Positions 1 through 64,000 of a stretch of 64,000 bases of DNA are shown here, piece by piece. Below the pieces are notes generated by a model that saw only the letters and a program-made list of their open reading frames with translations, was not told the DNA's origin and made no database searches. Numbering within the stretch: position 1 is the first letter of the stretch; every line of letters begins with the position of its first letter. The DNA comes from Alistipes sp. (GTDB lineage: Bacteria; Bacteroidota; Bacteroidia; Bacteroidales; Rikenellaceae): the NCBI GenBank assembly GCA_017465055.1, contig JAFTWZ010000040.1, positions 1 to 64,000 of the forward strand. The letters are read 5' to 3'. The translations under genes and the position numbers were made by a program.

Positions 1-592
1 TCTGTGGCGATCTTCCTTTGTTTATACTTCTGCACTGATACGTAGGAGCCCAAATAGTGCTCCGCACGGCACACACAACTATCAATCACACTCCGCACGG
101 CCCTATAAACAGCGGAAGACCCCCACGTCGGAGCATAGTTGCGTTATCTCACTCCGCAAACTCATACTTGCTCCTCCTCGGGGTGACGAGGTTTATTGCT
201 GCCGTCGCGATATTCGCAGGCTCGTGACAACCATTAAGAATCGTCATCGCGAAGAATTGCATCTACGAGCGGTGGTGATACCCACTTGGGTCTATGCAAT
301 TCTGTGGCGATCTTCATTTGTTTATACTTCCGCTCTGATACGTAAGAGTTGTAATCACAATTCGCACGGCACTCACGACTATCAATCACACTCCGCACGG
401 CCCTATAAACAGCGGAAGACCCCCACGTCGGAGCATAGTGGCGTTATCACACTCCGCAAACTCATACTTGCTCCTCCTCGGGGTGACGATATTTATATTC
501 TCCCCACTGAAAATTTACGATAGAGCCCATATATCGACTCAAAACAATTTTCGCATAATTTTTTATGTCCCACCGGAATTTACGACTGAGCC
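1..592 (+). repeat. Composite dispersed repeat, copy I (left end outside window)
   Basis: Two direct copies of a ~250-bp unit lie at 1-189 (truncated by the window start) and 242-489, joined by a ~52-bp spacer. The complete unit begins CGTCATCGCGAAG and ends CTCGGGGTGACG, so its ends are short inverted repeats. An internal hairpin pairs GAATTGCAT (254-262) with ATGCAATTC (294-302). The right outer end at 570-592 is a 23-bp sequence found, with variation, at the ends of the related elements near 19.0 and 40.2 kb. No convincing gene is seen; an open frame at 224-523 is a by-product of the repeat. The element lies just beyond the 3' end of the metallophosphoesterase gene. Confidence 0.8.
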
Positions 593-610
593 ATCTTTCC
601 TACCACCTGC

Positions 611-1786
611 CTACAACTTCGCCTCGAACTTGCGGCCGAAGCGGTCTGTTGCAGTAATAGTTATTTCGCTATTTTCTACGGTGCGACGCAGACGATAGTA
701 GTGGCTTCGTAGGGTTGCCGAGCGGCGTAGACGCTCCAAGTACTTCTTGCCATAATCTGCCTCATACTCAACGTAGTGCATATAATCTGGGTCGTACATC
801 TCGACCTGATCCATAGCGCCCATTGGCGCTCCATTCTCCGACCACTCGACGCGCCATTTATCGTCCCAGCCGACAACCTTAACAACGACATACTCGTCGC
901 TACCCTCAACCTGACCCTCGCGCCACACGACCAATCTATCGTCTGCCCCTCGGCCAAGCATACGGTGGTGCCACTGCCACTCTCCGTTGCGCTCCTCGAT
1001 GCAGAATACTCCCCTCGGCGTACCGTCCGAGCATATAGGCGCAAACCATAGGTTGCCACTCACCTGCGCCACGCTGTGCTCATAGAGTTGAGGGGTGTGC
1101 TCGGCGGTGTTGTGGCGATGGCGGTGTCCAGTCACAAAGTGCAGCTCTCTATCGCCCACGATGTCGACCATAGGCTGTGCGTATGGCTTGATTATCCCGC
1201 TGTTAAAATCTGTCGCCGAGGCGTGCATACATAGAGCCACGCGCCTTGCCTCGGGGTGATTAGCCATCTCCGATTCGAGCCATAGAAGCTGCATAGCATC
1301 CACCTCCTCGCGATATGTTTTATTGGGATTGAACATAATATTATCGAGCGTCAGGAAGAGCGTCTCTCCAAGTATAAAGCTCTGATTACGTGGTCCAAAC
1401 GTCTTGACATACGGTTTCTCGGCGCGTGCATCCTTGCAGAAGAAGGCGCGGTTGTGGTCGTGGTTGCCGATAACGGCATAGACCTCTACGCCGAGGCTCT
1501 CGAAGGCGCTCTTTACGCGTGGCAGGAATCGCATCGTATCCCACACCACATCGCCCGTAAGGAGTATCGCCGTAGGCCTATCGCTCTCGGCCCTATACTC
1601 CTCGACAATCTTAGCAATCTGGGGCACAATCACCTGCTCAAGTTCGCGTAGTTGCGCCTTAGTCTGAGGCTGCGGATCGCCCACAACGATAAGGTTAAAA
1701 CCATCGTCTGATGGCTGCTGTGCCGAGGCCACCACCACGCTACCGAGAGTTGCCAAAATGGCAAATATAAGTCTTAATTTTCTCAT
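611..1786 (-). CDS. Secreted calcineurin-like metallophosphoesterase
   Basis: A 391-residue protein with an N-terminal signal peptide (MRKLRLIF then a hydrophobic stretch ending ASAQQ), so probably periplasmic or exported. Metal-binding motifs of the calcineurin-like phosphoesterase fold appear in order: GDPQPQ (~res 36), GDVVWD (~78), GNHDHN (~107), CMHAS (~186) and TGHRHRHN (~219). All expected ligands are present, so it should be a dinuclear metal phosphoesterase. Residues ~260-391 look like the C-terminal domain that often accompanies bacterial members. The substrate cannot be read from sequence; a phosphomonoesterase or phosphodiesterase is possible. It is a single gene, divergent from dnaX, with its own TACCTTTG promoter element. 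Confidence 0.88.
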   Translation of the reverse strand: MRKLRLIFAILATLGSVVVASAQQPSDDGFNLIVVGDPQPQTKAQLRELEQVIVPQIAKIVEEYRAESDRPTAILLTGDVVWDTMRFLPRVKSAFESLGVEVYAVIGNHDHNRAFFCKDARAEKPYVKTFGPRNQSFILGETLFLTLDNIMFNPNKTYREEVDAMQLLWLESEMANHPEARRVALCMHASATDFNSGIIKPYAQPMVDIVGDRELHFVTGHRHRHNTAEHTPQLYEHSVAQVSGNLWFAPICSDGTPRGVFCIEERNGEWQWHHRMLGRGADDRLVVWREGQVEGSDEYVVVKVVGWDDKWRVEWSENGAPMGAMDQVEMYDPDYMHYVEYEADYGKKYLERLRRSATLRSHYYRLRRTVENSEITITATDRFGRKFEAKL

Positions 1787-1810
1787 AGTCTAACTGACGT
1801 TAAATTTTTG

Positions 1811-1818
1811 CAAAGGTA
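1811..1818 (-). promoter_or_regulatory. -7 promoter element of the metallophosphoesterase
   Basis: CAAAGGTA on the plus strand is TACCTTTG on the minus strand, an exact match to the Bacteroidota -7 consensus TAnnTTTG. It lies 25 bp upstream of the ATG at 1786. No clear -33 TTG at usual spacing was seen. Confidence 0.65.
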
Positions 1819-1913
1819 ATATAATATCGCAAAAAGCAGAGTGCCGAGAGCATAAAAGCCATCACGCGCGCGAAAAAAGTTGCCCAACAAGGAGAAGGAA
1901 CGGAAAAAATTAC

Positions 1914-1921
1914 TACCTTTG
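1914..1921 (+). promoter_or_regulatory. -7 promoter element of dnaX, implying a near-leaderless mRNA
   Basis: TACCTTTG matches TAnnTTTG exactly and ends only 7 bp before the dnaX ATG at 1929. With a usual start about 5-8 bp after the element, transcription would begin at or next to the start codon. The alternative is that this match is fortuitous and the true promoter lies further upstream. Confidence 0.6.
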
Positions 1922-1928
1922 TCGAGTT

Positions 1929-3782
1929 ATGGAGAATTTTGTTGTATCAGCACGTAAGTATCGCCCCGCAACGTTTGCATCTGTTGTGGGTCAGCGACAC
2001 ATAACCTCTACGCTTAAGAACGCCATTGAGCGCGGCCAGCTGGCTCACGCCTACCTCTTCTGCGGCCCTCGCGGTGTGGGCAAGACCACCTGTGCGCGTA
2101 TCTTCGCCAAGGCGATCAACTGTCTCAACCCGCAGTCGGGCGAGGCCTGCAACGAGTGCGAGTCGTGCCGCTCGTTCAACGAGGGACGCTCGCTCAATGT
2201 TCACGAACTCGATGCTGCGTCGAACAACTCGGTCGATGATATCCGCAACCTCATCGAGCAGGTGCGCATCATTCCCCAGCAGGGACGCTACTCGGTCTTC
2301 GTCATCGACGAGGTACATATGCTCTCTGCTTCGGCCTTCAACGCCTTTCTTAAGACGCTCGAGGAGCCTCCGCGCCACGCTATATTTGTCCTTGCGACCA
2401 CCGAGAAGCATAAGATTATACCCACGATCCTCTCGCGCTGCCAGATCTACGACTTCAACCGTATACGCGTTGAGGACGGCGTTGAGTATCTGCGATATAT
2501 CGCCTCGCAGGAGGGTGTCGAGGCCGACGACGAGGCTCTCAACCTCATAGCCCACAAGGCCGATGGCGGTATGCGCGACGCTCTCTCGATGTTCGACAAG
2601 GCGGTATCGTTCTGCGGCAATAAGCTCGACTATAAGGATGTAGCCGCTACGCTCAACGTACTCGACTACGACACCTACTTCTCGATTACCGAATTGCTGC
2701 TTACGGGTAACTATGTCGATGCGCTGCTACGCTTCGACGAGGTACTCGCGCGCGGCTTCTCGCCCCAGGTATTCATCTCGGGCCTCAATGCCCACTTCCG
2801 CGACCTGCTGATGTCGCAGGGCCCAGCCATCACGTTGGTGGAGTTTACCGGGCGGCTGATCGAGCGATATAAGGAGCAGGCGGCAAGGTGCGACAAGCAG
2901 TTCTTGTTTAACGCCATCTCGCTACTAACGGAGGCAGATGGTAAGATACGACAGTCGTCGAATCAACGACTACTTGTAGAGCTGGGACTTATGAAACTTG
3001 CAGGTCTCGGCCAAAAAAAAAATGGAGAGATAGATAGCGACACCTTCGAGGTATACTTCGAGCTTCCAGAGTTAGTCGCCCCCACGCCACAAGCCGTAGC
3101 ACAAGCGCCACAGCCATCACACCAAGAGCATAAGGTGGAGAGAGTGGCGGAGGGAGCACCAAAGAGCGAGGGCACACAGCCTAAGCCACAGCCCAAACCT
3201 ACGACGAGCGAGCCTCGCACAGAGAGGCCTATCGCCGAGGGCCGCAGCGCCTCTTCGCGTCCCACGCCGAGCGAGGGTAGACCACAGGGCAGCAGGTCGT
3301 TTGCTACGCTTAGGCCTATGACCCAGAAGGTATCTCTTATGGGAGTCCTCGAGGGTGGCATTAAGAGTTCCGCAGAGTTAGAGGCCGAGGCCCACGAGGA
3401 GGCTGTGCGTATGGCTACCAATATCGACCCTATGTGCGCCGAGAAGATTACGGCTGCACAGGATAAGATTATCGAGAGCCTGCTTACCACGCGCCCACGC
3501 CTCGGTCGAGCATTCGAGAGTATGACCGTCGAGGGCAACACCGTGCGCACCACGGTAGCCTCACAGGCCCTCTGCGACGAGATTATGCTCGAGAAGAGCG
3601 AGCTACAGAAGCTCTTCGCCTCGATGAGTGGAGTTACGGGACTCATAGAGATTGAGGTCGAGGTCAACGAGCGCATCAAGGTATCGCGCCCCATAACCCT
3701 CGAGGATAGACTTAAGCACCTCATAGGCCGCAACGAGCGACTTACGGAGATGATAAGCGTCTTGGGCCTCGACGCTGAGTAA
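1929..3782 (+). CDS. dnaX: DNA polymerase III subunit gamma/tau
   Basis: Clamp-loader ATPase that loads the beta sliding clamp; the long tau form also couples polymerase to helicase in the replisome. The 617-residue product has the Walker A motif GPRGVGKTT (res 46-54), zinc-binding cysteines at 65, 74, 77 and 80, Walker B VFVIDEVHML (~125), sensor 1 ATTEKHK and the SRC motif ILSRCQ (~175). Residues ~365-480 are a Pro/Gln/Ser-rich linker. The C-terminal ~130 residues would be the tau-specific region. A run of ten A residues at 3013-3022 falls at codons 362-365, at the end of the clamp-loader core. Slippage in either direction reaches a stop within a few codons. The ATG start is fixed by the promoter element immediately upstream and by the conserved N-terminus. 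Confidence 0.97.
   Translation: MENFVVSARKYRPATFASVVGQRHITSTLKNAIERGQLAHAYLFCGPRGVGKTTCARIFAKAINCLNPQSGEACNECESCRSFNEGRSLNVHELDAASNNSVDDIRNLIEQVRIIPQQGRYSVFVIDEVHMLSASAFNAFLKTLEEPPRHAIFVLATTEKHKIIPTILSRCQIYDFNRIRVEDGVEYLRYIASQEGVEADDEALNLIAHKADGGMRDALSMFDKAVSFCGNKLDYKDVAATLNVLDYDTYFSITELLLTGNYVDALLRFDEVLARGFSPQVFISGLNAHFRDLLMSQGPAITLVEFTGRLIERYKEQAARCDKQFLFNAISLLTEADGKIRQSSNQRLLVELGLMKLAGLGQKKNGEIDSDTFEVYFELPELVAPTPQAVAQAPQPSHQEHKVERVAEGAPKSEGTQPKPQPKPTTSEPRTERPIAEGRSASSRPTPSEGRPQGSRSFATLRPMTQKVSLMGVLEGGIKSSAELEAEAHEEAVRMATNIDPMCAEKITAAQDKIIESLLTTRPRLGRAFESMTVEGNTVRTTVASQALCDEIMLEKSELQKLFASMSGVTGLIEIEVEVNERIKVSRPITLEDRLKHLIGRNERLTEMISVLGLDAE
3013..3022 (+). promoter_or_regulatory. A10 slippery tract inside dnaX (possible gamma-producing site)
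   Basis: The frame reads Gln362-Lys-Lys-Asn through ten consecutive A. A -1 shift adds K-W-R-D-R and stops at TAG 3035-3037 (about 369 residues). A +1 shift adds M-E-R and stops at TAG 3031-3033 (about 367 residues). Both products would end at the boundary between the ATPase/collar domains and the linker. Transcriptional slippage on an A9 tract in Thermus dnaX and ribosomal frameshifting in E. coli dnaX are known precedents. Use of this site here is inferred. Confidence 0.6.
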
Positions 3783-3835
3783 CACCCTCGCACCCAAAAG
3801 GCAAGCGGCGGATGGCAGCCTACTAATTCGCTAAT

Positions 3836-3850
3836 GCTCAGGATGACAGC
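3836..3850 (+). repeat. Short dispersed motif shared with the queD 3' region
   Basis: The 15-mer GCTCAGGATGACAGC here is the exact reverse complement of 16026-16040, and similar bases flank it on both sides. It lies between dnaX and tyrS, just downstream of the dnaX stop. At 16.0 kb the same motif forms one arm of a hairpin; here no full hairpin is obvious. Confidence 0.5.
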
Positions 3851-3898
3851 GAGTAAAGAGGATTGTTAATTGCTAATTTTAAATTTAAAAGAGATATT

Positions 3899-5194
3899 AT
3901 GATTAAGGATTTTGTTCAAGAGCTCGAGTGGCGCGGTATGATCCACACCATAATGCCAGGAGCTAAGGAGCAGCTACAGAAGGAGATGACCTCGGCATAC
4001 TTGGGCATCGACCCTACGGCCGACTCACTACACATAGGACACCTCGTAGGTGTTATGATTCTCAAGCACTTCCAGATGTGTGGCCACCGCCCCATCGCCC
4101 TTATTGGCGGTGCTACGGGTATGATTGGCGACCCCTCGGGTAAGTCGCAGGAGCGCAACCTCCTCGACGAGGCTACGTTGCGCCATAACCAGGAGGCTAT
4201 CAAGAACCAGCTGGCAAAGCTTATCGACTTCGACTCTACGGCCGACAACCACGCCATCTTGGTCAACAACTACGACTGGATGAAGGAGTTCTCGTTTTTG
4301 GACTTTGCACGCGACATCGGCAAGTGCATCACCGTGAACTATATGATGGCTAAGGACTCTGTTAAGAAGCGCTTCAATGGCGAGGGCGACGGTATGTCGT
4401 TTACGGAGTTTACCTACCAGCTCCTCCAGGGCTACGACTTCCTACACCTCTACCAGGAGTATGGCTGTAAGCTACAGCTCGGCGGTGCCGACCAGTGGGG
4501 CAACATAACTACAGGTACGGAGCTTATACGCCGCAAGCTCGGCGCCGAGGCCGAGGCCTTCGCTATCACCTGCCCACTCATCACCAAGGCCGACGGCACG
4601 AAGTTTGGCAAGACCGAGTCGGGCAACGTATGGCTCGACCCACGCTACACCTCGCCATATAAGTTCTACCAGTTCTGGCTCAACGTGAGTGACGACGACG
4701 CTAAGCGCTACATCAAGATATTCACGCTGCTCGACCGCGAGACTATCGAGACACTCATCGCTCAGCACGACGAGGCACCACACCTGCGCATCCTGCAGAA
4801 GCGCCTGGCCGAGGAGATTACTACGATGATTCACTCTAAGGAGGAACTCGAGAAGGCACAGGCTGCTACCAACATCCTCTTCGGCAACGCCACCTCGGAG
4901 GCGCTACGCTCGCTCGACGAGGCTACGCTGCTCCAGGTATTCGAGGGTGTGCCACAGTTCACCATCTCGCGCGACAACCTCGAGAGGCCATTTATCGACA
5001 TCATTGCCGACGTCTGCAAGGTCTTCCCATCGAAGGGCGAGTGCCGCAAGATGGTCCAGGGCGGTGGCGTGCAGCTCAACAAGGAGAAGGTAGTGGATGC
5101 TATGCGCCCCATTACCGAGGCCGACCTTATCGCAGGCAAATACCTCCTTGTGCAGCGCGGCAAGAAGAACTACTATCTGATAACCATAGAGTAG
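3899..5194 (+). CDS. tyrS: Tyrosyl-tRNA synthetase
   Basis: Cytoplasmic class I aminoacyl-tRNA synthetase that charges tRNA-Tyr. The 431-residue protein has the HIGH motif (HIGHLVG, res 45-48), a tyrosine-site region GGADQWGNI (~198) and a KMSKS-equivalent KFGKT (~235). An S4-like RNA-binding domain lies at the C-terminus (~360-431, including [13 protein letters not shown]). An in-frame ATG exists at 3863, but the extra residues ([11 protein letters not shown]) are translated AT-rich leader. The ATG at 3899 gives the conserved [13 protein letters not shown] start. It is followed 7 bp later by folB, probably co-transcribed. Confidence 0.96.
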
Positions 5195-5201
5195 GGCGAC
5201 G

Positions 5202-5561
5202 GTGGAGAGACTATATACCATACGCCTCGACGGCATCTACCTGCGTGCCTTTCACGGCTGCTACGACCTTGAGCAGCAGGTGGGCAACCGCTTTCGCGTC
5301 GACCTTGTGATACGCACCGCGCTGGGCACGCTGCCCGAGAGCGACGATGTCCGCCAGGCGGTCAACTACCTCACCGTCTACGAGATTGTTGAGAGGTCGA
5401 TGAAGCGTACACGCCGCACCATCGAGGCAGCGGCTACCGACATTATCAACGCTGTGCGCGAGGCCTTTCCTCAGATTGTCGAGATGGAGTGCACCGTATC
5501 GAAGATTGCACCGCCACTGGGAGGCAAGATTGATAGAGTATCGGTAACGCTAATAGGTTAA
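5202..5561 (+). CDS. folB: Dihydroneopterin aldolase
   Basis: Cleaves 7,8-dihydroneopterin to 6-hydroxymethyl-7,8-dihydropterin and glycolaldehyde in folate synthesis. The 119-residue length is typical. Family features include the N-terminal strand IRLDGIYLRAFHGCYDLEQ, a central NYLTVYEIV segment and the C-terminal KIAPPLGGKIDRVSV with the conserved lysine. The start is GTG at 5202, only 7 bp after the tyrS stop; no ATG nearby would keep the conserved N-terminal strand. Close packing suggests an operon with tyrS. Confidence 0.92.
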   Translation: MERLYTIRLDGIYLRAFHGCYDLEQQVGNRFRVDLVIRTALGTLPESDDVRQAVNYLTVYEIVERSMKRTRRTIEAAATDIINAVREAFPQIVEMECTVSKIAPPLGGKIDRVSVTLIG

Positions 5562-5672
5562 GGTGGACTCTATAAATTCGGTCGAGTTGTTTTTTAATAT
5601 TCAGAAGCGACCGAAAAAGAATCTGCCGAGAACGAAGAGCATATTTACTAATTTGTAGGACATAGATTAAAT

Positions 5673-7010
5673 ATGGCACAAGAGACAAAAAAACGTGGTG
5701 GCTTTGGTGGCAAGATTGCCGCCATCCTCGCCGCCGCAGGCTCGGCGATAGGTCTGGGCAACATCTGGCGCTTTCCATACATCACCTCGGAGAATGGTGG
5801 TGGCGCATTCATCATCATCTACTTAGGATGCATCCTGCTTTTAGGCCTACCACTGCTCATCGCAGAGTTTGCCGTGGGCCACAACTCTAAGAGTAACCCC
5901 ATCGACGCCTTCTCGAAGATTCGTAAGGGCTGGGGCTGGTTGGGTGCAGCAGGCCTTATCTCCGTAACCCTGATTATGGGCTACTACTTCGTAATCTCGG
6001 GCTGGACGCTTAACTACGCCCTCGCCTCGGCGACAAATAGCATCGGAGGCGACTATGGCGCCTTCTTCACGACCTTTACCACCGCCACGTGGAAGCCGCT
6101 GATATATACCTACATCTTCATCATTGCCAACCACTTCATTATCATCGGTGGTGTGCAGGGTGGCATCGAGAAGGCATCGAAAATTATGATGCCACTGCTC
6201 TTTGTCATACTTATAGTCTTGGCTATCTACTCGCTGTGGCTCCCCGAGGGTCGCGAGGCGCTGGGCAACGTCTTCACCCCCGACTTCTCTAAGGTATCGG
6301 GCAAGACCTTCCTCGACGCTATGGGCCAGGCCTTCTTCACCCTCTCTATCGGTATGGGTGCAATGCTTATCTATGGCTCGTACTTCAAGAAGGGCACAAA
6401 GCTCGCTGGCACGGCTATCAGCGTAGTGTCGCTCGATACCATCGTAGCTCTCACCGCCGCCATTATCATCTTCTCAGCAGGTGTCGAGAACGAGAGTGGT
6501 ATGCAGCTGGCGTTTGTGGCTATGCCTAAAGTCTTTGCCTCGATGCCCGCAGGCAATATCTGGGCGATGCTCTTCTTCCTGCTCTTAGCCCTTGCCGCCC
6601 TCTCGTCAACGATATCGATGCACGAGGCCGTCACCTCGTACTTTGTCGAGAAGCGCGGTATGTCGCGTAACAAGGGCGCGTGGATCGTTACGTTCATAGC
6701 CTTAGTTTTGGCGACTGCAGCGTCGTTGTCACTTGGCGACTGGAGCGAGTTTAAGGTTGCAGGTATGAACTTCTTCTCGCTACTCGACAACTTCACGGCT
6801 ATCGTTATGTTGCCACTTCTGGGTATCCTCACCTCGGTATTCGTTGGCTGGGTGTGGAAGAGAGATGATATGCGCGCCGAACTTACGGCCGAGGGTGGCA
6901 TCGACAAGGCTACCTACCCGGTCATCCGCTTCCTGCTTCGCTACGTATGCCCCGTGCTGGTATCTGTAGTCTTTGTCTTCGGCATCTACGACTTCATAAG
7001 TAACTTATAA
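5673..7010 (+). CDS. Sodium-dependent transporter, neurotransmitter:sodium symporter (SNF) family
   Basis: An inner-membrane, Na+-coupled symporter of the LeuT fold; bacterial members usually carry amino acids such as tryptophan, tyrosine or leucine. The 445-residue protein starts with a short polar leader. The signature of TM1 follows (GSAIGLGNIWRFPYITSENG, res ~24-43), with the unwound sodium/substrate region, then about ten further hydrophobic segments. TM6-like residues AFFTLSIGMGAMLIYGSY (~220) are conserved in the family. The substrate cannot be assigned. Its own ATG lies 111 bp after folB, in an AT-rich gap holding an imperfect TCGGTCG/CGACCGA inverted repeat. Confidence 0.93.
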   Translation: MAQETKKRGGFGGKIAAILAAAGSAIGLGNIWRFPYITSENGGGAFIIIYLGCILLLGLPLLIAEFAVGHNSKSNPIDAFSKIRKGWGWLGAAGLISVTLIMGYYFVISGWTLNYALASATNSIGGDYGAFFTTFTTATWKPLIYTYIFIIANHFIIIGGVQGGIEKASKIMMPLLFVILIVLAIYSLWLPEGREALGNVFTPDFSKVSGKTFLDAMGQAFFTLSIGMGAMLIYGSYFKKGTKLAGTAISVVSLDTIVALTAAIIIFSAGVENESGMQLAFVAMPKVFASMPAGNIWAMLFFLLLALAALSSTISMHEAVTSYFVEKRGMSRNKGAWIVTFIALVLATAASLSLGDWSEFKVAGMNFFSLLDNFTAIVMLPLLGILTSVFVGWVWKRDDMRAELTAEGGIDKATYPVIRFLLRYVCPVLVSVVFVFGIYDFISNL

Positions 7011-7039
7011 TCAAACAACAATAAAAACTAAGAGACAAT

Positions 7040-8653
7040 ATGGCTGAATTTATCTATCAGGAGCCGTTTCCTATCCAGGAGGATAAGACGGAGTACCGCC
7101 TTTTGACCAAGGATTACGTTAAGGTCGTGGAGTGCGACGGACGTAAGATTTTGAAGGTTGACCCCAAGGGTCTTGAGCTTTTGGCTAAGGAGGCCTATAG
7201 CGACGTGTCGTTCTACCTTCGCGCCTCACACCTTCAGAAACTCGCCAATATCCTTGCTGACCCCGAGGCTACCGACAACGACAAGTTTGTGGCATACACA
7301 ATGCTTATGAACCAGTGCGTCGCTGCCGAGGGAGAGCTCCCTACGTGCCAGGATACCGGTACGGCCATCTGCATAGGCCACAAGGGCGAGGATGTATATA
7401 CAGGAGCTAACGACGCTGAGTGTATCTCACGTGGCGTATACGAGACATACAAGGAGCGTAACCTTCGTTACTCGCAGGTTGTTCCATTCACTATGACCGA
7501 GGAGAAGAACTCTGCGACAAACCTCCCCGCACAGATCGACATCTACGCTGGTCACCCAGGTATGGAGTACGAGTTCTTGTTCATCACCAAGGGTGGTGGC
7601 TCGGCAAATAAGACCTTCCTCTACCAGCAGACTAAGGCGCTGCTCAACGAGGAGTCACTCACGAAGTTTATCAAGGAGCACATCCTCGATCTCGGCACTT
7701 CGGCCTGCCCACCTTACCACTTGGCTATCTGCATCGGCGGCACCTCGGCCGAGATGTGTCTCTCGACCGTAAAGAAGGCCTCGGCTGGCTACCTCGACGA
7801 GCTACCAACCTCGGGCAACGAGGGTGGCCGCTGCTTCCGCGACCTCGAGTGGGAGGCTAAGGTTCAGAAGATATGCCAGGAGATAGGCCTCGGCGCACAG
7901 TTTGGCGGTAAGTACTACGTTCACGACGTCCGCGTAATCCGCGCACCACGTCACGCAGCCTCTTGCCCCGTAGCTATCGGCGTTAGCTGCTCGGCAGACC
8001 GTAACATCAAGGCAAAGATTACCCCCGAGGGCATCTTCCTCGAGCAGCTCGAGAAGAACCCTGCACGCTTCCTCCCTGCTGAGGCACCAGCAATGTCTCC
8101 AGCCGTAGATATCGACCTTGACGAGGGTATGGATAAGGTACGCGAGATTTTGTCGAAGTATCCTATCAAGACACGCCTTAACCTCAAGGGTACGTTAGTC
8201 GTAGCACGCGATATCGCTCACGCGCGCATCAAGCAGATGCTCGACGAGGGTAAGCCTATGCCCGACTACTTCAAGAACCACCCAGTATACTACGCAGGCC
8301 CTGCTAAGACCCCTGCAGGTATGGCATCAGGCTCATTTGGCCCTACCACCGCAGGCCGTATGGACTCATACGTAGACCTCTTCCAGAAGGCAGGAGGCTC
8401 GCTGGTTATGGTTGCTAAGGGTAACCGCTCGCAGCAGGTTACCGACGCTTGTAAGGCCAACGGAGGCTTCTACCTCGGCTCTATCGGTGGCCCTGCGGCT
8501 ATCCTCGCTAAGAACTCTATCAAGCGTGTCGAGGTTGTCGACTTCGAGGAGCTCGGTATGGAGGCCGTACGTAAGATCTACGTCGAGAACTTCCCAGCGT
8601 TCATCATCGTTGATGACAAGGGTAACGACTTCTTCGCAGACTTCGCACACTAA
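7040..8653 (+). CDS. Fumarate hydratase, class I (iron-sulfur)
   Basis: Interconverts fumarate and malate using an oxygen-sensitive [4Fe-4S] cluster. The 537-residue length and order of blocks match the class I (FumA/FumB-type) family, with alpha and beta regions in one chain. Cluster cysteines are visible in [14 protein letters not shown] (~res 107), in the [19 protein letters not shown] block (~225-243) and in [14 protein letters not shown] (~310). The beta-domain block [20 protein letters not shown] (~415) is also typical. It is separated by 29 bp from the transporter and followed by a GC-rich hairpin. Confidence 0.95.
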
Positions 8654-8672
8654 TATGTAGACCTATGATTAC

Positions 8673-8701
8673 GGGGGTGTCCTACGACGATGGATACCCC
8701 C
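8673..8701 (+). terminator. Likely terminator hairpin after fumarase
   Basis: GGGGGTGTCC pairs with GGATACCCCC (one G-U wobble) around a 9-nt loop, 20 bp after the fumarase stop. No strong T-tract follows. A second small hairpin, AACGCC/GGCGTT, lies at 8727-8745. Confidence 0.55.
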
Positions 8702-8782
8702 TAATTATGGGCCAATATAGCAATAAAACGCCACCAAAGGGCGTTATAGAGACATCTGAATAAGGATGAAGAGAGTATTGTA

Positions 8783-10585
8783 ATGAGACTTTTACAAAGA
8801 TTAACACTCGTAGTTGCGCTACTACTTAGCAGCCTTACGCTCCAGGCTCAGGTATCGTTTAGTGTCGATGCCCCAAGTCCTGTAGCTGTTGGCGAGGCTT
8901 TTCGTGTAGAGTTTAAGGTCGATGCCGAACCTGATAGAAACAGCTTCACAGCCCCTGCGTTCGAGGGTTTCGATGTTGTTGCAGGCCCTTCGGTATCAAC
9001 CGGACACTCGGTGCAGTTTATCAACGGACACCAGTCATCGAGTTACGAATGTACCTACACCTATGTGCTTATTGCCTCCGCAGCAGGCAGGCACACTATT
9101 GGCTCGGCAACCATAAAGGTTAAGGATAAGGAGTATAGAACAACTCCTCTGCTTGTCGAGGCCGTCACCGAGAATAAGAGCACGGCCAAGCAGGGTCAGA
9201 ACCCCGAGAACTTGGTGGGCAAGGATGATATCTTGCTGCGCCTCAATGTCTCAGATACGGAGCTATACAAGGGCGAGTCTATGCGCGCCTCGCTCGTACT
9301 ATATACACGCGCCAACATCGACCATATAGACAACGTCTCGATACCTCCGTTCGATGGATTCTGGTCTCAGGAGCTGTCGTTTGACAACACACCCACGCGC
9401 GTGGAGTATAACGGAGGCGTCTACGAGGCCTACAAGCTCGTCGAGATGCTCCTCTCGCCACAGCAGAGCGGCACTATCGTCATCCCCGAAGCCAAGCTCA
9501 CCGCGCGCGCGCAGGTGTTTATAGAGAGTAAGCGCAACTCGAACATCTTCTTCGGTGGCCGCGACATCTATCACGTCACGCGCGAGCTTAAGAGCCCTGC
9601 CGTTAGCGTTACGGTCAAGGAGTTCCCCTCGGGAGCACCAGCATCGTTTAGTGGTGCTGTCGGCAGCTTCAGACTCGAGTCTAAGATGCCCAACAGCCAG
9701 CTCGACAGCAACACCGCCGACCAGATAGAGCTCACGATCTCGGGTAGTGGCAACCTTAAATTCCTCAGCGCACCACGCCTTATCTTGCCCGAGTCGTTCG
9801 AGGTCTACGACACCAAGACCATCGACAATATCAAGGTTACGCCAAGCAATACCTCGGGCAGCATAACCTATACCTACCCCTTCGTAGCACGCTCACCGGG
9901 AGAGTTTACCATCGAGCCTATCGAGTTTAGCTACTTCGACCCTGCTACGGGCCAGTACCACACGCTCGCTACCGAGCCCTTCGCGATACGCGTTATGGAC
10001 GATGGTAGCGCAAGCACGACGCCAGTCATCAGCGGCGGGCTTACGGGCTATCCTGCGACTATGCGTCAGCTCGACCGCGACATACGCTTTATACACACAG
10101 GCAAGCTCGCACACCGCGCCGCCAGTTCGTTTGTGCTCAGCCCCGCCTACTGGCTCATCATAGTACTCTTTGTCGCCATCTTTATCGTTGTCTTCGTGCT
10201 TCTGCGCAAGCGCATACGCGACAACCGCAACATCGTAGCACGCCGTATGAAGCGCGCCGATAAGGTTGCTGTGCAACGCCTGCGTATGGCCGAGCACTCG
10301 ATGAAGGAGGGTCGCCGCCACGACTTCTACGAGGAGATGCTCCGCGCTATGTGGGGATATATCAGCGATAAGTTCAACATCCCCGTCTCGAACCTTACGA
10401 AGGAGACCATCCGCGAGGAGCTATACCGACGCAACGTCTCAGCCGCAGTTGCCGAGCACTTCTGCGATATCATCTCGCGCTCCGAGGAGGCACAATACGC
10501 CCCTTCGACCGATGGCGAGATGGATGAGGTATATGCCGACGCTGTAGAGGTAATCTCGAAGATCGAGGAGGCCATAAAGCGATAG
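8783..10585 (+). CDS. batD: BatD family aerotolerance protein
   Basis: A 600-residue envelope protein: signal peptide (MRLLQRLTLVV...LQAQ), a long extracytoplasmic region with several beta-rich repeats, one transmembrane helix near residues ~455-475 (PAYWLIIVLFVAIFIVVFVLL), then a basic cytoplasmic tail. This is the BatD architecture known from Bacteroides and Leptospira, where Bat proteins are linked to oxygen tolerance; the mechanism is unresolved. It begins a run batD-batE-recR. The rest of the Bat cluster lies about 20 kb away at 31.2-37.3 kb, which is unusual because bat genes normally form one operon. Confidence 0.88.
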   Translation: MRLLQRLTLVVALLLSSLTLQAQVSFSVDAPSPVAVGEAFRVEFKVDAEPDRNSFTAPAFEGFDVVAGPSVSTGHSVQFINGHQSSSYECTYTYVLIASAAGRHTIGSATIKVKDKEYRTTPLLVEAVTENKSTAKQGQNPENLVGKDDILLRLNVSDTELYKGESMRASLVLYTRANIDHIDNVSIPPFDGFWSQELSFDNTPTRVEYNGGVYEAYKLVEMLLSPQQSGTIVIPEAKLTARAQVFIESKRNSNIFFGGRDIYHVTRELKSPAVSVTVKEFPSGAPASFSGAVGSFRLESKMPNSQLDSNTADQIELTISGSGNLKFLSAPRLILPESFEVYDTKTIDNIKVTPSNTSGSITYTYPFVARSPGEFTIEPIEFSYFDPATGQYHTLATEPFAIRVMDDGSASTTPVISGGLTGYPATMRQLDRDIRFIHTGKLAHRAASSFVLSPAYWLIIVLFVAIFIVVFVLLRKRIRDNRNIVARRMKRADKVAVQRLRMAEHSMKEGRRHDFYEEMLRAMWGYISDKFNIPVSNLTKETIREELYRRNVSAAVAEHFCDIISRSEEAQYAPSTDGEMDEVYADAVEVISKIEEAIKR

Positions 10586-10614
10586 CTATTAAGTCATAAT
10601 AAGCATTGAATAAG

Positions 10615-11433
10615 ATGAAACGAACAATAGCCTATATACTCATTATCGTGGCGTCAGCAGTCCTTTGTCCATCGCAGCTCGTCGCTGCCGACTCACGCAC
10701 TACGGCCGAGGCACACTGGCAGGAGGGCATCGCAGCCTACGAGAGCCGCAACTACGACGCAGCCATCGACTCCTTTCGCCAGATAGTACTCCTCGGCGAG
10801 GCCTCAGCAGACGTTTACTACAACCTCGCCAACGCCTACTTTAAGCGCGGCCAACAGCCTACGCTCTCGCGCCCCTTCTCGGGAGGCGAGCTTGGCAACG
10901 CAGTGCTCAACTACCACCGCGCCCTGAAGCTCAACCCCGCTATGGAGGATGCGCGCTACAACCTCGAGCTTGCCGTAGACCATACCAACGACACCGACGG
11001 CGTGCCTCAGAGCTTTATCTCGACGCTATGGCACGGACTGCGTAATGCGATGACCACCAACGGCTGGACTATAACCTCTATCGTTATGCTGGCCTGCACC
11101 CTAACGTTGGTTATGATATACCTCCTCTCGGAGCGTATCGCCGTTCGTAAGGTTTGCTTTTTCTCGGCCCTCGTTATCGCACTCGGCTTTGCCGTTAGCA
11201 CGCTGCTTGCCACGTCGAGCCACTACGCCGCCATCAACGACAACCGCGCCGTAGTGCAGTGTAGCGATACCACTCCTGTGCACGCCTCGCCCGATAGCGC
11301 TTCGAAGATTATCCGCCAACCGTCACAGGGTGTCACGGTGCGCATCTCACGTAACCACGGCGAGTGGTCGGAGATTGTCTTTGCCGATGGCGAGAAGGGA
11401 TGGATACGTTCGTCGGCCGTAGAGATGGTCTAA
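10615..11433 (+). CDS. batE: BatE-like TPR protein with C-terminal SH3 domain
   Basis: Signal peptide, then tetratricopeptide repeats (EAHWQEGIAAYESRNYDAAI, then VYYNLANAYFKRGQ, NYHRALKLNP). Two transmembrane segments follow (~143-160 and ~175-195). A C-terminal bacterial SH3 domain contains VHASPDSASKI and DGEKGWIRSSAVEMV. This TPR-TM-SH3 order is the BatE arrangement. An upstream in-frame TTG at 10606 is possible; the ATG at 10615 places the basic residues directly before the signal core and is preferred. It lies 29 bp after batD and 29 bp before recR, so co-transcription is likely. Confidence 0.85.
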   Translation: MKRTIAYILIIVASAVLCPSQLVAADSRTTAEAHWQEGIAAYESRNYDAAIDSFRQIVLLGEASADVYYNLANAYFKRGQQPTLSRPFSGGELGNAVLNYHRALKLNPAMEDARYNLELAVDHTNDTDGVPQSFISTLWHGLRNAMTTNGWTITSIVMLACTLTLVMIYLLSERIAVRKVCFFSALVIALGFAVSTLLATSSHYAAINDNRAVVQCSDTTPVHASPDSASKIIRQPSQGVTVRISRNHGEWSEIVFADGEKGWIRSSAVEMV

Positions 11434-11462
11434 TGGCTCAGCAATAATAGATTAACACCTCT

Positions 11463-12071
11463 ATGTCTAAACTCTTAGATAACGTATGTAGCGAGCTTCA
11501 GCGACTGCCTGGCATAGGTCGCCGCACGGCATTGCGCTTAGCTATGCACATCCTCAAGCTCGAGCCCGATGTGGTCGACTCGCTTGCCGACAGCATAGCG
11601 CGCTTTCGCCACGATGTGCGCTACTGCACAAGCTGCAACAACCTCTCGGATAGCGATATATGCCAGATATGTGCCGACCCACGCCGCGACCACTCGACCA
11701 TATGCGTTGTCGAGCAGGTTCAGGACCTTATGTCTATCGAGAATACGGGGCAGTATCAGGGCATCTACCATATATTGGGCGGCGTAATCTCGCCTATGCA
11801 GGGTATAGGTCCTTCGGACTTGAAGATAGACCTTTTAGCCGACAAGCTACTCTCGGGCACTGTGCGCGAGGTAATCATCGCCATCTCGACGTCGGTCGAG
11901 GGCGAGACCACGCTCTTCTACCTACTCAATCGCCTCAAGGCCTTTCCCGATGTTAGGGTTACGACCATCGCTCGCGGCATAGGATTTGGAGATGAATTGG
12001 AGTACGTCGACGAGCTTACCATCACCCACGCGCTAAAGAATCGCCGCGAGGTGGTGCGCGACGATAGGTAG
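11463..12071 (+). CDS. recR: Recombination mediator protein RecR
   Basis: Acts with RecF and RecO to load RecA on gapped single-stranded DNA. The 202-residue protein shows the expected order. An N-terminal helix-hairpin-helix (LQRLPGIGRRTALRLAM, res ~13-29) comes first, then a four-cysteine zinc finger (CTSCNN...CQIC, ~55-69). The Toprim domain starts at CVVEQVQDL (~81) with a conserved acidic cluster, and a C-terminal Walker-like region ends near GIGFGDELEYVD. Length is standard. It is the third gene of the batD-batE-recR run; no functional link to Bat proteins is implied. Confidence 0.97.
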   Translation: MSKLLDNVCSELQRLPGIGRRTALRLAMHILKLEPDVVDSLADSIARFRHDVRYCTSCNNLSDSDICQICADPRRDHSTICVVEQVQDLMSIENTGQYQGIYHILGGVISPMQGIGPSDLKIDLLADKLLSGTVREVIIAISTSVEGETTLFYLLNRLKAFPDVRVTTIARGIGFGDELEYVDELTITHALKNRREVVRDDR

Positions 12072-12163
12072 CTACCGCTAATATTTGATAGACTAAAATG
12101 GCTATTTCACCAGCTATTTTCGACATTTCACCCCTTTGTCGCCTTAGGTATTGAAAAAATGTG

Positions 12164-12171
12164 TATCTTTG
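12164..12171 (+). promoter_or_regulatory. -7 promoter element of the lipoprotein gene
   Basis: TATCTTTG matches TAnnTTTG. It lies about 60 bp upstream of the ATG at 12230 and downstream of recR, marking a new transcription unit. Confidence 0.65.
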
Positions 12172-12229
12172 TGATAGATGGAGGTGTAGAATATGCCTCT
12201 GTAATATAGGACTAATAGATAGTAATAGT

Positions 12230-13594
12230 ATGAGACGATCACTTCAAATAGTAGCCCTTGCGCTTAGCATACTGCTTTTGGGCGGCTGTACGGCGATGTA
12301 CAACTCGTCGTCATATGGCTCAAACGACCTATACCGTAGCGATAACCGCCTGCTTGTAGCCAACGAGCTCCGAGCTAAGGCCGAGGCCGAGAAGGCCGAA
12401 GCCGAGGCACGCCAGGCTATGTGGGAGGCACGCCTTGCCGAGGCCAATGCCGATAGTGCCGAGCAGCAGTACTATGCCGCAACGGATGGTACAACCTCGT
12501 TCAGTTCGATTGTTGCCGACGACTATGAGAGTGCCTATGCACGTCGCCTCTACGGCTTTAACTCGCCCACGTACAAGCTACCATCGAGCTACTACAACTT
12601 GGCTACCAACGACGCTATGTTCTACGCTACGGCCTACGACCCTGCCTACTACAACATTATGGTCTCGGGCGACCAGGTGTGGGTCGAGCCTAAGTATATC
12701 ACCTCGATGTTTGGCGCTTGGGGAGCTACGAACGTGACATTCGGCATCTACTCTTCGCCCTGGAACTTCGGCTGGAGCGTATATGTAGACCCCTTCTACC
12801 ACACTTGGTGGGGCTATCCACACTACTCGTGGTACGACTGGAACTGGACAATATGCTACAACCCCTACTACTGGGGGCCTGGCTACTATCCTGGCTATTA
12901 TCCTGGTTACTACCCAGGTTATTATCCGGGTTATTACCCCGGCTACTACCCCGGACCGCACCATCCACACTACCCTCCACGTCCACCACACCACCCAGGA
13001 CACGGCCCAGGACACGGCCCAAGCTATGGCCCTGGTCACGATAATGGCCCTGGCCATCACCACGGCTACTACGATGACCGCCGTCACTCAGCGTCGCGAT
13101 ACACCTCGCCTACGTCGAACCGCAACTATGGTGGTGGCATAAGGAGCAACGAGGGTAATGGACGTCCTTCGCACTCGGGAGCTACCTCTATAGGTATCAA
13201 CCAGAGTAAGACCGATCCAGGACACCGCTACAACGGAGGCTCAAACAACGCGACAAGCGGCCGAGTAAGCGGCAGTGGCACGGTGCAGCGACCACAGCAG
13301 TCTACGGGCAAGAAGGCTACGACCGAGACACAGCGCAGTAGCAACTACCGCCAGTCGTCAAACTCTACCAGCCGTAGCTCGTCGGTATCGTCATCGTCAT
13401 CTTCGTCGTCATCGAACAGAGGTACGTCGTATGGAGGTTCTACATCGTCGCGCCGCAGCAACAGCTCATCATCATCGAGCTATCGTAGCGGCACATCGAG
13501 CCGTTCGGGAGGCTTCACTGGTGGTGGCACACGCAGTGGTAGCAGCGGTGGTGGTAGCGCCCGCTCAGGTGGTACAACCTCGTCACGCCGTTAA
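12230..13594 (+). CDS. Repeat-rich lipoprotein with (GYYP)n tract and Ser/Gly-rich tail
   Basis: No known family was recognised. The 454-residue protein starts MRRSLQIVALALSILLLGGC, a lipoprotein signal with the acylated cysteine at res 20. It continues with an Ala/Glu/Lys-rich, probably coiled-coil helix (~45-85), then an aromatic region with many Tyr and Trp (~120-215). Six exact GYYP units follow (12881-12952), then His/Pro/Gly-rich sequence and a Ser/Gly/Arg-rich low-complexity C-terminus (~340-454). The GYYP units use differing synonymous codons, so the repeat is kept at protein level. An in-frame GTG at 12161 exists, but it overlaps the promoter and would bury the lipobox. Likely envelope-anchored and surface or periplasmic. 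Confidence 0.75.
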   Translation: MRRSLQIVALALSILLLGGCTAMYNSSSYGSNDLYRSDNRLLVANELRAKAEAEKAEAEARQAMWEARLAEANADSAEQQYYAATDGTTSFSSIVADDYESAYARRLYGFNSPTYKLPSSYYNLATNDAMFYATAYDPAYYNIMVSGDQVWVEPKYITSMFGAWGATNVTFGIYSSPWNFGWSVYVDPFYHTWWGYPHYSWYDWNWTICYNPYYWGPGYYPGYYPGYYPGYYPGYYPGYYPGPHHPHYPPRPPHHPGHGPGHGPSYGPGHDNGPGHHHGYYDDRRHSASRYTSPTSNRNYGGGIRSNEGNGRPSHSGATSIGINQSKTDPGHRYNGGSNNATSGRVSGSGTVQRPQQSTGKKATTETQRSSNYRQSSNSTSRSSSVSSSSSSSSSNRGTSYGGSTSSRRSNSSSSSSYRSGTSSRSGGFTGGGTRSGSSGGGSARSGGTTSSRR

Positions 13595-13605
13595 TAATTT
13601 AGAGC

Positions 13606-13645
13606 AGGGCTTATGGCACGGTTGGTGCCATAGCCCTATCTTATA
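13606..13645 (+). terminator. Terminator hairpin after the repeat-rich lipoprotein
   Basis: The arm AGGGCTTATGGCAC pairs with GTGCCATAGCCCT around a short loop (one bulge), 11 bp after the stop codon. It is followed by ATCTTATAAT rather than a pure T-run. Confidence 0.65.
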
Positions 13646-13680
13646 ATAACATCGAATTATAAACCAATAATCTTAAGCAT

Positions 13681-15375
13681 ATGAGACGACTCTACACCAT
13701 ACTCACTATCGCCGTGCTGAGCCTTACGGTTGGCACGTCGCGAGCCCAGACGGTAGATTTTGGCGGCACTACGATGAACAACGACCTTATCGGGTGGTAC
13801 GACCTCTACGAGCTATCGTTCACGTCGCACAACTACGGTACGGCGCGCTCTATGGCTATGGGTAACGCCTTCACGGCCTTAGGCGCTGATATGGTCTCGG
13901 CATCGCTTAACCCCGCAGGTATAGGTATGTATGTAGATAGCGACTTTAGCATCTCGGCTATGATGCAGTTTACCAAGTCGCCTACGCCCAATAGCGACGC
14001 CTTCTACCCTATCGGCACACCTAAGTATGAGCAGCACTATCAAGATCACTCCGAGCGCTTCGGCATCTCGAGCTTGGGTGGTGTGTTTACTACGTATAAG
14101 AGCACTGGCGCACTGACGAACCTCAACATCGGTGTGGTTTACAACCGCATTGCCGACTTTAACCGCAACACGCTTATCGCCTCTATCGGTAACCCTGGCA
14201 CAGAGAGCCTTGCCAATGTATTCTGCACGCTATCAAATATCGACGGTCTGCAGACAAATGCCGATGGCACTATGAACTTTGGTGGCGACCCATTCTACTG
14301 GGGCGCGGTGCTGGCCTATAAGAATGGTCTTACCAATAAGGACGACCAGGGCTGGTTTATCGACCGCATATCGCCCGATGCCGAGATTGACCAATACTCA
14401 TCAGTCGAGACACGCGGCTCGATAGGCGAGTACGCCATCACCGCAGGCTTTAACTTTATGGATATCTTCTACGTCGGTGCTTCACTTGGCATCCAGAGCC
14501 TCAACTACAGCCGCGAGGTATTCTATGGCGAGGACTATATCTACACCGAGGAGACACTACCTTCGGGCGATGCAATGCCCTACCAGACCGTATATATGAA
14601 CTATGTGCAGCGCACACGCATCTCGGGCACGGGTATAAACTTCAAGCTCGGTGTTACGGCACGCCCTGCCAAGTGGCTACGCATAGGCTTGGCCTACCAC
14701 ACCCCCACCTACTACGATGCAACATTGCGCTACGGAGGCGAGATGTGGTCGAGCACATATAGTGCTGGCAACAACCCCGATGACTACGACCTCGGTCCGA
14801 ATGGCTATATGTACGACAACGTTGGCACCCCTATTTGGGAGGATGCTGGGCCCTACGCTTGGAAGTATCGCACCCCTTCGCGCCTGCTTACAGGTGTTGC
14901 CGTTACGCTTGCCGAGCGCGTGATTATCTCGGCCGACTACGAGCGTAGCTGGTATCAGTCGACACGCCTTCAGCGCTCACCCATCGAGCACCTCAACTAT
15001 ACGGGCTTCAACAAGGAGTTCTTCAAGGGTAGCAACACCATACGTCTCGGTGCCGAGGCCAACATTCTTCCATTCCTGCCAGTGCGCGTAGGATACATAT
15101 GGAGTGGCTCGACACTACGCGAGGGCTACGAGGATATCATCGCGTCGCACCCTATGCCCACCAAGCAGTGGTACGTGACTGCCGGCTTCGGCATTAAGTT
15201 CGGCCGCTCGATATATCTCGACCTGGCATACCAGTATGGCACAACGAACTACTCGCGCTACCAGACCTTCTATGCCATAGATAGCGAGGATGCTGAGCAG
15301 AATATCGAGAGCCGCCTGTTCGACACCCAGACAGATCGTCACATTGCGGTGCTCACCTTCGGCGTGAGGTTCTAA
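13681..15375 (+). CDS. Outer-membrane transport protein, OmpP1/FadL-like
   Basis: A 564-residue protein with a signal peptide (MRRLYTIL...GTSRAQ). Near the mature N-terminus is a FadL-family type block: ARSMAMGNAFTALGADMVSA then LNPAGIGM (~res 56-85). The rest has alternating aromatic and polar residues suited to amphipathic beta strands, ending AVLTFGVRF with a terminal Phe as expected for an outer-membrane barrel. The family moves hydrophobic compounds such as fatty acids across the outer membrane; the actual substrate is unknown. It lies between two strong hairpins and seems to be transcribed alone. Confidence 0.82.
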   Translation: MRRLYTILTIAVLSLTVGTSRAQTVDFGGTTMNNDLIGWYDLYELSFTSHNYGTARSMAMGNAFTALGADMVSASLNPAGIGMYVDSDFSISAMMQFTKSPTPNSDAFYPIGTPKYEQHYQDHSERFGISSLGGVFTTYKSTGALTNLNIGVVYNRIADFNRNTLIASIGNPGTESLANVFCTLSNIDGLQTNADGTMNFGGDPFYWGAVLAYKNGLTNKDDQGWFIDRISPDAEIDQYSSVETRGSIGEYAITAGFNFMDIFYVGASLGIQSLNYSREVFYGEDYIYTEETLPSGDAMPYQTVYMNYVQRTRISGTGINFKLGVTARPAKWLRIGLAYHTPTYYDATLRYGGEMWSSTYSAGNNPDDYDLGPNGYMYDNVGTPIWEDAGPYAWKYRTPSRLLTGVAVTLAERVIISADYERSWYQSTRLQRSPIEHLNYTGFNKEFFKGSNTIRLGAEANILPFLPVRVGYIWSGSTLREGYEDIIASHPMPTKQWYVTAGFGIKFGRSIYLDLAYQYGTTNYSRYQTFYAIDSEDAEQNIESRLFDTQTDRHIAVLTFGVRF

Positions 15376-15398
15376 TCTCGCAGAGGCGACATCAGTAG

Positions 15399-15437
15399 CA
15401 ATATGGGCTACCAGCGTTATGCGGGTGGCCCATATTG
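15399..15437 (+). terminator. Terminator hairpin after the OmpP1/FadL-like gene
   Basis: A 14-bp stem, CAATATGGGCTACC against GGTGGCCCATATTG (one wobble), encloses an 11-nt loop 24 bp after the stop. No clear T-tract follows. Confidence 0.6.
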
Positions 15438-15502
15438 AGATATATAGGTAAGCAACATCAAAAAAATAATCCGACTACAGCCAATTTTATTAATAAATAG
15501 CG

Positions 15503-15510
15503 TATCTTTG
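15503..15510 (+). promoter_or_regulatory. -7 promoter element of queD
   Basis: TATCTTTG, an exact TAnnTTTG match, lies 39 bp upstream of the queD ATG in an AT-rich gap. Confidence 0.65.
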
Positions 15511-15549
15511 TGGTAGTCAACAATGCAATAACGATTAATCTACGATAGA

Positions 15550-16002
15550 ATGTCAGTGATAAGATTAACAAAGGAGTTTAGCTTCGAGGCGGCACACTCG
15601 CTCGAGGGCTACGATGGCCCCTGCCGCGAGATTCACGGCCACTCATACAAGCTCTTCGTAACGGTTAAGGGCGAGCCTGAGCGCAACGCCGACTCTCCGA
15701 AGCTCGGTATGGTTATGGACTTCGGAATCCTCAAGCGTATCGTTGGTGAGCAGATTGTCGAGCGCCTCGACCACGCCTTCATTATGCGCAATACGCCCGA
15801 GGCTAAGGAGGTCAGCGAGGTGTTGAGCTACCGCTTCTCGAAGGTTGTGCTCACCGACTATCAGCCTACGTGCGAGAATATGCTTGCGGACTTTGCCGAG
15901 CGACTACTCGAGGCCCTGCCCGACGATATCGAGCTCTACTCGCTCAAACTCCACGAGACAGCCACCTCCTATGCCGAGTGGTACGCCTCGGATAACTTCT
16001 AA
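15550..16002 (+). CDS. queD: 6-carboxytetrahydropterin synthase
   Basis: Converts 7,8-dihydroneopterin triphosphate to 6-carboxy-5,6,7,8-tetrahydropterin, the second step of queuosine precursor synthesis. The 150-residue protein has the zinc histidines in FEAAHSL and IHGHSYK, and the catalytic cysteine in GPCREIHGH (~res 27). LDHAFIM, the substrate-binding PTCENMLADF motif and the C-terminal LHETATSYAEW glutamate are also present. It stands alone behind its own promoter; queC, queE and queF are not in the window. Other PTPS-fold functions are possible but the motif set fits QueD. Confidence 0.92.
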   Translation: MSVIRLTKEFSFEAAHSLEGYDGPCREIHGHSYKLFVTVKGEPERNADSPKLGMVMDFGILKRIVGEQIVERLDHAFIMRNTPEAKEVSEVLSYRFSKVVLTDYQPTCENMLADFAERLLEALPDDIELYSLKLHETATSYAEWYASDNF

Positions 16003-16027
16003 CAACGAGTAATCTTGCTGTTGCAGC

Positions 16028-16068
16028 TGTCATCCTGAGCTAATGCGAGCGTTGCGTTCAGAATGACA
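16028..16068 (+). terminator. Hairpin after queD
   Basis: TGTCATCCTGA pairs with TCAGAATGACA (one mismatch) around a 19-nt loop, 26 bp after queD. The left arm contains the motif also seen near 3.84 kb in inverted orientation. Confidence 0.5.
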
Positions 16069-16111
16069 ATGCCAATGAGTAATTGTTTACTTTCGCACTA
16101 ACCAAAGCACT

Positions 16112-19006
16112 ATGCGCCAAAGCCTATACCTTATCGACGCCTATGCGCTGATATTCAAGTACTACTACGCCTTTATGGGGCGCCCTATGCGTAGCCGTAG
16201 CGGGATGAACACCTCCTTAATATTTGGCTTCACGAAGTTTTTGCGCGACATCCTGCGCCGCGAGAAGCCCGACCTTATAGGCGTAGCATTCGACCCACCT
16301 GGGGGCTGCTTCCGCCGCGAGATGTTCGCCGAATATAAGGCCAACCGCCCCCCAACGCCCGAGGATATAGTCCTCTCGGTGCCATATGTCAAGCGCCTGT
16401 TAGAGGCTATGCGCATACCTATTCTCGAGGTTGCAGGCTACGAGGCCGACGACGTAATCGGCACGTTAGCAAAGCGTGGCGCCGAGGCTGGCTACAACGT
16501 CTTTATGGTTACGCCCGACAAGGACTACGGACAGCTTGTCGACGACAGCTGCGTGATATACCGCCAGAAGGGCGACATTACAGAGATTGTCGACCGCCAG
16601 GCCATAGCCGAGAAGTATGGCATCGCAGACCCTACGCTTGTGCGCGACATCTTGGCCCTCTGGGGCGATAGTGCCGACAACATCCCTGGCGTCCCGGGCA
16701 TAGGCGAGAAGGGAGCTTCAAAGTTGGTGCGCCAGTGGGGCGAGGTGGAGAACATCCTGGCCAACACCACAGCGATAGGTGGCAAGACGGGTAAAAATAT
16801 CGCCGAGTGGGGCGAGAAGCTACTGCTTGCCAAGAGGCTCACGACGATATGCACCGACGTGCCTATAGAGTTTGTGGCCGACAATTTCAAGATCAGCGAG
16901 CCGAACTACGCCGAGCTGCGCGGACTATATACCGAGCTGAACTTCTCGTCGTTCCTCCGCGACTTGGAGAATGTTGCCGTCGACGAGCCAGCAAGCGATG
17001 GCCCACACCAGGAGGCGCAGACACAGCTTCAGGAGGTGTCGCGCGCCAAGGCCGAGGCTAAGCGCCGCGCCAGCCTCGAGGGCCAGGGCGACCTCTTTGC
17101 CTCGTTCGATGCCCCAGCGCCTGCACCTGCAGCGCCAGCAGCCGAGGCCGCCACAACAGACTCCGAAACCGCCGAGGGTGCGGATATTATCTCGGAGATG
17201 GCCACCATAGCCACCACACCACACAACTACCACACGATACTCAGCGCCGAGGAGCTACGCACGCTATGTGCCAAGATAAAGAGCTACTCAGAGCTATGCT
17301 TCGACACCGAGACCACGGGCCTTGACCCGATAAATAGCCGCATCGTAGGCCTATCGTTTGCCGTAGAGAGGGGCGAGGCGTGGTACCTACCGTTTAATAC
17401 CGAGGGTAGCGAGCAGTATGCCGATATTTTGCGCCCTATATTTGAGGATGAGCGCATTACAAAGATAGGACAGAATATTAAGTTCGACATTATGGTCCTG
17501 CGTGGCATAGGTATCGAGGTGCGTGGCCGCAAGATAGATACTATGCTTCTGCACTACCTTATCGACTCCGAGTCGCGCCATAATATGGACTTCTTGGCCG
17601 AGCGATATCTTAACTACCGCCCTATAGCCATCGAGACGCTTATAGGCAAGGGCACGAAGCAGCTCACGATGGATATGGTAGGCATCGAGCGCGTGGCCGA
17701 ATATGCTGCCGAGGATGCCGATATCACGCTCAGGCTCAAGCACGAGCTATACCCCATCGTCGAGTCGCTCGGGATGAAGGATCTGTACCACCGCATCGAG
17801 GAGCCTATGATCGACGTGTTAGCCTCTATGGAGCTCCAGGGCGTGCGCATCGATAGCGCGGCGCTGAACAACTACGCCATAGAGCTTCGCCAGCTCTTGG
17901 CAAGCCTCGAGGCCGAGGTGCGCGAGATGACTGGCGAGGCAGAGCTAAATATCAACTCGTCGCGCCAGCTTGGCGAGGTGCTCTTCGGTAAGATGCGCAT
18001 TACGGAGAAGCCCAAGATGACCAAAACCAAGCAGTTCTCGACCGAGGAGGAGTACCTCCAGGGCTTTGCACGCAGCTTTCCCGTCGTTGGCAAGGTGCTC
18101 GAATATCGCGGTGTCAAGAAGCTGCTATCGACCTATGTCGAGGCACTCCCCGAGCTGGTAAATAGAACTTCGGGCAAGATACACACCTCGTACAATCAGG
18201 CAGTTACGGCCACAGGACGTCTATCGTCGACAAACCCTAACCTGCAGAATATACCTATACGCGACGAGTTAGGCAAGCCTATACGTCGGGCCTTTGTCGC
18301 CTCGGACAAGGATCATACGTTGGTTGCTGCCGACTACTCTCAGATTGAGCTACGCCTTATGGCCCACCTCAGTGGCGACGAGGCACTCATCAGCGCCTTC
18401 CTCGATGGCGAGGATATCCACTCGGCCACTGCCGCACGCCTCTATGGCAAGCAGCCGAGCGAGGTGACAAGCGACGAGCGTCGCCGCGCCAAGACCGCCA
18501 ACTTCGGCATCATATATGGCATCTCGGCCTTTGGCCTTGCCCAGAGGCTCGACATCGCCAACCGCGACGCTAAGGAGCTTATCGATAACTACTTCGCCTC
18601 GTATCCAGGCGTCAAGGCATATATGGATGGGGCCGTTGCGCGTGCCACGGAGAGTGGCTATGTCGAGACTATGTTTGGTCGCCGCCGACAGCTTCGCGAC
18701 ATCACATCGTCGAACCGCACGGTGCGTGGCGTCGCCGAGCGTAACGCCATCAATGCCCCCATTCAGGGCTCGGCCGCCGATATTATGAAGCTCGCGATGA
18801 TCGAGATAGAGCGCCGCTTCAGGGCCGAGGGCATCGCCTCGAAGATGATTATGCAGGTGCACGACGAGGTTGTCATCGACACGCTCAACAGCGAGCTCGA
18901 GGCTGTCAAGCGCATCGTCAAGGAGGCTATGGAGAGCGTTGCCACACTTCGCGTACCCCTTATCGCCGAGGTCAATAGCGGCGCCACGTGGCTCGAGGCC
19001 CACTAA
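16112..19006 (+). CDS. polA: DNA polymerase I
   Basis: Repair and lagging-strand polymerase. The 964-residue protein has three intact domains. The N-terminal 5'-3' exonuclease (~1-290) contains YEADDVIGTLAK and ALWGDSADNIPGVPGIGEKG. The 3'-5' proofreading exonuclease has FDTETTGLDP (~396), GQNIKFDIMVLRG and YAAEDADITL. The polymerase has motif A DYSQIELRL (~740), motif B KTANFGIIYG (~793) and motif C MQVHDEVVID (~913). All catalytic acids are present, so unlike Taq-type enzymes it should proofread. A variable Ala/Pro-rich linker lies at ~300-365. Its stop codon falls in an 8-bp sequence that may be the target-site duplication of the adjacent repeat. Confidence 0.97.
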   Translation: MRQSLYLIDAYALIFKYYYAFMGRPMRSRSGMNTSLIFGFTKFLRDILRREKPDLIGVAFDPPGGCFRREMFAEYKANRPPTPEDIVLSVPYVKRLLEAMRIPILEVAGYEADDVIGTLAKRGAEAGYNVFMVTPDKDYGQLVDDSCVIYRQKGDITEIVDRQAIAEKYGIADPTLVRDILALWGDSADNIPGVPGIGEKGASKLVRQWGEVENILANTTAIGGKTGKNIAEWGEKLLLAKRLTTICTDVPIEFVADNFKISEPNYAELRGLYTELNFSSFLRDLENVAVDEPASDGPHQEAQTQLQEVSRAKAEAKRRASLEGQGDLFASFDAPAPAPAAPAAEAATTDSETAEGADIISEMATIATTPHNYHTILSAEELRTLCAKIKSYSELCFDTETTGLDPINSRIVGLSFAVERGEAWYLPFNTEGSEQYADILRPIFEDERITKIGQNIKFDIMVLRGIGIEVRGRKIDTMLLHYLIDSESRHNMDFLAERYLNYRPIAIETLIGKGTKQLTMDMVGIERVAEYAAEDADITLRLKHELYPIVESLGMKDLYHRIEEPMIDVLASMELQGVRIDSAALNNYAIELRQLLASLEAEVREMTGEAELNINSSRQLGEVLFGKMRITEKPKMTKTKQFSTEEEYLQGFARSFPVVGKVLEYRGVKKLLSTYVEALPELVNRTSGKIHTSYNQAVTATGRLSSTNPNLQNIPIRDELGKPIRRAFVASDKDHTLVAADYSQIELRLMAHLSGDEALISAFLDGEDIHSATAARLYGKQPSEVTSDERRRAKTANFGIIYGISAFGLAQRLDIANRDAKELIDNYFASYPGVKAYMDGAVARATESGYVETMFGRRRQLRDITSSNRTVRGVAERNAINAPIQGSAADIMKLAMIEIERRFRAEGIASKMIMQVHDEVVIDTLNSELEAVKRIVKEAMESVATLRVPLIAEVNSGATWLEAH

Positions 19007-19010
19007 TAGC

Positions 19011-19702
19011 GGCTCAGTCGTAAATTCCGGTGGGGATTGAAGAAAATTATGCAAAAATAGTAGCTAAACGAAATATAAATATCGTCACCCCGAGGAGGAG
19101 CAAGTAAGAGTGTGCGGAGAGTGATAACGCCACTATGCTCCGACGTGGGGGTCTTCCGCTGTTTATAGTGCCGTGCGGAGTGTGATTGATAGTCGTGTGT
19201 GCGGTGCGAATTGTGATTACAACTCTTACGTATCAGTGCGGAAGTATAAACAAATGAAGATCGCCACAGAATTGCATAGACCCAAGTGGGTATCACCACC
19301 GCTATTAGATGCAATTCTTCGCGATGACGATGTTTAATGGTTGTCACGAGCCTGCGAATATCGCGACGGTAGAAATAAACCTCGTCACCCCGAGGAGGAG
19401 CAAGTAAGAGTGTGCGGAGTGTGATAACGCCACTATGCTCCGACGTGGGGGTCTTCCGCTGTCTATAGGGCCGTGCGGAGTGTGATTGATAGTCCTGCGT
19501 GACGCGCAGAGTGTGATTGATAGTCCTGTGTGCGGTGCGAATTGTGATTACTACTCTTACGTATCAGTGCGGAAGTATAAACAAAGGAAGATCGCCACAG
19601 AATTGCATAGACCCAAGTGGGTATCACTACCGCTATTAGATGCAATTCTTCGCGATGACGTACTATGTTATTAATTACTCCACCAGAATTATCTCCTGAT
19701 CC
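19011..19702 (-). repeat. Composite dispersed repeat, copy II (complete, MITE-like)
   Basis: The ends 19011-19033 and 19680-19702 are 23-bp imperfect terminal inverted repeats (17 of 23 match). Flanking octamers CTAATAGC (19003-19010) and CTAATTGC (19703-19710) differ at one base and could be a target-site duplication. Inside are two direct copies of the ~250-bp unit, 19083-19330 and 19383-19660, in the opposite orientation to the copy at 0-0.6 kb. They are joined by the same spacer as there. The second unit contains a ~27-bp internal tandem duplication. No transposase or plausible protein is present; open frames across it follow the repeat. It lies between polA and the ferredoxin gene. Confidence 0.82.
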
Positions 19703-19722
19703 CTAATTGCTACTACAAACCA

Positions 19723-19759
19723 AAGGCCGACCAGCATCCGTTAGGACGTGGTCGGCCTT
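19723..19759 (-). terminator. Terminator of the ferredoxin transcript
   Basis: A perfect 11-bp stem, AAGGCCGACCA and TGGTCGGCCTT, with a 15-nt loop. Read on the minus strand it ends in TTTGGTTTG. It lies 24 bp beyond the ferredoxin stop codon. Confidence 0.75.
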
Positions 19760-19782
19760 GTTGCATCGTTAGGTAATCGCGA

Positions 19783-19953
19783 TTATGCCTCTGGAGCAAT
19801 AGCCTCTGAAGGACATACGCCTGCGCAAGTACCGCAGTCGATACACTTGCTAGGATCGATTACATAGATATCACCTGCTGAAATAGCCTCAACTGGGCAC
19901 TCGCTGATACATGTACCACATGCAACGCAAGAATCTGAAATTTTGTAAGCCAT
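19783..19953 (-). CDS. Small 2[4Fe-4S] ferredoxin
   Basis: A 56-residue electron carrier, below the length of many gene-calling thresholds. Two cluster motifs are complete: CVACGTCISECP and CIDCGTCAGVCP, each C-x2-C-x2-C-x3-C-P, as in clostridial-type bacterial ferredoxins. It starts MAYKISDSC and ends APEA. It would serve anaerobic electron transfer, for example with pyruvate:ferredoxin oxidoreductase, which is not in the window. It has its own promoter element at 20027-20034 and a strong terminator, so it is probably monocistronic. Confidence 0.95.
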   Translation of the reverse strand: MAYKISDSCVACGTCISECPVEAISAGDIYVIDPSKCIDCGTCAGVCPSEAIAPEA

Positions 19954-20026
19954 ATTACTTTGTTTTTAATGAGTGTATTCTACGCTTTGCTCCGCAATCC
20001 GCTACGGATGCCACGCATTCATAATG

Positions 20027-20034
20027 CAAATATA
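20027..20034 (-). promoter_or_regulatory. -7 promoter element of the ferredoxin gene
   Basis: CAAATATA on the plus strand is TATATTTG on the minus strand, matching TAnnTTTG. A TTTG at 20056-20053 gives a -33 element about 18 bp away, within the 3' end of serS. Confidence 0.6.
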
Positions 20035-20038
20035 CGAA

Positions 20039-21310
20039 TTATTTTATAAAATCAAAGCCTGTGTAAGGAATTAATACATCTGGAATGCGAATTCCCTCCT
20101 CGGTTTGGTTATTTTCAAGCAACGCAGCTACTATACGTGGCAGTGCAAGAGACGAGCCATTGAGCGTATGTGCGAGCTGTGTTTTGCGATTATCGTCGCG
20201 GTAGCGCAACTTGAGGCGGTTAGCCTGGAACGACTCGAAGTTCGATACCGACGACACCTCGAGCCAGCGCTTCTGGGCCTCGGAGTATACCTCGAAGTCG
20301 TAGGTGAGCGCCGACGTGAACGACATATCGCCACCACAGAGGCGCAGGATGCGGTATGGCAGGCCGAGCGATGCTACGATAGACTCCACGTGAGCGACCA
20401 TAGCGTCGAGCGCCTCGTACGACTTATCGGGATGCGACACCTGCACAATCTCCACCTTGTCGAACTGGTGTAGGCGGTTGAGACCACGCACATCCTTACC
20501 ATACGAGCCTGCCTCGCGACGGAAGCAGGGGGTGTAGGCCGTCATCTTTACCGGAAGTTCGCTCTGCTCCAAGATTACATCGCGGAAGATGTTGGTCACA
20601 GGCACCTCGGCAGTAGGCACGAGGTAGAAGCCGTCGGCCGTGACGTGGTACATCTGACCCTCCTTATCGGGCAGCTGTCCAGTGCCGAAGCCCGAGGCCT
20701 CGTTGACCATAATCGGAGGCTCAACCTCCTGATATCCAGCGCGAGCGTTGCAGTCGAGGAAGTAGTTAATAAGTGCTCGCTGCAGGCGTGCGCCCTTGCC
20801 CTTGTAGACGGGGAATCCAGCGCCTGTAATCTTCACGCCGAGGTCGAAGTCGATGATATCGTACTTCTTAGCCAGCTCCCAGTGTGGCAGTGCCTCGCCA
20901 GGAATATCGGTGTAGTTCTCCACGAGCTTAACCACGAGGTTATCCTCAGCGGTGCGGCCCTCGGGAACGATGTCGGCAGGCATATTTGGCAGCTTAACGA
21001 TCTCGGCCTGCAGCTCCTCGGCCACACGCTCCGACTCCTCCTTAAGCTCTCCTGAGCGAGCTTTGAGCGCAGCGACCTCCTGCTTCTTAGCCTCGGCAGC
21101 CTCCTTGTCGCCCTTGCCCATCAGCGCACCAATCTGCTTGGCGGCCTGGTTCTGCTCGGCAAGGCAAGCGTCGAGCTCGGCCTGCAGAGCCTTACGTCTA
21201 TCGTCGAGCTCCTCGATACGAGCAATTATAGGCTCGGCATCGACGCCCTTCTTTTGAAGGCGGCGAATAGCCTCCTCCTTGTTATCGCGTAGTTGCTTTA
21301 GTGTAAGCAT
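20039..21310 (-). CDS. serS: Seryl-tRNA synthetase
   Basis: Class II synthetase charging tRNA-Ser (and tRNA-Sec where present). The 423-residue protein starts MLTLKQLRDNKEEAIRRL. The N-terminal long antiparallel coiled coil (~25-105) that grips the tRNA long arm follows. The class II core includes LVPTAEVPVTN, the motif 2 loop CFRREAGSYGKDVRGLNRLHQFDKVE and motif 3 LNGSSLALPRIVAALLEN. An in-frame upstream start at 21349 would add 13 residues, but it precedes and overlaps the promoter element at 21339-21346, so the ATG at 21310 is used. Confidence 0.96.
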   Translation of the reverse strand: MLTLKQLRDNKEEAIRRLQKKGVDAEPIIARIEELDDRRKALQAELDACLAEQNQAAKQIGALMGKGDKEAAEAKKQEVAALKARSGELKEESERVAEELQAEIVKLPNMPADIVPEGRTAEDNLVVKLVENYTDIPGEALPHWELAKKYDIIDFDLGVKITGAGFPVYKGKGARLQRALINYFLDCNARAGYQEVEPPIMVNEASGFGTGQLPDKEGQMYHVTADGFYLVPTAEVPVTNIFRDVILEQSELPVKMTAYTPCFRREAGSYGKDVRGLNRLHQFDKVEIVQVSHPDKSYEALDAMVAHVESIVASLGLPYRILRLCGGDMSFTSALTYDFEVYSEAQKRWLEVSSVSNFESFQANRLKLRYRDDNRKTQLAHTLNGSSLALPRIVAALLENNQTEEGIRIPDVLIPYTGFDFIK

Positions 21311-21338
21311 AATCTTCGTGTTTTTCGATTTCAATCGA

Positions 21339-21346
21339 CAAAGATA
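21339..21346 (-). promoter_or_regulatory. -7 promoter element of serS
   Basis: CAAAGATA on the plus strand is TATCTTTG on the minus strand. It lies 29 bp upstream of the serS ATG, giving a leader of roughly 20-25 nt. Confidence 0.65.
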
Positions 21347-21420
21347 CAATTTTATTAATTATGTTGTACCGCGTGGCACCAAAAAAAATCTATGGGAGTG
21401 AAAAAAGAGCTTTGCGATTC

Positions 21421-21540
21421 GATGGGTTATGATGGGTTACGATGGGCATAGATGAGTTAAAATGAGTTGCGATGGGGTACGATGAGTTGCGATGGGCATA
21501 GATGGGTTACGATGGGTTGCGATGGGTTGCGATGGGTTAA
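21421..21540 (+). repeat. 10-bp tandem repeat, 12 units
   Basis: Twelve uninterrupted 10-bp units with consensus GATGGGTTAC lie between the divergent serS and U32 genes. Variants include GATGGGCATA and GATGAGTTGC. Every unit is exactly 10 bp. Shorter runs of the same decamer occur at 41054-41100 and 55298-55329. The remainder of the serS-U32 gap shows only the two promoter elements. Confidence 0.9.
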
Positions 21541-21778
21541 TATGATGGAGAGGGCCGATGCGCAAACTTTACTATCATAGTAACACATATTAACCTATTG
21601 AGACTCATCTAACTCATAGAAACACACGACTAAACAGTGCTAACGCCCCTACGTATCCACACACACCTTTTCGATTTCAGTTTTTTTTCGCACCTTTGGC
21701 ATCATAATGATACTCCTACTACAGGCACGTTCTGCATAATATATTCCCATCAAGTGATGTAAAGTCTATACTTTTTTG

Positions 21779-21786
21779 TATCTTTG
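21779..21786 (+). promoter_or_regulatory. -7 promoter element of the U32 gene
   Basis: TATCTTTG, 24 bp upstream of the ATG at 21811. The leader would be about 18 nt. Confidence 0.65.
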
Positions 21787-21810
21787 TGCGATTATATCTA
21801 TATGTAGATT

Positions 21811-23646
21811 ATGACCGCAAAAACGAGATATATCGAGCTTCTATCGCCTGCGCGCGACTATCAGGCCGCAATAGCCGCCATAGATTGCGGCGCCGATGCA
21901 CTATATATCGGTGCAGAGAGCTTCGGAGCACGTCGCGGAGCAACAAACTCCACCGACGACATAGCTCGCGTGGTAGACTATGCCCACCTCTTTGGCGTGA
22001 GGGTATATGTAACCCTTAACACCATACTCTACGAGAGCGAATTGGAGCGCGCCGAGCAGTTAGCGCGCAACCTCATAGCCATAGGCGTCGACGCTCTCAT
22101 AGTGCAGGATATGGCCTACCGCGAGATGAACCTACCCATAGAGCTACACTCCTCAACGCAGATGTGCAATATGACGGCAGAGGGCGCTAAGTTCTTAGAA
22201 GATAGCGGCTTTAGTCGTGTGATATTGGAGCGTGCGCTCTCGCTCGACGAGATACGCGCCATACGCCGTGCCACCACCGTCGACCTCGAGTGCTTCATAC
22301 ACGGAGCGATATGCGTGGGCCACAGCGGCCGCTGCTACCTCTCGCGATCGCAATCGTCGCGCTCAGGAAATCGCGGCGAGTGCTCACAGCCCTGCCGCCT
22401 AACATACGACCTCGTGACAGAGCGTGGCGAGAGGCTGATAACTGGCAAACATCTGCTCTCGGTCAACGACTTCGACCTCTCGAACCGCATAGGCGAACTT
22501 ATCGATGCTGGCGTGATGTCGTTCAAAATCGAGGGACGCCTCAAGGACGATAACTACATAAAGAATGTTGTCAGCTACTACCGTCAAAAGATTGACGAGG
22601 CCATAGCCAGCCGCCCTGACTGTGTACGCCAATCCTGGGGCAGGTCGCGCATAGAGTTTACCCCCGACCCCAAGAGGAGCTTCACGCGCCGCGGAGGCGA
22701 GTATATGCTTATGGGCAAGCGCGCAGGCGTCGCCTCGTTTAACACCCCCAAGGCCTTAGGACAGTACGTAGGCTCGGTAGCCACCGTAGGTCGCCGCGAG
22801 GTAAAGATCGTAAGCCGCCTAAAGCTCAGCGCTGGCGACGGGCTATGCTTCATAGCTGGCGACAGCATCATAGGCACAAACATAAATCGTGTCGAGGGCA
22901 ACACCATCGAGCCTAACCGCATAGATGGCATACGCCCTGGGATGGAGATATATCGCAACTACGACCACTGCTTCACACAGACAATAGAGCGCAGCCGCAC
23001 GCGCCGCACCATAGGCGTAGCGTTCGACATCGCCATAACCGCAAGCGAGATAGCCATAACGGCGCGCTCGGAGGATGGCTTTAGCTGCTCGGTGACACAC
23101 GCCATAAATGCTGCAGAGGCCAAGAACCCTGAGCAGATGGCCGCGACGCTACGCGAGCAGATGTCGAAGTGCGGCGACAGCATATTCCACGCCGAGGAGG
23201 TACGCATCTCGGGAGCCGAGTGGTTCATACCTGTTAAAGATATTGCCCAGCTGCGCCGTATGGTCATCGCTAACCTCGCCGCACAGCACGCACAGCGCAC
23301 CATGCCGCGCGACATACGCACCGATAGCGGCACGGCGCAATACCCCGAGAAGCGACTCTCGCAGCACCACAACGTGGTAAACTCGTTGGCACGTAGGTTC
23401 TACCTTCGTCACGGCGTAGAGCACATCGTCGACGGCTTGGACAGCTGGACCTCGACAGTAGAGCAGAGGGTAATGGTCTCGAGCTACTGCATACGCCGCG
23501 AGATTGGCCAGTGCCTAAAGCGCGGCAGCAAGCTCAAGGAGCGGCTCTTCCTCCACCACGGTCGTCACCGCTACCTGCTCGACTTCGACTGTGCTCGATG
23601 CCAGATGTCGCTCATAGATTGCTCAACAAACGAAAATAGAGGTTAA
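21811..23646 (+). CDS. U32 family protein, RlhA-like
   Basis: A 611-residue protein of the peptidase U32 family. The N-terminal TIM-barrel-like half has ELLSPARDYQAAIAAIDCGADALYIG (split by family-conserved loops), SSTQMCNMTAEGAKFL and ECFIHGAICVGHSGRCYLS. A cysteine set, GECSQPCRLTYD (~res 190), probably binds an iron-sulfur cluster. The C-terminal half resembles the accessory domain of long U32 proteins such as E. coli RlhA, a 23S rRNA hydroxylase; final cysteines CARCQ end the protein. U32 proteins are now often linked to RNA or cofactor hydroxylation rather than proteolysis. The exact substrate is not assignable. An rRNA methyltransferase-like gene starts 2 bp after its stop. Confidence 0.85.
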   Translation: MTAKTRYIELLSPARDYQAAIAAIDCGADALYIGAESFGARRGATNSTDDIARVVDYAHLFGVRVYVTLNTILYESELERAEQLARNLIAIGVDALIVQDMAYREMNLPIELHSSTQMCNMTAEGAKFLEDSGFSRVILERALSLDEIRAIRRATTVDLECFIHGAICVGHSGRCYLSRSQSSRSGNRGECSQPCRLTYDLVTERGERLITGKHLLSVNDFDLSNRIGELIDAGVMSFKIEGRLKDDNYIKNVVSYYRQKIDEAIASRPDCVRQSWGRSRIEFTPDPKRSFTRRGGEYMLMGKRAGVASFNTPKALGQYVGSVATVGRREVKIVSRLKLSAGDGLCFIAGDSIIGTNINRVEGNTIEPNRIDGIRPGMEIYRNYDHCFTQTIERSRTRRTIGVAFDIAITASEIAITARSEDGFSCSVTHAINAAEAKNPEQMAATLREQMSKCGDSIFHAEEVRISGAEWFIPVKDIAQLRRMVIANLAAQHAQRTMPRDIRTDSGTAQYPEKRLSQHHNVVNSLARRFYLRHGVEHIVDGLDSWTSTVEQRVMVSSYCIRREIGQCLKRGSKLKERLFLHHGRHRYLLDFDCARCQMSLIDCSTNENRG

Positions 23647-23648
23647 CA

Positions 23649-24533
23649 ATGATACAACAACTTTCACCCCACATCCCCGACTACGAACTTATCGATAGTG
23701 GCGAAGGCGAGAAATTGGAGCGTTTTGGCCAATATGTAGTGCGCCGCCCCGAGCCCCAGGCCATATGGCGCAAGAGCCTCGGCGAGAGGGCGTGGCGCGA
23801 TGCCGACGCCTCGTTTTTGCGCGACAACCGCTCCGAGGAGCGTGGCGAGTGGCGCCTAAAGCCCGCGATGCCATCGCGCTGGAGCGTATGCTACGACTAC
23901 AAGGATATGCACCTGCGTATGCGCTTAGCCCTCACCTCGTTTAAGCACGTGGGAATCTTCCCCGAGCAGGCCGCAAACTGGATGTTCATATACGACACCA
24001 TCGAGGAGCTGCGACAGGCGGGCATCGAGCGTCCTAAGGTGCTTAACCTCTTTGCCTACACCGGTGGAGCATCGCTCGCAGCGCGCGCAGCAGGGGCCGA
24101 CGTCACGCACGTAGACTCTGTGAAGCAGGTAGTCACCTGGTCGCGCGAGAATATGGAGCAGTCGCAACTTGACGGCATACGCTGGATTGTCGAGGATGCC
24201 ACAAAATTTGTCGAGCGCGAGGTGCGTCGCGGCAATAAGTACCACGGCATCATCCTTGACCCCCCGGCCTATGGTCGTGGCGCCAATGGCGAGAAGTGGG
24301 TACTCGAAGATGACATATGCCATATGTTGGAGTGCTGCGCACAGCTGTTGGAGTCGCGCGATTCCTTCTTGGTCTTCAACCTCTACTCTATGGGACTCTC
24401 GTCGATGCTCGCACGCACGGCGGTGCACCAGGCCTTCGGCAGGCCCAATGCCGAGCAGATGGGCGAGCTATACTTCGAGGATAGAAGCCATAAGCAGATA
24501 CCCTTTGGCACCTACTACCGCTTTAGACGTTAG
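23649..24533 (+). CDS. Class I SAM-dependent methyltransferase, RlmI-like
   Basis: A 294-residue methyltransferase. The SAM-binding motif I is VLNLFAYTGGASLAA (~res 137-151), the acidic end of strand 2 is THVDSVKQVV, and catalytic motif IV is IILDPPAYGRG (~203). The DPPAYG form is typical of the RlmI/RlmK and related rRNA cytosine/guanine methyltransferases. The PUA domain of full-length RlmI is absent; the N-terminus is short. It begins 2 bp after the U32 gene, and the pairing of a possible RNA hydroxylase with a possible RNA methyltransferase suggests shared RNA modification (inference). Confidence 0.85.
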   Translation: MIQQLSPHIPDYELIDSGEGEKLERFGQYVVRRPEPQAIWRKSLGERAWRDADASFLRDNRSEERGEWRLKPAMPSRWSVCYDYKDMHLRMRLALTSFKHVGIFPEQAANWMFIYDTIEELRQAGIERPKVLNLFAYTGGASLAARAAGADVTHVDSVKQVVTWSRENMEQSQLDGIRWIVEDATKFVEREVRRGNKYHGIILDPPAYGRGANGEKWVLEDDICHMLECCAQLLESRDSFLVFNLYSMGLSSMLARTAVHQAFGRPNAEQMGELYFEDRSHKQIPFGTYYRFRR

Positions 24534-24553
24534 GCTATATTACTTGTGAAGCA

Positions 24554-25099
24554 ATGGGCGAGCTGTTGACGATATTTTGGTCGTTCCTGAAGATTGGAGC
24601 CTTCACCTTTGGTGGCGGCTACGCTATGATACCCCTTATCGAGCACGAGGTTGTTGTTCGCCGCCACTGGCTTTCGGAGAGGGAGTTTGGCGACCTGCTG
24701 ACTATAGCTCAGGCAGCACCAGGGCCTATATCGCTCAATACGGCGGTATTCGTAGGATACAAGTATCGCAAGTATAGCGGAGCATTGGCCGCTATACTCG
24801 GTGTGGTAGTGCCCTCGTTTGTGATAATACTGCTCGTGGCGATATTCTTTAGCCAGATGCGCCACAACCACTGGGTCGAAGCCGCCTTTATGGGTATGCG
24901 CCCCGCGGTAGTAGCCCTCATAGTCACGCCCATCATCGGCTTAGCTAAGGGTATGCGCTGGTGGCTTGTCGCCATAGCCGCGGCCACGGCACTTACGGTG
25001 TGGCACTTTGGCATTTCGCCCATATGGTTTTTGATAGCAGGTGCTGCGTGTGGCCTACTATGGGCAGCACGGAGAGGAGAGGAGGTCGGCGATGATTAG
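24554..25099 (+). CDS. Chromate transporter family protein, first half (short CHR)
   Basis: A 181-residue inner-membrane protein with the CHR signature FGGGYAMIPLIEHEVVVRRHW (~res 20-38) and AQAAPGPISLNTAVFVGY (~57-74), plus four or five further hydrophobic segments. It is a half-size member of the ChrA family; such proteins come as adjacent pairs and are thought to act together. The family name is chromate transporter, but the physiological anion in gut bacteria is unknown. It overlaps the next gene by 8 bp, implying translational coupling. Confidence 0.88.
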   Translation: MGELLTIFWSFLKIGAFTFGGGYAMIPLIEHEVVVRRHWLSEREFGDLLTIAQAAPGPISLNTAVFVGYKYRKYSGALAAILGVVVPSFVIILLVAIFFSQMRHNHWVEAAFMGMRPAVVALIVTPIIGLAKGMRWWLVAIAAATALTVWHFGISPIWFLIAGAACGLLWAARRGEEVGDD

Positions 25100-25637
25100 T
25101 ACCCTTCTAGCGCTCTTCGTCAGCTATCTGAAGATTGGCTTCTTCGGCTTTGGAGGCGGATATGCTATGCTCTCGCTGATACACAGCGAGGTGGTGGTGC
25201 GCAATGGCTGGATTACAAACGGCGAGTTTACCGACATCGTAGCCATCTCGCAGATGACCCCTGGGCCTATAGCCATCAACTCGGCAACGTACATAGGCTA
25301 CGAGGTTGCAGGCATCTTCGGCTCGGTGGTGGCGACAGTTGCGGTCTGTATACCAGCTATGACGCTTATGATGCTCATCACCCACTTCTTCCTGCGCCTC
25401 GAGCACAACCGCTACGTGCGTGGTGTGGTTATGGGTATGCGCCCCGTGGTTGTGGGTATGATCGCCTCGGCAGCGTTGCTACTCATCCTGCCCCACGACA
25501 CCGAGGGTCAGAGCTTCATCGATGGCTGGAGCTGGGCCATCTTTGCCATAGCGCTGCTACTCTCGGCGCGCAAGCTCAACCCCATCCTTCTCATCGTGGC
25601 GTCGGGCGTCGCGGGAGTACTGATTTACGGATTTTGA
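25092..25637 (+). CDS. Chromate transporter family protein, second half (short CHR)
   Basis: Starts at ATG 25092, inside the end of the preceding gene and in another frame (MISTLLALFVSYLKIGFFGFGGG). An upstream in-frame start at 25041 is rejected because it would overlap the partner by nearly 60 bp with non-conserved residues. The 181-residue protein repeats the CHR layout: FGFGGGYAMLSLIHSEVVVR and SQMTPGPIAINSATYIGY, then several membrane segments. With its neighbour it probably forms a heterodimeric antiporter-like unit. Confidence 0.88.
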   Translation: MISTLLALFVSYLKIGFFGFGGGYAMLSLIHSEVVVRNGWITNGEFTDIVAISQMTPGPIAINSATYIGYEVAGIFGSVVATVAVCIPAMTLMMLITHFFLRLEHNRYVRGVVMGMRPVVVGMIASAALLLILPHDTEGQSFIDGWSWAIFAIALLLSARKLNPILLIVASGVAGVLIYGF

Positions 25638-25655
25638 ATGTTTTAAACTCGACTT

Positions 25656-28073
25656 ATGACCCCAAATAATATTGATATTGACATACTCGAAGGTCTCAAC
25701 GCGGCACAACGCGAGGCTGTGGTCAACTACGACGGCCCCTCGCTCATTATCGCAGGTGCTGGGTCGGGAAAGACGCGCGTGCTGACCACGCGTATCGCCT
25801 ATATGCTATCGCAGGGCGTCGACCCTGGAAGCATCCTCGCACTTACGTTTACGAATAAGGCGGCACGCGAGATGCGCGAGCGTATCGAGAAGCTCGTTGG
25901 TCCTCGTGCTCGCTACATACGTATGGGCACGTTTCACTCGGTCTTTGCACGCCTACTGCGCGAGAACGCCGCACGCATAGGCTTTCCCGAGAGCTTCACG
26001 ATATATGAGCCCAGCGACGTGCAGAACCTCATAAAGAGCATCATCAAGGAGATGAACCTCTCGGAGGATAGATACAAGCCTAAGGCCGTAGCTGCGCGCA
26101 TATCTATGGCCAAGAACTGCCTTATCACGCCGAGCGCCTACAGGGCCAATGCCGTAATCATTGGCGAGGATCGTCAGGCCAAGATGCCCGAAATTGTTGA
26201 CATATACGCCGAGTACTGCACGCGCTGCAAGCGTAACGGCGCTATGGACTTCGACGACCTGTTGCTGCAGACCAACATCCTGCTTCGCGACTGCGAGGAT
26301 GTGTTGGCGCAGTATCAGGATAGATTCCAGTATGTGCTTGTCGACGAGTATCAGGATACGAATATGGCGCAGTATATCATCGTGCGCCGCTTGGCATACA
26401 AGCACTCTAACGTATGCGTCGTGGGCGACGATGCACAGAGCATCTACGCCTTCCGTGGCGCAAAGATCGAGAATATCCTCTCGTTCCAGCGCGACTACCC
26501 TACCACTAAGGTGTACAAACTTGAGCAGAACTATCGCTCGACGCAGACCATCGTCGAGGCGGCCAACTCGCTCATTGCGCACAACTCGCGCCGCTTAGAG
26601 AAGCGATGCTTCTCGGCCGCCGACAAGGGCGAGAAGATACGACTTATCAGGGTGTTGGAGGATAGCTACGAGCCTGTGGAGGTGGCTATGGATATCAAGG
26701 ATAGGGCGCGTGATGGTGCCGAGTGGCGCGACTTTGCCATCCTCTACCGTACAAACAAGCAACACGGCCTCTTCGAGTCGGCACTTGCACGCCGAGGCAT
26801 CCCCTACCGCGTGTACAAGGGTATGTCGCTACTCGACCACGCCGTTGTGCGCAATATGATTGCCTACCTATGCGTCATCCTCAACCCCAACGACGACGAG
26901 TCGTTTAAGCGCATAATCAACTTCCCGGCACGTGGCATAGGCAACACCACCGTGGCGCGTATCGCCGAGATTGCTACGGCGAAGAAGACCTCGATGTGGC
27001 ACGCTGTACACGCACTTGTCGCCTCGCCCGAGCCATTAGACCAGGTTGAGCGAGTGGTGGTACGCAAGGTTGCCGACTTCGTTCGGATGATTAACGAGCT
27101 GTCGGTTATGCGCTCGGAGATGGGCGTATGCGACTTTGCTAAGGAGGTGATGATACGCTCGGGCATACTCCACGAGCTGGAGAAGGAGAAGAAGCCCGAG
27201 AACGACACGGCGAAAGACTATCTCGACCAGCTGCTTGCTATGATGAGCTCGTATGAGGATGAGTGCGACAGAGAGATGGAGGAGGGGCTCAGAGAGGTAG
27301 AGCAGGTGGCAACGATAGACGAGTGGATGCAGAACATAATGCTCCAGACCGATCAGGATACCGAAGATGATGGCAATAAAGTTACGCTTATGACCGTGCA
27401 CTCGGCCAAAGGTCTTGAGTACGACTACATATATATCGTCGGTATGGAGGAGGGACTCTTCCCCTCGTCACGTTCGGTAGAGTCGCTTGCCGACCTCGAG
27501 GAGGAGCGACGCCTAATGTATGTGGCCATCACACGCGCCAAGAAGGCCGCGATGCTATCGTTTGCCGAGGTGCGCCGCGTGTGGGGAAAGACGGAGAACA
27601 CCTCGCCCAGCCGCTTCCTACGCGAGATAGACAAAGAGTGGATCGACGCCAACTTCAACATCGGTGAGCTCTCGGGACGCCGCCGATGGACAGAGGAGGA
27701 GGATGACGACTTCGAGCGTCCACGCCACGAATCGCTACGTAGCCGCTATGGCGGTGGCACAAGGGATGGCAGGCCTACAACAGGTGGTGCTCCGCAGCCT
27801 CCTCGCCCCGAGATTATCACGACGCCACAGCCGTTAGACCCCCAGCGTGCTGGGATGCGAAGGGTGGCCACGCGCAGCGAGGGTGGCGCGGGAGCCTCTA
27901 CGCCTCATAGCTGCGCCTACAGCATTGGCGAGCGCGTCTCGCACCCCAAGTTTGGGCTCGGCACCATCGAGCGCATCGAGGCGCTGACGACAGACCACAA
28001 GGTAGTCGTCGCATTCGACAGCTATGGCACGAAGACCCTGCTGGCCAACTATGCTAAACTAACGAAGGTGTAA
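25656..28073 (+). CDS. pcrA: UvrD/PcrA-type superfamily 1 DNA helicase
   Basis: ATP-driven 3'-5' helicase used in nucleotide excision repair, mismatch repair and removal of RNA polymerase or RecA from DNA. The 805-residue protein has the Q motif LNAAQREAV, Walker A GAGSGKT (~res 33-39), TFTNKAAREMRER, DEYQDTN (Walker B region, ~229), GDDAQSIYAFRGA, EQNYRST, VTLMTVHSAKGLEYDYI and YVAITRAKK. A Gly/Pro/Arg-rich linker (~685-745) leads to a C-terminal Tudor-like module (YSIGERVSHPKFGLGTIERI, ~755-805), characteristic of PcrA/UvrD and involved in RNA polymerase binding. The choice between the names PcrA and UvrD is by convention. Confidence 0.95.
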   Translation: MTPNNIDIDILEGLNAAQREAVVNYDGPSLIIAGAGSGKTRVLTTRIAYMLSQGVDPGSILALTFTNKAAREMRERIEKLVGPRARYIRMGTFHSVFARLLRENAARIGFPESFTIYEPSDVQNLIKSIIKEMNLSEDRYKPKAVAARISMAKNCLITPSAYRANAVIIGEDRQAKMPEIVDIYAEYCTRCKRNGAMDFDDLLLQTNILLRDCEDVLAQYQDRFQYVLVDEYQDTNMAQYIIVRRLAYKHSNVCVVGDDAQSIYAFRGAKIENILSFQRDYPTTKVYKLEQNYRSTQTIVEAANSLIAHNSRRLEKRCFSAADKGEKIRLIRVLEDSYEPVEVAMDIKDRARDGAEWRDFAILYRTNKQHGLFESALARRGIPYRVYKGMSLLDHAVVRNMIAYLCVILNPNDDESFKRIINFPARGIGNTTVARIAEIATAKKTSMWHAVHALVASPEPLDQVERVVVRKVADFVRMINELSVMRSEMGVCDFAKEVMIRSGILHELEKEKKPENDTAKDYLDQLLAMMSSYEDECDREMEEGLREVEQVATIDEWMQNIMLQTDQDTEDDGNKVTLMTVHSAKGLEYDYIYIVGMEEGLFPSSRSVESLADLEEERRLMYVAITRAKKAAMLSFAEVRRVWGKTENTSPSRFLREIDKEWIDANFNIGELSGRRRWTEEEDDDFERPRHESLRSRYGGGTRDGRPTTGGAPQPPRPEIITTPQPLDPQRAGMRRVATRSEGGAGASTPHSCAYSIGERVSHPKFGLGTIERIEALTTDHKVVVAFDSYGTKTLLANYAKLTKV

Positions 28074-28087
28074 CCGCAAAGAGGAGT

Positions 28088-29044
28088 ATGGAGGAGGTGA
28101 TGCTATCGGTCGTAATGACCACCTACAACCACGAGCGTTATATCGCCCAGGCTATCGAGAGTGTGCTTAGGCAGCAGACCTCGTTTCGCATAGAGATTGT
28201 CGTAGGCGAGGATTGCAGCTCAGACCGCACGCGCGCCATCGTCGAGGACTATCAGAGGATGTATCCCGAGGCAATACGCCTTGTCACCTCGGAGGAGAAT
28301 GTCGGTTGGCGCAGGAACTACCGCCGAAGCATCGCAGCGGCACGTGGTAAGTATATCGCGCTGCTCGATGGCGACGACTACTACACCCACCGCAAGAAGC
28401 TACAACTGCAGGTCGACCTTCTCGAAGCCAACCCCGATGTGGGGATGTGTTACACACGCTCGGAGCGCATCGACGACTCGGGCAGCGTGGCTATATACCC
28501 CGAGGGCGATTGCACCACAACGTTCGAGGCTATGCTTAGGCGCAACCCTGCCGAGAACTCTACGACGGTAGCACGCCGCGAGCTTGTCGAGCAGTACTAC
28601 GCCGAGATATGTCCCGAGGAGAGGCCCGAATGGCTCACCGACGACCTGCCTATGTGGCTATGGTTTGCCGCAAGGAGCAGATATATGGCCATCGACACCC
28701 CTATGGCCGTGCATCGTGTACTAACATATAGCGTCAGCCACAACCCCGACTATCGTCGAAAGATTGCCTTCGTTGACTCGCTTGCCGATATAGCTATGTG
28801 GTACGACGAGCGATATAACAACAAGAGGTTGCACGACGAGCTGGCCCGAAACAAGCACAATACAGCCCTATGGGTGCTCTCCTATAATGGCACTATAGGT
28901 GAGTACCTAAAGCGGTGGTTTAGAGATATCAAGACAGAGCGACATCTCATTAAAAACATCGCCTCGTATGGCCTTTTCGTCAAGAAGATTGGCTGGCGTA
29001 TGTGGCGAAGGCGTGATAAACAACAGCACGATAAACAAAACTAA
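28088..29044 (+). CDS. Glycosyltransferase family 2
   Basis: A 318-residue enzyme with a GT-A fold: LSVVMTTYNHERYIAQAIESV at the N-terminus, VGEDCSSDRTRAI for the nucleotide-binding aspartate, and the metal-binding motif LLDGDDYY (~res 93). The sugar donor and acceptor cannot be predicted. It follows the helicase by 14 bp and is followed by nth 6 bp later, so it sits in a compact run of unrelated genes. Residues 275-318 are strongly basic, consistent with a peripheral membrane tail. Confidence 0.9.
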   Translation: MEEVMLSVVMTTYNHERYIAQAIESVLRQQTSFRIEIVVGEDCSSDRTRAIVEDYQRMYPEAIRLVTSEENVGWRRNYRRSIAAARGKYIALLDGDDYYTHRKKLQLQVDLLEANPDVGMCYTRSERIDDSGSVAIYPEGDCTTTFEAMLRRNPAENSTTVARRELVEQYYAEICPEERPEWLTDDLPMWLWFAARSRYMAIDTPMAVHRVLTYSVSHNPDYRRKIAFVDSLADIAMWYDERYNNKRLHDELARNKHNTALWVLSYNGTIGEYLKRWFRDIKTERHLIKNIASYGLFVKKIGWRMWRRRDKQQHDKQN

Positions 29045-29050
29045 CAAGCT

Positions 29051-29692
29051 ATGACCCTAAAGGAGCGATATCAATACGTTATAGAGTACTTCTCGCAGGC
29101 TATGCCCACGGCCGAGAGCGAGCTAAACTTTTCAACGCCCTTCGAGCTGCTTGTCGCCGTGGTACTCTCGGCGCAGTGCACCGACAAGCGTGTAAATATG
29201 ACCACACCCGCGCTCTTTGCCGCCTACCCCACGGCCGAGGCTATGTCTAAGGCATCGGCCGAGGAGATATACGAGTATATCAAGAGCATCTCCTACCCAA
29301 ATAACAAGGCCAAGCATTTAGCAACGCTCTCGCGACAGATTGTCGAGCGTTTCGGCGGCGAGGTACCCTACGACCCTAAGGATTTGGAGTCGCTGCAGGG
29401 CGTAGGTCGCAAGACGGCCAACGTCGTGGGCGCCGTACTGTGGAACAGAGAGGTGATGCCCGTCGACACCCATGTCTTCCGCGTGGCGGCACGCATAGGA
29501 CTCTCGCGTAACGCTCGCACGCCCTTAGCCACCGAGCGACAGTTGGAGAGGGGCTTTCCCAGCGAACTGCTGCCCATCGCCCACCACTGGCTTATACTTC
29601 ACGGCCGCTACGTATGCGTTGCGCGCAAGCCTAAGTGCGAGGCGTGTGGCCTAACGGCGGCCTGCAAATACTACAATGCTAACAACAAATAA
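29051..29692 (+). CDS. nth: Endonuclease III
   Basis: DNA glycosylase/AP lyase removing oxidised pyrimidines. The 213-residue protein has LSAQCTDKRVN (~res 38), the helix-hairpin-helix LQGVGRKTANVV (~116) with the catalytic lysine, and the catalytic aspartate in PVDTHVFRVA (~139). The C-terminal [4Fe-4S] ligands C-x6-C-x2-C-x5-C appear in CVARKPKCEACGLTAACKY. Everything needed for activity is present. Confidence 0.96.
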   Translation: MTLKERYQYVIEYFSQAMPTAESELNFSTPFELLVAVVLSAQCTDKRVNMTTPALFAAYPTAEAMSKASAEEIYEYIKSISYPNNKAKHLATLSRQIVERFGGEVPYDPKDLESLQGVGRKTANVVGAVLWNREVMPVDTHVFRVAARIGLSRNARTPLATERQLERGFPSELLPIAHHWLILHGRYVCVARKPKCEACGLTAACKYYNANNK

Positions 29693-29700
29693 GAACCTAT

Positions 29701-31128
29701 ATGAAGCGACTCAGTATACTCTTCGCTCTGCTTTTAACGGCTTGTATGCAACCCTCATACCCTGGCATCGACCACCCTTCGGGTGGAGGTAATAGCGCCA
29801 ATGACAGAAGTATTATCGACTATATCGACCAGCGCCTTGCGAACGAGTACTATTGGCTCGACGAGGTAGAGGAGAAGTATAACAGTTTCAACCGTAATCT
29901 AAGTTGGGATAAATATCTGCAGTCGTCACTTAGCCTGCTTAAGACCAACACCGACGACGGATATATAGCAAATAATGGTCAGCGCCTCTTCTACTCCTAC
30001 ATCCGCGATATCGGAGAGTCTACACGCGGCGCGGTTACGGGCTTCGGCATCGAGCTACACTACACCATTGTCATCATTGACCAGGAGCAGCGCTACTACG
30101 GCTTTGTCATCGAGAATGTATTTGATGGCTCGCCAGCCGCTGAGGCAGGTATCAAGCGTGGCGACGTCATCACGATGATTGACGAAGCCTATATCACTCC
30201 CAACAACTACGCCTCGCGCTTCAGCTCCATAGAGAACAACACGGCAAAGTCACTGAAACTGCAACTAAGGCGTCAAACGGGCGACAAGGAGAGCTACAAG
30301 GCGACACTCTCGCCCTCGACCTATTCCGAGACTACCGTAGTCTACAACCGTATTGTCGATATAGAGGAGAAGAGGGTTGGCTACTTGGTATATACGGGCT
30401 TCGAGTCGGAGTACGACGATGAGTTTTTAGCTATCCTCGATAGGTTTGCCAGCGATGGCGTCAATGAGGTTATCCTCGACCTAAGGTGCAACGGTGGCGG
30501 CTCGGTAGCCTCGGCCGTGAAGCTATGCTCGGCGCTCCTGCCGTCAACTTACGAGGATGGAGTTCTCTGCACAGTCACTCGCCATCCAAAGAATACATCG
30601 CAAGAACGGACTCAGCAATTTCTACTCGAGAATACCTCGAATCACCTCCAAAATCTCACTCGCCTAACGGTAATATGCTCCGATTATAGTGCCTCGGCCT
30701 CAGAGCTTGTGATTATGGGCCTTAGGGGTCTCGATTTTCAGGTAGACCTTATCGGCACGACGACCGAGGGAAAGAACTGCGGTATGGATGTTACACGCCG
30801 CACCATAGGTGGCAAAACTTTGGAGTACGCCCCCATCACCTTTATGTGTTTCAACGCTAAAGGCTTTGGCGACTGGGGCGAGGGTATCACCCCCGACATC
30901 GACCTTACTGACGAAGGCAATGGACTTGGAATCTACGATGAGCACTATCCGCTGCCACGTGCCGACTGGGGCGACGAGGCCTACGACATAGGCCTTGCCT
31001 CGGCCATAGCGCACATAACCGGTAAGAGTATCACGACAAGCCGCGCTATGCCAATGACCGAGAGCACGCTGCATACCGTCGAGCTTGAGCGACCTACCGA
31101 GGGCATACGTCTCTACCACGAGGAGTAG
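29701..31128 (+). CDS. S41 family (C-terminal processing) peptidase lipoprotein
   Basis: A 475-residue lipoprotein (lipobox LLTAC at res ~11-15), anchored in the envelope. It has an N-terminal helical S41 domain (IDYIDQRLANEYYWLDEV), a PDZ domain (GFVIENVFDGSPAAEAGIKRGDVITMI, in two blocks, ~139-165) and the S41 protease core. The catalytic serine lies in SDYSASASELV (~326) and the lysine in TTEGKNCGM (~352). The family trims or degrades periplasmic proteins; the target is not known. A probable promoter for the next operon begins about 20 bp after its stop. Confidence 0.9.
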   Translation: MKRLSILFALLLTACMQPSYPGIDHPSGGGNSANDRSIIDYIDQRLANEYYWLDEVEEKYNSFNRNLSWDKYLQSSLSLLKTNTDDGYIANNGQRLFYSYIRDIGESTRGAVTGFGIELHYTIVIIDQEQRYYGFVIENVFDGSPAAEAGIKRGDVITMIDEAYITPNNYASRFSSIENNTAKSLKLQLRRQTGDKESYKATLSPSTYSETTVVYNRIVDIEEKRVGYLVYTGFESEYDDEFLAILDRFASDGVNEVILDLRCNGGGSVASAVKLCSALLPSTYEDGVLCTVTRHPKNTSQERTQQFLLENTSNHLQNLTRLTVICSDYSASASELVIMGLRGLDFQVDLIGTTTEGKNCGMDVTRRTIGGKTLEYAPITFMCFNAKGFGDWGEGITPDIDLTDEGNGLGIYDEHYPLPRADWGDEAYDIGLASAIAHITGKSITTSRAMPMTESTLHTVELERPTEGIRLYHEE

Positions 31129-31148
31129 CCACTACGCGCCCGAGCGAC

Positions 31149-31179
31149 TTGACGCGAAAGGATAAATTTTATAACTTTG
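31149..31179 (+). promoter_or_regulatory. Full Bacteroidota promoter of the moxR-bat operon
   Basis: A -33 TTG (31149-31151) and a -7 TAACTTTG (31172-31179) are separated by exactly 20 bp, the best complete promoter in the window. It lies 75 bp upstream of the moxR ATG. Confidence 0.75.
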
Positions 31180-31254
31180 CGAGGCAATATACGAGGTCCT
31201 ATGGGCGTTTCGATTGTGATTGATAGATAAAAAGATAAATAACATATAAAAGCG

Positions 31255-32253
31255 ATGAACGAAGTAGTTAACATCAAGGAGCTAAATGCTCACATCCAAG
31301 AGGAGTCGGTATTTGTCGACACGCTGCGCAAGGAGATCTCGCGCGTCATCGTTGGCCAGCAACACCTTATCGACACCCTGCTTATAGGTCTTTTGTCCGA
31401 TGGACACATCCTCCTCGAGGGTGTGCCTGGCTTGGCTAAGACCTTAGCAATAACCACATTAGCAAAGGCCATAGATGCCAAGTTTTCGCGCATACAGTTT
31501 ACCCCCGACCTGCTACCTGCCGACCTCATAGGTACGATGATCTACTCGCAGCGCAACGAGGAGTTTAGCGTTAAGCGCGGCCCTATATTTGCCAACTTTA
31601 TCCTCGCCGACGAGATCAACCGTTCGCCTGCTAAGGTGCAGTCGGCACTCCTCGAGGCTATGCAGGAGAAGCAGGTGACCATAGGCGACAACACCTATGC
31701 GCTGCCCAAGCCATTCTTGGTGCTTGCTACGCAGAACCCCCTCGAGCAGGAGGGTACATACCCACTCCCCGAGGCCCAGGTAGACCGTTTTATGCTCAAG
31801 GCCAAGATATCGTATCCGAAGCGCGCCGAGGAGCTCGACATCATACGTATGAACCTCTCGGGAGGCGGTATGCCCGAGGTTGCAAAGGTTATATCGCCCG
31901 AGGATATCATCCGCGCACGCGAGGTTGTGAGCAAGGTATATATGGACGAGAAGATCGAGCGATACATCATCGACATCATCTTCGCCACACGCGAGCCTGC
32001 GGAGTACCACCTCAACAACCTCCAGCCACTCATCGCCTACGGAGGCTCACCACGTGCCAGCATAGCACTGGCTAAGGCTGCACGCACCTACGCCTTCATA
32101 CAGCGTCGCGGATATGTGATTCCCGAGGATGTGCGCGCCGTATGTCACGACGTGTTGCGCCACCGTATAGGACTCACCTACGAGGCCGAGGCCGAGAATA
32201 TCACCACCGAGCAGATTATCACCGACATTCTCAACAACGTTATAGTACCATAA
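31255..32253 (+). CDS. MoxR family AAA+ ATPase
   Basis: A 332-residue AAA+ chaperone of the MoxR class. It has Walker A GVPGLAKT (~res 56), the pore/substrate loop FTPDLLPADLIGT, Walker B ADEINRSPAKVQSALLEAMQE (split) and sensor 1 ATQNPLEQEGTYPLPEAQ. MoxR proteins work with von Willebrand factor A proteins, often inserting metals or remodelling complexes. Here it heads an operon encoding DUF58, a BatD-like protein, a TPR protein and two VWA proteins, so it is the ATPase of the Bat system. Confidence 0.94.
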   Translation: MNEVVNIKELNAHIQEESVFVDTLRKEISRVIVGQQHLIDTLLIGLLSDGHILLEGVPGLAKTLAITTLAKAIDAKFSRIQFTPDLLPADLIGTMIYSQRNEEFSVKRGPIFANFILADEINRSPAKVQSALLEAMQEKQVTIGDNTYALPKPFLVLATQNPLEQEGTYPLPEAQVDRFMLKAKISYPKRAEELDIIRMNLSGGGMPEVAKVISPEDIIRAREVVSKVYMDEKIERYIIDIIFATREPAEYHLNNLQPLIAYGGSPRASIALAKAARTYAFIQRRGYVIPEDVRAVCHDVLRHRIGLTYEAEAENITTEQIITDILNNVIVP

Positions 32254-32288
32254 GGGGACTTATTTACTAACTTACAGACCATCCCATA

Positions 32289-33173
32289 ATGCACTACAGC
32301 GACGAGGATATACTCAAGCGCGTAAGACGCATAGAGATTAAGACCCGAGGCCTTTCGAACGAGATCTTCGCGGGTAAGTACCACACGGCCTTTCGCGGTC
32401 GCGGTATGTCGTTCTCGGAGGTGAGGGAGTATCGCCCGGGGGATGACGTCCGCGATATCGACTGGAACGTCACGGCACGCGCCCACCGCGCCCACGTAAA
32501 GGTCTACGAGGAGGAGCGCGAACTTACGATGATGCTCCTTGTCGACGTCTCTGCCTCGCGTATGTTCGGCTCGGAGGAGCTTACGAAGAAGAATCTCATC
32601 ACCGAGATTGCCGCGACGCTGGCCTTCTCGGCTGCCACGAACAACGATAAGGTGGGGTGCATACTCTTCTCGGACCACGTCGAGAAGTTTATCCCACCGA
32701 AGAAGGGGCGTAGCCACATTCTGATGATCATCCGCGAGCTTGTGAGCTTCAAGCCCTCGGGGCGAGGAACATCGCTCTCGGAGCCGCTACGCTACCTTGT
32801 GGGCGTAAATAAGAAGCGTACAACGACATTCCTGCTCTCGGACCTCATTAACAACTCGGACGATATGGCCAAGCTCGAGGATGCCCTCAAGATTGCCTCG
32901 TCGAAGCACGACATTATGGCCGTACACATCTACGACAAGCGCGACAGAGAGCTGCCCGATGTAGGTATCGTCGAGGTCGAGGATGCCGAGAGTGGCCAGC
33001 AGATGTGGCTCGACACCTCGTCACGCCGCGTGCGCGACTTCTGGCGCGAGAGCTACGACACTCGCCACAGAGCGATGACGCAGCTACTGAGCCACAACCG
33101 CATAGACACGGCCGACGTGGCAACAGATGGCGACTACGTTGTTGAACTATTAAAGATGTTTAAGAAACGATGA
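32289..33173 (+). CDS. DUF58 domain protein of the Bat cluster
   Basis: A 294-residue cytoplasmic protein with the DUF58 core YRPGDDVRDIDWNVTAR (~res 49-65), followed by a VWA-like fold with the degenerate metal site LLVDVSASRMFG (~83). DUF58 proteins nearly always accompany MoxR ATPases and VWA proteins. It lies 35 bp after moxR, and its TGA overlaps the ATG of the next gene (ATGA), indicating coupling. Confidence 0.92.
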   Translation: MHYSDEDILKRVRRIEIKTRGLSNEIFAGKYHTAFRGRGMSFSEVREYRPGDDVRDIDWNVTARAHRAHVKVYEEERELTMMLLVDVSASRMFGSEELTKKNLITEIAATLAFSAATNNDKVGCILFSDHVEKFIPPKKGRSHILMIIRELVSFKPSGRGTSLSEPLRYLVGVNKKRTTTFLLSDLINNSDDMAKLEDALKIASSKHDIMAVHIYDKRDRELPDVGIVEVEDAESGQQMWLDTSSRRVRDFWRESYDTRHRAMTQLLSHNRIDTADVATDGDYVVELLKMFKKR

Positions 33174-34309
33174 GAGCCAAGCGCACGATATCACTACTTA
33201 TGGCGCTGATATGCCTTGTAGCTACCTCCGCAGTGCTCCGCGCCGAGCAGCCCATAATCACGGGTCGCTTCTCGGCCGATAGCATTGAGGTGGGCGACCG
33301 CGTAGAGTACATCATAGAGATTGACAAGGACCGCGCGACGAATATCGGCATCCCCGACTTCAGCGGAGGCCTTAGCCCCAAGCAGCGCGCCGAGGAGGCA
33401 AAGCAGAAGCTCGCAATGTCGAAGTACGAGGCCTACAACGAGAATATCTTCGAGCTTATAGAGGAGTACCCGCTCGACACCCTCGAGATAGATGGCCGCC
33501 GCCTGCACCTCAGAAAGCGCTACCTGCTGGCAGCGATGGAGACAGGCAGGATACCTATGCGCCCCGCGATACTCTACTTCGAGAAGAACCGCGAGACGCC
33601 CGACACGCTCTATGCCGACCAGACACTGCAGCTCAATGTCCTCAGCTACGCCGAACTCGACACCACGCTATTCCTCAAGGCCGACCCACAATCGCAGCAG
33701 GGCTTTGCGGTAGATAGCGAAAAGGCGATGTCGATGCTTAAGGACGAGGGGCTATATACGCAGAAGAACCTCCCATTCCGCTTTGCCGAGATTCGCGACT
33801 ATGCCGCCTACGCTGGTATAGGCCTAATTATCTTGGCACTAATCATATGGGCTATAATCTACGATATACGCCATCGCAAACCACGCCGCGAGAGCGTCGT
33901 TAAGCCACAGCCTAAGCTACCACCCCACGTAGTAGCCATCAAGGCCCTCGAGGAGCTTGGACACCGCAAACTATGGCAGAATGGCAAGCATAAGCAGTAC
34001 TACACCTCGCTCGCGTCGATACTCAAGGTATATATCGATGGGCGCTGGGATATCGGAGCACTGGATAAGACCACTGGCGAGGTTATCGCCGCTCTGCGCG
34101 ACATAGATATGCCACGCGAAAGCCGTAGCGACCTTATCGATATACTCCAGACTGCCGACCTTGTAAAGTTTGCCAAGGCGCTACCCGAGGCCGAGGAGAA
34201 CGAGGCTAACTATACGCGCGCATACTACTTTGTCGAGAACACCAAGCAGCAGGAGCCAAACAGCGATCCGAAGCGCGATATCATCAAAGAAGCTAAAATA
34301 GGTGAATAA
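33170..34309 (+). CDS. Single-pass membrane protein of the Bat cluster, BatD-like
   Basis: A 379-residue protein: signal peptide (MRAKRTISLLMALICLVATSAVLRA), a ~180-residue extracytoplasmic domain, one membrane helix (YAAYAGIGLIILALIIWAI, ~res 206-224), and a basic cytoplasmic tail with helices. This resembles a small BatD and the unnamed protein usually found between DUF58 and batA in Bacteroides. It overlaps DUF58 by 4 bp and its stop overlaps the next start by 1 bp. Confidence 0.75.
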   Translation: MRAKRTISLLMALICLVATSAVLRAEQPIITGRFSADSIEVGDRVEYIIEIDKDRATNIGIPDFSGGLSPKQRAEEAKQKLAMSKYEAYNENIFELIEEYPLDTLEIDGRRLHLRKRYLLAAMETGRIPMRPAILYFEKNRETPDTLYADQTLQLNVLSYAELDTTLFLKADPQSQQGFAVDSEKAMSMLKDEGLYTQKNLPFRFAEIRDYAAYAGIGLIILALIIWAIIYDIRHRKPRRESVVKPQPKLPPHVVAIKALEELGHRKLWQNGKHKQYYTSLASILKVYIDGRWDIGALDKTTGEVIAALRDIDMPRESRSDLIDILQTADLVKFAKALPEAEENEANYTRAYYFVENTKQQEPNSDPKRDIIKEAKIGE

Positions 34310-35187
34310 TGGGTAAGTACTTATATAATAGTTATATAGGCATTGCATTTGTAGTCACAATGTTCTTGCTACTCGGCACTACCGATGCCGAGGCGCAGTA
34401 CCTGCGTGAGCGCGGCCTTGTGCGCCAGGGAAACAGCAGCTTCGAGAGGCGTAACTACCGCACGAGTCTCAACCGCTACAACCAGGCCTTGGAGCACGAC
34501 TCTACAAGCTACGAGGCGCTCTACAACCGCGCCAATGCCCACCATCAGGTGCGTCGCACAAACCCTCAGGACTCGACGCTCAAGGCCGAGACCACGTATG
34601 GTTATTATGAGCAGATTGCGGCCGACACGCTCCTAAGCGATATGCAGCGCGCTGAGGTATTGCGTAACCTCGGAGAGAGTCTCTTTAGCGAGGAGAAGTA
34701 CGAGGCGGCACTCAACGCCTTCCGCGAGTCGCTACGTCTAAATCCCGATGACAAGGAGACTAAGTACGACTACGTGCTCACCAAGCGTATCGTGGACCAG
34801 AAGCGTCAGCAACAGCAGAATCAGCAAAATCAGGATAATAACCAACAGCAAGATAATCAGCAGGATAACCAACAAAATAATCAGAATAACCAGAACCAAA
34901 ATCAAGACCAGGAGCAGAAGCAAAATCCCGACCAGAATCAGGATAACAAGCCTCAGAACGACAAGAATCAGGAGGGCGACAATCCAGATAAGGAGCAGGA
35001 GAACAACCCCCAGGAGGGTGATAACAAGCCCGAGGAGGGAGATGCTCCTCAGGGCGATGAGCCTCGCGAGCTAAAGAGCGACCAGGAGCGTATGCTCGAC
35101 GCTATACAGGCCGAGGAGGATAAGACTCAGGATAAGCTCAAGGAGAAGAAGAGAGGCGTGGTAATCCCTGGTAAGAAGAATTGGTAA
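34309..35187 (+). CDS. batC: BatC-like TPR protein with Gln/Asn-rich tail
   Basis: A 292-residue envelope protein. A signal peptide or N-terminal anchor (IAFVVTMFLLLGTTDAEAQ) precedes TPR-type helices (RQGNSSFERRNYRTSLNRYN, YEAALNAFRESLRLNPDDKE, ~res 40-155). Residues ~165-265 are a low-complexity Gln/Asn/Asp/Glu-rich segment. The C-terminus is charged. TPR plus Gln-rich tail matches BatC of Bacteroides. Here it precedes batA rather than following batB, a different order from the common batABCDE arrangement. Confidence 0.8.
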   Translation: MGKYLYNSYIGIAFVVTMFLLLGTTDAEAQYLRERGLVRQGNSSFERRNYRTSLNRYNQALEHDSTSYEALYNRANAHHQVRRTNPQDSTLKAETTYGYYEQIAADTLLSDMQRAEVLRNLGESLFSEEKYEAALNAFRESLRLNPDDKETKYDYVLTKRIVDQKRQQQQNQQNQDNNQQQDNQQDNQQNNQNNQNQNQDQEQKQNPDQNQDNKPQNDKNQEGDNPDKEQENNPQEGDNKPEEGDAPQGDEPRELKSDQERMLDAIQAEEDKTQDKLKEKKRGVVIPGKKNW

Positions 35188-35198
35188 CACTCGACACT

Positions 35199-36176
35199 AT
35201 GCAGTTTCTAAATCCATATATACTTCTACTACTGGTAGCCCTACCACTGCTTGCAACGCACTATATCGCGGCAGGCCGCAAGCGAGCTACGCTTACAGTC
35301 TCCGCAGCCTCGGGTCGCGCACCTCGCACACTGCGATACTGGCTGCGCCACCTACCCTTCGCACTGCGACTTATGGCCATCGCCGCCGCGGTAGTGGCCC
35401 TGGCACGCCCCGTAGAGGTGCACAACCAGAGCGAGACAACAACCGAGGGTATCGACATAGTGATAGCTATGGATATCTCGAGTTCGATGCTTGCGCGCGA
35501 CTTTACCCCCGACCGTCTTACGGCCGCCAAGCAGCTCGCAACGGAGTTTACGGCCGAGCGCACGGGCGACCGCATCTCGGTAGTAGCCTTCGCTGGCGAG
35601 GCATTCACACAGTGTCCCCTGACGTCGGACCAGGCGGCCGTGGGCACTATGCTCTCGCGCCTGCGTAGTGGCGTGGTCGACGATGGCACGGCGATAGGCA
35701 ACGGCTTGGCAACAGCCATAAACCGTCTGCGCGAGAGTGGCGCTAAGTCGAAGGTGGTGGTACTGCTCACCGATGGCGTCAACAACCGAGGACAGATATC
35801 GCCTATTATGGCTGCCGACATAGCTCGCGACCTGGGCATCAAGGTCTACACCATAGGCGTGGGTAGCCGCGACAAGGCCCCTATGCCTGCACAGGATATG
35901 TTCGGCAATATGACGTATGTAATGGCCGACGTCGAGATTGACGAGGAGCTACTGCGCGACATAGCCTCGAAGACCTCGGGGCAATACTTCCGCGCCAGCG
36001 ATAACGAGGCGCTTAGAGGCATATACCAGCAGATTAACGAGCTGGAGAAGAGCGAGGTGCAGGTGACGCACTACACCTCGTACGAGGAGCACTTCGCTGG
36101 GTGGCTACTATTAGCACTTATGCTCCTGGCCGCAGAGTTTATCGTAGCACGTATGGTGCTCAACAGACTCCCATAG
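35199..36176 (+). CDS. batA: BatA-like von Willebrand factor A membrane protein
   Basis: A 325-residue inner-membrane protein with an N-terminal helix (LNPYILLLLVALPLLATHY), a second helix (~res 50-70), then a VWA domain. The metal-ion site is intact: DISSSM (D-x-S-x-S, ~94), a Thr in SGVVDDGTAIGNG and VVLLTDGVNN. A C-terminal helix (GWLLLALMLLAAEFIVA) closes it. An upstream TTG at 35181 overlaps the batC stop; the ATG at 35199, 12 bp after batC, directly precedes the conserved FLNPYIL and is preferred. Confidence 0.9.
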   Translation: MQFLNPYILLLLVALPLLATHYIAAGRKRATLTVSAASGRAPRTLRYWLRHLPFALRLMAIAAAVVALARPVEVHNQSETTTEGIDIVIAMDISSSMLARDFTPDRLTAAKQLATEFTAERTGDRISVVAFAGEAFTQCPLTSDQAAVGTMLSRLRSGVVDDGTAIGNGLATAINRLRESGAKSKVVVLLTDGVNNRGQISPIMAADIARDLGIKVYTIGVGSRDKAPMPAQDMFGNMTYVMADVEIDEELLRDIASKTSGQYFRASDNEALRGIYQQINELEKSEVQVTHYTSYEEHFAGWLLLALMLLAAEFIVARMVLNRLP

Positions 36177-36204
36177 AGGAGGATAACCGAAAACAAGTGA
36201 TACT

Positions 36205-37263
36205 ATGGTCGAGACAAACATATTTATCTTTGCTCACAGCCAGTGGCTATGGCTACTCTTAGCCGTTGGCCTGCTGCCGCTCCTCTACTGGATGCTTAGG
36301 CTCTACTCGCGCCGTAAGCTACGTAGATTGGGCAACGAGGCGACACTTAAAGCCCTTATGCCCGACTACTCATCCTCGCGCGGATGGGTCAAAATAGCGT
36401 TGCTGTGCCTATCGCTAAGCCTTATGATCGTAGCGCTGGCACGCCCACAGACAGGCTCGAAGCTGCGCCAGCTCGAAAGCAACGGCCGCGAGATAGTGCT
36501 CTTAGTAGATGTCTCGAACTCGATGCTCGCCGAGGATGTCACACCCAGTCGTATGGCCCGCACGCGCTATGCCATCACGCGCCTATTGGAGAGTATGAAC
36601 GAAGATCGCGTAGGCATCGTAGCCTTTGCCGACGAAACCGAGGTGCTACTACCAATCACGGGCGACTACAAGATGGCCGAGGCTGTGACAAAGCGCCTCT
36701 CGCCCGAGCTTATCGCCGAGCAGGGAACAGATATCGGCAAGGCTCTGGAGGTGGCACTACTATCGTTTACGCGCACCACGCAGAGTAGCGGTAGCCGCGT
36801 AGTGATACTCATCACCGATGGCGAGGCCCACGACCAGAGTAGCGAGAAGGCCATAGAGTTGGCAAAGCAGGAGGGCGTTATGGTCTGCGCCATAGGTATA
36901 GGCACCCCCGAGGGCGTACCCCTCAAAATCAACGGCAAGCATATCGAAGATGAGGAGGGAAAGATGGTAGTCACCAAGCTCGGCGAGCCGCTGCTCCAGC
37001 AGATTGCCGAGGCTACGGGAGGCATATACACACGCTCGCGCAACGAGAGCTTCGGCTTAGAGGAGATTATCGAGCGCCTCGACCAGATGGAGGCCATAGA
37101 GCTTACGCATATGACCTTCGAGGAGTACGACGAACAGTATCAGTGGTTCTTGGGCGCAGGTCTGCTACTGCTTATCGCCGAGTTGCTTATCCTCGACAGA
37201 CGCAACCCACTGCTCCGTGGCGTACACCTCTTCGAGCGTGGCGATAACGTGAAGCAACGCTAA
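36205..37263 (+). CDS. batB: BatB-like von Willebrand factor A membrane protein
   Basis: A 352-residue paralogue of the preceding protein with the same layout. An N-terminal helix (WLWLLLAVGLLPLLYWMLR) and a second helix come first, then a VWA domain with metal site DVSNSM (~res 99), the threonine in EQGTDIGKALE and VILITDGEAHD. A C-terminal helix (FLGAGLLLLIAELLIL) follows. Two VWA proteins side by side with MoxR are the hallmark of the Bat system. It is the last gene of the operon; batD and batE, normally next, are at 8.8-11.4 kb. Confidence 0.9.
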   Translation: MVETNIFIFAHSQWLWLLLAVGLLPLLYWMLRLYSRRKLRRLGNEATLKALMPDYSSSRGWVKIALLCLSLSLMIVALARPQTGSKLRQLESNGREIVLLVDVSNSMLAEDVTPSRMARTRYAITRLLESMNEDRVGIVAFADETEVLLPITGDYKMAEAVTKRLSPELIAEQGTDIGKALEVALLSFTRTTQSSGSRVVILITDGEAHDQSSEKAIELAKQEGVMVCAIGIGTPEGVPLKINGKHIEDEEGKMVVTKLGEPLLQQIAEATGGIYTRSRNESFGLEEIIERLDQMEAIELTHMTFEEYDEQYQWFLGAGLLLLIAELLILDRRNPLLRGVHLFERGDNVKQR

Positions 37264-37345
37264 CGGTGCAGAGTCCAGAAAATTGAGATAGGGATTAAAA
37301 ATATTATAATTTACTAACAAATAACTACTTAAACCACAGAGAATT

Positions 37346-38800
37346 ATGACTATTCGTGATTTAGAGCCTAAACTTATTTGGGAGCAGTTTGATGACATCA
37401 CACGTGTTCCACGTCCTTCGAAGAAGGAGGAGAAGATAATCGCTTGGCTTGTAGAGTTTGCCCAGCGCCACAACATCGAGTACCAGACCGACCAGACTGG
37501 CAACGTCGTGATGCGTAAGCCTGCAACCCCAGGCTACGAGTCGCGCCCAGCCGTTATCCTTCAGTCGCATATGGATATGGTCTGCGAGAAGAACTCGAAC
37601 GTGGAGTTCGACTTCGAGAACGACGCTATACGTACCAAGATTGATGGCGAGTGGGTAAAGGCTGAGGGTACGACACTCGGCGCCGACTGCGGTATCGGTA
37701 TGGCCGCAGCCCTTGCTGTGCTCCTCGACACCACGCTCGAGCACCCCGCTATCGAGGCACTCTTCACCGTAGATGAGGAGACAGGCCTTACGGGTGCCTT
37801 TGGTCTGGGCGAGGGTATGCTTACGGGTAAGTACTTAGTAAACCTCGACTCGGAGGATGAGGGCGAGATATTTATCGGCTGCGCTGGCGGTATCGACACC
37901 GTAGCTACGCTCAACTACGAGAGCGAGCCTTGTCCCGAGGGCTACACCTTCGTGCGCCTCGAGATTGGCGACCTCTTGGGAGGTCACTCTGGCGACGACA
38001 TCGACAAGGGCCGCGCCAACTCTAACAAGCTCCTTGCTCGCTTCCTCTACAACGCCATTGATAAGTTCCAGGTTGCACTTGCCGAGTTCAACGGCGGTAA
38101 CCTCCGCAACGCGATACCACGCGAGGCATATGCCATCGTAGGTGTGCCCGCGGCCGAGGTCGAGGACTTCGAGGAGCGATACTTGGAGTTTGGTCAGATG
38201 ATGATGGAGGAGTTCAAGCACACCGAGCCACGTATGCGCTTTACGGTTACCGACGCGACAACGCCTGCAAAGGTGGTCTCGAACGATGACCTCTGCTATC
38301 TGCTTCTCGCCCTGGTAGGTCTTCCTAATGGCGTGCTCGGTATGTCGTTTGCAATGCCAGGCCTCGTAGAGACATCGTCGAACCTTGCATCGGTAAAGTT
38401 CAACACCGAGGATGACGAGGTTGTAGTTACCACGTCGCAGCGCTCCTCTGTCGAGAGTGCTAAGCTCTACGCAGCTCAGACCATCGAGTCGGTATTCTAC
38501 CTCTCGGGCTTCGACGTCGAGCACTCGGATGGCTACCCAGGCTGGGCACCCAACCCCGAGTCTAAGCTCCTGACCGAGACTGTTCAGTGCTACCGCGACC
38601 TATTCAACGCCGAGCCTAAGGTGCGCGCCATACACGCAGGCCTCGAGTGCGGTCTCTTCCTCGAGAAGTACCCACACCTCGAGATGGTGTCGTTCGGCCC
38701 TACGCTACGCGGCGTACACTCGCCCGACGAGCGCCTCGAGATTGCCACTGTAGATAAGTTCTGGAGGCTGCTGGTAGAGCTTCTCAAGCGTATAGCATAA
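37346..38800 (+). CDS. pepD: Aminoacyl-histidine dipeptidase (M20 family)
   Basis: Dinuclear zinc dipeptidase releasing the residue before histidine, as in carnosine-type substrates. The 484-residue length is usual. M20 motifs are intact: the first metal histidine in LQSHMDMV (~res 75), the bridging aspartate in TTLGADCGIGMA, the catalytic glutamate pair in VDEETGLTG (~145), DSEDEGEI (~169) and a C-terminal histidine in AIHAGLECG (~430). It is cytoplasmic with no signal peptide. It follows the Bat operon after an 82-bp AT-rich gap. Confidence 0.94.
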   Translation: MTIRDLEPKLIWEQFDDITRVPRPSKKEEKIIAWLVEFAQRHNIEYQTDQTGNVVMRKPATPGYESRPAVILQSHMDMVCEKNSNVEFDFENDAIRTKIDGEWVKAEGTTLGADCGIGMAAALAVLLDTTLEHPAIEALFTVDEETGLTGAFGLGEGMLTGKYLVNLDSEDEGEIFIGCAGGIDTVATLNYESEPCPEGYTFVRLEIGDLLGGHSGDDIDKGRANSNKLLARFLYNAIDKFQVALAEFNGGNLRNAIPREAYAIVGVPAAEVEDFEERYLEFGQMMMEEFKHTEPRMRFTVTDATTPAKVVSNDDLCYLLLALVGLPNGVLGMSFAMPGLVETSSNLASVKFNTEDDEVVVTTSQRSSVESAKLYAAQTIESVFYLSGFDVEHSDGYPGWAPNPESKLLTETVQCYRDLFNAEPKVRAIHAGLECGLFLEKYPHLEMVSFGPTLRGVHSPDERLEIATVDKFWRLLVELLKRIA

Positions 38801-38827
38801 CTCCTCGAGGGTCGTTACGACTATCGT

Positions 38828-39898
38828 ATGGTCAGTGCTGTTGATATAGTCAACTATTTGCGACATTGGCCCATCCATCTCGACACGCTCGGCGATATCG
38901 TGATAGATAGCGATAGCATTGTCGTGGGCAACAACTCTGTCATCGCTCGGTGCTCGATTAAGGGCATCGAGGGTGACAAGTCGCTCAAGTGCTACTACAG
39001 GCCACCACAGATGCAACACAACGTCGACAATACGCACTACATTAAGCGTGGACTTAGTATACCTACCCTTGCGGGCATAGTTACGGCAATAGATATTCTA
39101 ATCTCGGACTGGATTGATGGAGAGCCGCTCTCGGATGTTATCCACGACAAGAGTTGTAACTTCAAGATGCTGAGCCGCGCCTTCGACACCTTAGCCTACG
39201 ACATACTATCGAGGGAGTATGTCCACTGCGACATCACGCCCGACAATATCGTAGTCAACGGCGATAGGATGTACCTCATAGATATGGACGCTGTGCGGTA
39301 TCCTGAGCTTGAACCGCACGAGGAGTACGAATACGGCACTCAACACTTTAGCCATCGACACAGAGACTTCTCAAGCAACGAGCATAAGGACGACTACCCT
39401 ATTGCCGCCATATCGACGATATTGGCAGCCCTGGCTACATATCAAGGCCTAAAGAGAGTTCCGCAGCTGCTCATAGAGTTTGGCCACGACAACCTGCATA
39501 ATGCCATCACCTTTGCCCAGAGGCGTCTATTGGATAGGCGAGATATGGTGCACTACCAGATTGGCGCGGAGACAACCAATTTGTTGGGAAAGATTTCCAA
39601 CCTCAGAATGTTGCTCGCTTTGGCCATAGGCCGGGATGATTCGCCAAGCGCGCTGGAGGCGAAGAGCGACACCCAGCCTTCGGCACAAACGATAAGGTCG
39701 TGGACCAACGACGATGATGAGCACTTGGTTATGTGGCTCACGGAGGGGGTCGCGATAGATAGGATATGCGCAGCCCTGCGCCGCACGCCTAACGATGTGC
39801 GACACCGCATAAAGAGTCTATCGATAGATATAGCCTTTAGGAGCAAAGCTCGCGAGATGCTACTATTTGATGATATGATGCGGACAACGACCAAGTGA
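38828..39898 (+). CDS. Protein kinase-like protein with C-terminal Myb/SANT-like domain
   Basis: A 356-residue protein without a named family that I recognise. Residues ~20-240 carry protein-kinase-like elements. A possible beta-3 lysine is K54 (SLKCYY). The catalytic loop HCDITPDN (133-140) supplies the Asp and Asn of HxDxxxxN, and LIDMDAV (150-156) replaces DFG. No clear glycine-rich loop is visible. Residues ~291-333 read SWTNDDDEHLVMWLTEG, then IDRICAALRRTPNDVRHRI; the spaced tryptophans and the final helix resemble a Myb/SANT DNA-binding repeat. The combination suggests a kinase or pseudokinase that also binds DNA. It lies 27 bp after pepD, at the edge of an accessory region. Confidence 0.7.
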   Translation: MVSAVDIVNYLRHWPIHLDTLGDIVIDSDSIVVGNNSVIARCSIKGIEGDKSLKCYYRPPQMQHNVDNTHYIKRGLSIPTLAGIVTAIDILISDWIDGEPLSDVIHDKSCNFKMLSRAFDTLAYDILSREYVHCDITPDNIVVNGDRMYLIDMDAVRYPELEPHEEYEYGTQHFSHRHRDFSSNEHKDDYPIAAISTILAALATYQGLKRVPQLLIEFGHDNLHNAITFAQRRLLDRRDMVHYQIGAETTNLLGKISNLRMLLALAIGRDDSPSALEAKSDTQPSAQTIRSWTNDDDEHLVMWLTEGVAIDRICAALRRTPNDVRHRIKSLSIDIAFRSKAREMLLFDDMMRTTTK

Positions 39899-39908
39899 TG
39901 TAGAGATA

Positions 39909-40190
39909 ATCGCGACGGCAGCAATAAACCTCGTCACCCCGAGGAGGAGCAAGTATGAGTTTGCGGAGTGTGATAACGCCACTATGCTCCGACGTGGGGG
40001 TCTTCCGCTGTTTATAGGGCCGTGCGGAGTGTGATTGATAATTGTGCGTATCAGTGATGAAGTATAAACAAAGGAAGATCGCCACAGAATTGCATAGACC
40101 CAAGTAGGTATCCCTACCGCTCGTAGATGCAATTCTTCGCGATGACGTATTAATATCTTTTATTACTCCACCAGAATTTCAGACAGAGCC
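39909..40190 (-). repeat. Composite dispersed repeat, copy III (single, shortened unit)
   Basis: One unit at 39932-40147 (216 bp) of the same family as the copies at 0-0.6 and 19.0-19.7 kb, minus-oriented like the latter. It lacks about 40 bp in the middle. Left of it, 39909-39931 matches the inter-unit spacer, so a second unit has been lost. The right terminal repeat, 40168-40190, matches the left terminal repeat of copy II at 19 of 23 positions. It starts 10 bp after the kinase-like gene. Confidence 0.8.
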
Positions 40191-40297
40191 GATATCTCTG
40201 ATATTCATATTGACGGAACACAGTATTCATTCCGATAGCAAAGGTTATATTTTTTGTTTTTTTCGGCCTTCGGGTGATAGATTCCGCAATAAATGGC

Positions 40298-40305
40298 TAT
40301 CTTTG
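40298..40305 (+). promoter_or_regulatory. -7 promoter element upstream of the structured leader
   Basis: TATCTTTG, exact match to TAnnTTTG, 124 bp upstream of the ATG at 40430. A start near 40312 would place the following stem-loops in the 5' leader. Confidence 0.65.
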
Positions 40306-40314
40306 TATTCGAAT

Positions 40315-40429
40315 GCTCGCGCTAATTGGCGCTAATTAGCGAGGCTCTTTTACGTACACTAACAGATCCCTGCGGCCTGCAACGGCCTTACGGGATTACT
40401 ATGTCTAACAATCTAAAATAGTGTACGTT
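40315..40429 (+). ncRNA. Structured 5' leader with nested stems and possible attenuator
   Basis: Stem 1: CTCGC...TAATT (40316-40327) against AATTAGCGAG (40334-40343) with a small bulge, followed by GCTCTTTT, like an intrinsic terminator. Stem 2: ACGTACACTA (40352-40361) against TAGTGTACGT (40419-40428), perfect over 10 bp and ending one base before the ATG. It encloses GATCCC/GGGATT (40365-40370 and 40392-40397) and GGCC/GGCC (40374-40377 and 40384-40387). Stem 2 would occlude the translation start. This layout suggests cis-regulation, but no known riboswitch class was recognised. Confidence 0.5.
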
Positions 40430-40750
40430 ATGAACAACAATCAAAAACCAAACTACCGTCTTGTAGCTCGCATCAGTGGCCACCAGCTAACCATCAGCGA
40501 GGACGTAGGTCGCCAGCTTGCTACCTGCTACGATGAGCGTATCGACGAGATATGTCGCCGCACGAAGAGTGCCGAAGAGCGCGCAAGGCTTGTAGCGCGC
40601 GAGCTTGAGCACAAGGGCGACTTCTTGGCCGACTGTGGCCATAGTGCTGCTGCGGCACGCTGCTATATTAAGGCCTCGCAGCTACTACGTCACCCGAGCG
40701 ATATTAGGCGCGTGATGGATAAGGCCGAGCTCTGCGCGAGGAGGGGATGA
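40430..40750 (+). CDS. Small protein of unknown function
   Basis: A 106-residue soluble protein not recognised by family. The ATG at 40430 follows the structured leader; an upstream GTG at 40421 lies inside the leader stem and is less likely. It is rich in Arg, Glu and Ala and probably all helical; HKGDFLADCGHSAAAARCYIKASQLL (in two parts, ~res 61-86) resembles a TPR helix pair. It ends CARRG with the TGA at 40748-40750 overlapping an ATG (ATGA at 40747). That ATG opens a 17-codon frame (MSYRQIAEELGYKRLFQ) ending at 40800. A -1 slip on GGGG (40743-40746) would append this helix-turn-helix-like tail. Confidence 0.6.
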   Translation: MNNNQKPNYRLVARISGHQLTISEDVGRQLATCYDERIDEICRRTKSAEERARLVARELEHKGDFLADCGHSAAAARCYIKASQLLRHPSDIRRVMDKAELCARRG

Positions 40751-40800
40751 GCTATAGGCAGATAGCCGAGGAGCTGGGGTATAAGAGACTCTTTCAATAA
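40747..40800 (+). CDS. 17-codon open frame overlapping the upstream gene
   Basis: Begins at the ATGA overlap with the preceding stop and encodes MSYRQIAEELGYKRLFQ. The sequence looks like part of a helix-turn-helix (SYRQIAEELGY). It may be a coupled micropeptide, the product of frameshifting, or the remnant of a longer C-terminus lost by a one-base change. Its stop codon lies within a short dispersed repeat (40789-40818). Confidence 0.3.
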   Translation: MSYRQIAEELGYKRLFQ

Positions 40801-40818
40801 AATTCAAACAGCTTCTAA
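40789..40818 (+). repeat. Short dispersed repeat shared with the metG-fba gap
   Basis: Thirty bases running through AATAAAATTCAAACAGC recur nearly unchanged, inverted, at 53749-53780 and, direct and more diverged, at 53918-53946. Confidence 0.65.
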
Positions 40819-40931
40819 GGAGATTAGGGAGTTTAAAGAGCTTAGGGAAATTAGTGATTTGTCATCCTTAAGCTCTCTAAACTCCTTAAATTCATTAATC
40901 TCCCTAAATTCTTTAAGTTCCCTAATCTCTC
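40817..40931 (+). repeat. Long imperfect inverted repeat of AT-rich 9-mers
   Basis: About 40 bp at 40817-40857 is roughly 80% complementary to 40892-40931. The arms are made from variants of CTAATCTCC, TTAAACTCC and CTTTAAGTTCC, and related tandem 9-mers recur at 41142-41177. It could fold into one large cruciform or RNA hairpin. No protein is evident. Confidence 0.7.
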
Positions 40932-40989
40932 TATAACACCTCGCACTCAGGCTCATCGCCCACAGCTTCCGATGATTGCCCGTTTTAAG

Positions 40990-41039
40990 TGTTCAGTGTT
41001 CACCTGTTCATTTTCCCTATAGTAATGAACAAATGAACA
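40990..41039 (-). repeat. 50-bp stem-loop repeat, inverted copy
   Basis: The reverse complement of the stem-loop unit present three times at 41355-41548. The 14-nt arms TGTTCATTTGTTCA and TGAACAGGTGAACA are conserved; the loop differs from copy 2 at two bases. It lies 315 bp before the first direct copy and faces it. Confidence 0.85.
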
Positions 41040-41053
41040 CCACCACAACTGCA

Positions 41054-41100
41054 GAGAATGGGTTACGATGAGTTGCTATGAGTTATTATGGGTTACTATG
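41054..41100 (+). repeat. Short run of the 10-bp repeat
   Basis: Four to five decamers related to GATGGGTTAC (GATGAGTTGC, TATGAGTTAT, TATGGGTTAC) are followed by TATGACAGCA and a GTTGTCGCT segment. The same order occurs at 55298-55370. Confidence 0.7.
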
Positions 41101-41354
41101 ACAGCAAGGTCAGTGCGGTTTTGTTGTTGTCGCTTACGCTAAACTCCTTAAACTCCTTAAACTCCCTAATCTCCCTATTGAATAATGTATATAAGTGTGG
41201 TCGTAAACACACATTTACACGTTATATTGATACACATAATAATAATATGTATATCAATGATATAGTAGGTAAGTGTAACCGCCTTGATAAGTGTGGTTAC
41301 CACTACACCCCTCGCCAGTACTACGAGGATAATCCTCGCCTGAAAGATAAAGAG

Positions 41355-41548
41355 TGTTCATTTGTTCATTACCATAGGAAAAATGAACAGGTGAACACTG
41401 AACACCCTCACCTGAGAGATAAAGAGTGTTCATTTGTTCAATACCATAGGGAAAATGAACAGGTGAACACTGAACAGCCAAAACCGCCGAGTGAGAGGTG
41501 TTCATTTGTTCAATACCATAGGGAAAATGAACAGGTGAACACTGAACA
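41355..41548 (+). repeat. Array of three 50-bp stem-loops at exact 72-bp spacing
   Basis: Units start at 41355, 41427 and 41499. Each has arms TGTTCATTTGTTCA and TGAACAGGTGAACA around a 15-nt loop (ATACCATAGGGAAAA in units 2 and 3), then CTGAACA. As plus-strand RNA the arms pair over all 14 positions with two U-G wobbles; as minus-strand RNA these become A-C mismatches. The 22-bp spacers are partly conserved (GATAAAGAG before units 1 and 2). An open frame of 162 codons spans 41088-41576 and would encode a 24-residue repeat, but the unit also occurs outside it, so a nucleic-acid role is more likely. Confidence 0.85.
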
Positions 41549-41572
41549 GCTAACCTACGCCTCCTCGGGCGG

Positions 41573-43870
41573 TTAGTAGTGCAAACCCTTATCGCCAAAG
41601 ATAGCGTAGCCGAAGTTAAAGGTGAGGTATAGGTTCTTGTCGCTTCGGAAGTCGTACTTCGTGAGCGCCAGGCTTATAGGGCCTATAGGCGTATGGTAGA
41701 TAAGCGAGAGGTCGGACATATAGTGCATAATCTCGCCACGATACTTATCGCGCAGCATAGCGTAGGCGCTGAGGCGCAGGTAGAGGTTGTCGTAGAGGCG
41801 CACCGTAGGCATCACACCCACGCCAACGTACCTATCGGCACGGAACTCGGGCATATATATCATCCTCGAGTGCAGCAGCGGAGCATACTGCGGCGACGAG
41901 AGCATTGTAGCCTCGTAGGAGTCGAACTTAGGGTGGTTGGTATATACACCCTCGGCAGCGTAGCCGAGGATAAAAGCTCCCTTAGGCGCGAAGTTTATAT
42001 AGTGCTCCCACTGCACCCTAACGCCCCACCACTGGCGTATCATATCGACGTGGTCGTTGGGTGCTGGAACCATATTTGTACGCTTCGAGTTGCGCTTATC
42101 GCGGCCATAGACATATATCGCTGAGGCCGAGAGGTGCGAGCCACGTGTCGGGAAGAGGCTCTTGTCGAAGGTCTTGCGCTCGATAGATATCTCGGGCGAG
42201 ACGTACGAAAAGTGGGTATACTGACGTTTATCGTAGCCCTCCATAGCGTAGCTATAGCTGTTGCGGCCGCCGTTGAGCGTAAGCTCCGCAACGCTCTTAC
42301 GGCTCATAGCCGAGCCTACGGTAAGCGAGCCAAAGGTCTCCATCATACGCATCTGCTCGGCATTATCTACCCTCGTCAGGTTGCCGAAGTTACCCTTAAG
42401 CGTGTTGTGTATGTTGAAGTTGAACGAGTAGTCGAAGTATAGCGGCGCATCGTAGATAAGCGTTGTGCGACCCTTGAGGCGCGCCATAGTGTACACCGGG
42501 CCGAGCAGCGCATCGAGGTTAAACGACTGCTCTACCCTACCCCACCAACCATACTCAAGGCCTATGTATGCCTGGTTAAATGCCGTCGACGATATGTTAC
42601 CTCCGATGGCAATGTCGAAGTTGGGACGTGCGCTAAGCGCAAGGCTCACGTCGTAGCGCTCCGTATCCTCGTTGTAAGTAAAGGTCGGAAACTCGCTGCG
42701 TACCACCTCGCGAGCCAGCATCGAGAGGTAGTTGTTACTCAGCTCCTCGGCGTGCATAGGCAGCGTGTCGTTAGCGCGCGTATGGCCTATGTTCATCATA
42801 CGCTCGGCCATCTCGCGCTGACCCTCGTTAAGGCCCGAAATCGCAACCTCGCCTATCTGGGCCTTAGGACAGCGACTGCGGAACTCGCGGCGTCGAGCGG
42901 CATACTCCTCGGCAGTCATACGCCTTTGTATCAGCCTCTTAATCTCGGGCATAGCCTCCAGCGCGTCGTTATAACCAGCAGCCATAATCGTAGCGGCACT
43001 GCCAAAGTCGAGCACCGAGGCATCGACAGCTCGCTGTATAAATACCGAACGCCCCTCTGGTAGATTGAAGTCCGAGGGCATAGTGATAAGCGACATCACC
43101 TGCTCAACAACCGAGGCATTCTTACTCAGCGCTGTACCCATATCCGTGCAGCAGGCGCCGATGAGAATATCGGGGTGGAAACCCTCGTCGAGGCTCTTCC
43201 AGGGGAAGTTATCGTAGCAGCCTCCATCGCACATTAGCACCGAGTCTATCTCTATGGGCGGGAAGGCTACGGGCAGGGCCATCGAGGCACGTATGGCACG
43301 CGCCAAGTCGCCACTGCGAAGCTCCACAGCCTTGTGTTGCGACATATCGGTAGCGACACAACGGAAGGGTATCATCAGGCGGTCGAAGTCGCCCCCAGCG
43401 CCCGTTGAGGCCTGCGTAAAGAAGGAGTTAAGCGCAAGGTCTATCTCCGAGGTGTTCATCACCGAGCCTGGAAGTATCACACGTCGACGACCACTGGCGA
43501 TATCTGCCTCGTCACTCGGGCCTATGGGTATGCGTATCATACTACTAATATCGTCGCGCTTAGCGTAGTAGTAGCTATACTTATCGTCTATGCCGCCACT
43601 TACCCAACGCTCTAAGTCGCCCGAGAGCGCCACCTGCTCCATCTCCTCGATGGTATATCCCGAGGCGTAGAGGCCTCCGATAATCGAGCCCATCGACGTT
43701 CCCGAGATGTAGTCTATCGGTATGCCATTCTCCTCGAGAGCGCGCAACACACCGATATGGTATAGGCCCTTAGCGCCACCGCCACTCATCACAACGCCGA
43801 CGCTCTGCGCCTCGACACCGAGGGGTAATAGCATTAAAATAGCTATTATTATGCTTGAAATTCTTTTCAT
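41573..43870 (-). CDS. Patatin-like phospholipase with C-terminal outer-membrane barrel
   Basis: A 765-residue protein. A signal peptide (MKRISSIIIAILMLLPLGVEA) is followed by the patatin hydrolase domain with oxyanion motif GGGAKG (res 30-35), nucleophile GTSMG (Ser59) and the dyad aspartate in DGGCYDNFP (~215). A POTRA-like stretch and a ~400-residue BamA/Omp85-like barrel with alternating aromatic strands follow, ending FNFGYAIFGDKGLHY. This is the type Vd (PlpD-like) or Bacteroidota patatin-BamA architecture, placing the lipase outside or in the periplasm. A much longer open frame extends upstream to 44593, but it runs antisense through pheS. The true start is the ATG at 43870, behind a promoter at 43937. 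Confidence 0.9.
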   Translation of the reverse strand: MKRISSIIIAILMLLPLGVEAQSVGVVMSGGGAKGLYHIGVLRALEENGIPIDYISGTSMGSIIGGLYASGYTIEEMEQVALSGDLERWVSGGIDDKYSYYYAKRDDISSMIRIPIGPSDEADIASGRRRVILPGSVMNTSEIDLALNSFFTQASTGAGGDFDRLMIPFRCVATDMSQHKAVELRSGDLARAIRASMALPVAFPPIEIDSVLMCDGGCYDNFPWKSLDEGFHPDILIGACCTDMGTALSKNASVVEQVMSLITMPSDFNLPEGRSVFIQRAVDASVLDFGSAATIMAAGYNDALEAMPEIKRLIQRRMTAEEYAARRREFRSRCPKAQIGEVAISGLNEGQREMAERMMNIGHTRANDTLPMHAEELSNNYLSMLAREVVRSEFPTFTYNEDTERYDVSLALSARPNFDIAIGGNISSTAFNQAYIGLEYGWWGRVEQSFNLDALLGPVYTMARLKGRTTLIYDAPLYFDYSFNFNIHNTLKGNFGNLTRVDNAEQMRMMETFGSLTVGSAMSRKSVAELTLNGGRNSYSYAMEGYDKRQYTHFSYVSPEISIERKTFDKSLFPTRGSHLSASAIYVYGRDKRNSKRTNMVPAPNDHVDMIRQWWGVRVQWEHYINFAPKGAFILGYAAEGVYTNHPKFDSYEATMLSSPQYAPLLHSRMIYMPEFRADRYVGVGVMPTVRLYDNLYLRLSAYAMLRDKYRGEIMHYMSDLSLIYHTPIGPISLALTKYDFRSDKNLYLTFNFGYAIFGDKGLHY

Positions 43871-43885
43871 TTGCAAAAATATTAG

Positions 43886-43893
43886 TAACTTTG
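43886..43893 (+). promoter_or_regulatory. -7 promoter element of pheS
   Basis: TAACTTTG matches TAnnTTTG and lies 86 bp upstream of the pheS ATG. Transcription from it starts inside the 5' leader of the divergent patatin gene. Confidence 0.6.
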
Positions 43894-43936
43894 TACGTTG
43901 AAGTGGCAATATGCTCACTTGATAACACAACCCACA

Positions 43937-43966
43937 CAAAGGTAATACTATATTTCGTTTAAACAA
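43937..43966 (-). promoter_or_regulatory. Promoter of the patatin gene
   Basis: On the minus strand a -33 TTG (43966-43964) and -7 TACCTTTG (43944-43937) are 19 bp apart. The start would be near 43930, giving a ~60-nt leader that overlaps the pheS leader. Confidence 0.65.
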
Positions 43967-43979
43967 CACGATTGAGTAT

Positions 43980-45005
43980 ATGATAAACAAAATAGAAGAA
44001 CTTTTGGCCGAAATTGCGGCTTTTGCACCTCGGAGTGCTGCCGACGTCGAGGCATTCCGCATCAAGATTCTCGGCAAAAAGGGCGCATTAGGCGCACTGA
44101 TGGAGGAGTTTAAGAGCGTGCCAGCGGCCGAGAAGCGCGAGCTGGGACAGCGTCTCAACCACCTCAAAAATGTCGCCACCGAGCGTATAAATACCCTCAA
44201 GGAGGAGATAGGCAACGCCGCAGCTATGAACGCATCGAAGATTGACGATATGACGCGTCCGGGCACGATGGAGGCTGTAGGCTCGCGCCACCCTATATCT
44301 ATCGTTAAGAATGAGATTGTCGGTATCTTCTCGCGCCTCGGATATACCGTAGCCGATGGTCCTGAGATTGAGGACGACTGGCACGTATTCTCGGCCCTGA
44401 ACTTCCCTCCCGAGCACCCCGCTCGCGATATGCAGGACACGTTCTTCATCGAGAGCAACCCCGACGTAGTGCTCAGAACACACACCTCGTCTATCCAGGT
44501 GCGCACTATGGAGCGACAGAAGCCCCCGATTCGCGTAATATGCCCTGGTCGCGTATTCCGCAACGAGGCAATATCGTATCGTGCACACTGCATCTTCCAC
44601 CAGATCGAGGGACTCTATATCGACCGCAACGTCTCGTTTGCCGATATGAAGCAGTCGCTACTCTACTTCGCCAAGGAGCTCTTCGGCGAGCAGGCACAGA
44701 TACGTATGCGCCCCTCGTACTTCCCATTTACCGAGCCATCGGCCGAGGTTGACGTATCGTGCTCGATATGCGGCGGCAAGGGCTGTGGCGTATGTAAGGG
44801 TACGGGCTGGCTCGAGATTATGGGCTGCGGTATGGTAGACCCCAACGTCCTCGAGGCCAACAATATCGACCCTAAGGAGTTCTCGGGATTCGCCTTTGGT
44901 ATGGGTATTGAGCGTATCGCAATGCTTAAGTTTGGCGTCGGTGACCTGCGCCTATACTTCGAGAACGACGTGCGCTTCCTCAACCAGTTCGAGAGCGCGC
45001 TATAG
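43980..45005 (+). CDS. pheS: Phenylalanyl-tRNA synthetase alpha subunit
   Basis: Catalytic subunit of the heterotetrameric class II synthetase. The 341-residue protein has an N-terminal coiled coil (~1-85), then motif 1 HPISIVKNEIVGIFSRLGY, motif 2 GRVFRNEAISYRAHCIFHQIEG (in two blocks) and motif 3 GFAFGMGIERIAML (~305). A cysteine cluster CSICGGKGCGVCKGTGW (~261) is a variant seen in many members. pheT is not adjacent, so the beta subunit is encoded elsewhere, as is common in this phylum. Confidence 0.96.
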   Translation: MINKIEELLAEIAAFAPRSAADVEAFRIKILGKKGALGALMEEFKSVPAAEKRELGQRLNHLKNVATERINTLKEEIGNAAAMNASKIDDMTRPGTMEAVGSRHPISIVKNEIVGIFSRLGYTVADGPEIEDDWHVFSALNFPPEHPARDMQDTFFIESNPDVVLRTHTSSIQVRTMERQKPPIRVICPGRVFRNEAISYRAHCIFHQIEGLYIDRNVSFADMKQSLLYFAKELFGEQAQIRMRPSYFPFTEPSAEVDVSCSICGGKGCGVCKGTGWLEIMGCGMVDPNVLEANNIDPKEFSGFAFGMGIERIAMLKFGVGDLRLYFENDVRFLNQFESAL

Positions 45006-45032
45006 TTCGGCAAGCGTAAGACAACAGCTATT

Positions 45033-45062
45033 AGGGGCTTTTAAGGTTATCTTAAGGCCCTT
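45033..45062 (+). terminator. Possible terminator after pheS
   Basis: GGGGCTTTTAAG can pair imperfectly with CTTAAGGCCCTT around GTTAT and is followed by an AAATTTTAATT stretch, 27 bp after pheS. The pairing has a mismatch and wobbles. Confidence 0.4.
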
Positions 45063-45087
45063 AAATTTTAATTAAAGCGATGTAGGT

Positions 45088-46812
45088 ATGCGACGGCTTA
45101 GATATATCTTTGGAGCTATATTATGCACTATAGCGTTATGCTGCGGTGGTCACGCTACGGCACAGGAGAGTATGCCCACAACGCTACCCGACTCGACAAG
45201 CCGCACATATAGACACGTAGACGCCATCAAGCAGCTGACCATACACCGCGACACCACCCGAGCAAAGGATATATGGCTCGACCTGCTACGCCGCGACTCA
45301 ACATATGCGCCAGCGCTATACTACTTGAGTCTTGTCGATAGACTCGGTGGCGAGGCTGTTGACTATGCTCACAGGGCCTACACGGCAGATAGCACAAACA
45401 AATGGTATACGGAGAACTATGCCAACAAGCTGATACTCTCGGGCAGGTACGACGACGCCATTCCCGTATATCGCCGCCTTGTGCGCCTCGATGCCAAAAA
45501 CCTGCAGTCGTACCACGCCTTAGCGATAATCTATAGCGCCAAGCGTATGCCCTACTCGGCCATTGCCATCCTCGACAGCGCCGAGCTACGCATAGGCTAC
45601 AACAGCTACTTGGGTAAGATAAAGCAGCATATGTTGCTCGACACGCGCCAGTATGACCGCGCCATAGAGGAGGGTAAGCGTCGCGTCAGCGAGCACCCCT
45701 ACGACGTAGAGGCCTGCCTATCGCTGGCCATATCGTACGACGCCTCGGGAGACGACAGCTTGGCGATGCGCACCTACGAGGAGGCTTTTCGCCTCGACAC
45801 CACAAACGTTGAGACAATAACGGCGCTGGTAGACTACTACTACAGTCGTGGCGACATCAGACGTATGCTCGACTACGAGGAGCGGCTATTTCGCGATAAG
45901 AGTATCCCAGTAAAAGATAAGGAGCAGCGATTGGAGCAGTATACCAACGACACGGAGCTCTACAGCCAGAACTACCTACGCTTAGGCTCTATAATCGTGG
46001 GCCTGGCGATGGACTACCCCACCAACCGCACCTTTATAAAGGCCTACGCTATGCACCTTATAGGCGGCGGCAATACGGACGAGGCATACGACTACCTAAT
46101 GCGCCACATAGGCGACAAGGAGGCTACGGTAGACGACTACATTATGCTACTGCAGTATATGATGTTTCTCGAGAAGGATGAGGCGACAGTTGAGGCTATG
46201 ATAGCGCAGGCCGTAGAGCGCTTCGCCGACGACGAGCAGATGCTCGCGTTCGAGGGATTCTACTACACCGAGAAGGGCGACTACAGCCGAGCACTCAAGA
46301 TATTTAAGCGAGGCTTAGCAACAGCTAAAAAGTCGGGCAACGACAAGCTACGTAGCCAGTGGCTCGGATATATTGGCGACACGTACCATATGATGGGCCA
46401 GGAGATGAAGAGCTTTATGGCCTATGCCGATGCTCTGCACTACGACCAGAATAATGTCCCCGTACTGAATAACTACGCCTACTACCTAAGCCTTACGGGC
46501 CGCGGATTGGATAAGGCGCTGGCGATGTCTGAGTTGGCTATATCGCTCGAAAAGAGCAACGCCACATATATCGATACCTACGCCTGGATTCTGCACCTGA
46601 TGGGCCGTAGCGAGGAGGCTAAGCGAGTGATGCTCCGAGCACTATCGCTCGACGGCCAGCGCGACCCCGATATCTTAGCACACTATGGCGATATACTTTG
46701 GGCCTTAGGCGAGAAGTTTATGGCCGAGACCTACTGGCAGAAGGCTGTAGAGCGTGGCTACGACAGCGAGGAGATGAAGAGCCACATAGCCGAGTTGAAA
46801 CAACAAAACTAA
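45088..46812 (+). CDS. Exported tetratricopeptide repeat protein
   Basis: A 574-residue protein with a signal peptide (MRRLRYIFGAILCTIALCCGG). Essentially all of the mature chain is TPR-type helix pairs: YAPALYYLSLVDRLG, GRYDDAIPVYRRLVRLD, DVEACLSLAISYDASGDD, GDYSRALKIFKRGL and NVPVLNNYAYYLSLTGR. It is probably a periplasmic or lipid-surface scaffold. The specific partner is unknown. The following EnvC-like gene starts 12 bp after its stop, so the two may act together at the cell wall (inference). Confidence 0.88.
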   Translation: MRRLRYIFGAILCTIALCCGGHATAQESMPTTLPDSTSRTYRHVDAIKQLTIHRDTTRAKDIWLDLLRRDSTYAPALYYLSLVDRLGGEAVDYAHRAYTADSTNKWYTENYANKLILSGRYDDAIPVYRRLVRLDAKNLQSYHALAIIYSAKRMPYSAIAILDSAELRIGYNSYLGKIKQHMLLDTRQYDRAIEEGKRRVSEHPYDVEACLSLAISYDASGDDSLAMRTYEEAFRLDTTNVETITALVDYYYSRGDIRRMLDYEERLFRDKSIPVKDKEQRLEQYTNDTELYSQNYLRLGSIIVGLAMDYPTNRTFIKAYAMHLIGGGNTDEAYDYLMRHIGDKEATVDDYIMLLQYMMFLEKDEATVEAMIAQAVERFADDEQMLAFEGFYYTEKGDYSRALKIFKRGLATAKKSGNDKLRSQWLGYIGDTYHMMGQEMKSFMAYADALHYDQNNVPVLNNYAYYLSLTGRGLDKALAMSELAISLEKSNATYIDTYAWILHLMGRSEEAKRVMLRALSLDGQRDPDILAHYGDILWALGEKFMAETYWQKAVERGYDSEEMKSHIAELKQQN

Positions 46813-46823
46813 CACCCAGCGAT

Positions 46824-47942
46824 ATGCTACGACACATTATAGAGGCTATCATAGTCATACTACTTAGCACTACCCCACTTCTTGGCTTCGCGCAAGATAA
46901 CAAGACCAAGCAGTACGAGCAGCGCGTCGAGCAGTATAAGCGCGGCATTGAGGCGGCTAAGGCCGAGGTCAAGAAGACCCAGCGCGAGAAGAAGAGCGCA
47001 CTGAAGGAGGTAAACGCCATAGAGCAGGAGATGCGCCTACGTAGCGACTACATAGGCGAGATTGAGGAGCAGCGCGACGCCATAAACAACGATATCATAA
47101 GGCATAGCGCAACTATCGACTCACTCAATAGGGCTTTGGAGCATAACCGCGCCATATATGCCGAGGCAGTGCGCGTGGCATACCGCAACTATCAGCAGAA
47201 CAACTACGCCAACTATCTGCTCGCCTCGGAGAGCATCGCCGAGGCCGCCAGACGTACGGCACAGATAGAGCATATCTCCGACAGCCGCAAGGCCCTCGCC
47301 GATACTATAAAGTCGCAGACCGAAGTGTTGGACCGTGAGTGCGAATCGCTGGCTAAGGAGGTGTCAAAACTCGACTCCGTGTCGCGCGTAGTAAAGCAGG
47401 AGCGCCGCGAGTTAGAGGATAGCAGGGTAGCAGCACAACGTGCTTATAACCAGCTTACTAAGCGCGAGAAAGCCGCTATAGACGAACAGCGTAAGCAGCA
47501 GAAGCTCCACGACCAGGCTGTCAAGGAGCTGCAGAAGATGCTCAAGGGCAACAAGGTAGGCGCGGGATTTACGCGCAACACACGAGGTCTAAACCTTCCG
47601 GTCGAGGGAGGCACACTCACCGAGCAGGGCTTCGGCGGCACAATCACTGGCAAGAAGGGCGATGCCGTGAGGACCATACACGAGGGCATCGTGCAGGATA
47701 TACAATACAAGAAGCTCACGAACCGCTACACCATATTCCTCGGCTACAACGAGTACCTTGTGACCTATACAAACCTTAGCTCGGTAAGCGTCAAGAAGGG
47801 CGACGTGGTAAAGAAAGACCAGAAGATAGGCGTCATAGGTAGCGGCATAGAGAGCACGGATAAACCATACGTGCGCATAGCCATCTACGACTGCGAGACG
47901 AAGAAGCCGCTGCAGGTATCGTCGTTCTTCAAAAAGCTGTAG
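46824..47942 (+). CDS. EnvC-like murein hydrolase activator with degenerate LytM domain
   Basis: A 372-residue periplasmic protein: signal peptide (MLRHIIEAIIVILLSTTPLLGFAQ), a long coiled coil (~25-265), then a peptidase M23/LytM-like domain (~285-372). The zinc ligands of active M23 enzymes are missing: the usual Y-x-H-L segment reads YTNLSSV and the final H-x-H strand reads YVRIAIYD. This matches EnvC/NlpD-type activators, which stimulate N-acetylmuramoyl-L-alanine amidases at division rather than cutting peptidoglycan. The chosen ATG at 46824 directly precedes the signal peptide; the longer frame back to 46698 runs into the upstream gene. Confidence 0.88.
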   Translation: MLRHIIEAIIVILLSTTPLLGFAQDNKTKQYEQRVEQYKRGIEAAKAEVKKTQREKKSALKEVNAIEQEMRLRSDYIGEIEEQRDAINNDIIRHSATIDSLNRALEHNRAIYAEAVRVAYRNYQQNNYANYLLASESIAEAARRTAQIEHISDSRKALADTIKSQTEVLDRECESLAKEVSKLDSVSRVVKQERRELEDSRVAAQRAYNQLTKREKAAIDEQRKQQKLHDQAVKELQKMLKGNKVGAGFTRNTRGLNLPVEGGTLTEQGFGGTITGKKGDAVRTIHEGIVQDIQYKKLTNRYTIFLGYNEYLVTYTNLSSVSVKKGDVVKKDQKIGVIGSGIESTDKPYVRIAIYDCETKKPLQVSSFFKKL

Positions 47943-47985
47943 GGTAGTGCTACAGCACCTATGTGCGAACGTTAAACAATAGTAT

Positions 47986-48423
47986 ATGATACATTTCTAC
48001 AATCAAGAGTGTAACTACTTACCTGCCAAACGATTAGCTCTGCGAAGATGGATCGAAGAGGTAATTAGACTCGAGGGCTACAAGGCTGGCGAGATAAACT
48101 ACATATTCTGCTCGTCGGAGTACCACCGACAGATGAATCGCGACTTCTTAGGTCACGACTACTATACCGACGTGATAACCTTCGAGGAGCGCGAAAGTAG
48201 GGTAGAGGAGGGTATCGTCGCTGGCGAGGTATATATCGACGTAGCGACGGTTACGGATAACGCTGAGATATACAACTCGCTGCCCGTCAACGAGATGCGA
48301 CGCGTAATAGTACACGGCGCCCTGCACCTCTGCGGACACAAGGATAAGAGTCCCTGGGCCGAGAAGCAGATGCGACGCCTCGAGAACAGATATCTTAAAC
48401 TGCTGCAAAGCCAGATGCTATGA
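47986..48423 (+). CDS. ybeY: Endoribonuclease YbeY
   Basis: Metal-dependent RNase required for 16S rRNA 3' maturation and ribosome quality control. The 145-residue protein carries the zinc motif [12 protein letters not shown] (~res 105-116), close to the family H-G-x-L-H-L-x-G-H-D-H, with Lys-Asp in place of the last Asp-His. The upstream conserved Arg and TDVITFE segments are present. The final TGA overlaps the ATG of mnmG by 4 bp, suggesting translational coupling between two RNA-modification genes. Confidence 0.94.
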
Positions 48424-50300
48424 TGAAGTACGACGTTGTGGTCATAGGTGCAGGACACGCTGGCTGCGAGGCCGCCTCGGCCGCCGCACGCCTCGGCTCG
48501 CGCACACTGCTGGTAACTATCGACCTCGAGAAGATAGCTGCTATGTCGTGTAATCCGGCCGTTGGTGGCGTGGCCAAAGGACAGATAGTCAGAGAGATAG
48601 ATGCACTTGGCGGTGTTATGGGTCGCATTACCGACCTCACGGCCATACAGTTTCGTATGCTCAACCGCTCGAAGGGAGCAGCAATGTGGAGCCCACGAGC
48701 ACAGTGCGATAAGTACGAATTTTCGCGCTTATGGCGTCGCACCCTTGAGAACACCAAAAACCTCTATCTGTGGCAAGATTCGGTCACAGAGATACTCCTC
48801 GACCACGAGGGCGAGAAACCGCGTGTAAAGGGCGTTAAAACGCGAATGGGAGTGGTTATAGAGTGTAGTAGGGTAGTGCTCACCGCTGGAACATTCCTCG
48901 AGGGCGTGATGCACTGCGGCGAGGCACAGGCCGAGGGTGGTAGAGCAGGCGACCAGGCATCGCACGGCATATCGGCACAACTCCGCTCGTTAGGATTCGA
49001 GCAGGGACGTATGAAGACAGGCACACCAGCACGCTTAGATGCACGCACCATAAACTTCGATGCACTGGAGATTCAAGAGGGCGATATAGAGCCTGGTAAA
49101 TTCTCTTATGACGCTGATACAGAGCCAGTTAAGCGCCAACTACCCTGCTTTATGGTCTACACCTCGAAGCGCGTACACGACATCCTCCGCACGGGCTTTG
49201 ACCGCTCGCCACTATTTAACGGCACGATATCGGGCATAGGGCCACGCTACTGCCCAAGCATCGAGGATAAGCTACGCACCTTCGCCGACAAGGAGCAGCA
49301 CCAGCTATTCCTCGAGCCTGAGGGTCGCTCGACAAACGAGTACTACCTCAATGGCTTCTCGTCGTCGCTGCCATACGAGATACAGCTCGAGGCACTACAC
49401 AACATCGTCGGCTTGGAGGATGTTCACGTCTTCCGCCCAGGCTACGCCATCGAGTATGACTACTTTCCACCGACACAGCTACACCACACGCTCGAGACCA
49501 AGCTGGTCGAGGGTCTATACTTCGCAGGCCAGGTAAACGGCACAACGGGATACGAGGAGGCAGCAGCGCAGGGACTAATGGCAGGTATCAACGCTCACCG
49601 CTCACTAAATGGCTTAGATGAGGTGGTGCTGGCTCGCGACGAGGCATATATCGGAGTGCTTATTGACGACTTAGTTACTAAGGGTGTCGACGAGCCTTAC
49701 CGAATGTTTACCTCGCGAGCGGAGTATCGCATACTCCTACGTCAGGATAACGCAGATGCTCGACTTACGCCTCTTGGCCACGAAATTGGCCTTGTAGGTG
49801 ATGAGAAATACGAAAATTTGCTCAAAAAAAATTCGGCTGTAGAATCGCTTATTTCAAAGCTCCGCGCACTGTCGGTCAAAAAAGGGGAAATTGACAGCTA
49901 TTTAATTTCGGTCGGTGAGGAGCCTCTAAGCCAGGGACGAAAGCTCATAGATGTAGTTCTGCGTAGCAACGTCACCATCTACGGGGTAAGCAAAGAGGTC
50001 AAGGCATTAGCAGATTATCTCGAAAAGAACAATGTGAGTCGTGAGGTTGTTGAGCAGGCCGAGATTCAGATTAAGTATCGCGGATATATCGAGAGGGAGC
50101 GATACTTCGCCGAGAAGATGCACAGGCTCGAGGAGATAACAATTCCCGAAGGTTTCGACTATAATGCTATGCAATCGCTCACTATTGAAGCACGCCAGAA
50201 GTTGTCGAAGATGCGTCCGAAAACCATAGGTCACGCCTCGAGAATACCAGGTGTTTCTCCGGCTGATATCAATGTTTTGCTAATAAAATTCGGACGATAG
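48420..50300 (+). CDS. mnmG: tRNA uridine-5-carboxymethylaminomethyl modification enzyme MnmG
   Basis: FAD-dependent partner of MnmE that installs the cmnm5 group on U34 of several tRNAs. The 626-residue protein begins with the dinucleotide-binding motif [19 protein letters not shown]. The family blocks [36 protein letters not shown] and [16 protein letters not shown] (~380) follow, and the C-terminal helical MnmE-binding domain includes [18 protein letters not shown]. Two in-frame ATGs (48420 and 48423) are possible. mnmG (gidA) often marks the neighbourhood of oriC; two parS-like sites are found just downstream. Confidence 0.96.
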
Positions 50301-50320
50301 GGTAGATAAATAGAGTAAAT

Positions 50321-50352
50321 AAATAGAGCGTTCCACGTGGAACGCTCTATTT
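50321..50352. terminator. Bidirectional terminator between mnmG and ilvE
   Basis: A perfect 32-bp palindrome (arms AAATAGAGCGTTCCAC and its complement) followed by T-rich sequence, centred between the two convergent stops. It can terminate in both directions. Its centre contains the parS-like 16-mer listed separately. Confidence 0.8.
50329..50344. promoter_or_regulatory. parS-like palindrome 1 (possible ParB site)
   Basis: CGTTCCACGTGGAACG matches the chromosomal centromere sequence TGTTCCACGTGGAACA at 14 of 16 positions, differing only at the two outer bases. It lies inside a terminator palindrome, which could explain symmetry but not the specific core. Confidence 0.45.
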
Positions 50353-50397
50353 TTATGATTACATTGTTGGGTAAGGAAACTACCTTATAATCGAGAA

Positions 50398-51414
50398 TTA
50401 CTCAACTACAACAACATTCCAGTTGTGAATATCCTCTACACGGCCGTACTGAATACCCTGGAGGTGATCGTACATCTTCTTGCAAGTCTCGCCAACCTTC
50501 ATACCATAATCGTAGGTAACGTTGTTATCGAGGTCATACAATGCACCGATAGGAGAGATAACAGCAGCAGTACCGCAAGCACCAGCCTCCTCGAATGTAG
50601 CGAGCTCCTCAACTGGGATATCGCGCTCCTCAACTACGAGACCGAGGTCAGCAGCGATCTGACGAAGGCTCTTGTTGGTGATAGATGGAAGGATAGATGT
50701 CGACTTAGGAGTAACATACTTACCATCCTTAATACCGAAGAAGTTAGCAGCGCCAAACTCCTCAACCTTAGAGTGAGTAGCAGCATCGAGGTAGAGGACG
50801 TTAGAGAAGCCCTTCTGATGAGCCGACTCAAGTGACCAGATAGATGAAGCGTAGTTACCACCTACCTTAACATCACCTGTTCCACGTGGAGCAGCACGGT
50901 CCTGATCGCGCATAATGAGAGCCTTGATAGCTGTCATACCGCCCTTGAAGTATGGGCCTACAGGAGCACAGAAGATAATAAGGTCAGCCTCGTCAACAGC
51001 ACGAACACCGAGACAAGTCTTAGTGCCGAGAAGGGTAGGACGCAAGTAGAGCGAAGCACCAGTCTCATAGGGAGGAACAAAGTCGAGGTTGCGACGTACG
51101 CACTCCATACAGCCCTCAACAAACTGCTCAACAGTAGGAGCTGGCAAGCAGAGACGATTAGCAGAGTTAATCATACGCTTAGCGTTCTCGTCTGGACGGA
51201 ACAAACGTACCTTGCCATCAACACCGCGGAAAGCCTTAAGACCCTCGAAGATCTCCAAACCGTAGTGCAAGCAAGCTGCCGACATATGCATCTTGATGTA
51301 CTCGTCATCGGTTACCTCCATCTGGCTCCACTGGCCGTTAGCGTAGTGGTAACGAACATTGAAAGCGGTCTTGTAGTATGCAAAACCAAGCTCTCCCCAT
51401 TTAATGTTTTCCAT
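50398..51414 (-). CDS. ilvE: Branched-chain amino acid aminotransferase
   Basis: PLP-dependent, fold-type IV transaminase for the last step of leucine, isoleucine and valine synthesis. The 338-residue protein has LHYGLEIFEGLKAF (~res 49), LYLRPTLLGT, the PLP lysine in DVKVGGNYASS (~181) and LDAATHSKVEEFGAANFF (~207), matching the E-x-G-x-x-N family pattern. Gene end is marked by the bidirectional terminator. It contains the second parS-like site. Confidence 0.95.
   Translation of the reverse strand: MENIKWGELGFAYYKTAFNVRYHYANGQWSQMEVTDDEYIKMHMSAACLHYGLEIFEGLKAFRGVDGKVRLFRPDENAKRMINSANRLCLPAPTVEQFVEGCMECVRRNLDFVPPYETGASLYLRPTLLGTKTCLGVRAVDEADLIIFCAPVGPYFKGGMTAIKALIMRDQDRAAPRGTGDVKVGGNYASSIWSLESAHQKGFSNVLYLDAATHSKVEEFGAANFFGIKDGKYVTPKSTSILPSITNKSLRQIAADLGLVVEERDIPVEELATFEEAGACGTAAVISPIGALYDLDNNVTYDYGMKVGETCKKMYDHLQGIQYGRVEDIHNWNVVVVE
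50878..50893. promoter_or_regulatory. parS-like palindrome 2 within ilvE (possible ParB site)
   Basis: TGTTCCACGTGGAGCA matches TGTTCCACGTGGAACA at 15 of 16 positions. It lies in coding sequence at the conserved APRGTGDVKVGG region of ilvE, about 550 bp from the first site. No other 16-mer in the window with a CACGTG core comes close. Confidence 0.55.
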
Positions 51415-51499
51415 AGTAAAAGTTAAAGTTTTAATTGGTTGTATTTTTATATATTAGGTTGTCGTAAAAGGCTAACCCATTAATATTCAATTATTTAAA

Positions 51500-53542
51500 C
51501 TATCCAATCATCGCTCCAGACATAGTCTTATCCTCGGGCTGAACGAGGACTAAGCGGCCTAAAGCATCCTCGGCCATAAGAATCATACCGCGCGACTCTA
51601 TGCCCTTAATCTCACGTGGTGCAAGGTTGGCCAAAACCAATACCTGACGGCCTACGAGTGACTCAGGAGTGTAGTACTCGGCGATACCCGACACTATGGT
51701 TCGCTTGTCGATGCCTGTGTCGATGGTGAGCTTAAGGAGCTTCTTGGTCTTAGCTACCTTCTCGGCAGCAAGGATTGTCGATACGCGGATATCCATCTTC
51801 TGGAAGTCGTCGAACGAAACCTCCTCCTTCTGTGCCGTAACATTCTGTGCAGCCTCGGCCTCGAGCTTTGCGCGACGCGATGCCTCGAGCTTATCGAGCT
51901 GCTTCTGTATTACGTCATCCTCAATCTTCTCGAAGAGAAGCTCCGCCTGGCCAATAGTGTGACCTGCAGCTACAAGCTCCATAGAGCCAAGCTGCTCCCA
52001 GCCAAACTTATCGACTGCGAGCATCTTAAGCATCTTCTCGGCCGAGAATGGCATAAATGGCTCGATAGCTATGGCGGTATTAGCTGTAATCTGCAGCGCT
52101 ATGTTAAGGATGGTCTTTACGCGCTCTGGGTCTGTCTTAACCACCTTCCAGGGCTCGGTATCTGCAAGATACTTATTACCGATGCGCGAGTATGCCATAG
52201 CATCCTTAAGCGCCTCGCGGAAGTGGTAGTGCTCTATGTTACGCTCCAAAGAGGCTTTAATCTTCTGAAGCTCTTCGATTGTCGCCTCGTCATACTCGGT
52301 GAGAGCGCCACGCTCGGGCACCACGCCGTTGTAATACTTCTGTGTGAGCACCAGAGCACGATTTACGAAGTTGCCGAGCACGGCAACAAGCTCCGAGTTA
52401 TTACGCGACTGAAAATCCTTCCACGTAAAGTCGTTATCCTTGGTCTCGGGAGCATTGGCACACAATACGTAGCGCAACACATCCTCCTTGCCAGGGAACT
52501 CGTCGAGATACTCGTGGAGCCATACTGCCCAGTTCTGCGATGTCGATATCTTGTCGCCCTCGAGGTTCAGGAACTCATTTGCAGGCACATTCTCTGGGAG
52601 GATATAGTCGCCGTGAGCCTTGAGCATCGATGGGAATACGATGCAGTGGAATACGATGTTGTCCTTACCGATGAAGTGTACCATCTTGGTATCTTCCGAC
52701 TTCCAATACTTCTCCCAGTCGGGCGTAAGGTCCTTAGTAGCTGAGATATAGCCTATAGGAGCATCGAACCATACGTAGAGCACCTTACCCTCTGCACCCT
52801 CAACCGGAACGGGGATACCCCAATCCAAATCGCGGCTTACGGCACGTGGCTGCAGGCCGAGGTCGAGCCAGCTCTTACACTGACCATATACGTTCGACTT
52901 CCACTCCTTGTGACCCTCCAATATCCACTCGCGCAGGAACTGCTCATACTGATCCAAAGGCAGATACCAGTGCTTTGTCTCTCGCTTTACGGGCACAGCA
53001 CCCGACACAGCGCTACGAGGGTTTATCAGCTCGTTAGACGAGAGCGTCGAGCCACACTTCTCACACTGGTCGCCATAGGCCTTCTCGTTCTGACAGTGTG
53101 GACAGGTGCCGATGATATATCTATCGGCAAGGAATGTCTGTGCCTCCTCGTCGTAGAACTGCTCTGTGGTCTGCTCAATGAATTTACCCTCGTCGTATAG
53201 CTTGCGGAAGAACTCCGACGCAGTTACGCGGTGCGTGGGCGACGATGTACGCGAATATATGTCGAACGACATTCCGAGGCGTCGGAACGACTTCTCGATA
53301 ATCTCGTGGTAGCGGTCTACCACCTGCTGTGGTGTGATACCCTCCTTGCGTGCCTTGATGGTGATGGGCACTCCGTGCTCGTCGCTTCCGCATACCGAAA
53401 TTACGTCGTAGCCTTTAAGGCGAAGGTAACGTGTGTATATGTCCGAAGGCACGTATACGCCAGCCAAGTGACCTATGTGTACAGGGCCATTGGCATAGGG
53501 CAGTGCCGAGGTTATAAGATAACGCTTATACTCTTTGCTCAT
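51500..53542 (-). CDS. metG: Methionyl-tRNA synthetase
   Basis: Class I synthetase charging initiator and elongator tRNA-Met. The 680-residue protein has the HIGH motif in [14 protein letters not shown] (~res 15-28) and a zinc knuckle [19 protein letters not shown] (~145). The KMSKS-equivalent is KISTSQNW (~331), followed by the anticodon-binding helical domain. A C-terminal Trbp111-type tRNA-binding domain (from ~575, [18 protein letters not shown]) supports dimerisation. It has its own promoter at 53639-53669 and is 85 bp upstream of ilvE. Confidence 0.96.
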
Positions 53543-53638
53543 TTACTATATATATTACTCTTAAATAGAAACTATCTAAACCGTTGATGCTTCGCGCGTA
53601 AGCACACACTATGCTACGCCCCAGCGCATAATCCGTAA

Positions 53639-53669
53639 CAAAGGTAATAAAAATATATCAAACATTCAA
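53639..53669 (-). promoter_or_regulatory. Full promoter of metG
   Basis: On the minus strand a -33 TTG (53669-53667) and -7 TACCTTTG (53646-53639) are 20 bp apart. The leader to the ATG at 53542 would be about 90 nt. Confidence 0.7.
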
Positions 53670-53748
53670 TAATAACTCTTCGAAAAATTAGACGAAAATT
53701 AGCAATGAGAGGAACTAACGTAAGGGTAACATAAATTATAGTAGTGGG

Positions 53749-53946
53749 TTAGAAACTGTTTTGAATTTTATTGAAAGAGTTTGTTCGTTGCTGCAAAAGA
53801 TAGTTTCGGCTTCTTTGAGGCTATTTTCGGCAACTTTTCATTTGTGATAATTGGAAATAGTCCACTATTACCTGCATACCCAAATGAAAATTTACGCGAA
53901 ATTAGCTCTCAAATAATCTTGAAATAAAATTCAAACAGCTTCTTAA
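53749..53946 (+). repeat. ~200-bp element bounded by inverted repeats (MITE-like)
   Basis: The ends 53749-53780 and 53918-53946 are imperfect inverted copies of a ~29-bp sequence containing AATAAAATTCAAA. The left end is nearly identical to 40789-40818. The interior is AT-rich and has no open frame. It sits between the divergent metG and fba promoters. Confidence 0.55.
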
Positions 53947-53986
53947 TAATTTTTTAATTTTTTTATTATGTCATTATAATTTTTTA

Positions 53987-53994
53987 TATCTTTG
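53987..53994 (+). promoter_or_regulatory. -7 promoter element of fba
   Basis: TATCTTTG preceded by a very A/T-rich tract, 63 bp upstream of the fba ATG. The T-rich upstream sequence is consistent with a strong promoter. Confidence 0.7.
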
Positions 53995-54057
53995 CGAAGT
54001 ATTTGCATACTAACACTTAGTAGAAATATTTTCTAATAACTAAATATATATTGTAAT

Positions 54058-55056
54058 ATGATTAATTACAAGGATTTGGGTCTCGTAAATACTCGCGAGA
54101 TGTTCAAGAAGGCCGTAGCTGGCGGCTACGCTATTCCAGCGTTCAACTTCAACAATATGGAGCAGCTCCAGGCCATCATAATGGCTGCTGCAGAGACTAA
54201 GTCGCCCGTAATACTCCAGGTATCGAAGGGTGCACGTCAGTATGCCAACCAGACACTCCTACGCTATATGGCCGAGGGTGCTGTGGAGTATGCTAAGGAG
54301 CTCGGCTGGGAGAACCCACAAATCGTTCTTCACCTCGACCACGGCGACTCGTTCGAGACCTGCAAGAGCTGCATCGATATGGGCTTCTCGTCGGTTATGA
54401 TCGACGGCTCACACCTCCCTTACGAGGAGAACGTGGCTCTTACCAAGAAGGTAGTAGAGTATGCTCACCAGTTTGACGTTACCGTTGAGGGCGAGCTTGG
54501 CGTATTGGCAGGTGTCGAGGACGAGGTATCGGCCGAGGAGAGCCACTATACTAAGCCCGAGGAGGTTGTTGACTTCGTTACTAAGACTGGTTGCGACTCA
54601 CTGGCTATCTCAATCGGCACGTCACACGGTGCCTTTAAGTTCACCCCTGAGCAGTGTACTCTCGACCCCGAGACTGGTCGTCTTCTTCCTCCACCACTTG
54701 CCTTCGACGTGTTGGCAGCTATCGAGGAGCAGCTTCCAGGCTTCCCTATCGTGCTCCACGGCTCATCATCAGTGCCACAGGACGAGGTAGATACTATCAA
54801 TAAGTATGGTGGCGCGTTGAAGGCTGCCGTAGGTATCCCCGAGGAGCAGCTCCGCAAGGCATCGAAGAGCGCTGTTTGCAAGATTAACATCGACTCTGAC
54901 TCGCGCTTGGCTATGACCGCTGCCGTGCGCCAGGTATTTGCTGAGAAGCCTGCAGAGTTCGACCCACGTAAGTACTTGGGCCCAGCACGTGACAATATGA
55001 AGAAGCTCTATATCCACAAGATTAAGGAGGTTCTTGGCTCTGATAACAAGGCTTAA
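54058..55056 (+). CDS. fba: Fructose-1,6-bisphosphate aldolase, class II
   Basis: Zinc-dependent glycolytic/gluconeogenic aldolase. The 332-residue protein has AIPAFNFNNMEQLQAI at the N-terminus and the zinc and catalytic residues in HLDHGDSFETCKSCIDMGF (~res 93). SVMIDGSHLPYEENV, GELGVLAGVEDEVS (~146), IGTSHGAFKF and VLHGSSSVP (~237) follow. It is the only plus-strand gene right of mnmG in this part of the window. A near-perfect intrinsic terminator follows. Confidence 0.95.
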   Translation: MINYKDLGLVNTREMFKKAVAGGYAIPAFNFNNMEQLQAIIMAAAETKSPVILQVSKGARQYANQTLLRYMAEGAVEYAKELGWENPQIVLHLDHGDSFETCKSCIDMGFSSVMIDGSHLPYEENVALTKKVVEYAHQFDVTVEGELGVLAGVEDEVSAEESHYTKPEEVVDFVTKTGCDSLAISIGTSHGAFKFTPEQCTLDPETGRLLPPPLAFDVLAAIEEQLPGFPIVLHGSSSVPQDEVDTINKYGGALKAAVGIPEEQLRKASKSAVCKINIDSDSRLAMTAAVRQVFAEKPAEFDPRKYLGPARDNMKKLYIHKIKEVLGSDNKA

Positions 55057-55080
55057 TCCTCTATTTCGAGGTTAGAGTAT

Positions 55081-55113
55081 GAGGTTGACACTTCGCGGTG
55101 TCAACCTCTTTTT
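55081..55113 (+). terminator. Intrinsic terminator of fba
   Basis: GAGGTTGACAC and GTGTCAACCTC form a perfect 11-bp stem with loop TTCGCG, followed by five T. Confidence 0.92.
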
Positions 55114-55150
55114 ATTTACATTTATTGATGCGTTGCTTGCGCGTGAAAGA

Positions 55151-55475
55151 TTAAGGGTAGTTCGCGCCTAAAGGCGCTTAAGGGTAGTTCGCAGGCGGAG
55201 CCTGCTAAAGGGTAGCTCGCTCGCCTAAAGCGAGCTAAAGGGTAGTGAAGGGAGCAGGGAGGTTTGTGCGATTGTGACGTTGTCGCTGGCGCGTGAGTGG
55301 GTTACTATAAGTTACGATTGGTTACTATGACAGCAGGGGCGGTGCGTTAAACCGTTGTCGCTAACGCAAACTCTTTAAGCTCATTAAACTCTTTAGCACC
55401 GCAGGTGCGAACTACTCTTTAGCTCGCTTCAGCGAGCGAACTACCCTTCAGCTACCCTTCCGCTTTAGCGGTGGC
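55151..55475. repeat. Array of AAGGGTAGTTCGC units with variable palindromes
   Basis: On the left, three AAGGGTAG(T/C)TCGC units (from 55153, 55180 and 55208), plus a remnant near 55239, are each followed by a different self-complementary stem. These are GCGCC/GGCGC, GCAGGC/GCCTGC and AGCTCGCT/AGCGAGCT. On the right, inverted units carry GCACC/GGTGC and GCTCGCT/AGCGAGC. Between them are 10-bp-repeat derivatives (55298-55329) and sequence shared with 41.1 kb. The two sets face each other, so the whole block can fold into a large cruciform. No gene is evident. Confidence 0.75.
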
Positions 55476-55489
55476 CGTAAGGCCAAACA

Positions 55490-55619
55490 AATTTGTTGTC
55501 AAAAGTCGTGAGATGTGGTGCATCGCAAAAGAAGATCCCCTCGGGATAGTACTCGTAGTACAGCCCGAGGGGTCTTACTTTTGGGATGTGCCGCAGATTG
55601 CGGCTTTTCACAACAAATT
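55490..55619 (-). ncRNA. Nested stem-loop structure at the end of the ABC exporter gene
   Basis: Outer arms AATTTGTTGT (55490-55499) and ACAACAAATT (55610-55619) extend through AAAAG/CTTTT after one mismatch. Inside are CCCCTCGGG (55537-55545) paired with CCCGAGGGG (55564-55572) around GTACT/AGTAC, and a separate CCGCA/TGCGG hairpin near 55591-55603. The structure begins within the stop codon of the ABC gene. It could be a 3' UTR structure or terminator, or a small mobile element that supplied the stop. Confidence 0.55.
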
Positions 55620-57456
55620 ACGTGAAGGATTGCATCTCAATAAGATGAGCATAAATTCCACCCTTGTCCAAAAGCTCCTGATGAGTGCCCTGCTCAGCAA
55701 TGCGACCCTGGTCGATGACATATATGCAGTCGGCATTATATATTGTGCTGAGGCGGTGGGCTATGACTATTGAGGTACGACCCTTAAGTAGGTTAGTAAG
55801 TGCCTCCTGAACGAGCTTCTCACTCTCGGTATCGAGGGCCGAGGTAGCCTCGTCGAGAATGAGAATCTCAGGGTTCTTAAGCACGGCGCGCGCGATGCTT
55901 AGGCGCTGACGCTGGCCTCCCGATAGCTTTGTACCTCGGTCACCAATATTTGTGTTGTAGCCCTCGGGACTCTCCATTATAAAGCTATGGGCGTTTGCAA
56001 CCTTACAAGCGGCCACCACCTCGTCGTGAGAGGCTGTGGGACGACCCATAAGTATGTTACCCTCAATGGTATCGTTAAAGAGCACTGTCTCCTGCGATAC
56101 TATACTCATCTTGCCACGCAGCGACTCCTGTGTATACTCGTTGATGGGCACACCATCGATAACCACCTGGCCACTAGTCACATCGTAGAAGCGTGGTACA
56201 AGCTCACTAAGTGTAGACTTACCACCTCCCGACGAGCCTACTAAGGCGATAGTCTCGCCCTTGCGTATGGTGAGCGATACGCCGCCTATAACCTCTCTCG
56301 AGCCGTCGTACGAGAAGCGCACATCACGAAGCTCGATAGACTTTTTAAGACCCTCGAACTGGCGTGCTGAGGGCGAATCTTGAATCTCGCTCTCGGCATC
56401 GAGAAGTGAGAATATACGCTCGCCAGCAGCAACACCCTGGTTGATATTAGCAAACTGGTCGATAAACGAGCGTAGAGGGCGTGTTATCTGCGAGAAGGCG
56501 GCGATAAAGGCTATAAATCCTGCTCCTGTGACCATACCCTCGCTTACGAGCGTACCGCCAAAGACAAGGATAACGGCTACGGCTGTGATACCTAAAAACT
56601 CACTCATAGGCGAAGCGAGCTGCTGGCGGCGTGCCATAGATATAAGCAGGCGCGACATATCGGCATTTATACGCTTGAACTTATCGACAATAAATCCTGC
56701 GGCGTTGTAGCCCTTGACAATCTTCATTCCCGAGAGCGACTCCTCGAGCACCGAGACAAGGTCACCCATACGCTCCTGGCCACGCTTAGCAGGGTGGCGC
56801 AGGCGCTTGACGATACCGCCGATGATAATACCTACGATAGGTAGGAATATTACAGCAAAGAGCGACAGCTGCCACGAGATACCTATCATAAGCACCAAGT
56901 AGCCGATGATAAGGAATGGGTCGCGGAAGGCTACCTGTAAGGTATTGGTTATGCAGTACTGCACTACCATAACATCCTGCGTAATCTTCGACATTATATC
57001 TCCCTTGCGCTGGTCGCTAAAGAAGCCTACGTTCATATCCAAGACGTGCCTAAATATCTCATCACGCATACGCTGCAGCGTGTTTACCCTCAGCGTCTCT
57101 ACGGTCATAGCCGCAGCATAGCGGAAGAGGTTACTCAGAAGGTTCATAGCTATAGTCACACCTCCGAGCAGTCCCAAGAACTTAATTTGCTGGAAATCAG
57201 CACCGAAGAATATTGTGTAGAAGTAGGATAGTATAGCATTGAAACCCTCGGCATCGAACTGCAGCGCTGGAAACGTGTATACGGGGACAAACTCGAAGCT
57301 CGAGTTTGCCGAGAACATAGCATCGAGGATGGGAATAATCATTGCGTAGTTAAAGGTGTTGAACACCGCGTGTAACGCCGCAAAGAAGAAGTATGGTATT
57401 GTGTATCGGCTCAGGGGCTTGGCAAAGCTCAAAAGCCTAAAATAGGTCTTTATCAT
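55618..57456 (-). CDS. ABC exporter, fused permease and ATPase (MsbA-like)
   Basis: A 612-residue inner-membrane half-transporter. About six membrane helices occupy res ~15-330. The ATPase domain (~350-612) has Walker A GSSGGGKST (~404), Q-loop SIVSQETVLFND, signature LSGGQRQRLSIARA (~512), Walker B EILILDEATSALD and H-loop IVIAHRLSTI. All are intact, so it should hydrolyse ATP as a homodimer. Lipid A flippase MsbA and multidrug exporters share this layout; the substrate cannot be distinguished here. It is 60 bp downstream of nrnA and may be co-transcribed. Confidence 0.93.
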   Translation of the reverse strand: MIKTYFRLLSFAKPLSRYTIPYFFFAALHAVFNTFNYAMIIPILDAMFSANSSFEFVPVYTFPALQFDAEGFNAILSYFYTIFFGADFQQIKFLGLLGGVTIAMNLLSNLFRYAAAMTVETLRVNTLQRMRDEIFRHVLDMNVGFFSDQRKGDIMSKITQDVMVVQYCITNTLQVAFRDPFLIIGYLVLMIGISWQLSLFAVIFLPIVGIIIGGIVKRLRHPAKRGQERMGDLVSVLEESLSGMKIVKGYNAAGFIVDKFKRINADMSRLLISMARRQQLASPMSEFLGITAVAVILVFGGTLVSEGMVTGAGFIAFIAAFSQITRPLRSFIDQFANINQGVAAGERIFSLLDAESEIQDSPSARQFEGLKKSIELRDVRFSYDGSREVIGGVSLTIRKGETIALVGSSGGGKSTLSELVPRFYDVTSGQVVIDGVPINEYTQESLRGKMSIVSQETVLFNDTIEGNILMGRPTASHDEVVAACKVANAHSFIMESPEGYNTNIGDRGTKLSGGQRQRLSIARAVLKNPEILILDEATSALDTESEKLVQEALTNLLKGRTSIVIAHRLSTIYNADCIYVIDQGRIAEQGTHQELLDKGGIYAHLIEMQSFT

Positions 57457-57516
57457 CTCTCGGAGTATTACAGAGTACTTGCCATTATATTACACTCTTT
57501 TTTACAAGCCACATAT

Positions 57517-58545
57517 CTATCCGAGCATACCCTCAGCGGCATACTCCTTAATACACTTCTCGTAGAACTTCAAGGTCTCGGGCATCGACATAAACGACTT
57601 GCCTCCTGCAGCATTCTTATGTCCTCCACCGTGGAAGTATCGCTGGGCGAAGACATTTACGTCTATATCGCCACGCGAGCGCAGCGATACACGTATAAAG
57701 TCGCTATGCTCGGTAAACATCGCCGACATCTTCATCTTCTTAATCGTGAGGGGATAGTTTACAAAACCCTCGGAGTCACCCTGCTGGAACCAGAAGCGCT
57801 TCATCTCGTCGGCCGTGATAGACATATGTGCTACGGTGCCGTTGTGGAAGATCTTCATCTTACGATTTATGACATAGCCAAAGAGACGAGCACGACCCTC
57901 GCTAAATGAGTTATACACGAAGTTATGTATATCGGGGATAGATATTCCTGTAGCGGCAAGGAGTGATACTACGCGGAAGACATCGGGCGTAACGGAAGAG
58001 AAGGCGAAGTTACCCGTGTCGGTCATCATACCCACGAATAGATTCTCGGCCATAGTACGAGATATCGCCTCGCTGCCGTACATACGCTCGACAAGCAGTG
58101 CTACGAGGTAGCAGGTGCTCGAAGCCTCGGAGTAGGAGATCATAATATCGAAATCCTCAACAGGGTTGAGGTGGTGGTCTATGAGCACACGACGGGCACG
58201 CTGGTTCTCGTCAATAAGGTCGCTCAGACCCTCCAAGCGCGACATAGTGTGGAAGTCGAGGCAGAAGATAATGTCGGCACTACGCACAGCCTCCGCAGCA
58301 CGTCCCTCAGTGTCGTTCTTATAGTTTATTATGCTCTGACAGTTGGGCATAAAGTCGAGGTAGTAGGGATATTTATTGGGCACGATGCAATCGACCCTAT
58401 GTCCCTGCTTACGTAGAATCTCGGCCCAAGCCAGTGATGAACCTATAGCGTCACCATCGGGATTAGTGTGTGATAGTATCACTATCCTCTGAGGAGTTTG
58501 AAGAAGGTTGCTGAGCTCCTCTATTTTATCATTTCCTATATGCAT
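57517..58545 (-). CDS. nrnA: Bifunctional oligoribonuclease/PAP phosphatase (DHH family)
   Basis: Degrades nanoRNAs (2-5 nt) and dephosphorylates 3'-phosphoadenosine 5'-phosphate. The 342-residue protein has the DHH-superfamily motifs SHTNPDGDAIGSSLA (~res 24), CLDFHTMSRLEG (~94) and the DHH motif in LIDHHLNPVED (~121). The DHHA1 domain ends with GGGHKNAAGGKS (~304). Bacteroidota usually lack Orn, so this is probably the main nanoRNase (inference). Its promoter is at 58574-58581. Confidence 0.93.
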   Translation of the reverse strand: MHIGNDKIEELSNLLQTPQRIVILSHTNPDGDAIGSSLAWAEILRKQGHRVDCIVPNKYPYYLDFMPNCQSIINYKNDTEGRAAEAVRSADIIFCLDFHTMSRLEGLSDLIDENQRARRVLIDHHLNPVEDFDIMISYSEASSTCYLVALLVERMYGSEAISRTMAENLFVGMMTDTGNFAFSSVTPDVFRVVSLLAATGISIPDIHNFVYNSFSEGRARLFGYVINRKMKIFHNGTVAHMSITADEMKRFWFQQGDSEGFVNYPLTIKKMKMSAMFTEHSDFIRVSLRSRGDIDVNVFAQRYFHGGGHKNAAGGKSFMSMPETLKFYEKCIKEYAAEGMLG

Positions 58546-58573
58546 AATTCAAGGTGTTATGCCTAAAACCTTG

Positions 58574-58581
58574 CAAATATA
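58574..58581 (-). promoter_or_regulatory. -7 promoter element of nrnA
   Basis: CAAATATA on the plus strand is TATATTTG on the minus strand, 29 bp upstream of the nrnA ATG. Confidence 0.55.
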
Positions 58582-58739
58582 CTAATATTTGGCGTAACTT
58601 CCTAATAATGCCTGTATTTTACACCTTATGTAATAAGGTAGAGAGCGTAGTGTGGATATTTGCGTTACTTTTTTCGACCTTTAAGAGAGTTTAGTCTGGG
58701 GCCTATCCAAAAGAGTTTGCGCACCCCAAGCCAAAATTG

Positions 58740-59156
58740 TGAACAAGTGTTTTTTATTTTTTTATACTTTATTTTAATAATAAAAATTAAATAAGAATAA
58801 TAATAGCTGTTGAGAGTGTTGATAACTTTCGAGGCAAAACTTTATCAACACTTTTTTATTTTGTTTTTTCCTTTTTTATTTTTATAAATCATTAAAAAAT
58901 AATAAGATACAAAAAATATTAACAAGTGTTAATTACTATTATTAACATATTAACTTGTTATTATCTTTTAATTTGTTTGTTGATAATGTATAAAAATAGT
59001 GAAAAATATTGTTGAGATAAAATATACTCTTTTTATTTGGAAAAAAGAGACGGCCGTATATACAACGGCCGCCCCCAATAAAGCAAATTTATTTTTCAAT
59101 ATTTTACGAAAACTTATCAACCTACTTTTTAACACTCTGTTGGCAATTTATCAACA
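58740..59156. other. AT-rich region with clustered DnaA-box-like nonamers
   Basis: Five TTATCAAC(A/C) nonamers lie within 340 bp: 58817-58825 (minus), 58842-58850 (plus), 58978-58986 (minus), 59114-59122 (plus, ending C) and 59148-59156 (plus, inside the end of mrp). They differ from the canonical TTATCCACA box at one position (the last-C copy at two). The first two form an 11-bp inverted repeat. The intervening sequence is almost pure A/T and non-coding. This could be a replication origin or DnaA-titration site. The neighbouring genes run toward it rather than away. Confidence 0.35.
59041..59071 (-). terminator. Intrinsic terminator of mrp
   Basis: Read on the minus strand, CGGCCGT and ACGGCCG form a 7-bp GC-rich stem with a 7-nt loop, followed by TCTCTTTTTT. 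It lies about 58 bp after the mrp stop. Confidence 0.85.
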
Positions 59157-60184
59157 ACCTTAGCGGCAATTTCAGCATAGTACTCCTCGACGCGTGGATC
59201 GTAGCCTCCAGCAGGACGTCCCTCATCACCTCCATCCATAATAGATTGTATGATAGGCACTTGTCCTAAAAGATCTACACCTGCGGCCTCGGCATAACGC
59301 TTAGCACCACCATTGCCAAACAGATAGTAACGATTATTGGGCAACTCCTCGGGAGTAAACCACGCCATATTCTCAACAATACCCAACACTGGAATATCTA
59401 CCTGAGGGTGGCGGAACATCTCAACGCCACGAACAACATCGGCAACAGCAACCTGTTGAGGTGTAGAGACTATCACAGCTCCCGAAATCTTAAGCTCGTT
59501 GATAATCGACAGGTGTATGTCGCCCGTGCCTGGAGGTAGGTCGACAAGTAGATAGTCGAGTTTACCCCAGCGAGTCTGGTGTATAAGCTGGTGCAGAGCA
59601 TTAACAGCCATACCTCCACGCCACATAAGCGCATCGGTAGGACGTATGAAGAAACCTATAGACATAATCTTGATACCCAGCGACTGCGAAGGTATGATAA
59701 AGTCGTGTCCCTCATCGTCTCTCTCGGCATCGGGAACATAATCCTCAACACCAAACATCTTAGTTTGCGAAGGTCCGTAGATGTCGGCATCGAGAATACC
59801 TACGTTATAGCCTCGCTGTCTAAGAGCTACGGCCAAGTTTGCCGTAACCGTAGACTTACCAACGCCACCCTTACCCGAGGCTATAGCCACAACGCGACAT
59901 ATATCCGTCGTAGTGGTAATATTCTCTTGACGGCGTGGCTTAGGTGCCGCTTCGCGGATGATTACTATAGCCTTATTATTGGGATACTCCTCCGCAACCT
60001 TAGCCTCAACTATGCGCTTAATCTTCTGTGCAAAGGGGTCGCGTGCCTTCTGAAAACGTAGCGTGATAGCTATAGAGCCATCCTCGCCCATATCTGCGCG
60101 GTCTACAAAACCACTATCGACAATATTCTGCTCCGTCTCGGGGTGTATGATCTGACGAAGTAGTGCCTCTAACTGTTCGTTCAT
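59129..60184 (-). CDS. mrp: Mrp/ApbC family iron-sulfur cluster carrier ATPase
   Basis: A 351-residue P-loop NTPase that carries or transfers [4Fe-4S] clusters. An N-terminal MIP18/DUF59 domain (~1-80) is followed by the deviant Walker A GKGGVGKST (~res 102). DADIYGPSQTKMFG, LLVDLPPGTGD and VIVSTPQQVAVADVVRG are also present. The paired C-x-x-C cluster ligands of longer homologues are not visible, a known variation in this phylum's members. It is 35 bp downstream of sppA. Confidence 0.92.
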   Translation of the reverse strand: MNEQLEALLRQIIHPETEQNIVDSGFVDRADMGEDGSIAITLRFQKARDPFAQKIKRIVEAKVAEEYPNNKAIVIIREAAPKPRRQENITTTTDICRVVAIASGKGGVGKSTVTANLAVALRQRGYNVGILDADIYGPSQTKMFGVEDYVPDAERDDEGHDFIIPSQSLGIKIMSIGFFIRPTDALMWRGGMAVNALHQLIHQTRWGKLDYLLVDLPPGTGDIHLSIINELKISGAVIVSTPQQVAVADVVRGVEMFRHPQVDIPVLGIVENMAWFTPEELPNNRYYLFGNGGAKRYAEAAGVDLLGQVPIIQSIMDGGDEGRPAGGYDPRVEEYYAEIAAKVVDKLPTEC

Positions 60185-60219
60185 TATACTTATATATTAT
60201 ATATGGATATTATAAATAT

Positions 60220-62046
60220 CTAAAACTGAATCTTTGGATTGCCCGCAATGCGCATCTGCACACCCTGAGAGCTAAATACCATTGGCACCTCGCGGATGGC
60301 CGAGTTGATAGACTCGCCATAGATGCCATAGTCTAAGCCCCACTCTACGGCATACACCATACCTGCTGACTTAAGCCACTCGTCAAAGGGGTTAAGTGGT
60401 GCACTAAACTCGTAGAGTTGGTGTGGCTCGGTAATATCGGCAAGCTCCAACGCCTTAGCTACAGCAGCATTGATACCGCCAATAGCATCTACCAAACCAC
60501 GCTCCTTGGCCATAGTGCCGCTCCATACTCTACCCTCGGCAATCTTCAGTACATCGTCAATAGGTAGGTTACGACCCTCGGCTACGTGCGAAGTAAATGT
60601 GGTGTATACCTTGTCTACCTGAGCATTGAGCATCCTACGCTGTGCGGCCGTAAGAGGCTGCAGACCCGACATATCGGCCGAAGGTGAGGTAGTAGCCGAG
60701 TCGATGGTTATGCCTATACGGTTTGAGAGGAAGCTACCGAGGTTTGGAATCATACCGAATACGCCTATCGAGCCTGTGAGCGTACTCTTATCCGATAGAA
60801 TATAGTCGGCAGGTGCTGAGATGTAGTAACCACCACTGGCAGCCATATCGCCCATAGATACTACTACGGGCTTTGTCTGCTGCAGGAGTACCATCTCGCG
60901 CCACGCAAACTCCGAGGCTAAGGCCGAGCCACCAGGTGAGTTAACACGTAGAACTACTGCCTTGGTGTTGTCATCGAGGCGTGCCTGGCGAAGCTCCGCA
61001 GCAAGGCGCGAGCCATAAACCGAGTTATCCTCATAACCGTTACCATCGAAAATCTGGCCCTCGGCATATATGATAGCCACCAGAGGCTGGCTGATAAACT
61101 CAATGCTACTCTTATCGCCTATCGATACACGTGGTAGCTCTAAGCCGCAGTTAGCAATATAGTCACCAAGAGTGATAGTGTTGTGAAGACCAAACTCGTT
61201 GCGACCTACGCCATAGTTATCATATAGCGTGAAGAGGTAATCTTCGGGGGCTATGGTGTCGACCATACCAAGCTCTAAAGCCTGCTCGGGCATAGATACC
61301 GATAGCGAGGCAGCATACTGCTTAAGGGTCTCGACGCTGAGGTTACGGCTCTGAGCGATATCGGAACATATGTTTGTCCAGATAGAGTTTACTAAAGCCT
61401 CGTTCTGCTGGCGGTTAGCCTCCGACATCTTATCCAAGAAGAAAGGCTCTACGGCACTCTTAAACTTGCAGCTTGCGGGGCGTAGAATCTCGACGCTGAT
61501 GTCGAGTTTATCTAACAGACGCTTATAGAACATATTTGTTATACCTACACCATACCATTCGAGCGTACCCTCGGGGTTAATCACTATCTCGTCAGCTACC
61601 GAGGCTAAGTAGTAGTCGCTCTGCGAGTATGCGCCGTCGTAGGCAACGATAAACTTGCCCGACTCCTTGAATCTGAAGAGTGCCTCGCGTAGCTCCTCAA
61701 TATTGGCTACCGAGACAGTGCCCGCGCCATCGATGTTGATACATATACCCTTAATCTCGGGGTCGGACGAAGCCTTCTCTATTGCCGTGAGAGCATTGAC
61801 TAACGTAATAGGAGTATCCATCTCGAGGCTACTAAGAGATATACCACCAAAGAGTGAGCTTGTGGGGGCGTCGACGATGCTCTCGTTGAGGTCTATGTAT
61901 AGTACCGAGTCGGTGATAATACTATCCTCGCTACTTATCGACGATACTATGGCATTTACCAACGAGCCAATGAAGAATACGAATACGAGTATCACGCCCG
62001 CAACCCAGGCAAGCAGTGATGCACTAAATGTTTTCCAAAAATTCAT
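60220..62046 (-). CDS. sppA: Signal peptide peptidase SppA, 67-kDa type
   Basis: Membrane-bound Ser/Lys protease that degrades cleaved signal peptides. The 608-residue length marks the tandem-domain 67K form. An N-terminal membrane helix (LLAWVAGVILVFVFFIGSLVNAIV) is followed by two ClpP-like domains. The first carries the general-base lysine region (FYKRLLDKLDISVEILRPA). The second carries the nucleophile in GDMAASGGYYISAPAD (Ser ~403). It sits between yifB and mrp in a likely operon starting with dnaB. Confidence 0.93.
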   Translation of the reverse strand: MNFWKTFSASLLAWVAGVILVFVFFIGSLVNAIVSSISSEDSIITDSVLYIDLNESIVDAPTSSLFGGISLSSLEMDTPITLVNALTAIEKASSDPEIKGICINIDGAGTVSVANIEELREALFRFKESGKFIVAYDGAYSQSDYYLASVADEIVINPEGTLEWYGVGITNMFYKRLLDKLDISVEILRPASCKFKSAVEPFFLDKMSEANRQQNEALVNSIWTNICSDIAQSRNLSVETLKQYAASLSVSMPEQALELGMVDTIAPEDYLFTLYDNYGVGRNEFGLHNTITLGDYIANCGLELPRVSIGDKSSIEFISQPLVAIIYAEGQIFDGNGYEDNSVYGSRLAAELRQARLDDNTKAVVLRVNSPGGSALASEFAWREMVLLQQTKPVVVSMGDMAASGGYYISAPADYILSDKSTLTGSIGVFGMIPNLGSFLSNRIGITIDSATTSPSADMSGLQPLTAAQRRMLNAQVDKVYTTFTSHVAEGRNLPIDDVLKIAEGRVWSGTMAKERGLVDAIGGINAAVAKALELADITEPHQLYEFSAPLNPFDEWLKSAGMVYAVEWGLDYGIYGESINSAIREVPMVFSSQGVQMRIAGNPKIQF

Positions 62047-62100
62047 AGCTATAATCTTTTAATTTGTTGATATTTCTATTGTTATACCGTTATTGCTAAG

Positions 62101-63639
62101 TTATCTACCCCAATTTTCACGATCTAACGAGCGGTAGCCTATGGCCTCGGCTATATGGCTACTCTCGATTGACTCCTTAGCCTCGAGGTCGGCAATGGTA
62201 CGTGCTACCTTGATAATTCTATCGTAGGCGCGTGCCGAGAGATTTAGGCGTGTCATAGCCATCTCCAGTAGCTGTGATGATGCTTTGTCAAGTGGCGCAA
62301 AGCGGCGGAGCATAGCGCTATTCATCATTGCGTTGCAGTGTATGTCGAGACCCTCGAAGCGGCGGCGCTGTATCTCGCGGGCACGGATGACGCGCTCGCG
62401 TATCTGTGCGCTGCTCTCGCCACACACGTCGGAGGTCATCTCCGATATCGACACGGGGACTACCTCGATGTGTATATCTATTCTATCCATCAGAGGACCA
62501 GATATATGGCCCATATATCGGTGTACGGCGGCAGCTGAGCACGTGCACTCCTTCGTCGGGTGGTTGTAGTAGCCACAGGGGCAGGGGTTCATCGAGGCGA
62601 TAAGCGTGAAGTTGGCAGGGTAGTCCACCGAGTACTTAGCCCTCGAGATGGTTATGTGTCTATCCTCGAGCGGTTGTCGTAGCACCTCGAGCACGTTACG
62701 CCCAAACTCGGGCATCTCGTCGAGGAAGAGCACGCCGTTATTGGCCAGCGACACCTCGCCAGGCTGGGGCGACTGTCCACCACCTATGAGTGCCACCTGC
62801 GACGTTAGGTGGTGTGGTGCGCGGAAGGGACGCGACGTGATAAGGCCGCGATGTGCCCCTATCTTACCAGCTACGGAGTGTATCTTCGTGGTCTCGAGAG
62901 CCTCCTCCAAGGTCATAGGTGGTAGTATCGATGGCATACGTCGTGCCAGCATCGTCTTTCCCGAGCCTGGAGCACCTACCATTATCACGTTGTGGCCTCC
63001 TGCGGCTGCAATCTCCAGTGCGCGCTTAACAACGGGCTGACCCTTGACATCGGCAAAGTCTTCGATATACTCACTCTCCTCGAGCTGTGCCGAGGCCTCT
63101 ATGATGCCCTTCGCAGCAACATATGGCATACGCCCCGAGACTATCTCACATAGCTCCAAGAGCGTTCTTATGCCTACACACTCAACACCCTCGACGATAG
63201 CACCCTCCGAGGTGTTCTCCTCGGGCATAAAGACTCGCTTAATACCCCTCTGGCGTGCCATAGCTACCAGTGGCAGTACACCCTTGACGGGGCGTAGCGT
63301 GCCGTTAAGCGACAGCTCGCCTATAAACATCGAGTCCGAGAGCATATCGGTTGTGAGCTGCTCGGAGGCTACGAGTATGCCGATGGCTATGGCTAAGTCG
63401 TACTGCGAGCCCTCCTTGCGTAGGTCGGCAGGCGCTAAGTTGACCACCGTCTTTTTGGCGATAAGCCTATACCCCGAGTTCTCGAATGCGGCCTGTATGC
63501 GCTCGTGGCTCTCCTTGATGGTGTTGTCTGGAAGACCAACGATGAAGAGCCCGATGCCACCACCAGCAACGTTAACCTCAACGGTGACATCGACGGCATC
63601 GATACCCGATAGGGCACCCGTATTTACCTTTACGAACAT
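62101..63639 (-). CDS. YifB/ComM family Mg-chelatase-like AAA+ ATPase
   Basis: A 512-residue AAA+ protein; the ComM homologue is a branch-migration helicase that assists integration of transformed DNA. It starts with a Lon-like/ChlI N-terminal domain (~1-170; VNVAGGGIGLFIVGLPDN). Walker A GAPGSGKTML (~res 221), Walker B LFLDEMPEF and SMNPCPCGYYNHPTKECTC follow, then an arginine-rich sensor 2 region. The C-terminal helical domain includes LNLSARAYDRIIKVARTIADLE. It lies 66 bp after dnaB on the same strand, so helicase and branch-migration functions may be co-expressed. Confidence 0.93.
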   Translation of the reverse strand: MFVKVNTGALSGIDAVDVTVEVNVAGGGIGLFIVGLPDNTIKESHERIQAAFENSGYRLIAKKTVVNLAPADLRKEGSQYDLAIAIGILVASEQLTTDMLSDSMFIGELSLNGTLRPVKGVLPLVAMARQRGIKRVFMPEENTSEGAIVEGVECVGIRTLLELCEIVSGRMPYVAAKGIIEASAQLEESEYIEDFADVKGQPVVKRALEIAAAGGHNVIMVGAPGSGKTMLARRMPSILPPMTLEEALETTKIHSVAGKIGAHRGLITSRPFRAPHHLTSQVALIGGGQSPQPGEVSLANNGVLFLDEMPEFGRNVLEVLRQPLEDRHITISRAKYSVDYPANFTLIASMNPCPCGYYNHPTKECTCSAAAVHRYMGHISGPLMDRIDIHIEVVPVSISEMTSDVCGESSAQIRERVIRAREIQRRRFEGLDIHCNAMMNSAMLRRFAPLDKASSQLLEMAMTRLNLSARAYDRIIKVARTIADLEAKESIESSHIAEAIGYRSLDRENWGR

Positions 63640-63705
63640 TACTTATTAAAATTATAGCTATGCGCTACTATGCGCACTACGTTCTCCTCTATCTAAAGGT
63701 CATAT

Positions 63706-64000
63706 TTAAAATGGGCAGTCGCCATCATCCTTCGGTTTAGGGTTTGGCTGCTGAGGGGCTATGTCGAACTCGCCGCCGCCCGACATCATACCGCTCGACA
63801 TTGTTCCCATACCATCGGGGCGCACACCCATAGCCGTATAGTTGCCACTCGACGATATGTCGTCGTAGGTCTCCTCGTGGCGGTAGCCATCGCGGTTGTT
63901 CATCGCCGTGGCTGTTACCGAGGCATCGGCATCGGCAAACTTGGCCTGCTCCTTGATAAAGCGCAGTGGCACGTCCGTAACCTCGCCATTACGGTGCTTG
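63706..64000 (-). CDS. dnaB: Replicative DNA helicase DnaB, C-terminal part (gene continues beyond window)
   Basis: Only the last ~97 codons are visible. They begin KHRNGEVTDVPLRF, the conserved final segment of the DnaB RecA-like core; its Lys and Arg reach the neighbouring subunit's ATP site. The core ends at KEQAKFADAD. A further ~65 residues form a Gly/Met/Ser/Asp-rich disordered tail ending PKPKDDGDCPF. This closely resembles the acidic, Pro-Phe-terminated tip of single-stranded DNA-binding proteins and is not a usual DnaB ending. Assignment as SSB was considered and rejected because no OB-fold sequence is visible and the KHRNG block is specific. Confidence 0.8.
   Translation of the reverse strand, partial: KHRNGEVTDVPLRFIKEQAKFADADASVTATAMNNRDGYRHEETYDDISSSGNYTAMGVRPDGMGTMSSGMMSGGGEFDIAPQQPNPKPKDDGDCPF

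Follow-up and report, generated by a model that had tools for sequence, protein, structure and literature searches.

Composite elements in the window

The window, i.e., the whole 64-kb stretch of DNA that was analysed (bases 1–64000 of contig C35), contains three composite repeat elements at 1–592, 19011–19702 and 39909–40190, which share their ends, internal units and an inter-unit spacer, as an earlier note on this DNA had described. The 23-bp end sequence GGCTCAGTCGTAAATTCCGGTGG occurs exactly at 570–592 (minus strand) and at 19011–19033 (plus strand), i.e., two occurrences in the window versus none in 100 shuffles of it. By our own reading of the alignments, its agreement with the right end is 18/23 positions in copy II and 19/23 in copy III.

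Copy II is a complete two-unit composite element of 692 bp on the plus strand (19011–19702), with its parts in the following order, all on that strand unless otherwise stated: The left end (19011–19082) displays the 23-bp inverted end and, after it, a stretch that corresponds to the 3′ terminus of an insertion sequence of the ISAon1 type, including the final codons of the transposase gene, as judged from an alignment made with the copy L011. Unit 1 (19083–19329) combines a REP2-like palindrome, a linker with a 31-bp repeat and a REP1-like palindrome (19254–19329, minus strand, a match of our model R1). The inter-unit spacer (19330–19382) leads to unit 2 (19383–19660), which belongs to a 278-bp class, and to the right end (19661–19702), with its 23-bp inverted end at 19680–19702. 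The element is flanked by an 8-bp target duplication, CTAATAGC at 19003–19010, which overlaps the polA stop, and CTAATTGC at 19703–19710, the two matching at 7/8 positions. Hence, the original view of copy II as complete, with inverted ends and a duplication lying over the end of polA, holds.

Copy I (1–592, minus strand) is likewise a two-unit composite element; its outer edge is cut off, as the first base of the window is also that of the contig. On the minus strand it retains a partial second unit (1–188), the inter-unit spacer (189–241), a first unit in the form of a double palindrome of the 247-bp class (242–488), and a left side (500–592) with a short-type end at about 500–527 and, further out, the second, exact 23-bp end at 570–592. 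Copy III (39909–40190, plus strand) comprises a remnant of the right part of the spacer (39909–39931), a unit of 216 bp (39932–40147) and a right end (40148–40190) that includes the 23-bp inverted end at 40168–40190. With its first bases belonging to the spacer and the left inverted end missing, it resembles the right-hand half of a two-unit element that broke within the spacer; its position was correctly given before, but it is not a whole copy.

The family in the same draft genome

The count of three copies is right for the window but not for the genome: copy II matches at least 53 places in its own draft (40 of the 55 candidates scored; some of the places belong to one and the same element). 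In the loci fetched from the draft, 52 unit junctions on the REP1 side are readable, a count that any copy divided between two contigs could enter twice. This draft measures 2.13 Mb in 49 contigs, is estimated to be 84% complete and has many element copies at contig ends. The REP1-side junctions lead into the right end in 44/52 cases, by a test that 62/3000 random stretches also pass, and into the spacer in the remaining 8/52. The 47 REP2-side junctions are more varied, leading to the long left end (17), a short one (11), the spacer (10), other sequence (8) or a contig end (1).

The usual element is a monomer of about 360 bp with 23-bp inverted ends, and only a minority have the two-unit form seen in copies I and II: among the 22 two-ended copies in the draft, 16 measure 324–423 bp, i.e., a single unit, and the other six are longer (469–748 bp). 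Most units measure approximately 216, 247 or 278 bp, lengths that differ by 31 bp, and a few are intermediate. A spacer joining two units is found 10 times (its 33-bp core is identical in nine of the 10 occurrences), so that the earlier proposal of an internal dimerization would cover these forms at most; it does not account for the one-unit majority, and each inner unit already consists of two palindromes and occurs without the ends in other species. In a search for the origin of the approximately 53-bp spacer, no occurrence was found away from the units. By eye, the spacer resembles a further degenerate CGTC repeat.

The presence of terminal inverted repeats is clear across the genome, with 30 end matches at no more than three mismatches versus none for the same pattern read backwards. 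Two markers in the right ends are combined in each of the four possible ways (11, 14, 2 and 1 copies, one combination thus resting on a single copy, and 16/44 right ends falling outside the four), a distribution that fits exchange between copies. In this gut bacterium, the family is an assemblage of dozens of small transposon remnants, a mosaic of two fused repeat classes.

The inner unit is a CGTC-tagged double palindrome

The inner unit comprises two related palindromes and a linker, with each palindrome bearing CGTC at its outer end; thus, the tags point outwards, as in an HH dimer, and the borders of the unit are sharp at CGTC. Across 11 sequences, pairing in the REP1 helices reaches 98.8%, compared with at most 40.6% in sliding controls. 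Compensatory changes are seen at 2/15 pairs; 129/500 shuffles reach this number of covarying pairs and 0/500 reach the covariation score.

The closest parallel comes from Di Nocera et al. 2013 (PMC3733652), whose accessible text describes CGTC-tagged palindromes that mostly form dimers with the tags outside. The unit shares with these dimers the outer CGTC at both ends, the A-T pairs in the first two positions of the stem, a heterodimeric organization with a spacer and the lack of a detected tyrosine transposase. It departs from them, as far as that text goes, in its helices and tail: the known repeats have a stem of 8–9 bp, a loop of 4–5 nt and the tail CCA, whereas here there is a 5-bp outer and a 10-bp inner helix with a loop of about 32 nt, a tail of CTACC in most congeners and CTTCC in this genome, and an enclosure in insertion-sequence ends. 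Given these differences in stem, loop and tail, we call the unit CGTC-REP-like and do not file it as a member of that class. Mobilization by a RAYT was considered and rejected, as the tyrosine transposase family Y1_Tnp (PF01797) is matched in 0/61 genomes of the genus at E 1e-5; these are incomplete drafts, and 5/14 control genomes were positive.

The REP1 model matches 39/180 genomes of the genus, the present one included, and among 393 genomes of the order there are weak matches in three besides it. In the genomes G114, G109, G103 and G005, the inverted end is found to the left of 13/23 REP1 sites, to the right of 15/23 and on both sides of 9/23. At the 23 REP1 sites of G092, G106, G129 and seven further loci it is found on neither side, with a background of 0/3000 for this test. 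In the first group of genomes, it is REP2, not REP1, that lies next to the right end, with the exception of the probably mis-binned contig G103:C37. The unit therefore stands in opposite orientations to the right end across species, which points to independent captures or an inversion. Four of the eight two-ended elements in these genomes have duplications matching at 7/8 or 8/8 positions, one of which sits in a run of T, and the other four lack a good one. The elements on G005:C82 and G103:C47 have near-identical flanks and hence represent one shared insertion. G103:C37 (L132) is identical to G000:C1 (L036) at 593/593 positions, which suggests mis-binned contigs, with G001:C31 similarly suspect; the window-type copies in G001 and G103 were accordingly excluded as evidence from other species, although the single G103:C37 site is among the six G103 sites in the above count of 23. 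G136 was left out, as neither of its two fetched loci had a readable REP1 site.

ISAon1-type insertion sequences as the probable source of the ends

A degenerate pattern of the ends is present in 7/180 genomes of the genus, again with the present one included. A pair of these ends in G080 delimits a 1420-bp stretch containing two reading frames, one after the other, of which the upstream one has a listed start that falls outside the element. The larger frame codes for a DDE_Tnp_ISL3 protein (PF01610, E 3.5e-50), and NCBIfam assigns the pair to the ISAon1 family (ISAon1_downstr, E 2.3e-139; ISAon1_upstream, E 6.4e-34), with its general ISL3 equivalog model scoring below the cut-off (147 versus 180). 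Matches to this transposase at E 1e-10 are seen in 10/180 genomes, and the full-length protein twice in G080 and once each in G140 and G126. The Pfam search for ISL3 was positive in 3 of the 61 genomes of a sample that does not include G080. The genome of the window has no transposase match at E 1e-10, in a draft 84% complete with many copies at contig ends; the transposase-bearing elements that share their ends with the MITE are thus found in congeners and not in its own draft.

Three whole insertion sequences were recovered: L111 (1422 bp), with a perfect 8-bp target duplication; L120 (1419 bp), with a 9-bp direct repeat in its flanks; and L087 (1420 bp), whose flanks are inverted, not direct. 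These 1.42-kb elements are the full-length relatives with a transposase and matching ends that the earlier note had suggested looking for. The inverted end of L087 agrees with the left end in the window at 21/23 positions, and a 69-bp alignment between the left end of the MITE (copy L011) and the 3′ end of L087 scores 52, against a maximum of 16 in 1000 shuffles. When this stretch is read in frame by eye, it yields the last transposase residues, FRLATIFA, followed by the stop. The right end of the MITE scores 20–23 against L087 and has little in common with it beyond the inverted end. Because the ends match and the left 69 bp or so correspond to the 3′ end of the insertion sequence, we interpret the elements as a MITE of an ISAon1-type element, a derivation that the alignments support well. 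The initial characterization as non-autonomous and MITE-like therefore stands, given the inverted ends, the 8-bp duplications, the transposase-bearing relatives in congeners and the lack of a supportable protein.

Target duplications and the search for empty sites

Target duplications of 8 bp, matching at 7/8 or 8/8 positions, flank 9/22 two-ended copies of the draft (8/8 in seven of these), compared with 4/1676 when ends are paired across different copies. The raw tally of 17 and 13 out of 42 lists most copies twice, as two end patterns were used; the figure of 9/22 counts each copy once. The remaining 13/22 copies show no good duplication, for which recombination or nesting would provide an explanation, in this and the other species, as a general account rather than one proven for each copy.

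A search of the 180 genomes with the flanks of three copies, joined in each case, matched the coding flanks but gave no exact empty site: among the matches listed, none extends convincingly across a junction, and the one reaching furthest (in G126) ends about 6 bp beyond it. The joined flanks of three more copies, searched in their own genome, hit mostly another mosaic repeat. At the orthologous loci returned, 10 for polA and 5 for the second gene, the composite is absent; in L208, a single match resembling an end lies roughly 1 kb beyond polA. Among 14 ferredoxin loci checked, two have REP1-like matches, which lie away from the site. We infer that movement occurs in trans, by the transposase of an ISAon1-type element.

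The proposed capture of a passenger by a MITE and the alternatives to it

We consider it very probable that the elements are ISAon1-type (ISL3-related) MITEs that took up a CGTC-tagged double palindrome and spread this passenger. This interpretation starts from features that can be read in the DNA itself, namely the inverted ends and target duplications, the origin of the left end in the insertion sequence, the occurrence of the unit without such ends in other species and its two orientations relative to the right end. Under the proposed mechanism, the transposase gene of the insertion sequence would have been lost, with an independent CGTC-tagged double palindrome sitting in its place; a transposase of the ISAon1 type, supplied in trans, would bind to the 23-bp ends and mobilize the element, generating the 8-bp duplications, such that the palindrome pair spreads as a passenger of the MITE. 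The CGTC-REP-like dimer would have been captured at least twice, or once and then flipped, and the two-unit forms and exchanged ends may have arisen via recombination between copies.

The most serious competitor, which we nevertheless regard as unlikely, inverts this relationship: the inner double palindrome would be mobile by its own CGTC ends and would have landed in older ISAon1 MITEs, with the outer ends being mere landing sites. The sharp borders at CGTC, the units without outer ends in congeners and the two orientations of the unit within ISAon1-type ends are all in keeping with such self-mobility. However, every one of the 52 REP1-side junctions in the genome of the window leads to a right end or a spacer, the duplications flank the outer ends and not the unit, and the search of 61 genomes of the genus for PF01797, which detected it in 5/14 controls, came up empty.

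Much less probable is the possibility that the units are structured RNAs or terminators, retained at the 3′ ends of genes by selection and spread by recombination rather than transposition. In this direction point the folding of the monomer, which is stronger than that of shuffled sequences (z −10.1 and −5.4 on its two strands), albeit less so for the unit alone and for copy III (z −2.5 to −4.1; 60 shuffles each in all cases), and the gene context. Of 20 copies, seven lie between converging genes, six between genes in one direction, three between diverging genes and three inside a called frame, with one unclassed; thus, 7/16 classifiable copies occupy convergent intergenic sites, which make up 13% of the intergenic bases of the window (P 0.0025, with crude gene calling and a single window as the background). 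Against this reading, copies at unrelated sites have inverted ends and 8-bp duplications, the composite is absent from those orthologous gene ends that were examined in related genomes, and Rfam gives no hit in the window at its gathering cut-offs. Finally, short open frames of 54–62 aa recur in the unit and could hint at a small peptide-coding cassette; we rejected this reading and give it a negligible chance, since five frames of copies II and III match no Pfam family above the cut-off, as would be expected of a MITE without coding capacity, and the 31-bp steps in unit length shift the frame.

The same convergent sites bear on the proposal that insertion is targeted to gene ends. It is not borne out by the 7/16 copies, given the crude gene calling, and selection would give the same pattern; the position of copy III, which had been part of the argument, is that of a truncated element. 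If the passenger of the MITE has an effect on its host, the end of transcripts would be the likeliest place for it, a possibility suggested by the strong folding of the element and its frequent location between converging genes.

Relationship to known systems

The element is an ordinary kind of mobile DNA, a MITE, with an unusual passenger. It resembles the ISAon1/ISL3-type insertion sequences (NF049916, NF049917; PF01610) in its inverted ends, in the 8-bp duplication (as at L111) and in the left 69 bp; unlike them, it lacks a gene for a transposase and contains a double palindrome of foreign origin. A partial precedent is offered by the CGTC-1 dimers of Halothiobacillus neapolitanus, which lie in 41-bp palindromes (PMC3733652): there too a conserved inverted sequence regularly encloses CGTC dimers, but the accessible text names neither a transposase family nor a target duplication for it. 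As for an ISAon1 MITE carrying CGTC dimers, we found no description in the open-access literature as available to us, including the accessible portion of a review of MITEs (PMC10969869).

Our findings suggest one route by which CGTC-type palindromic repeats can spread. According to the available text of Di Nocera et al. 2013 (PMC3733652), no dedicated transposase was found for these repeats and a broad spectrum of transposases was suggested as their movers. The question of the mover, as it stands in that text, now gets a candidate: a CGTC-REP-like dimer within the ends of a definite transposase family, with duplications and in several species, is a concrete carrier. A wider proposition, to which we lend only tentative credence, is that CGTC-tagged repeats of this lineage spread mainly via capture in DDE-type MITEs, in either orientation and more than once, in which case the pairs without ends would be those whose carrier ends have decayed. 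The elements also show how a mosaic family of dozens of copies can arise from the fusion of two classes of repeat. Within the Bacteroidales, it is reminiscent of BrickBuilt of Porphyromonas gingivalis (PMC4596501, in its accessible part), an intergenic MITE with an inner repeat that is present in 19 copies in ATCC 33277; the inner part of BrickBuilt is instead a 23-bp tandem minisatellite, and the likeness is one of description.

Architecture and surroundings of the composite elements

The approximately 53-bp spacer that joins the units of two-unit copies, and which lies at 189–241 and 19330–19382 in the window, stands out by its conservation: nine of the 10 genome copies of its core are identical, whereas the surrounding units vary. 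One composite copy of the same draft genome (locus L076, contig C15) is itself split at about 3207–3416 by an insert of approximately 0.2 kb, bounded by inverted ends of about 20 bp (AGAATCTGTTTTAATTTTATT), which is apparently a second MITE-like insertion. The composite elements of this genome are also often adjoined by a mosaic repeat, AAAGGGTAGTTCGC..GCGAGCTAAAGGG; a query that included it returned 82 matches, with the query's own sites counted among them. This repeat, with its GAGACGAGAGA microsatellites, occurs in many places in the genome, for example at loci L239–L242.

Insertion-sequence relatives and a probably mis-binned contig

One contig (C31 of genome G001) that may belong to the window's species carries an exact 23-bp end and, after it, an open frame with a match to the C-terminus of the ISAon1-type transposase (locus L079, 6792–7002). 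This stretch is possibly a relic of the lost autonomous element. The repeats on either side of one whole insertion sequence in genome G080 (L087, 1501–2920), ACAAAAGAAG / CTTCCTTTGT, are inverted instead of direct, possibly because insertion hit a palindrome at its middle. Finally, a contig of the roe deer colon MAG RGIG4198 (L132) is identical over 593 bp to one from the window's genome (L036), and this sequence identity suggests mis-binning.
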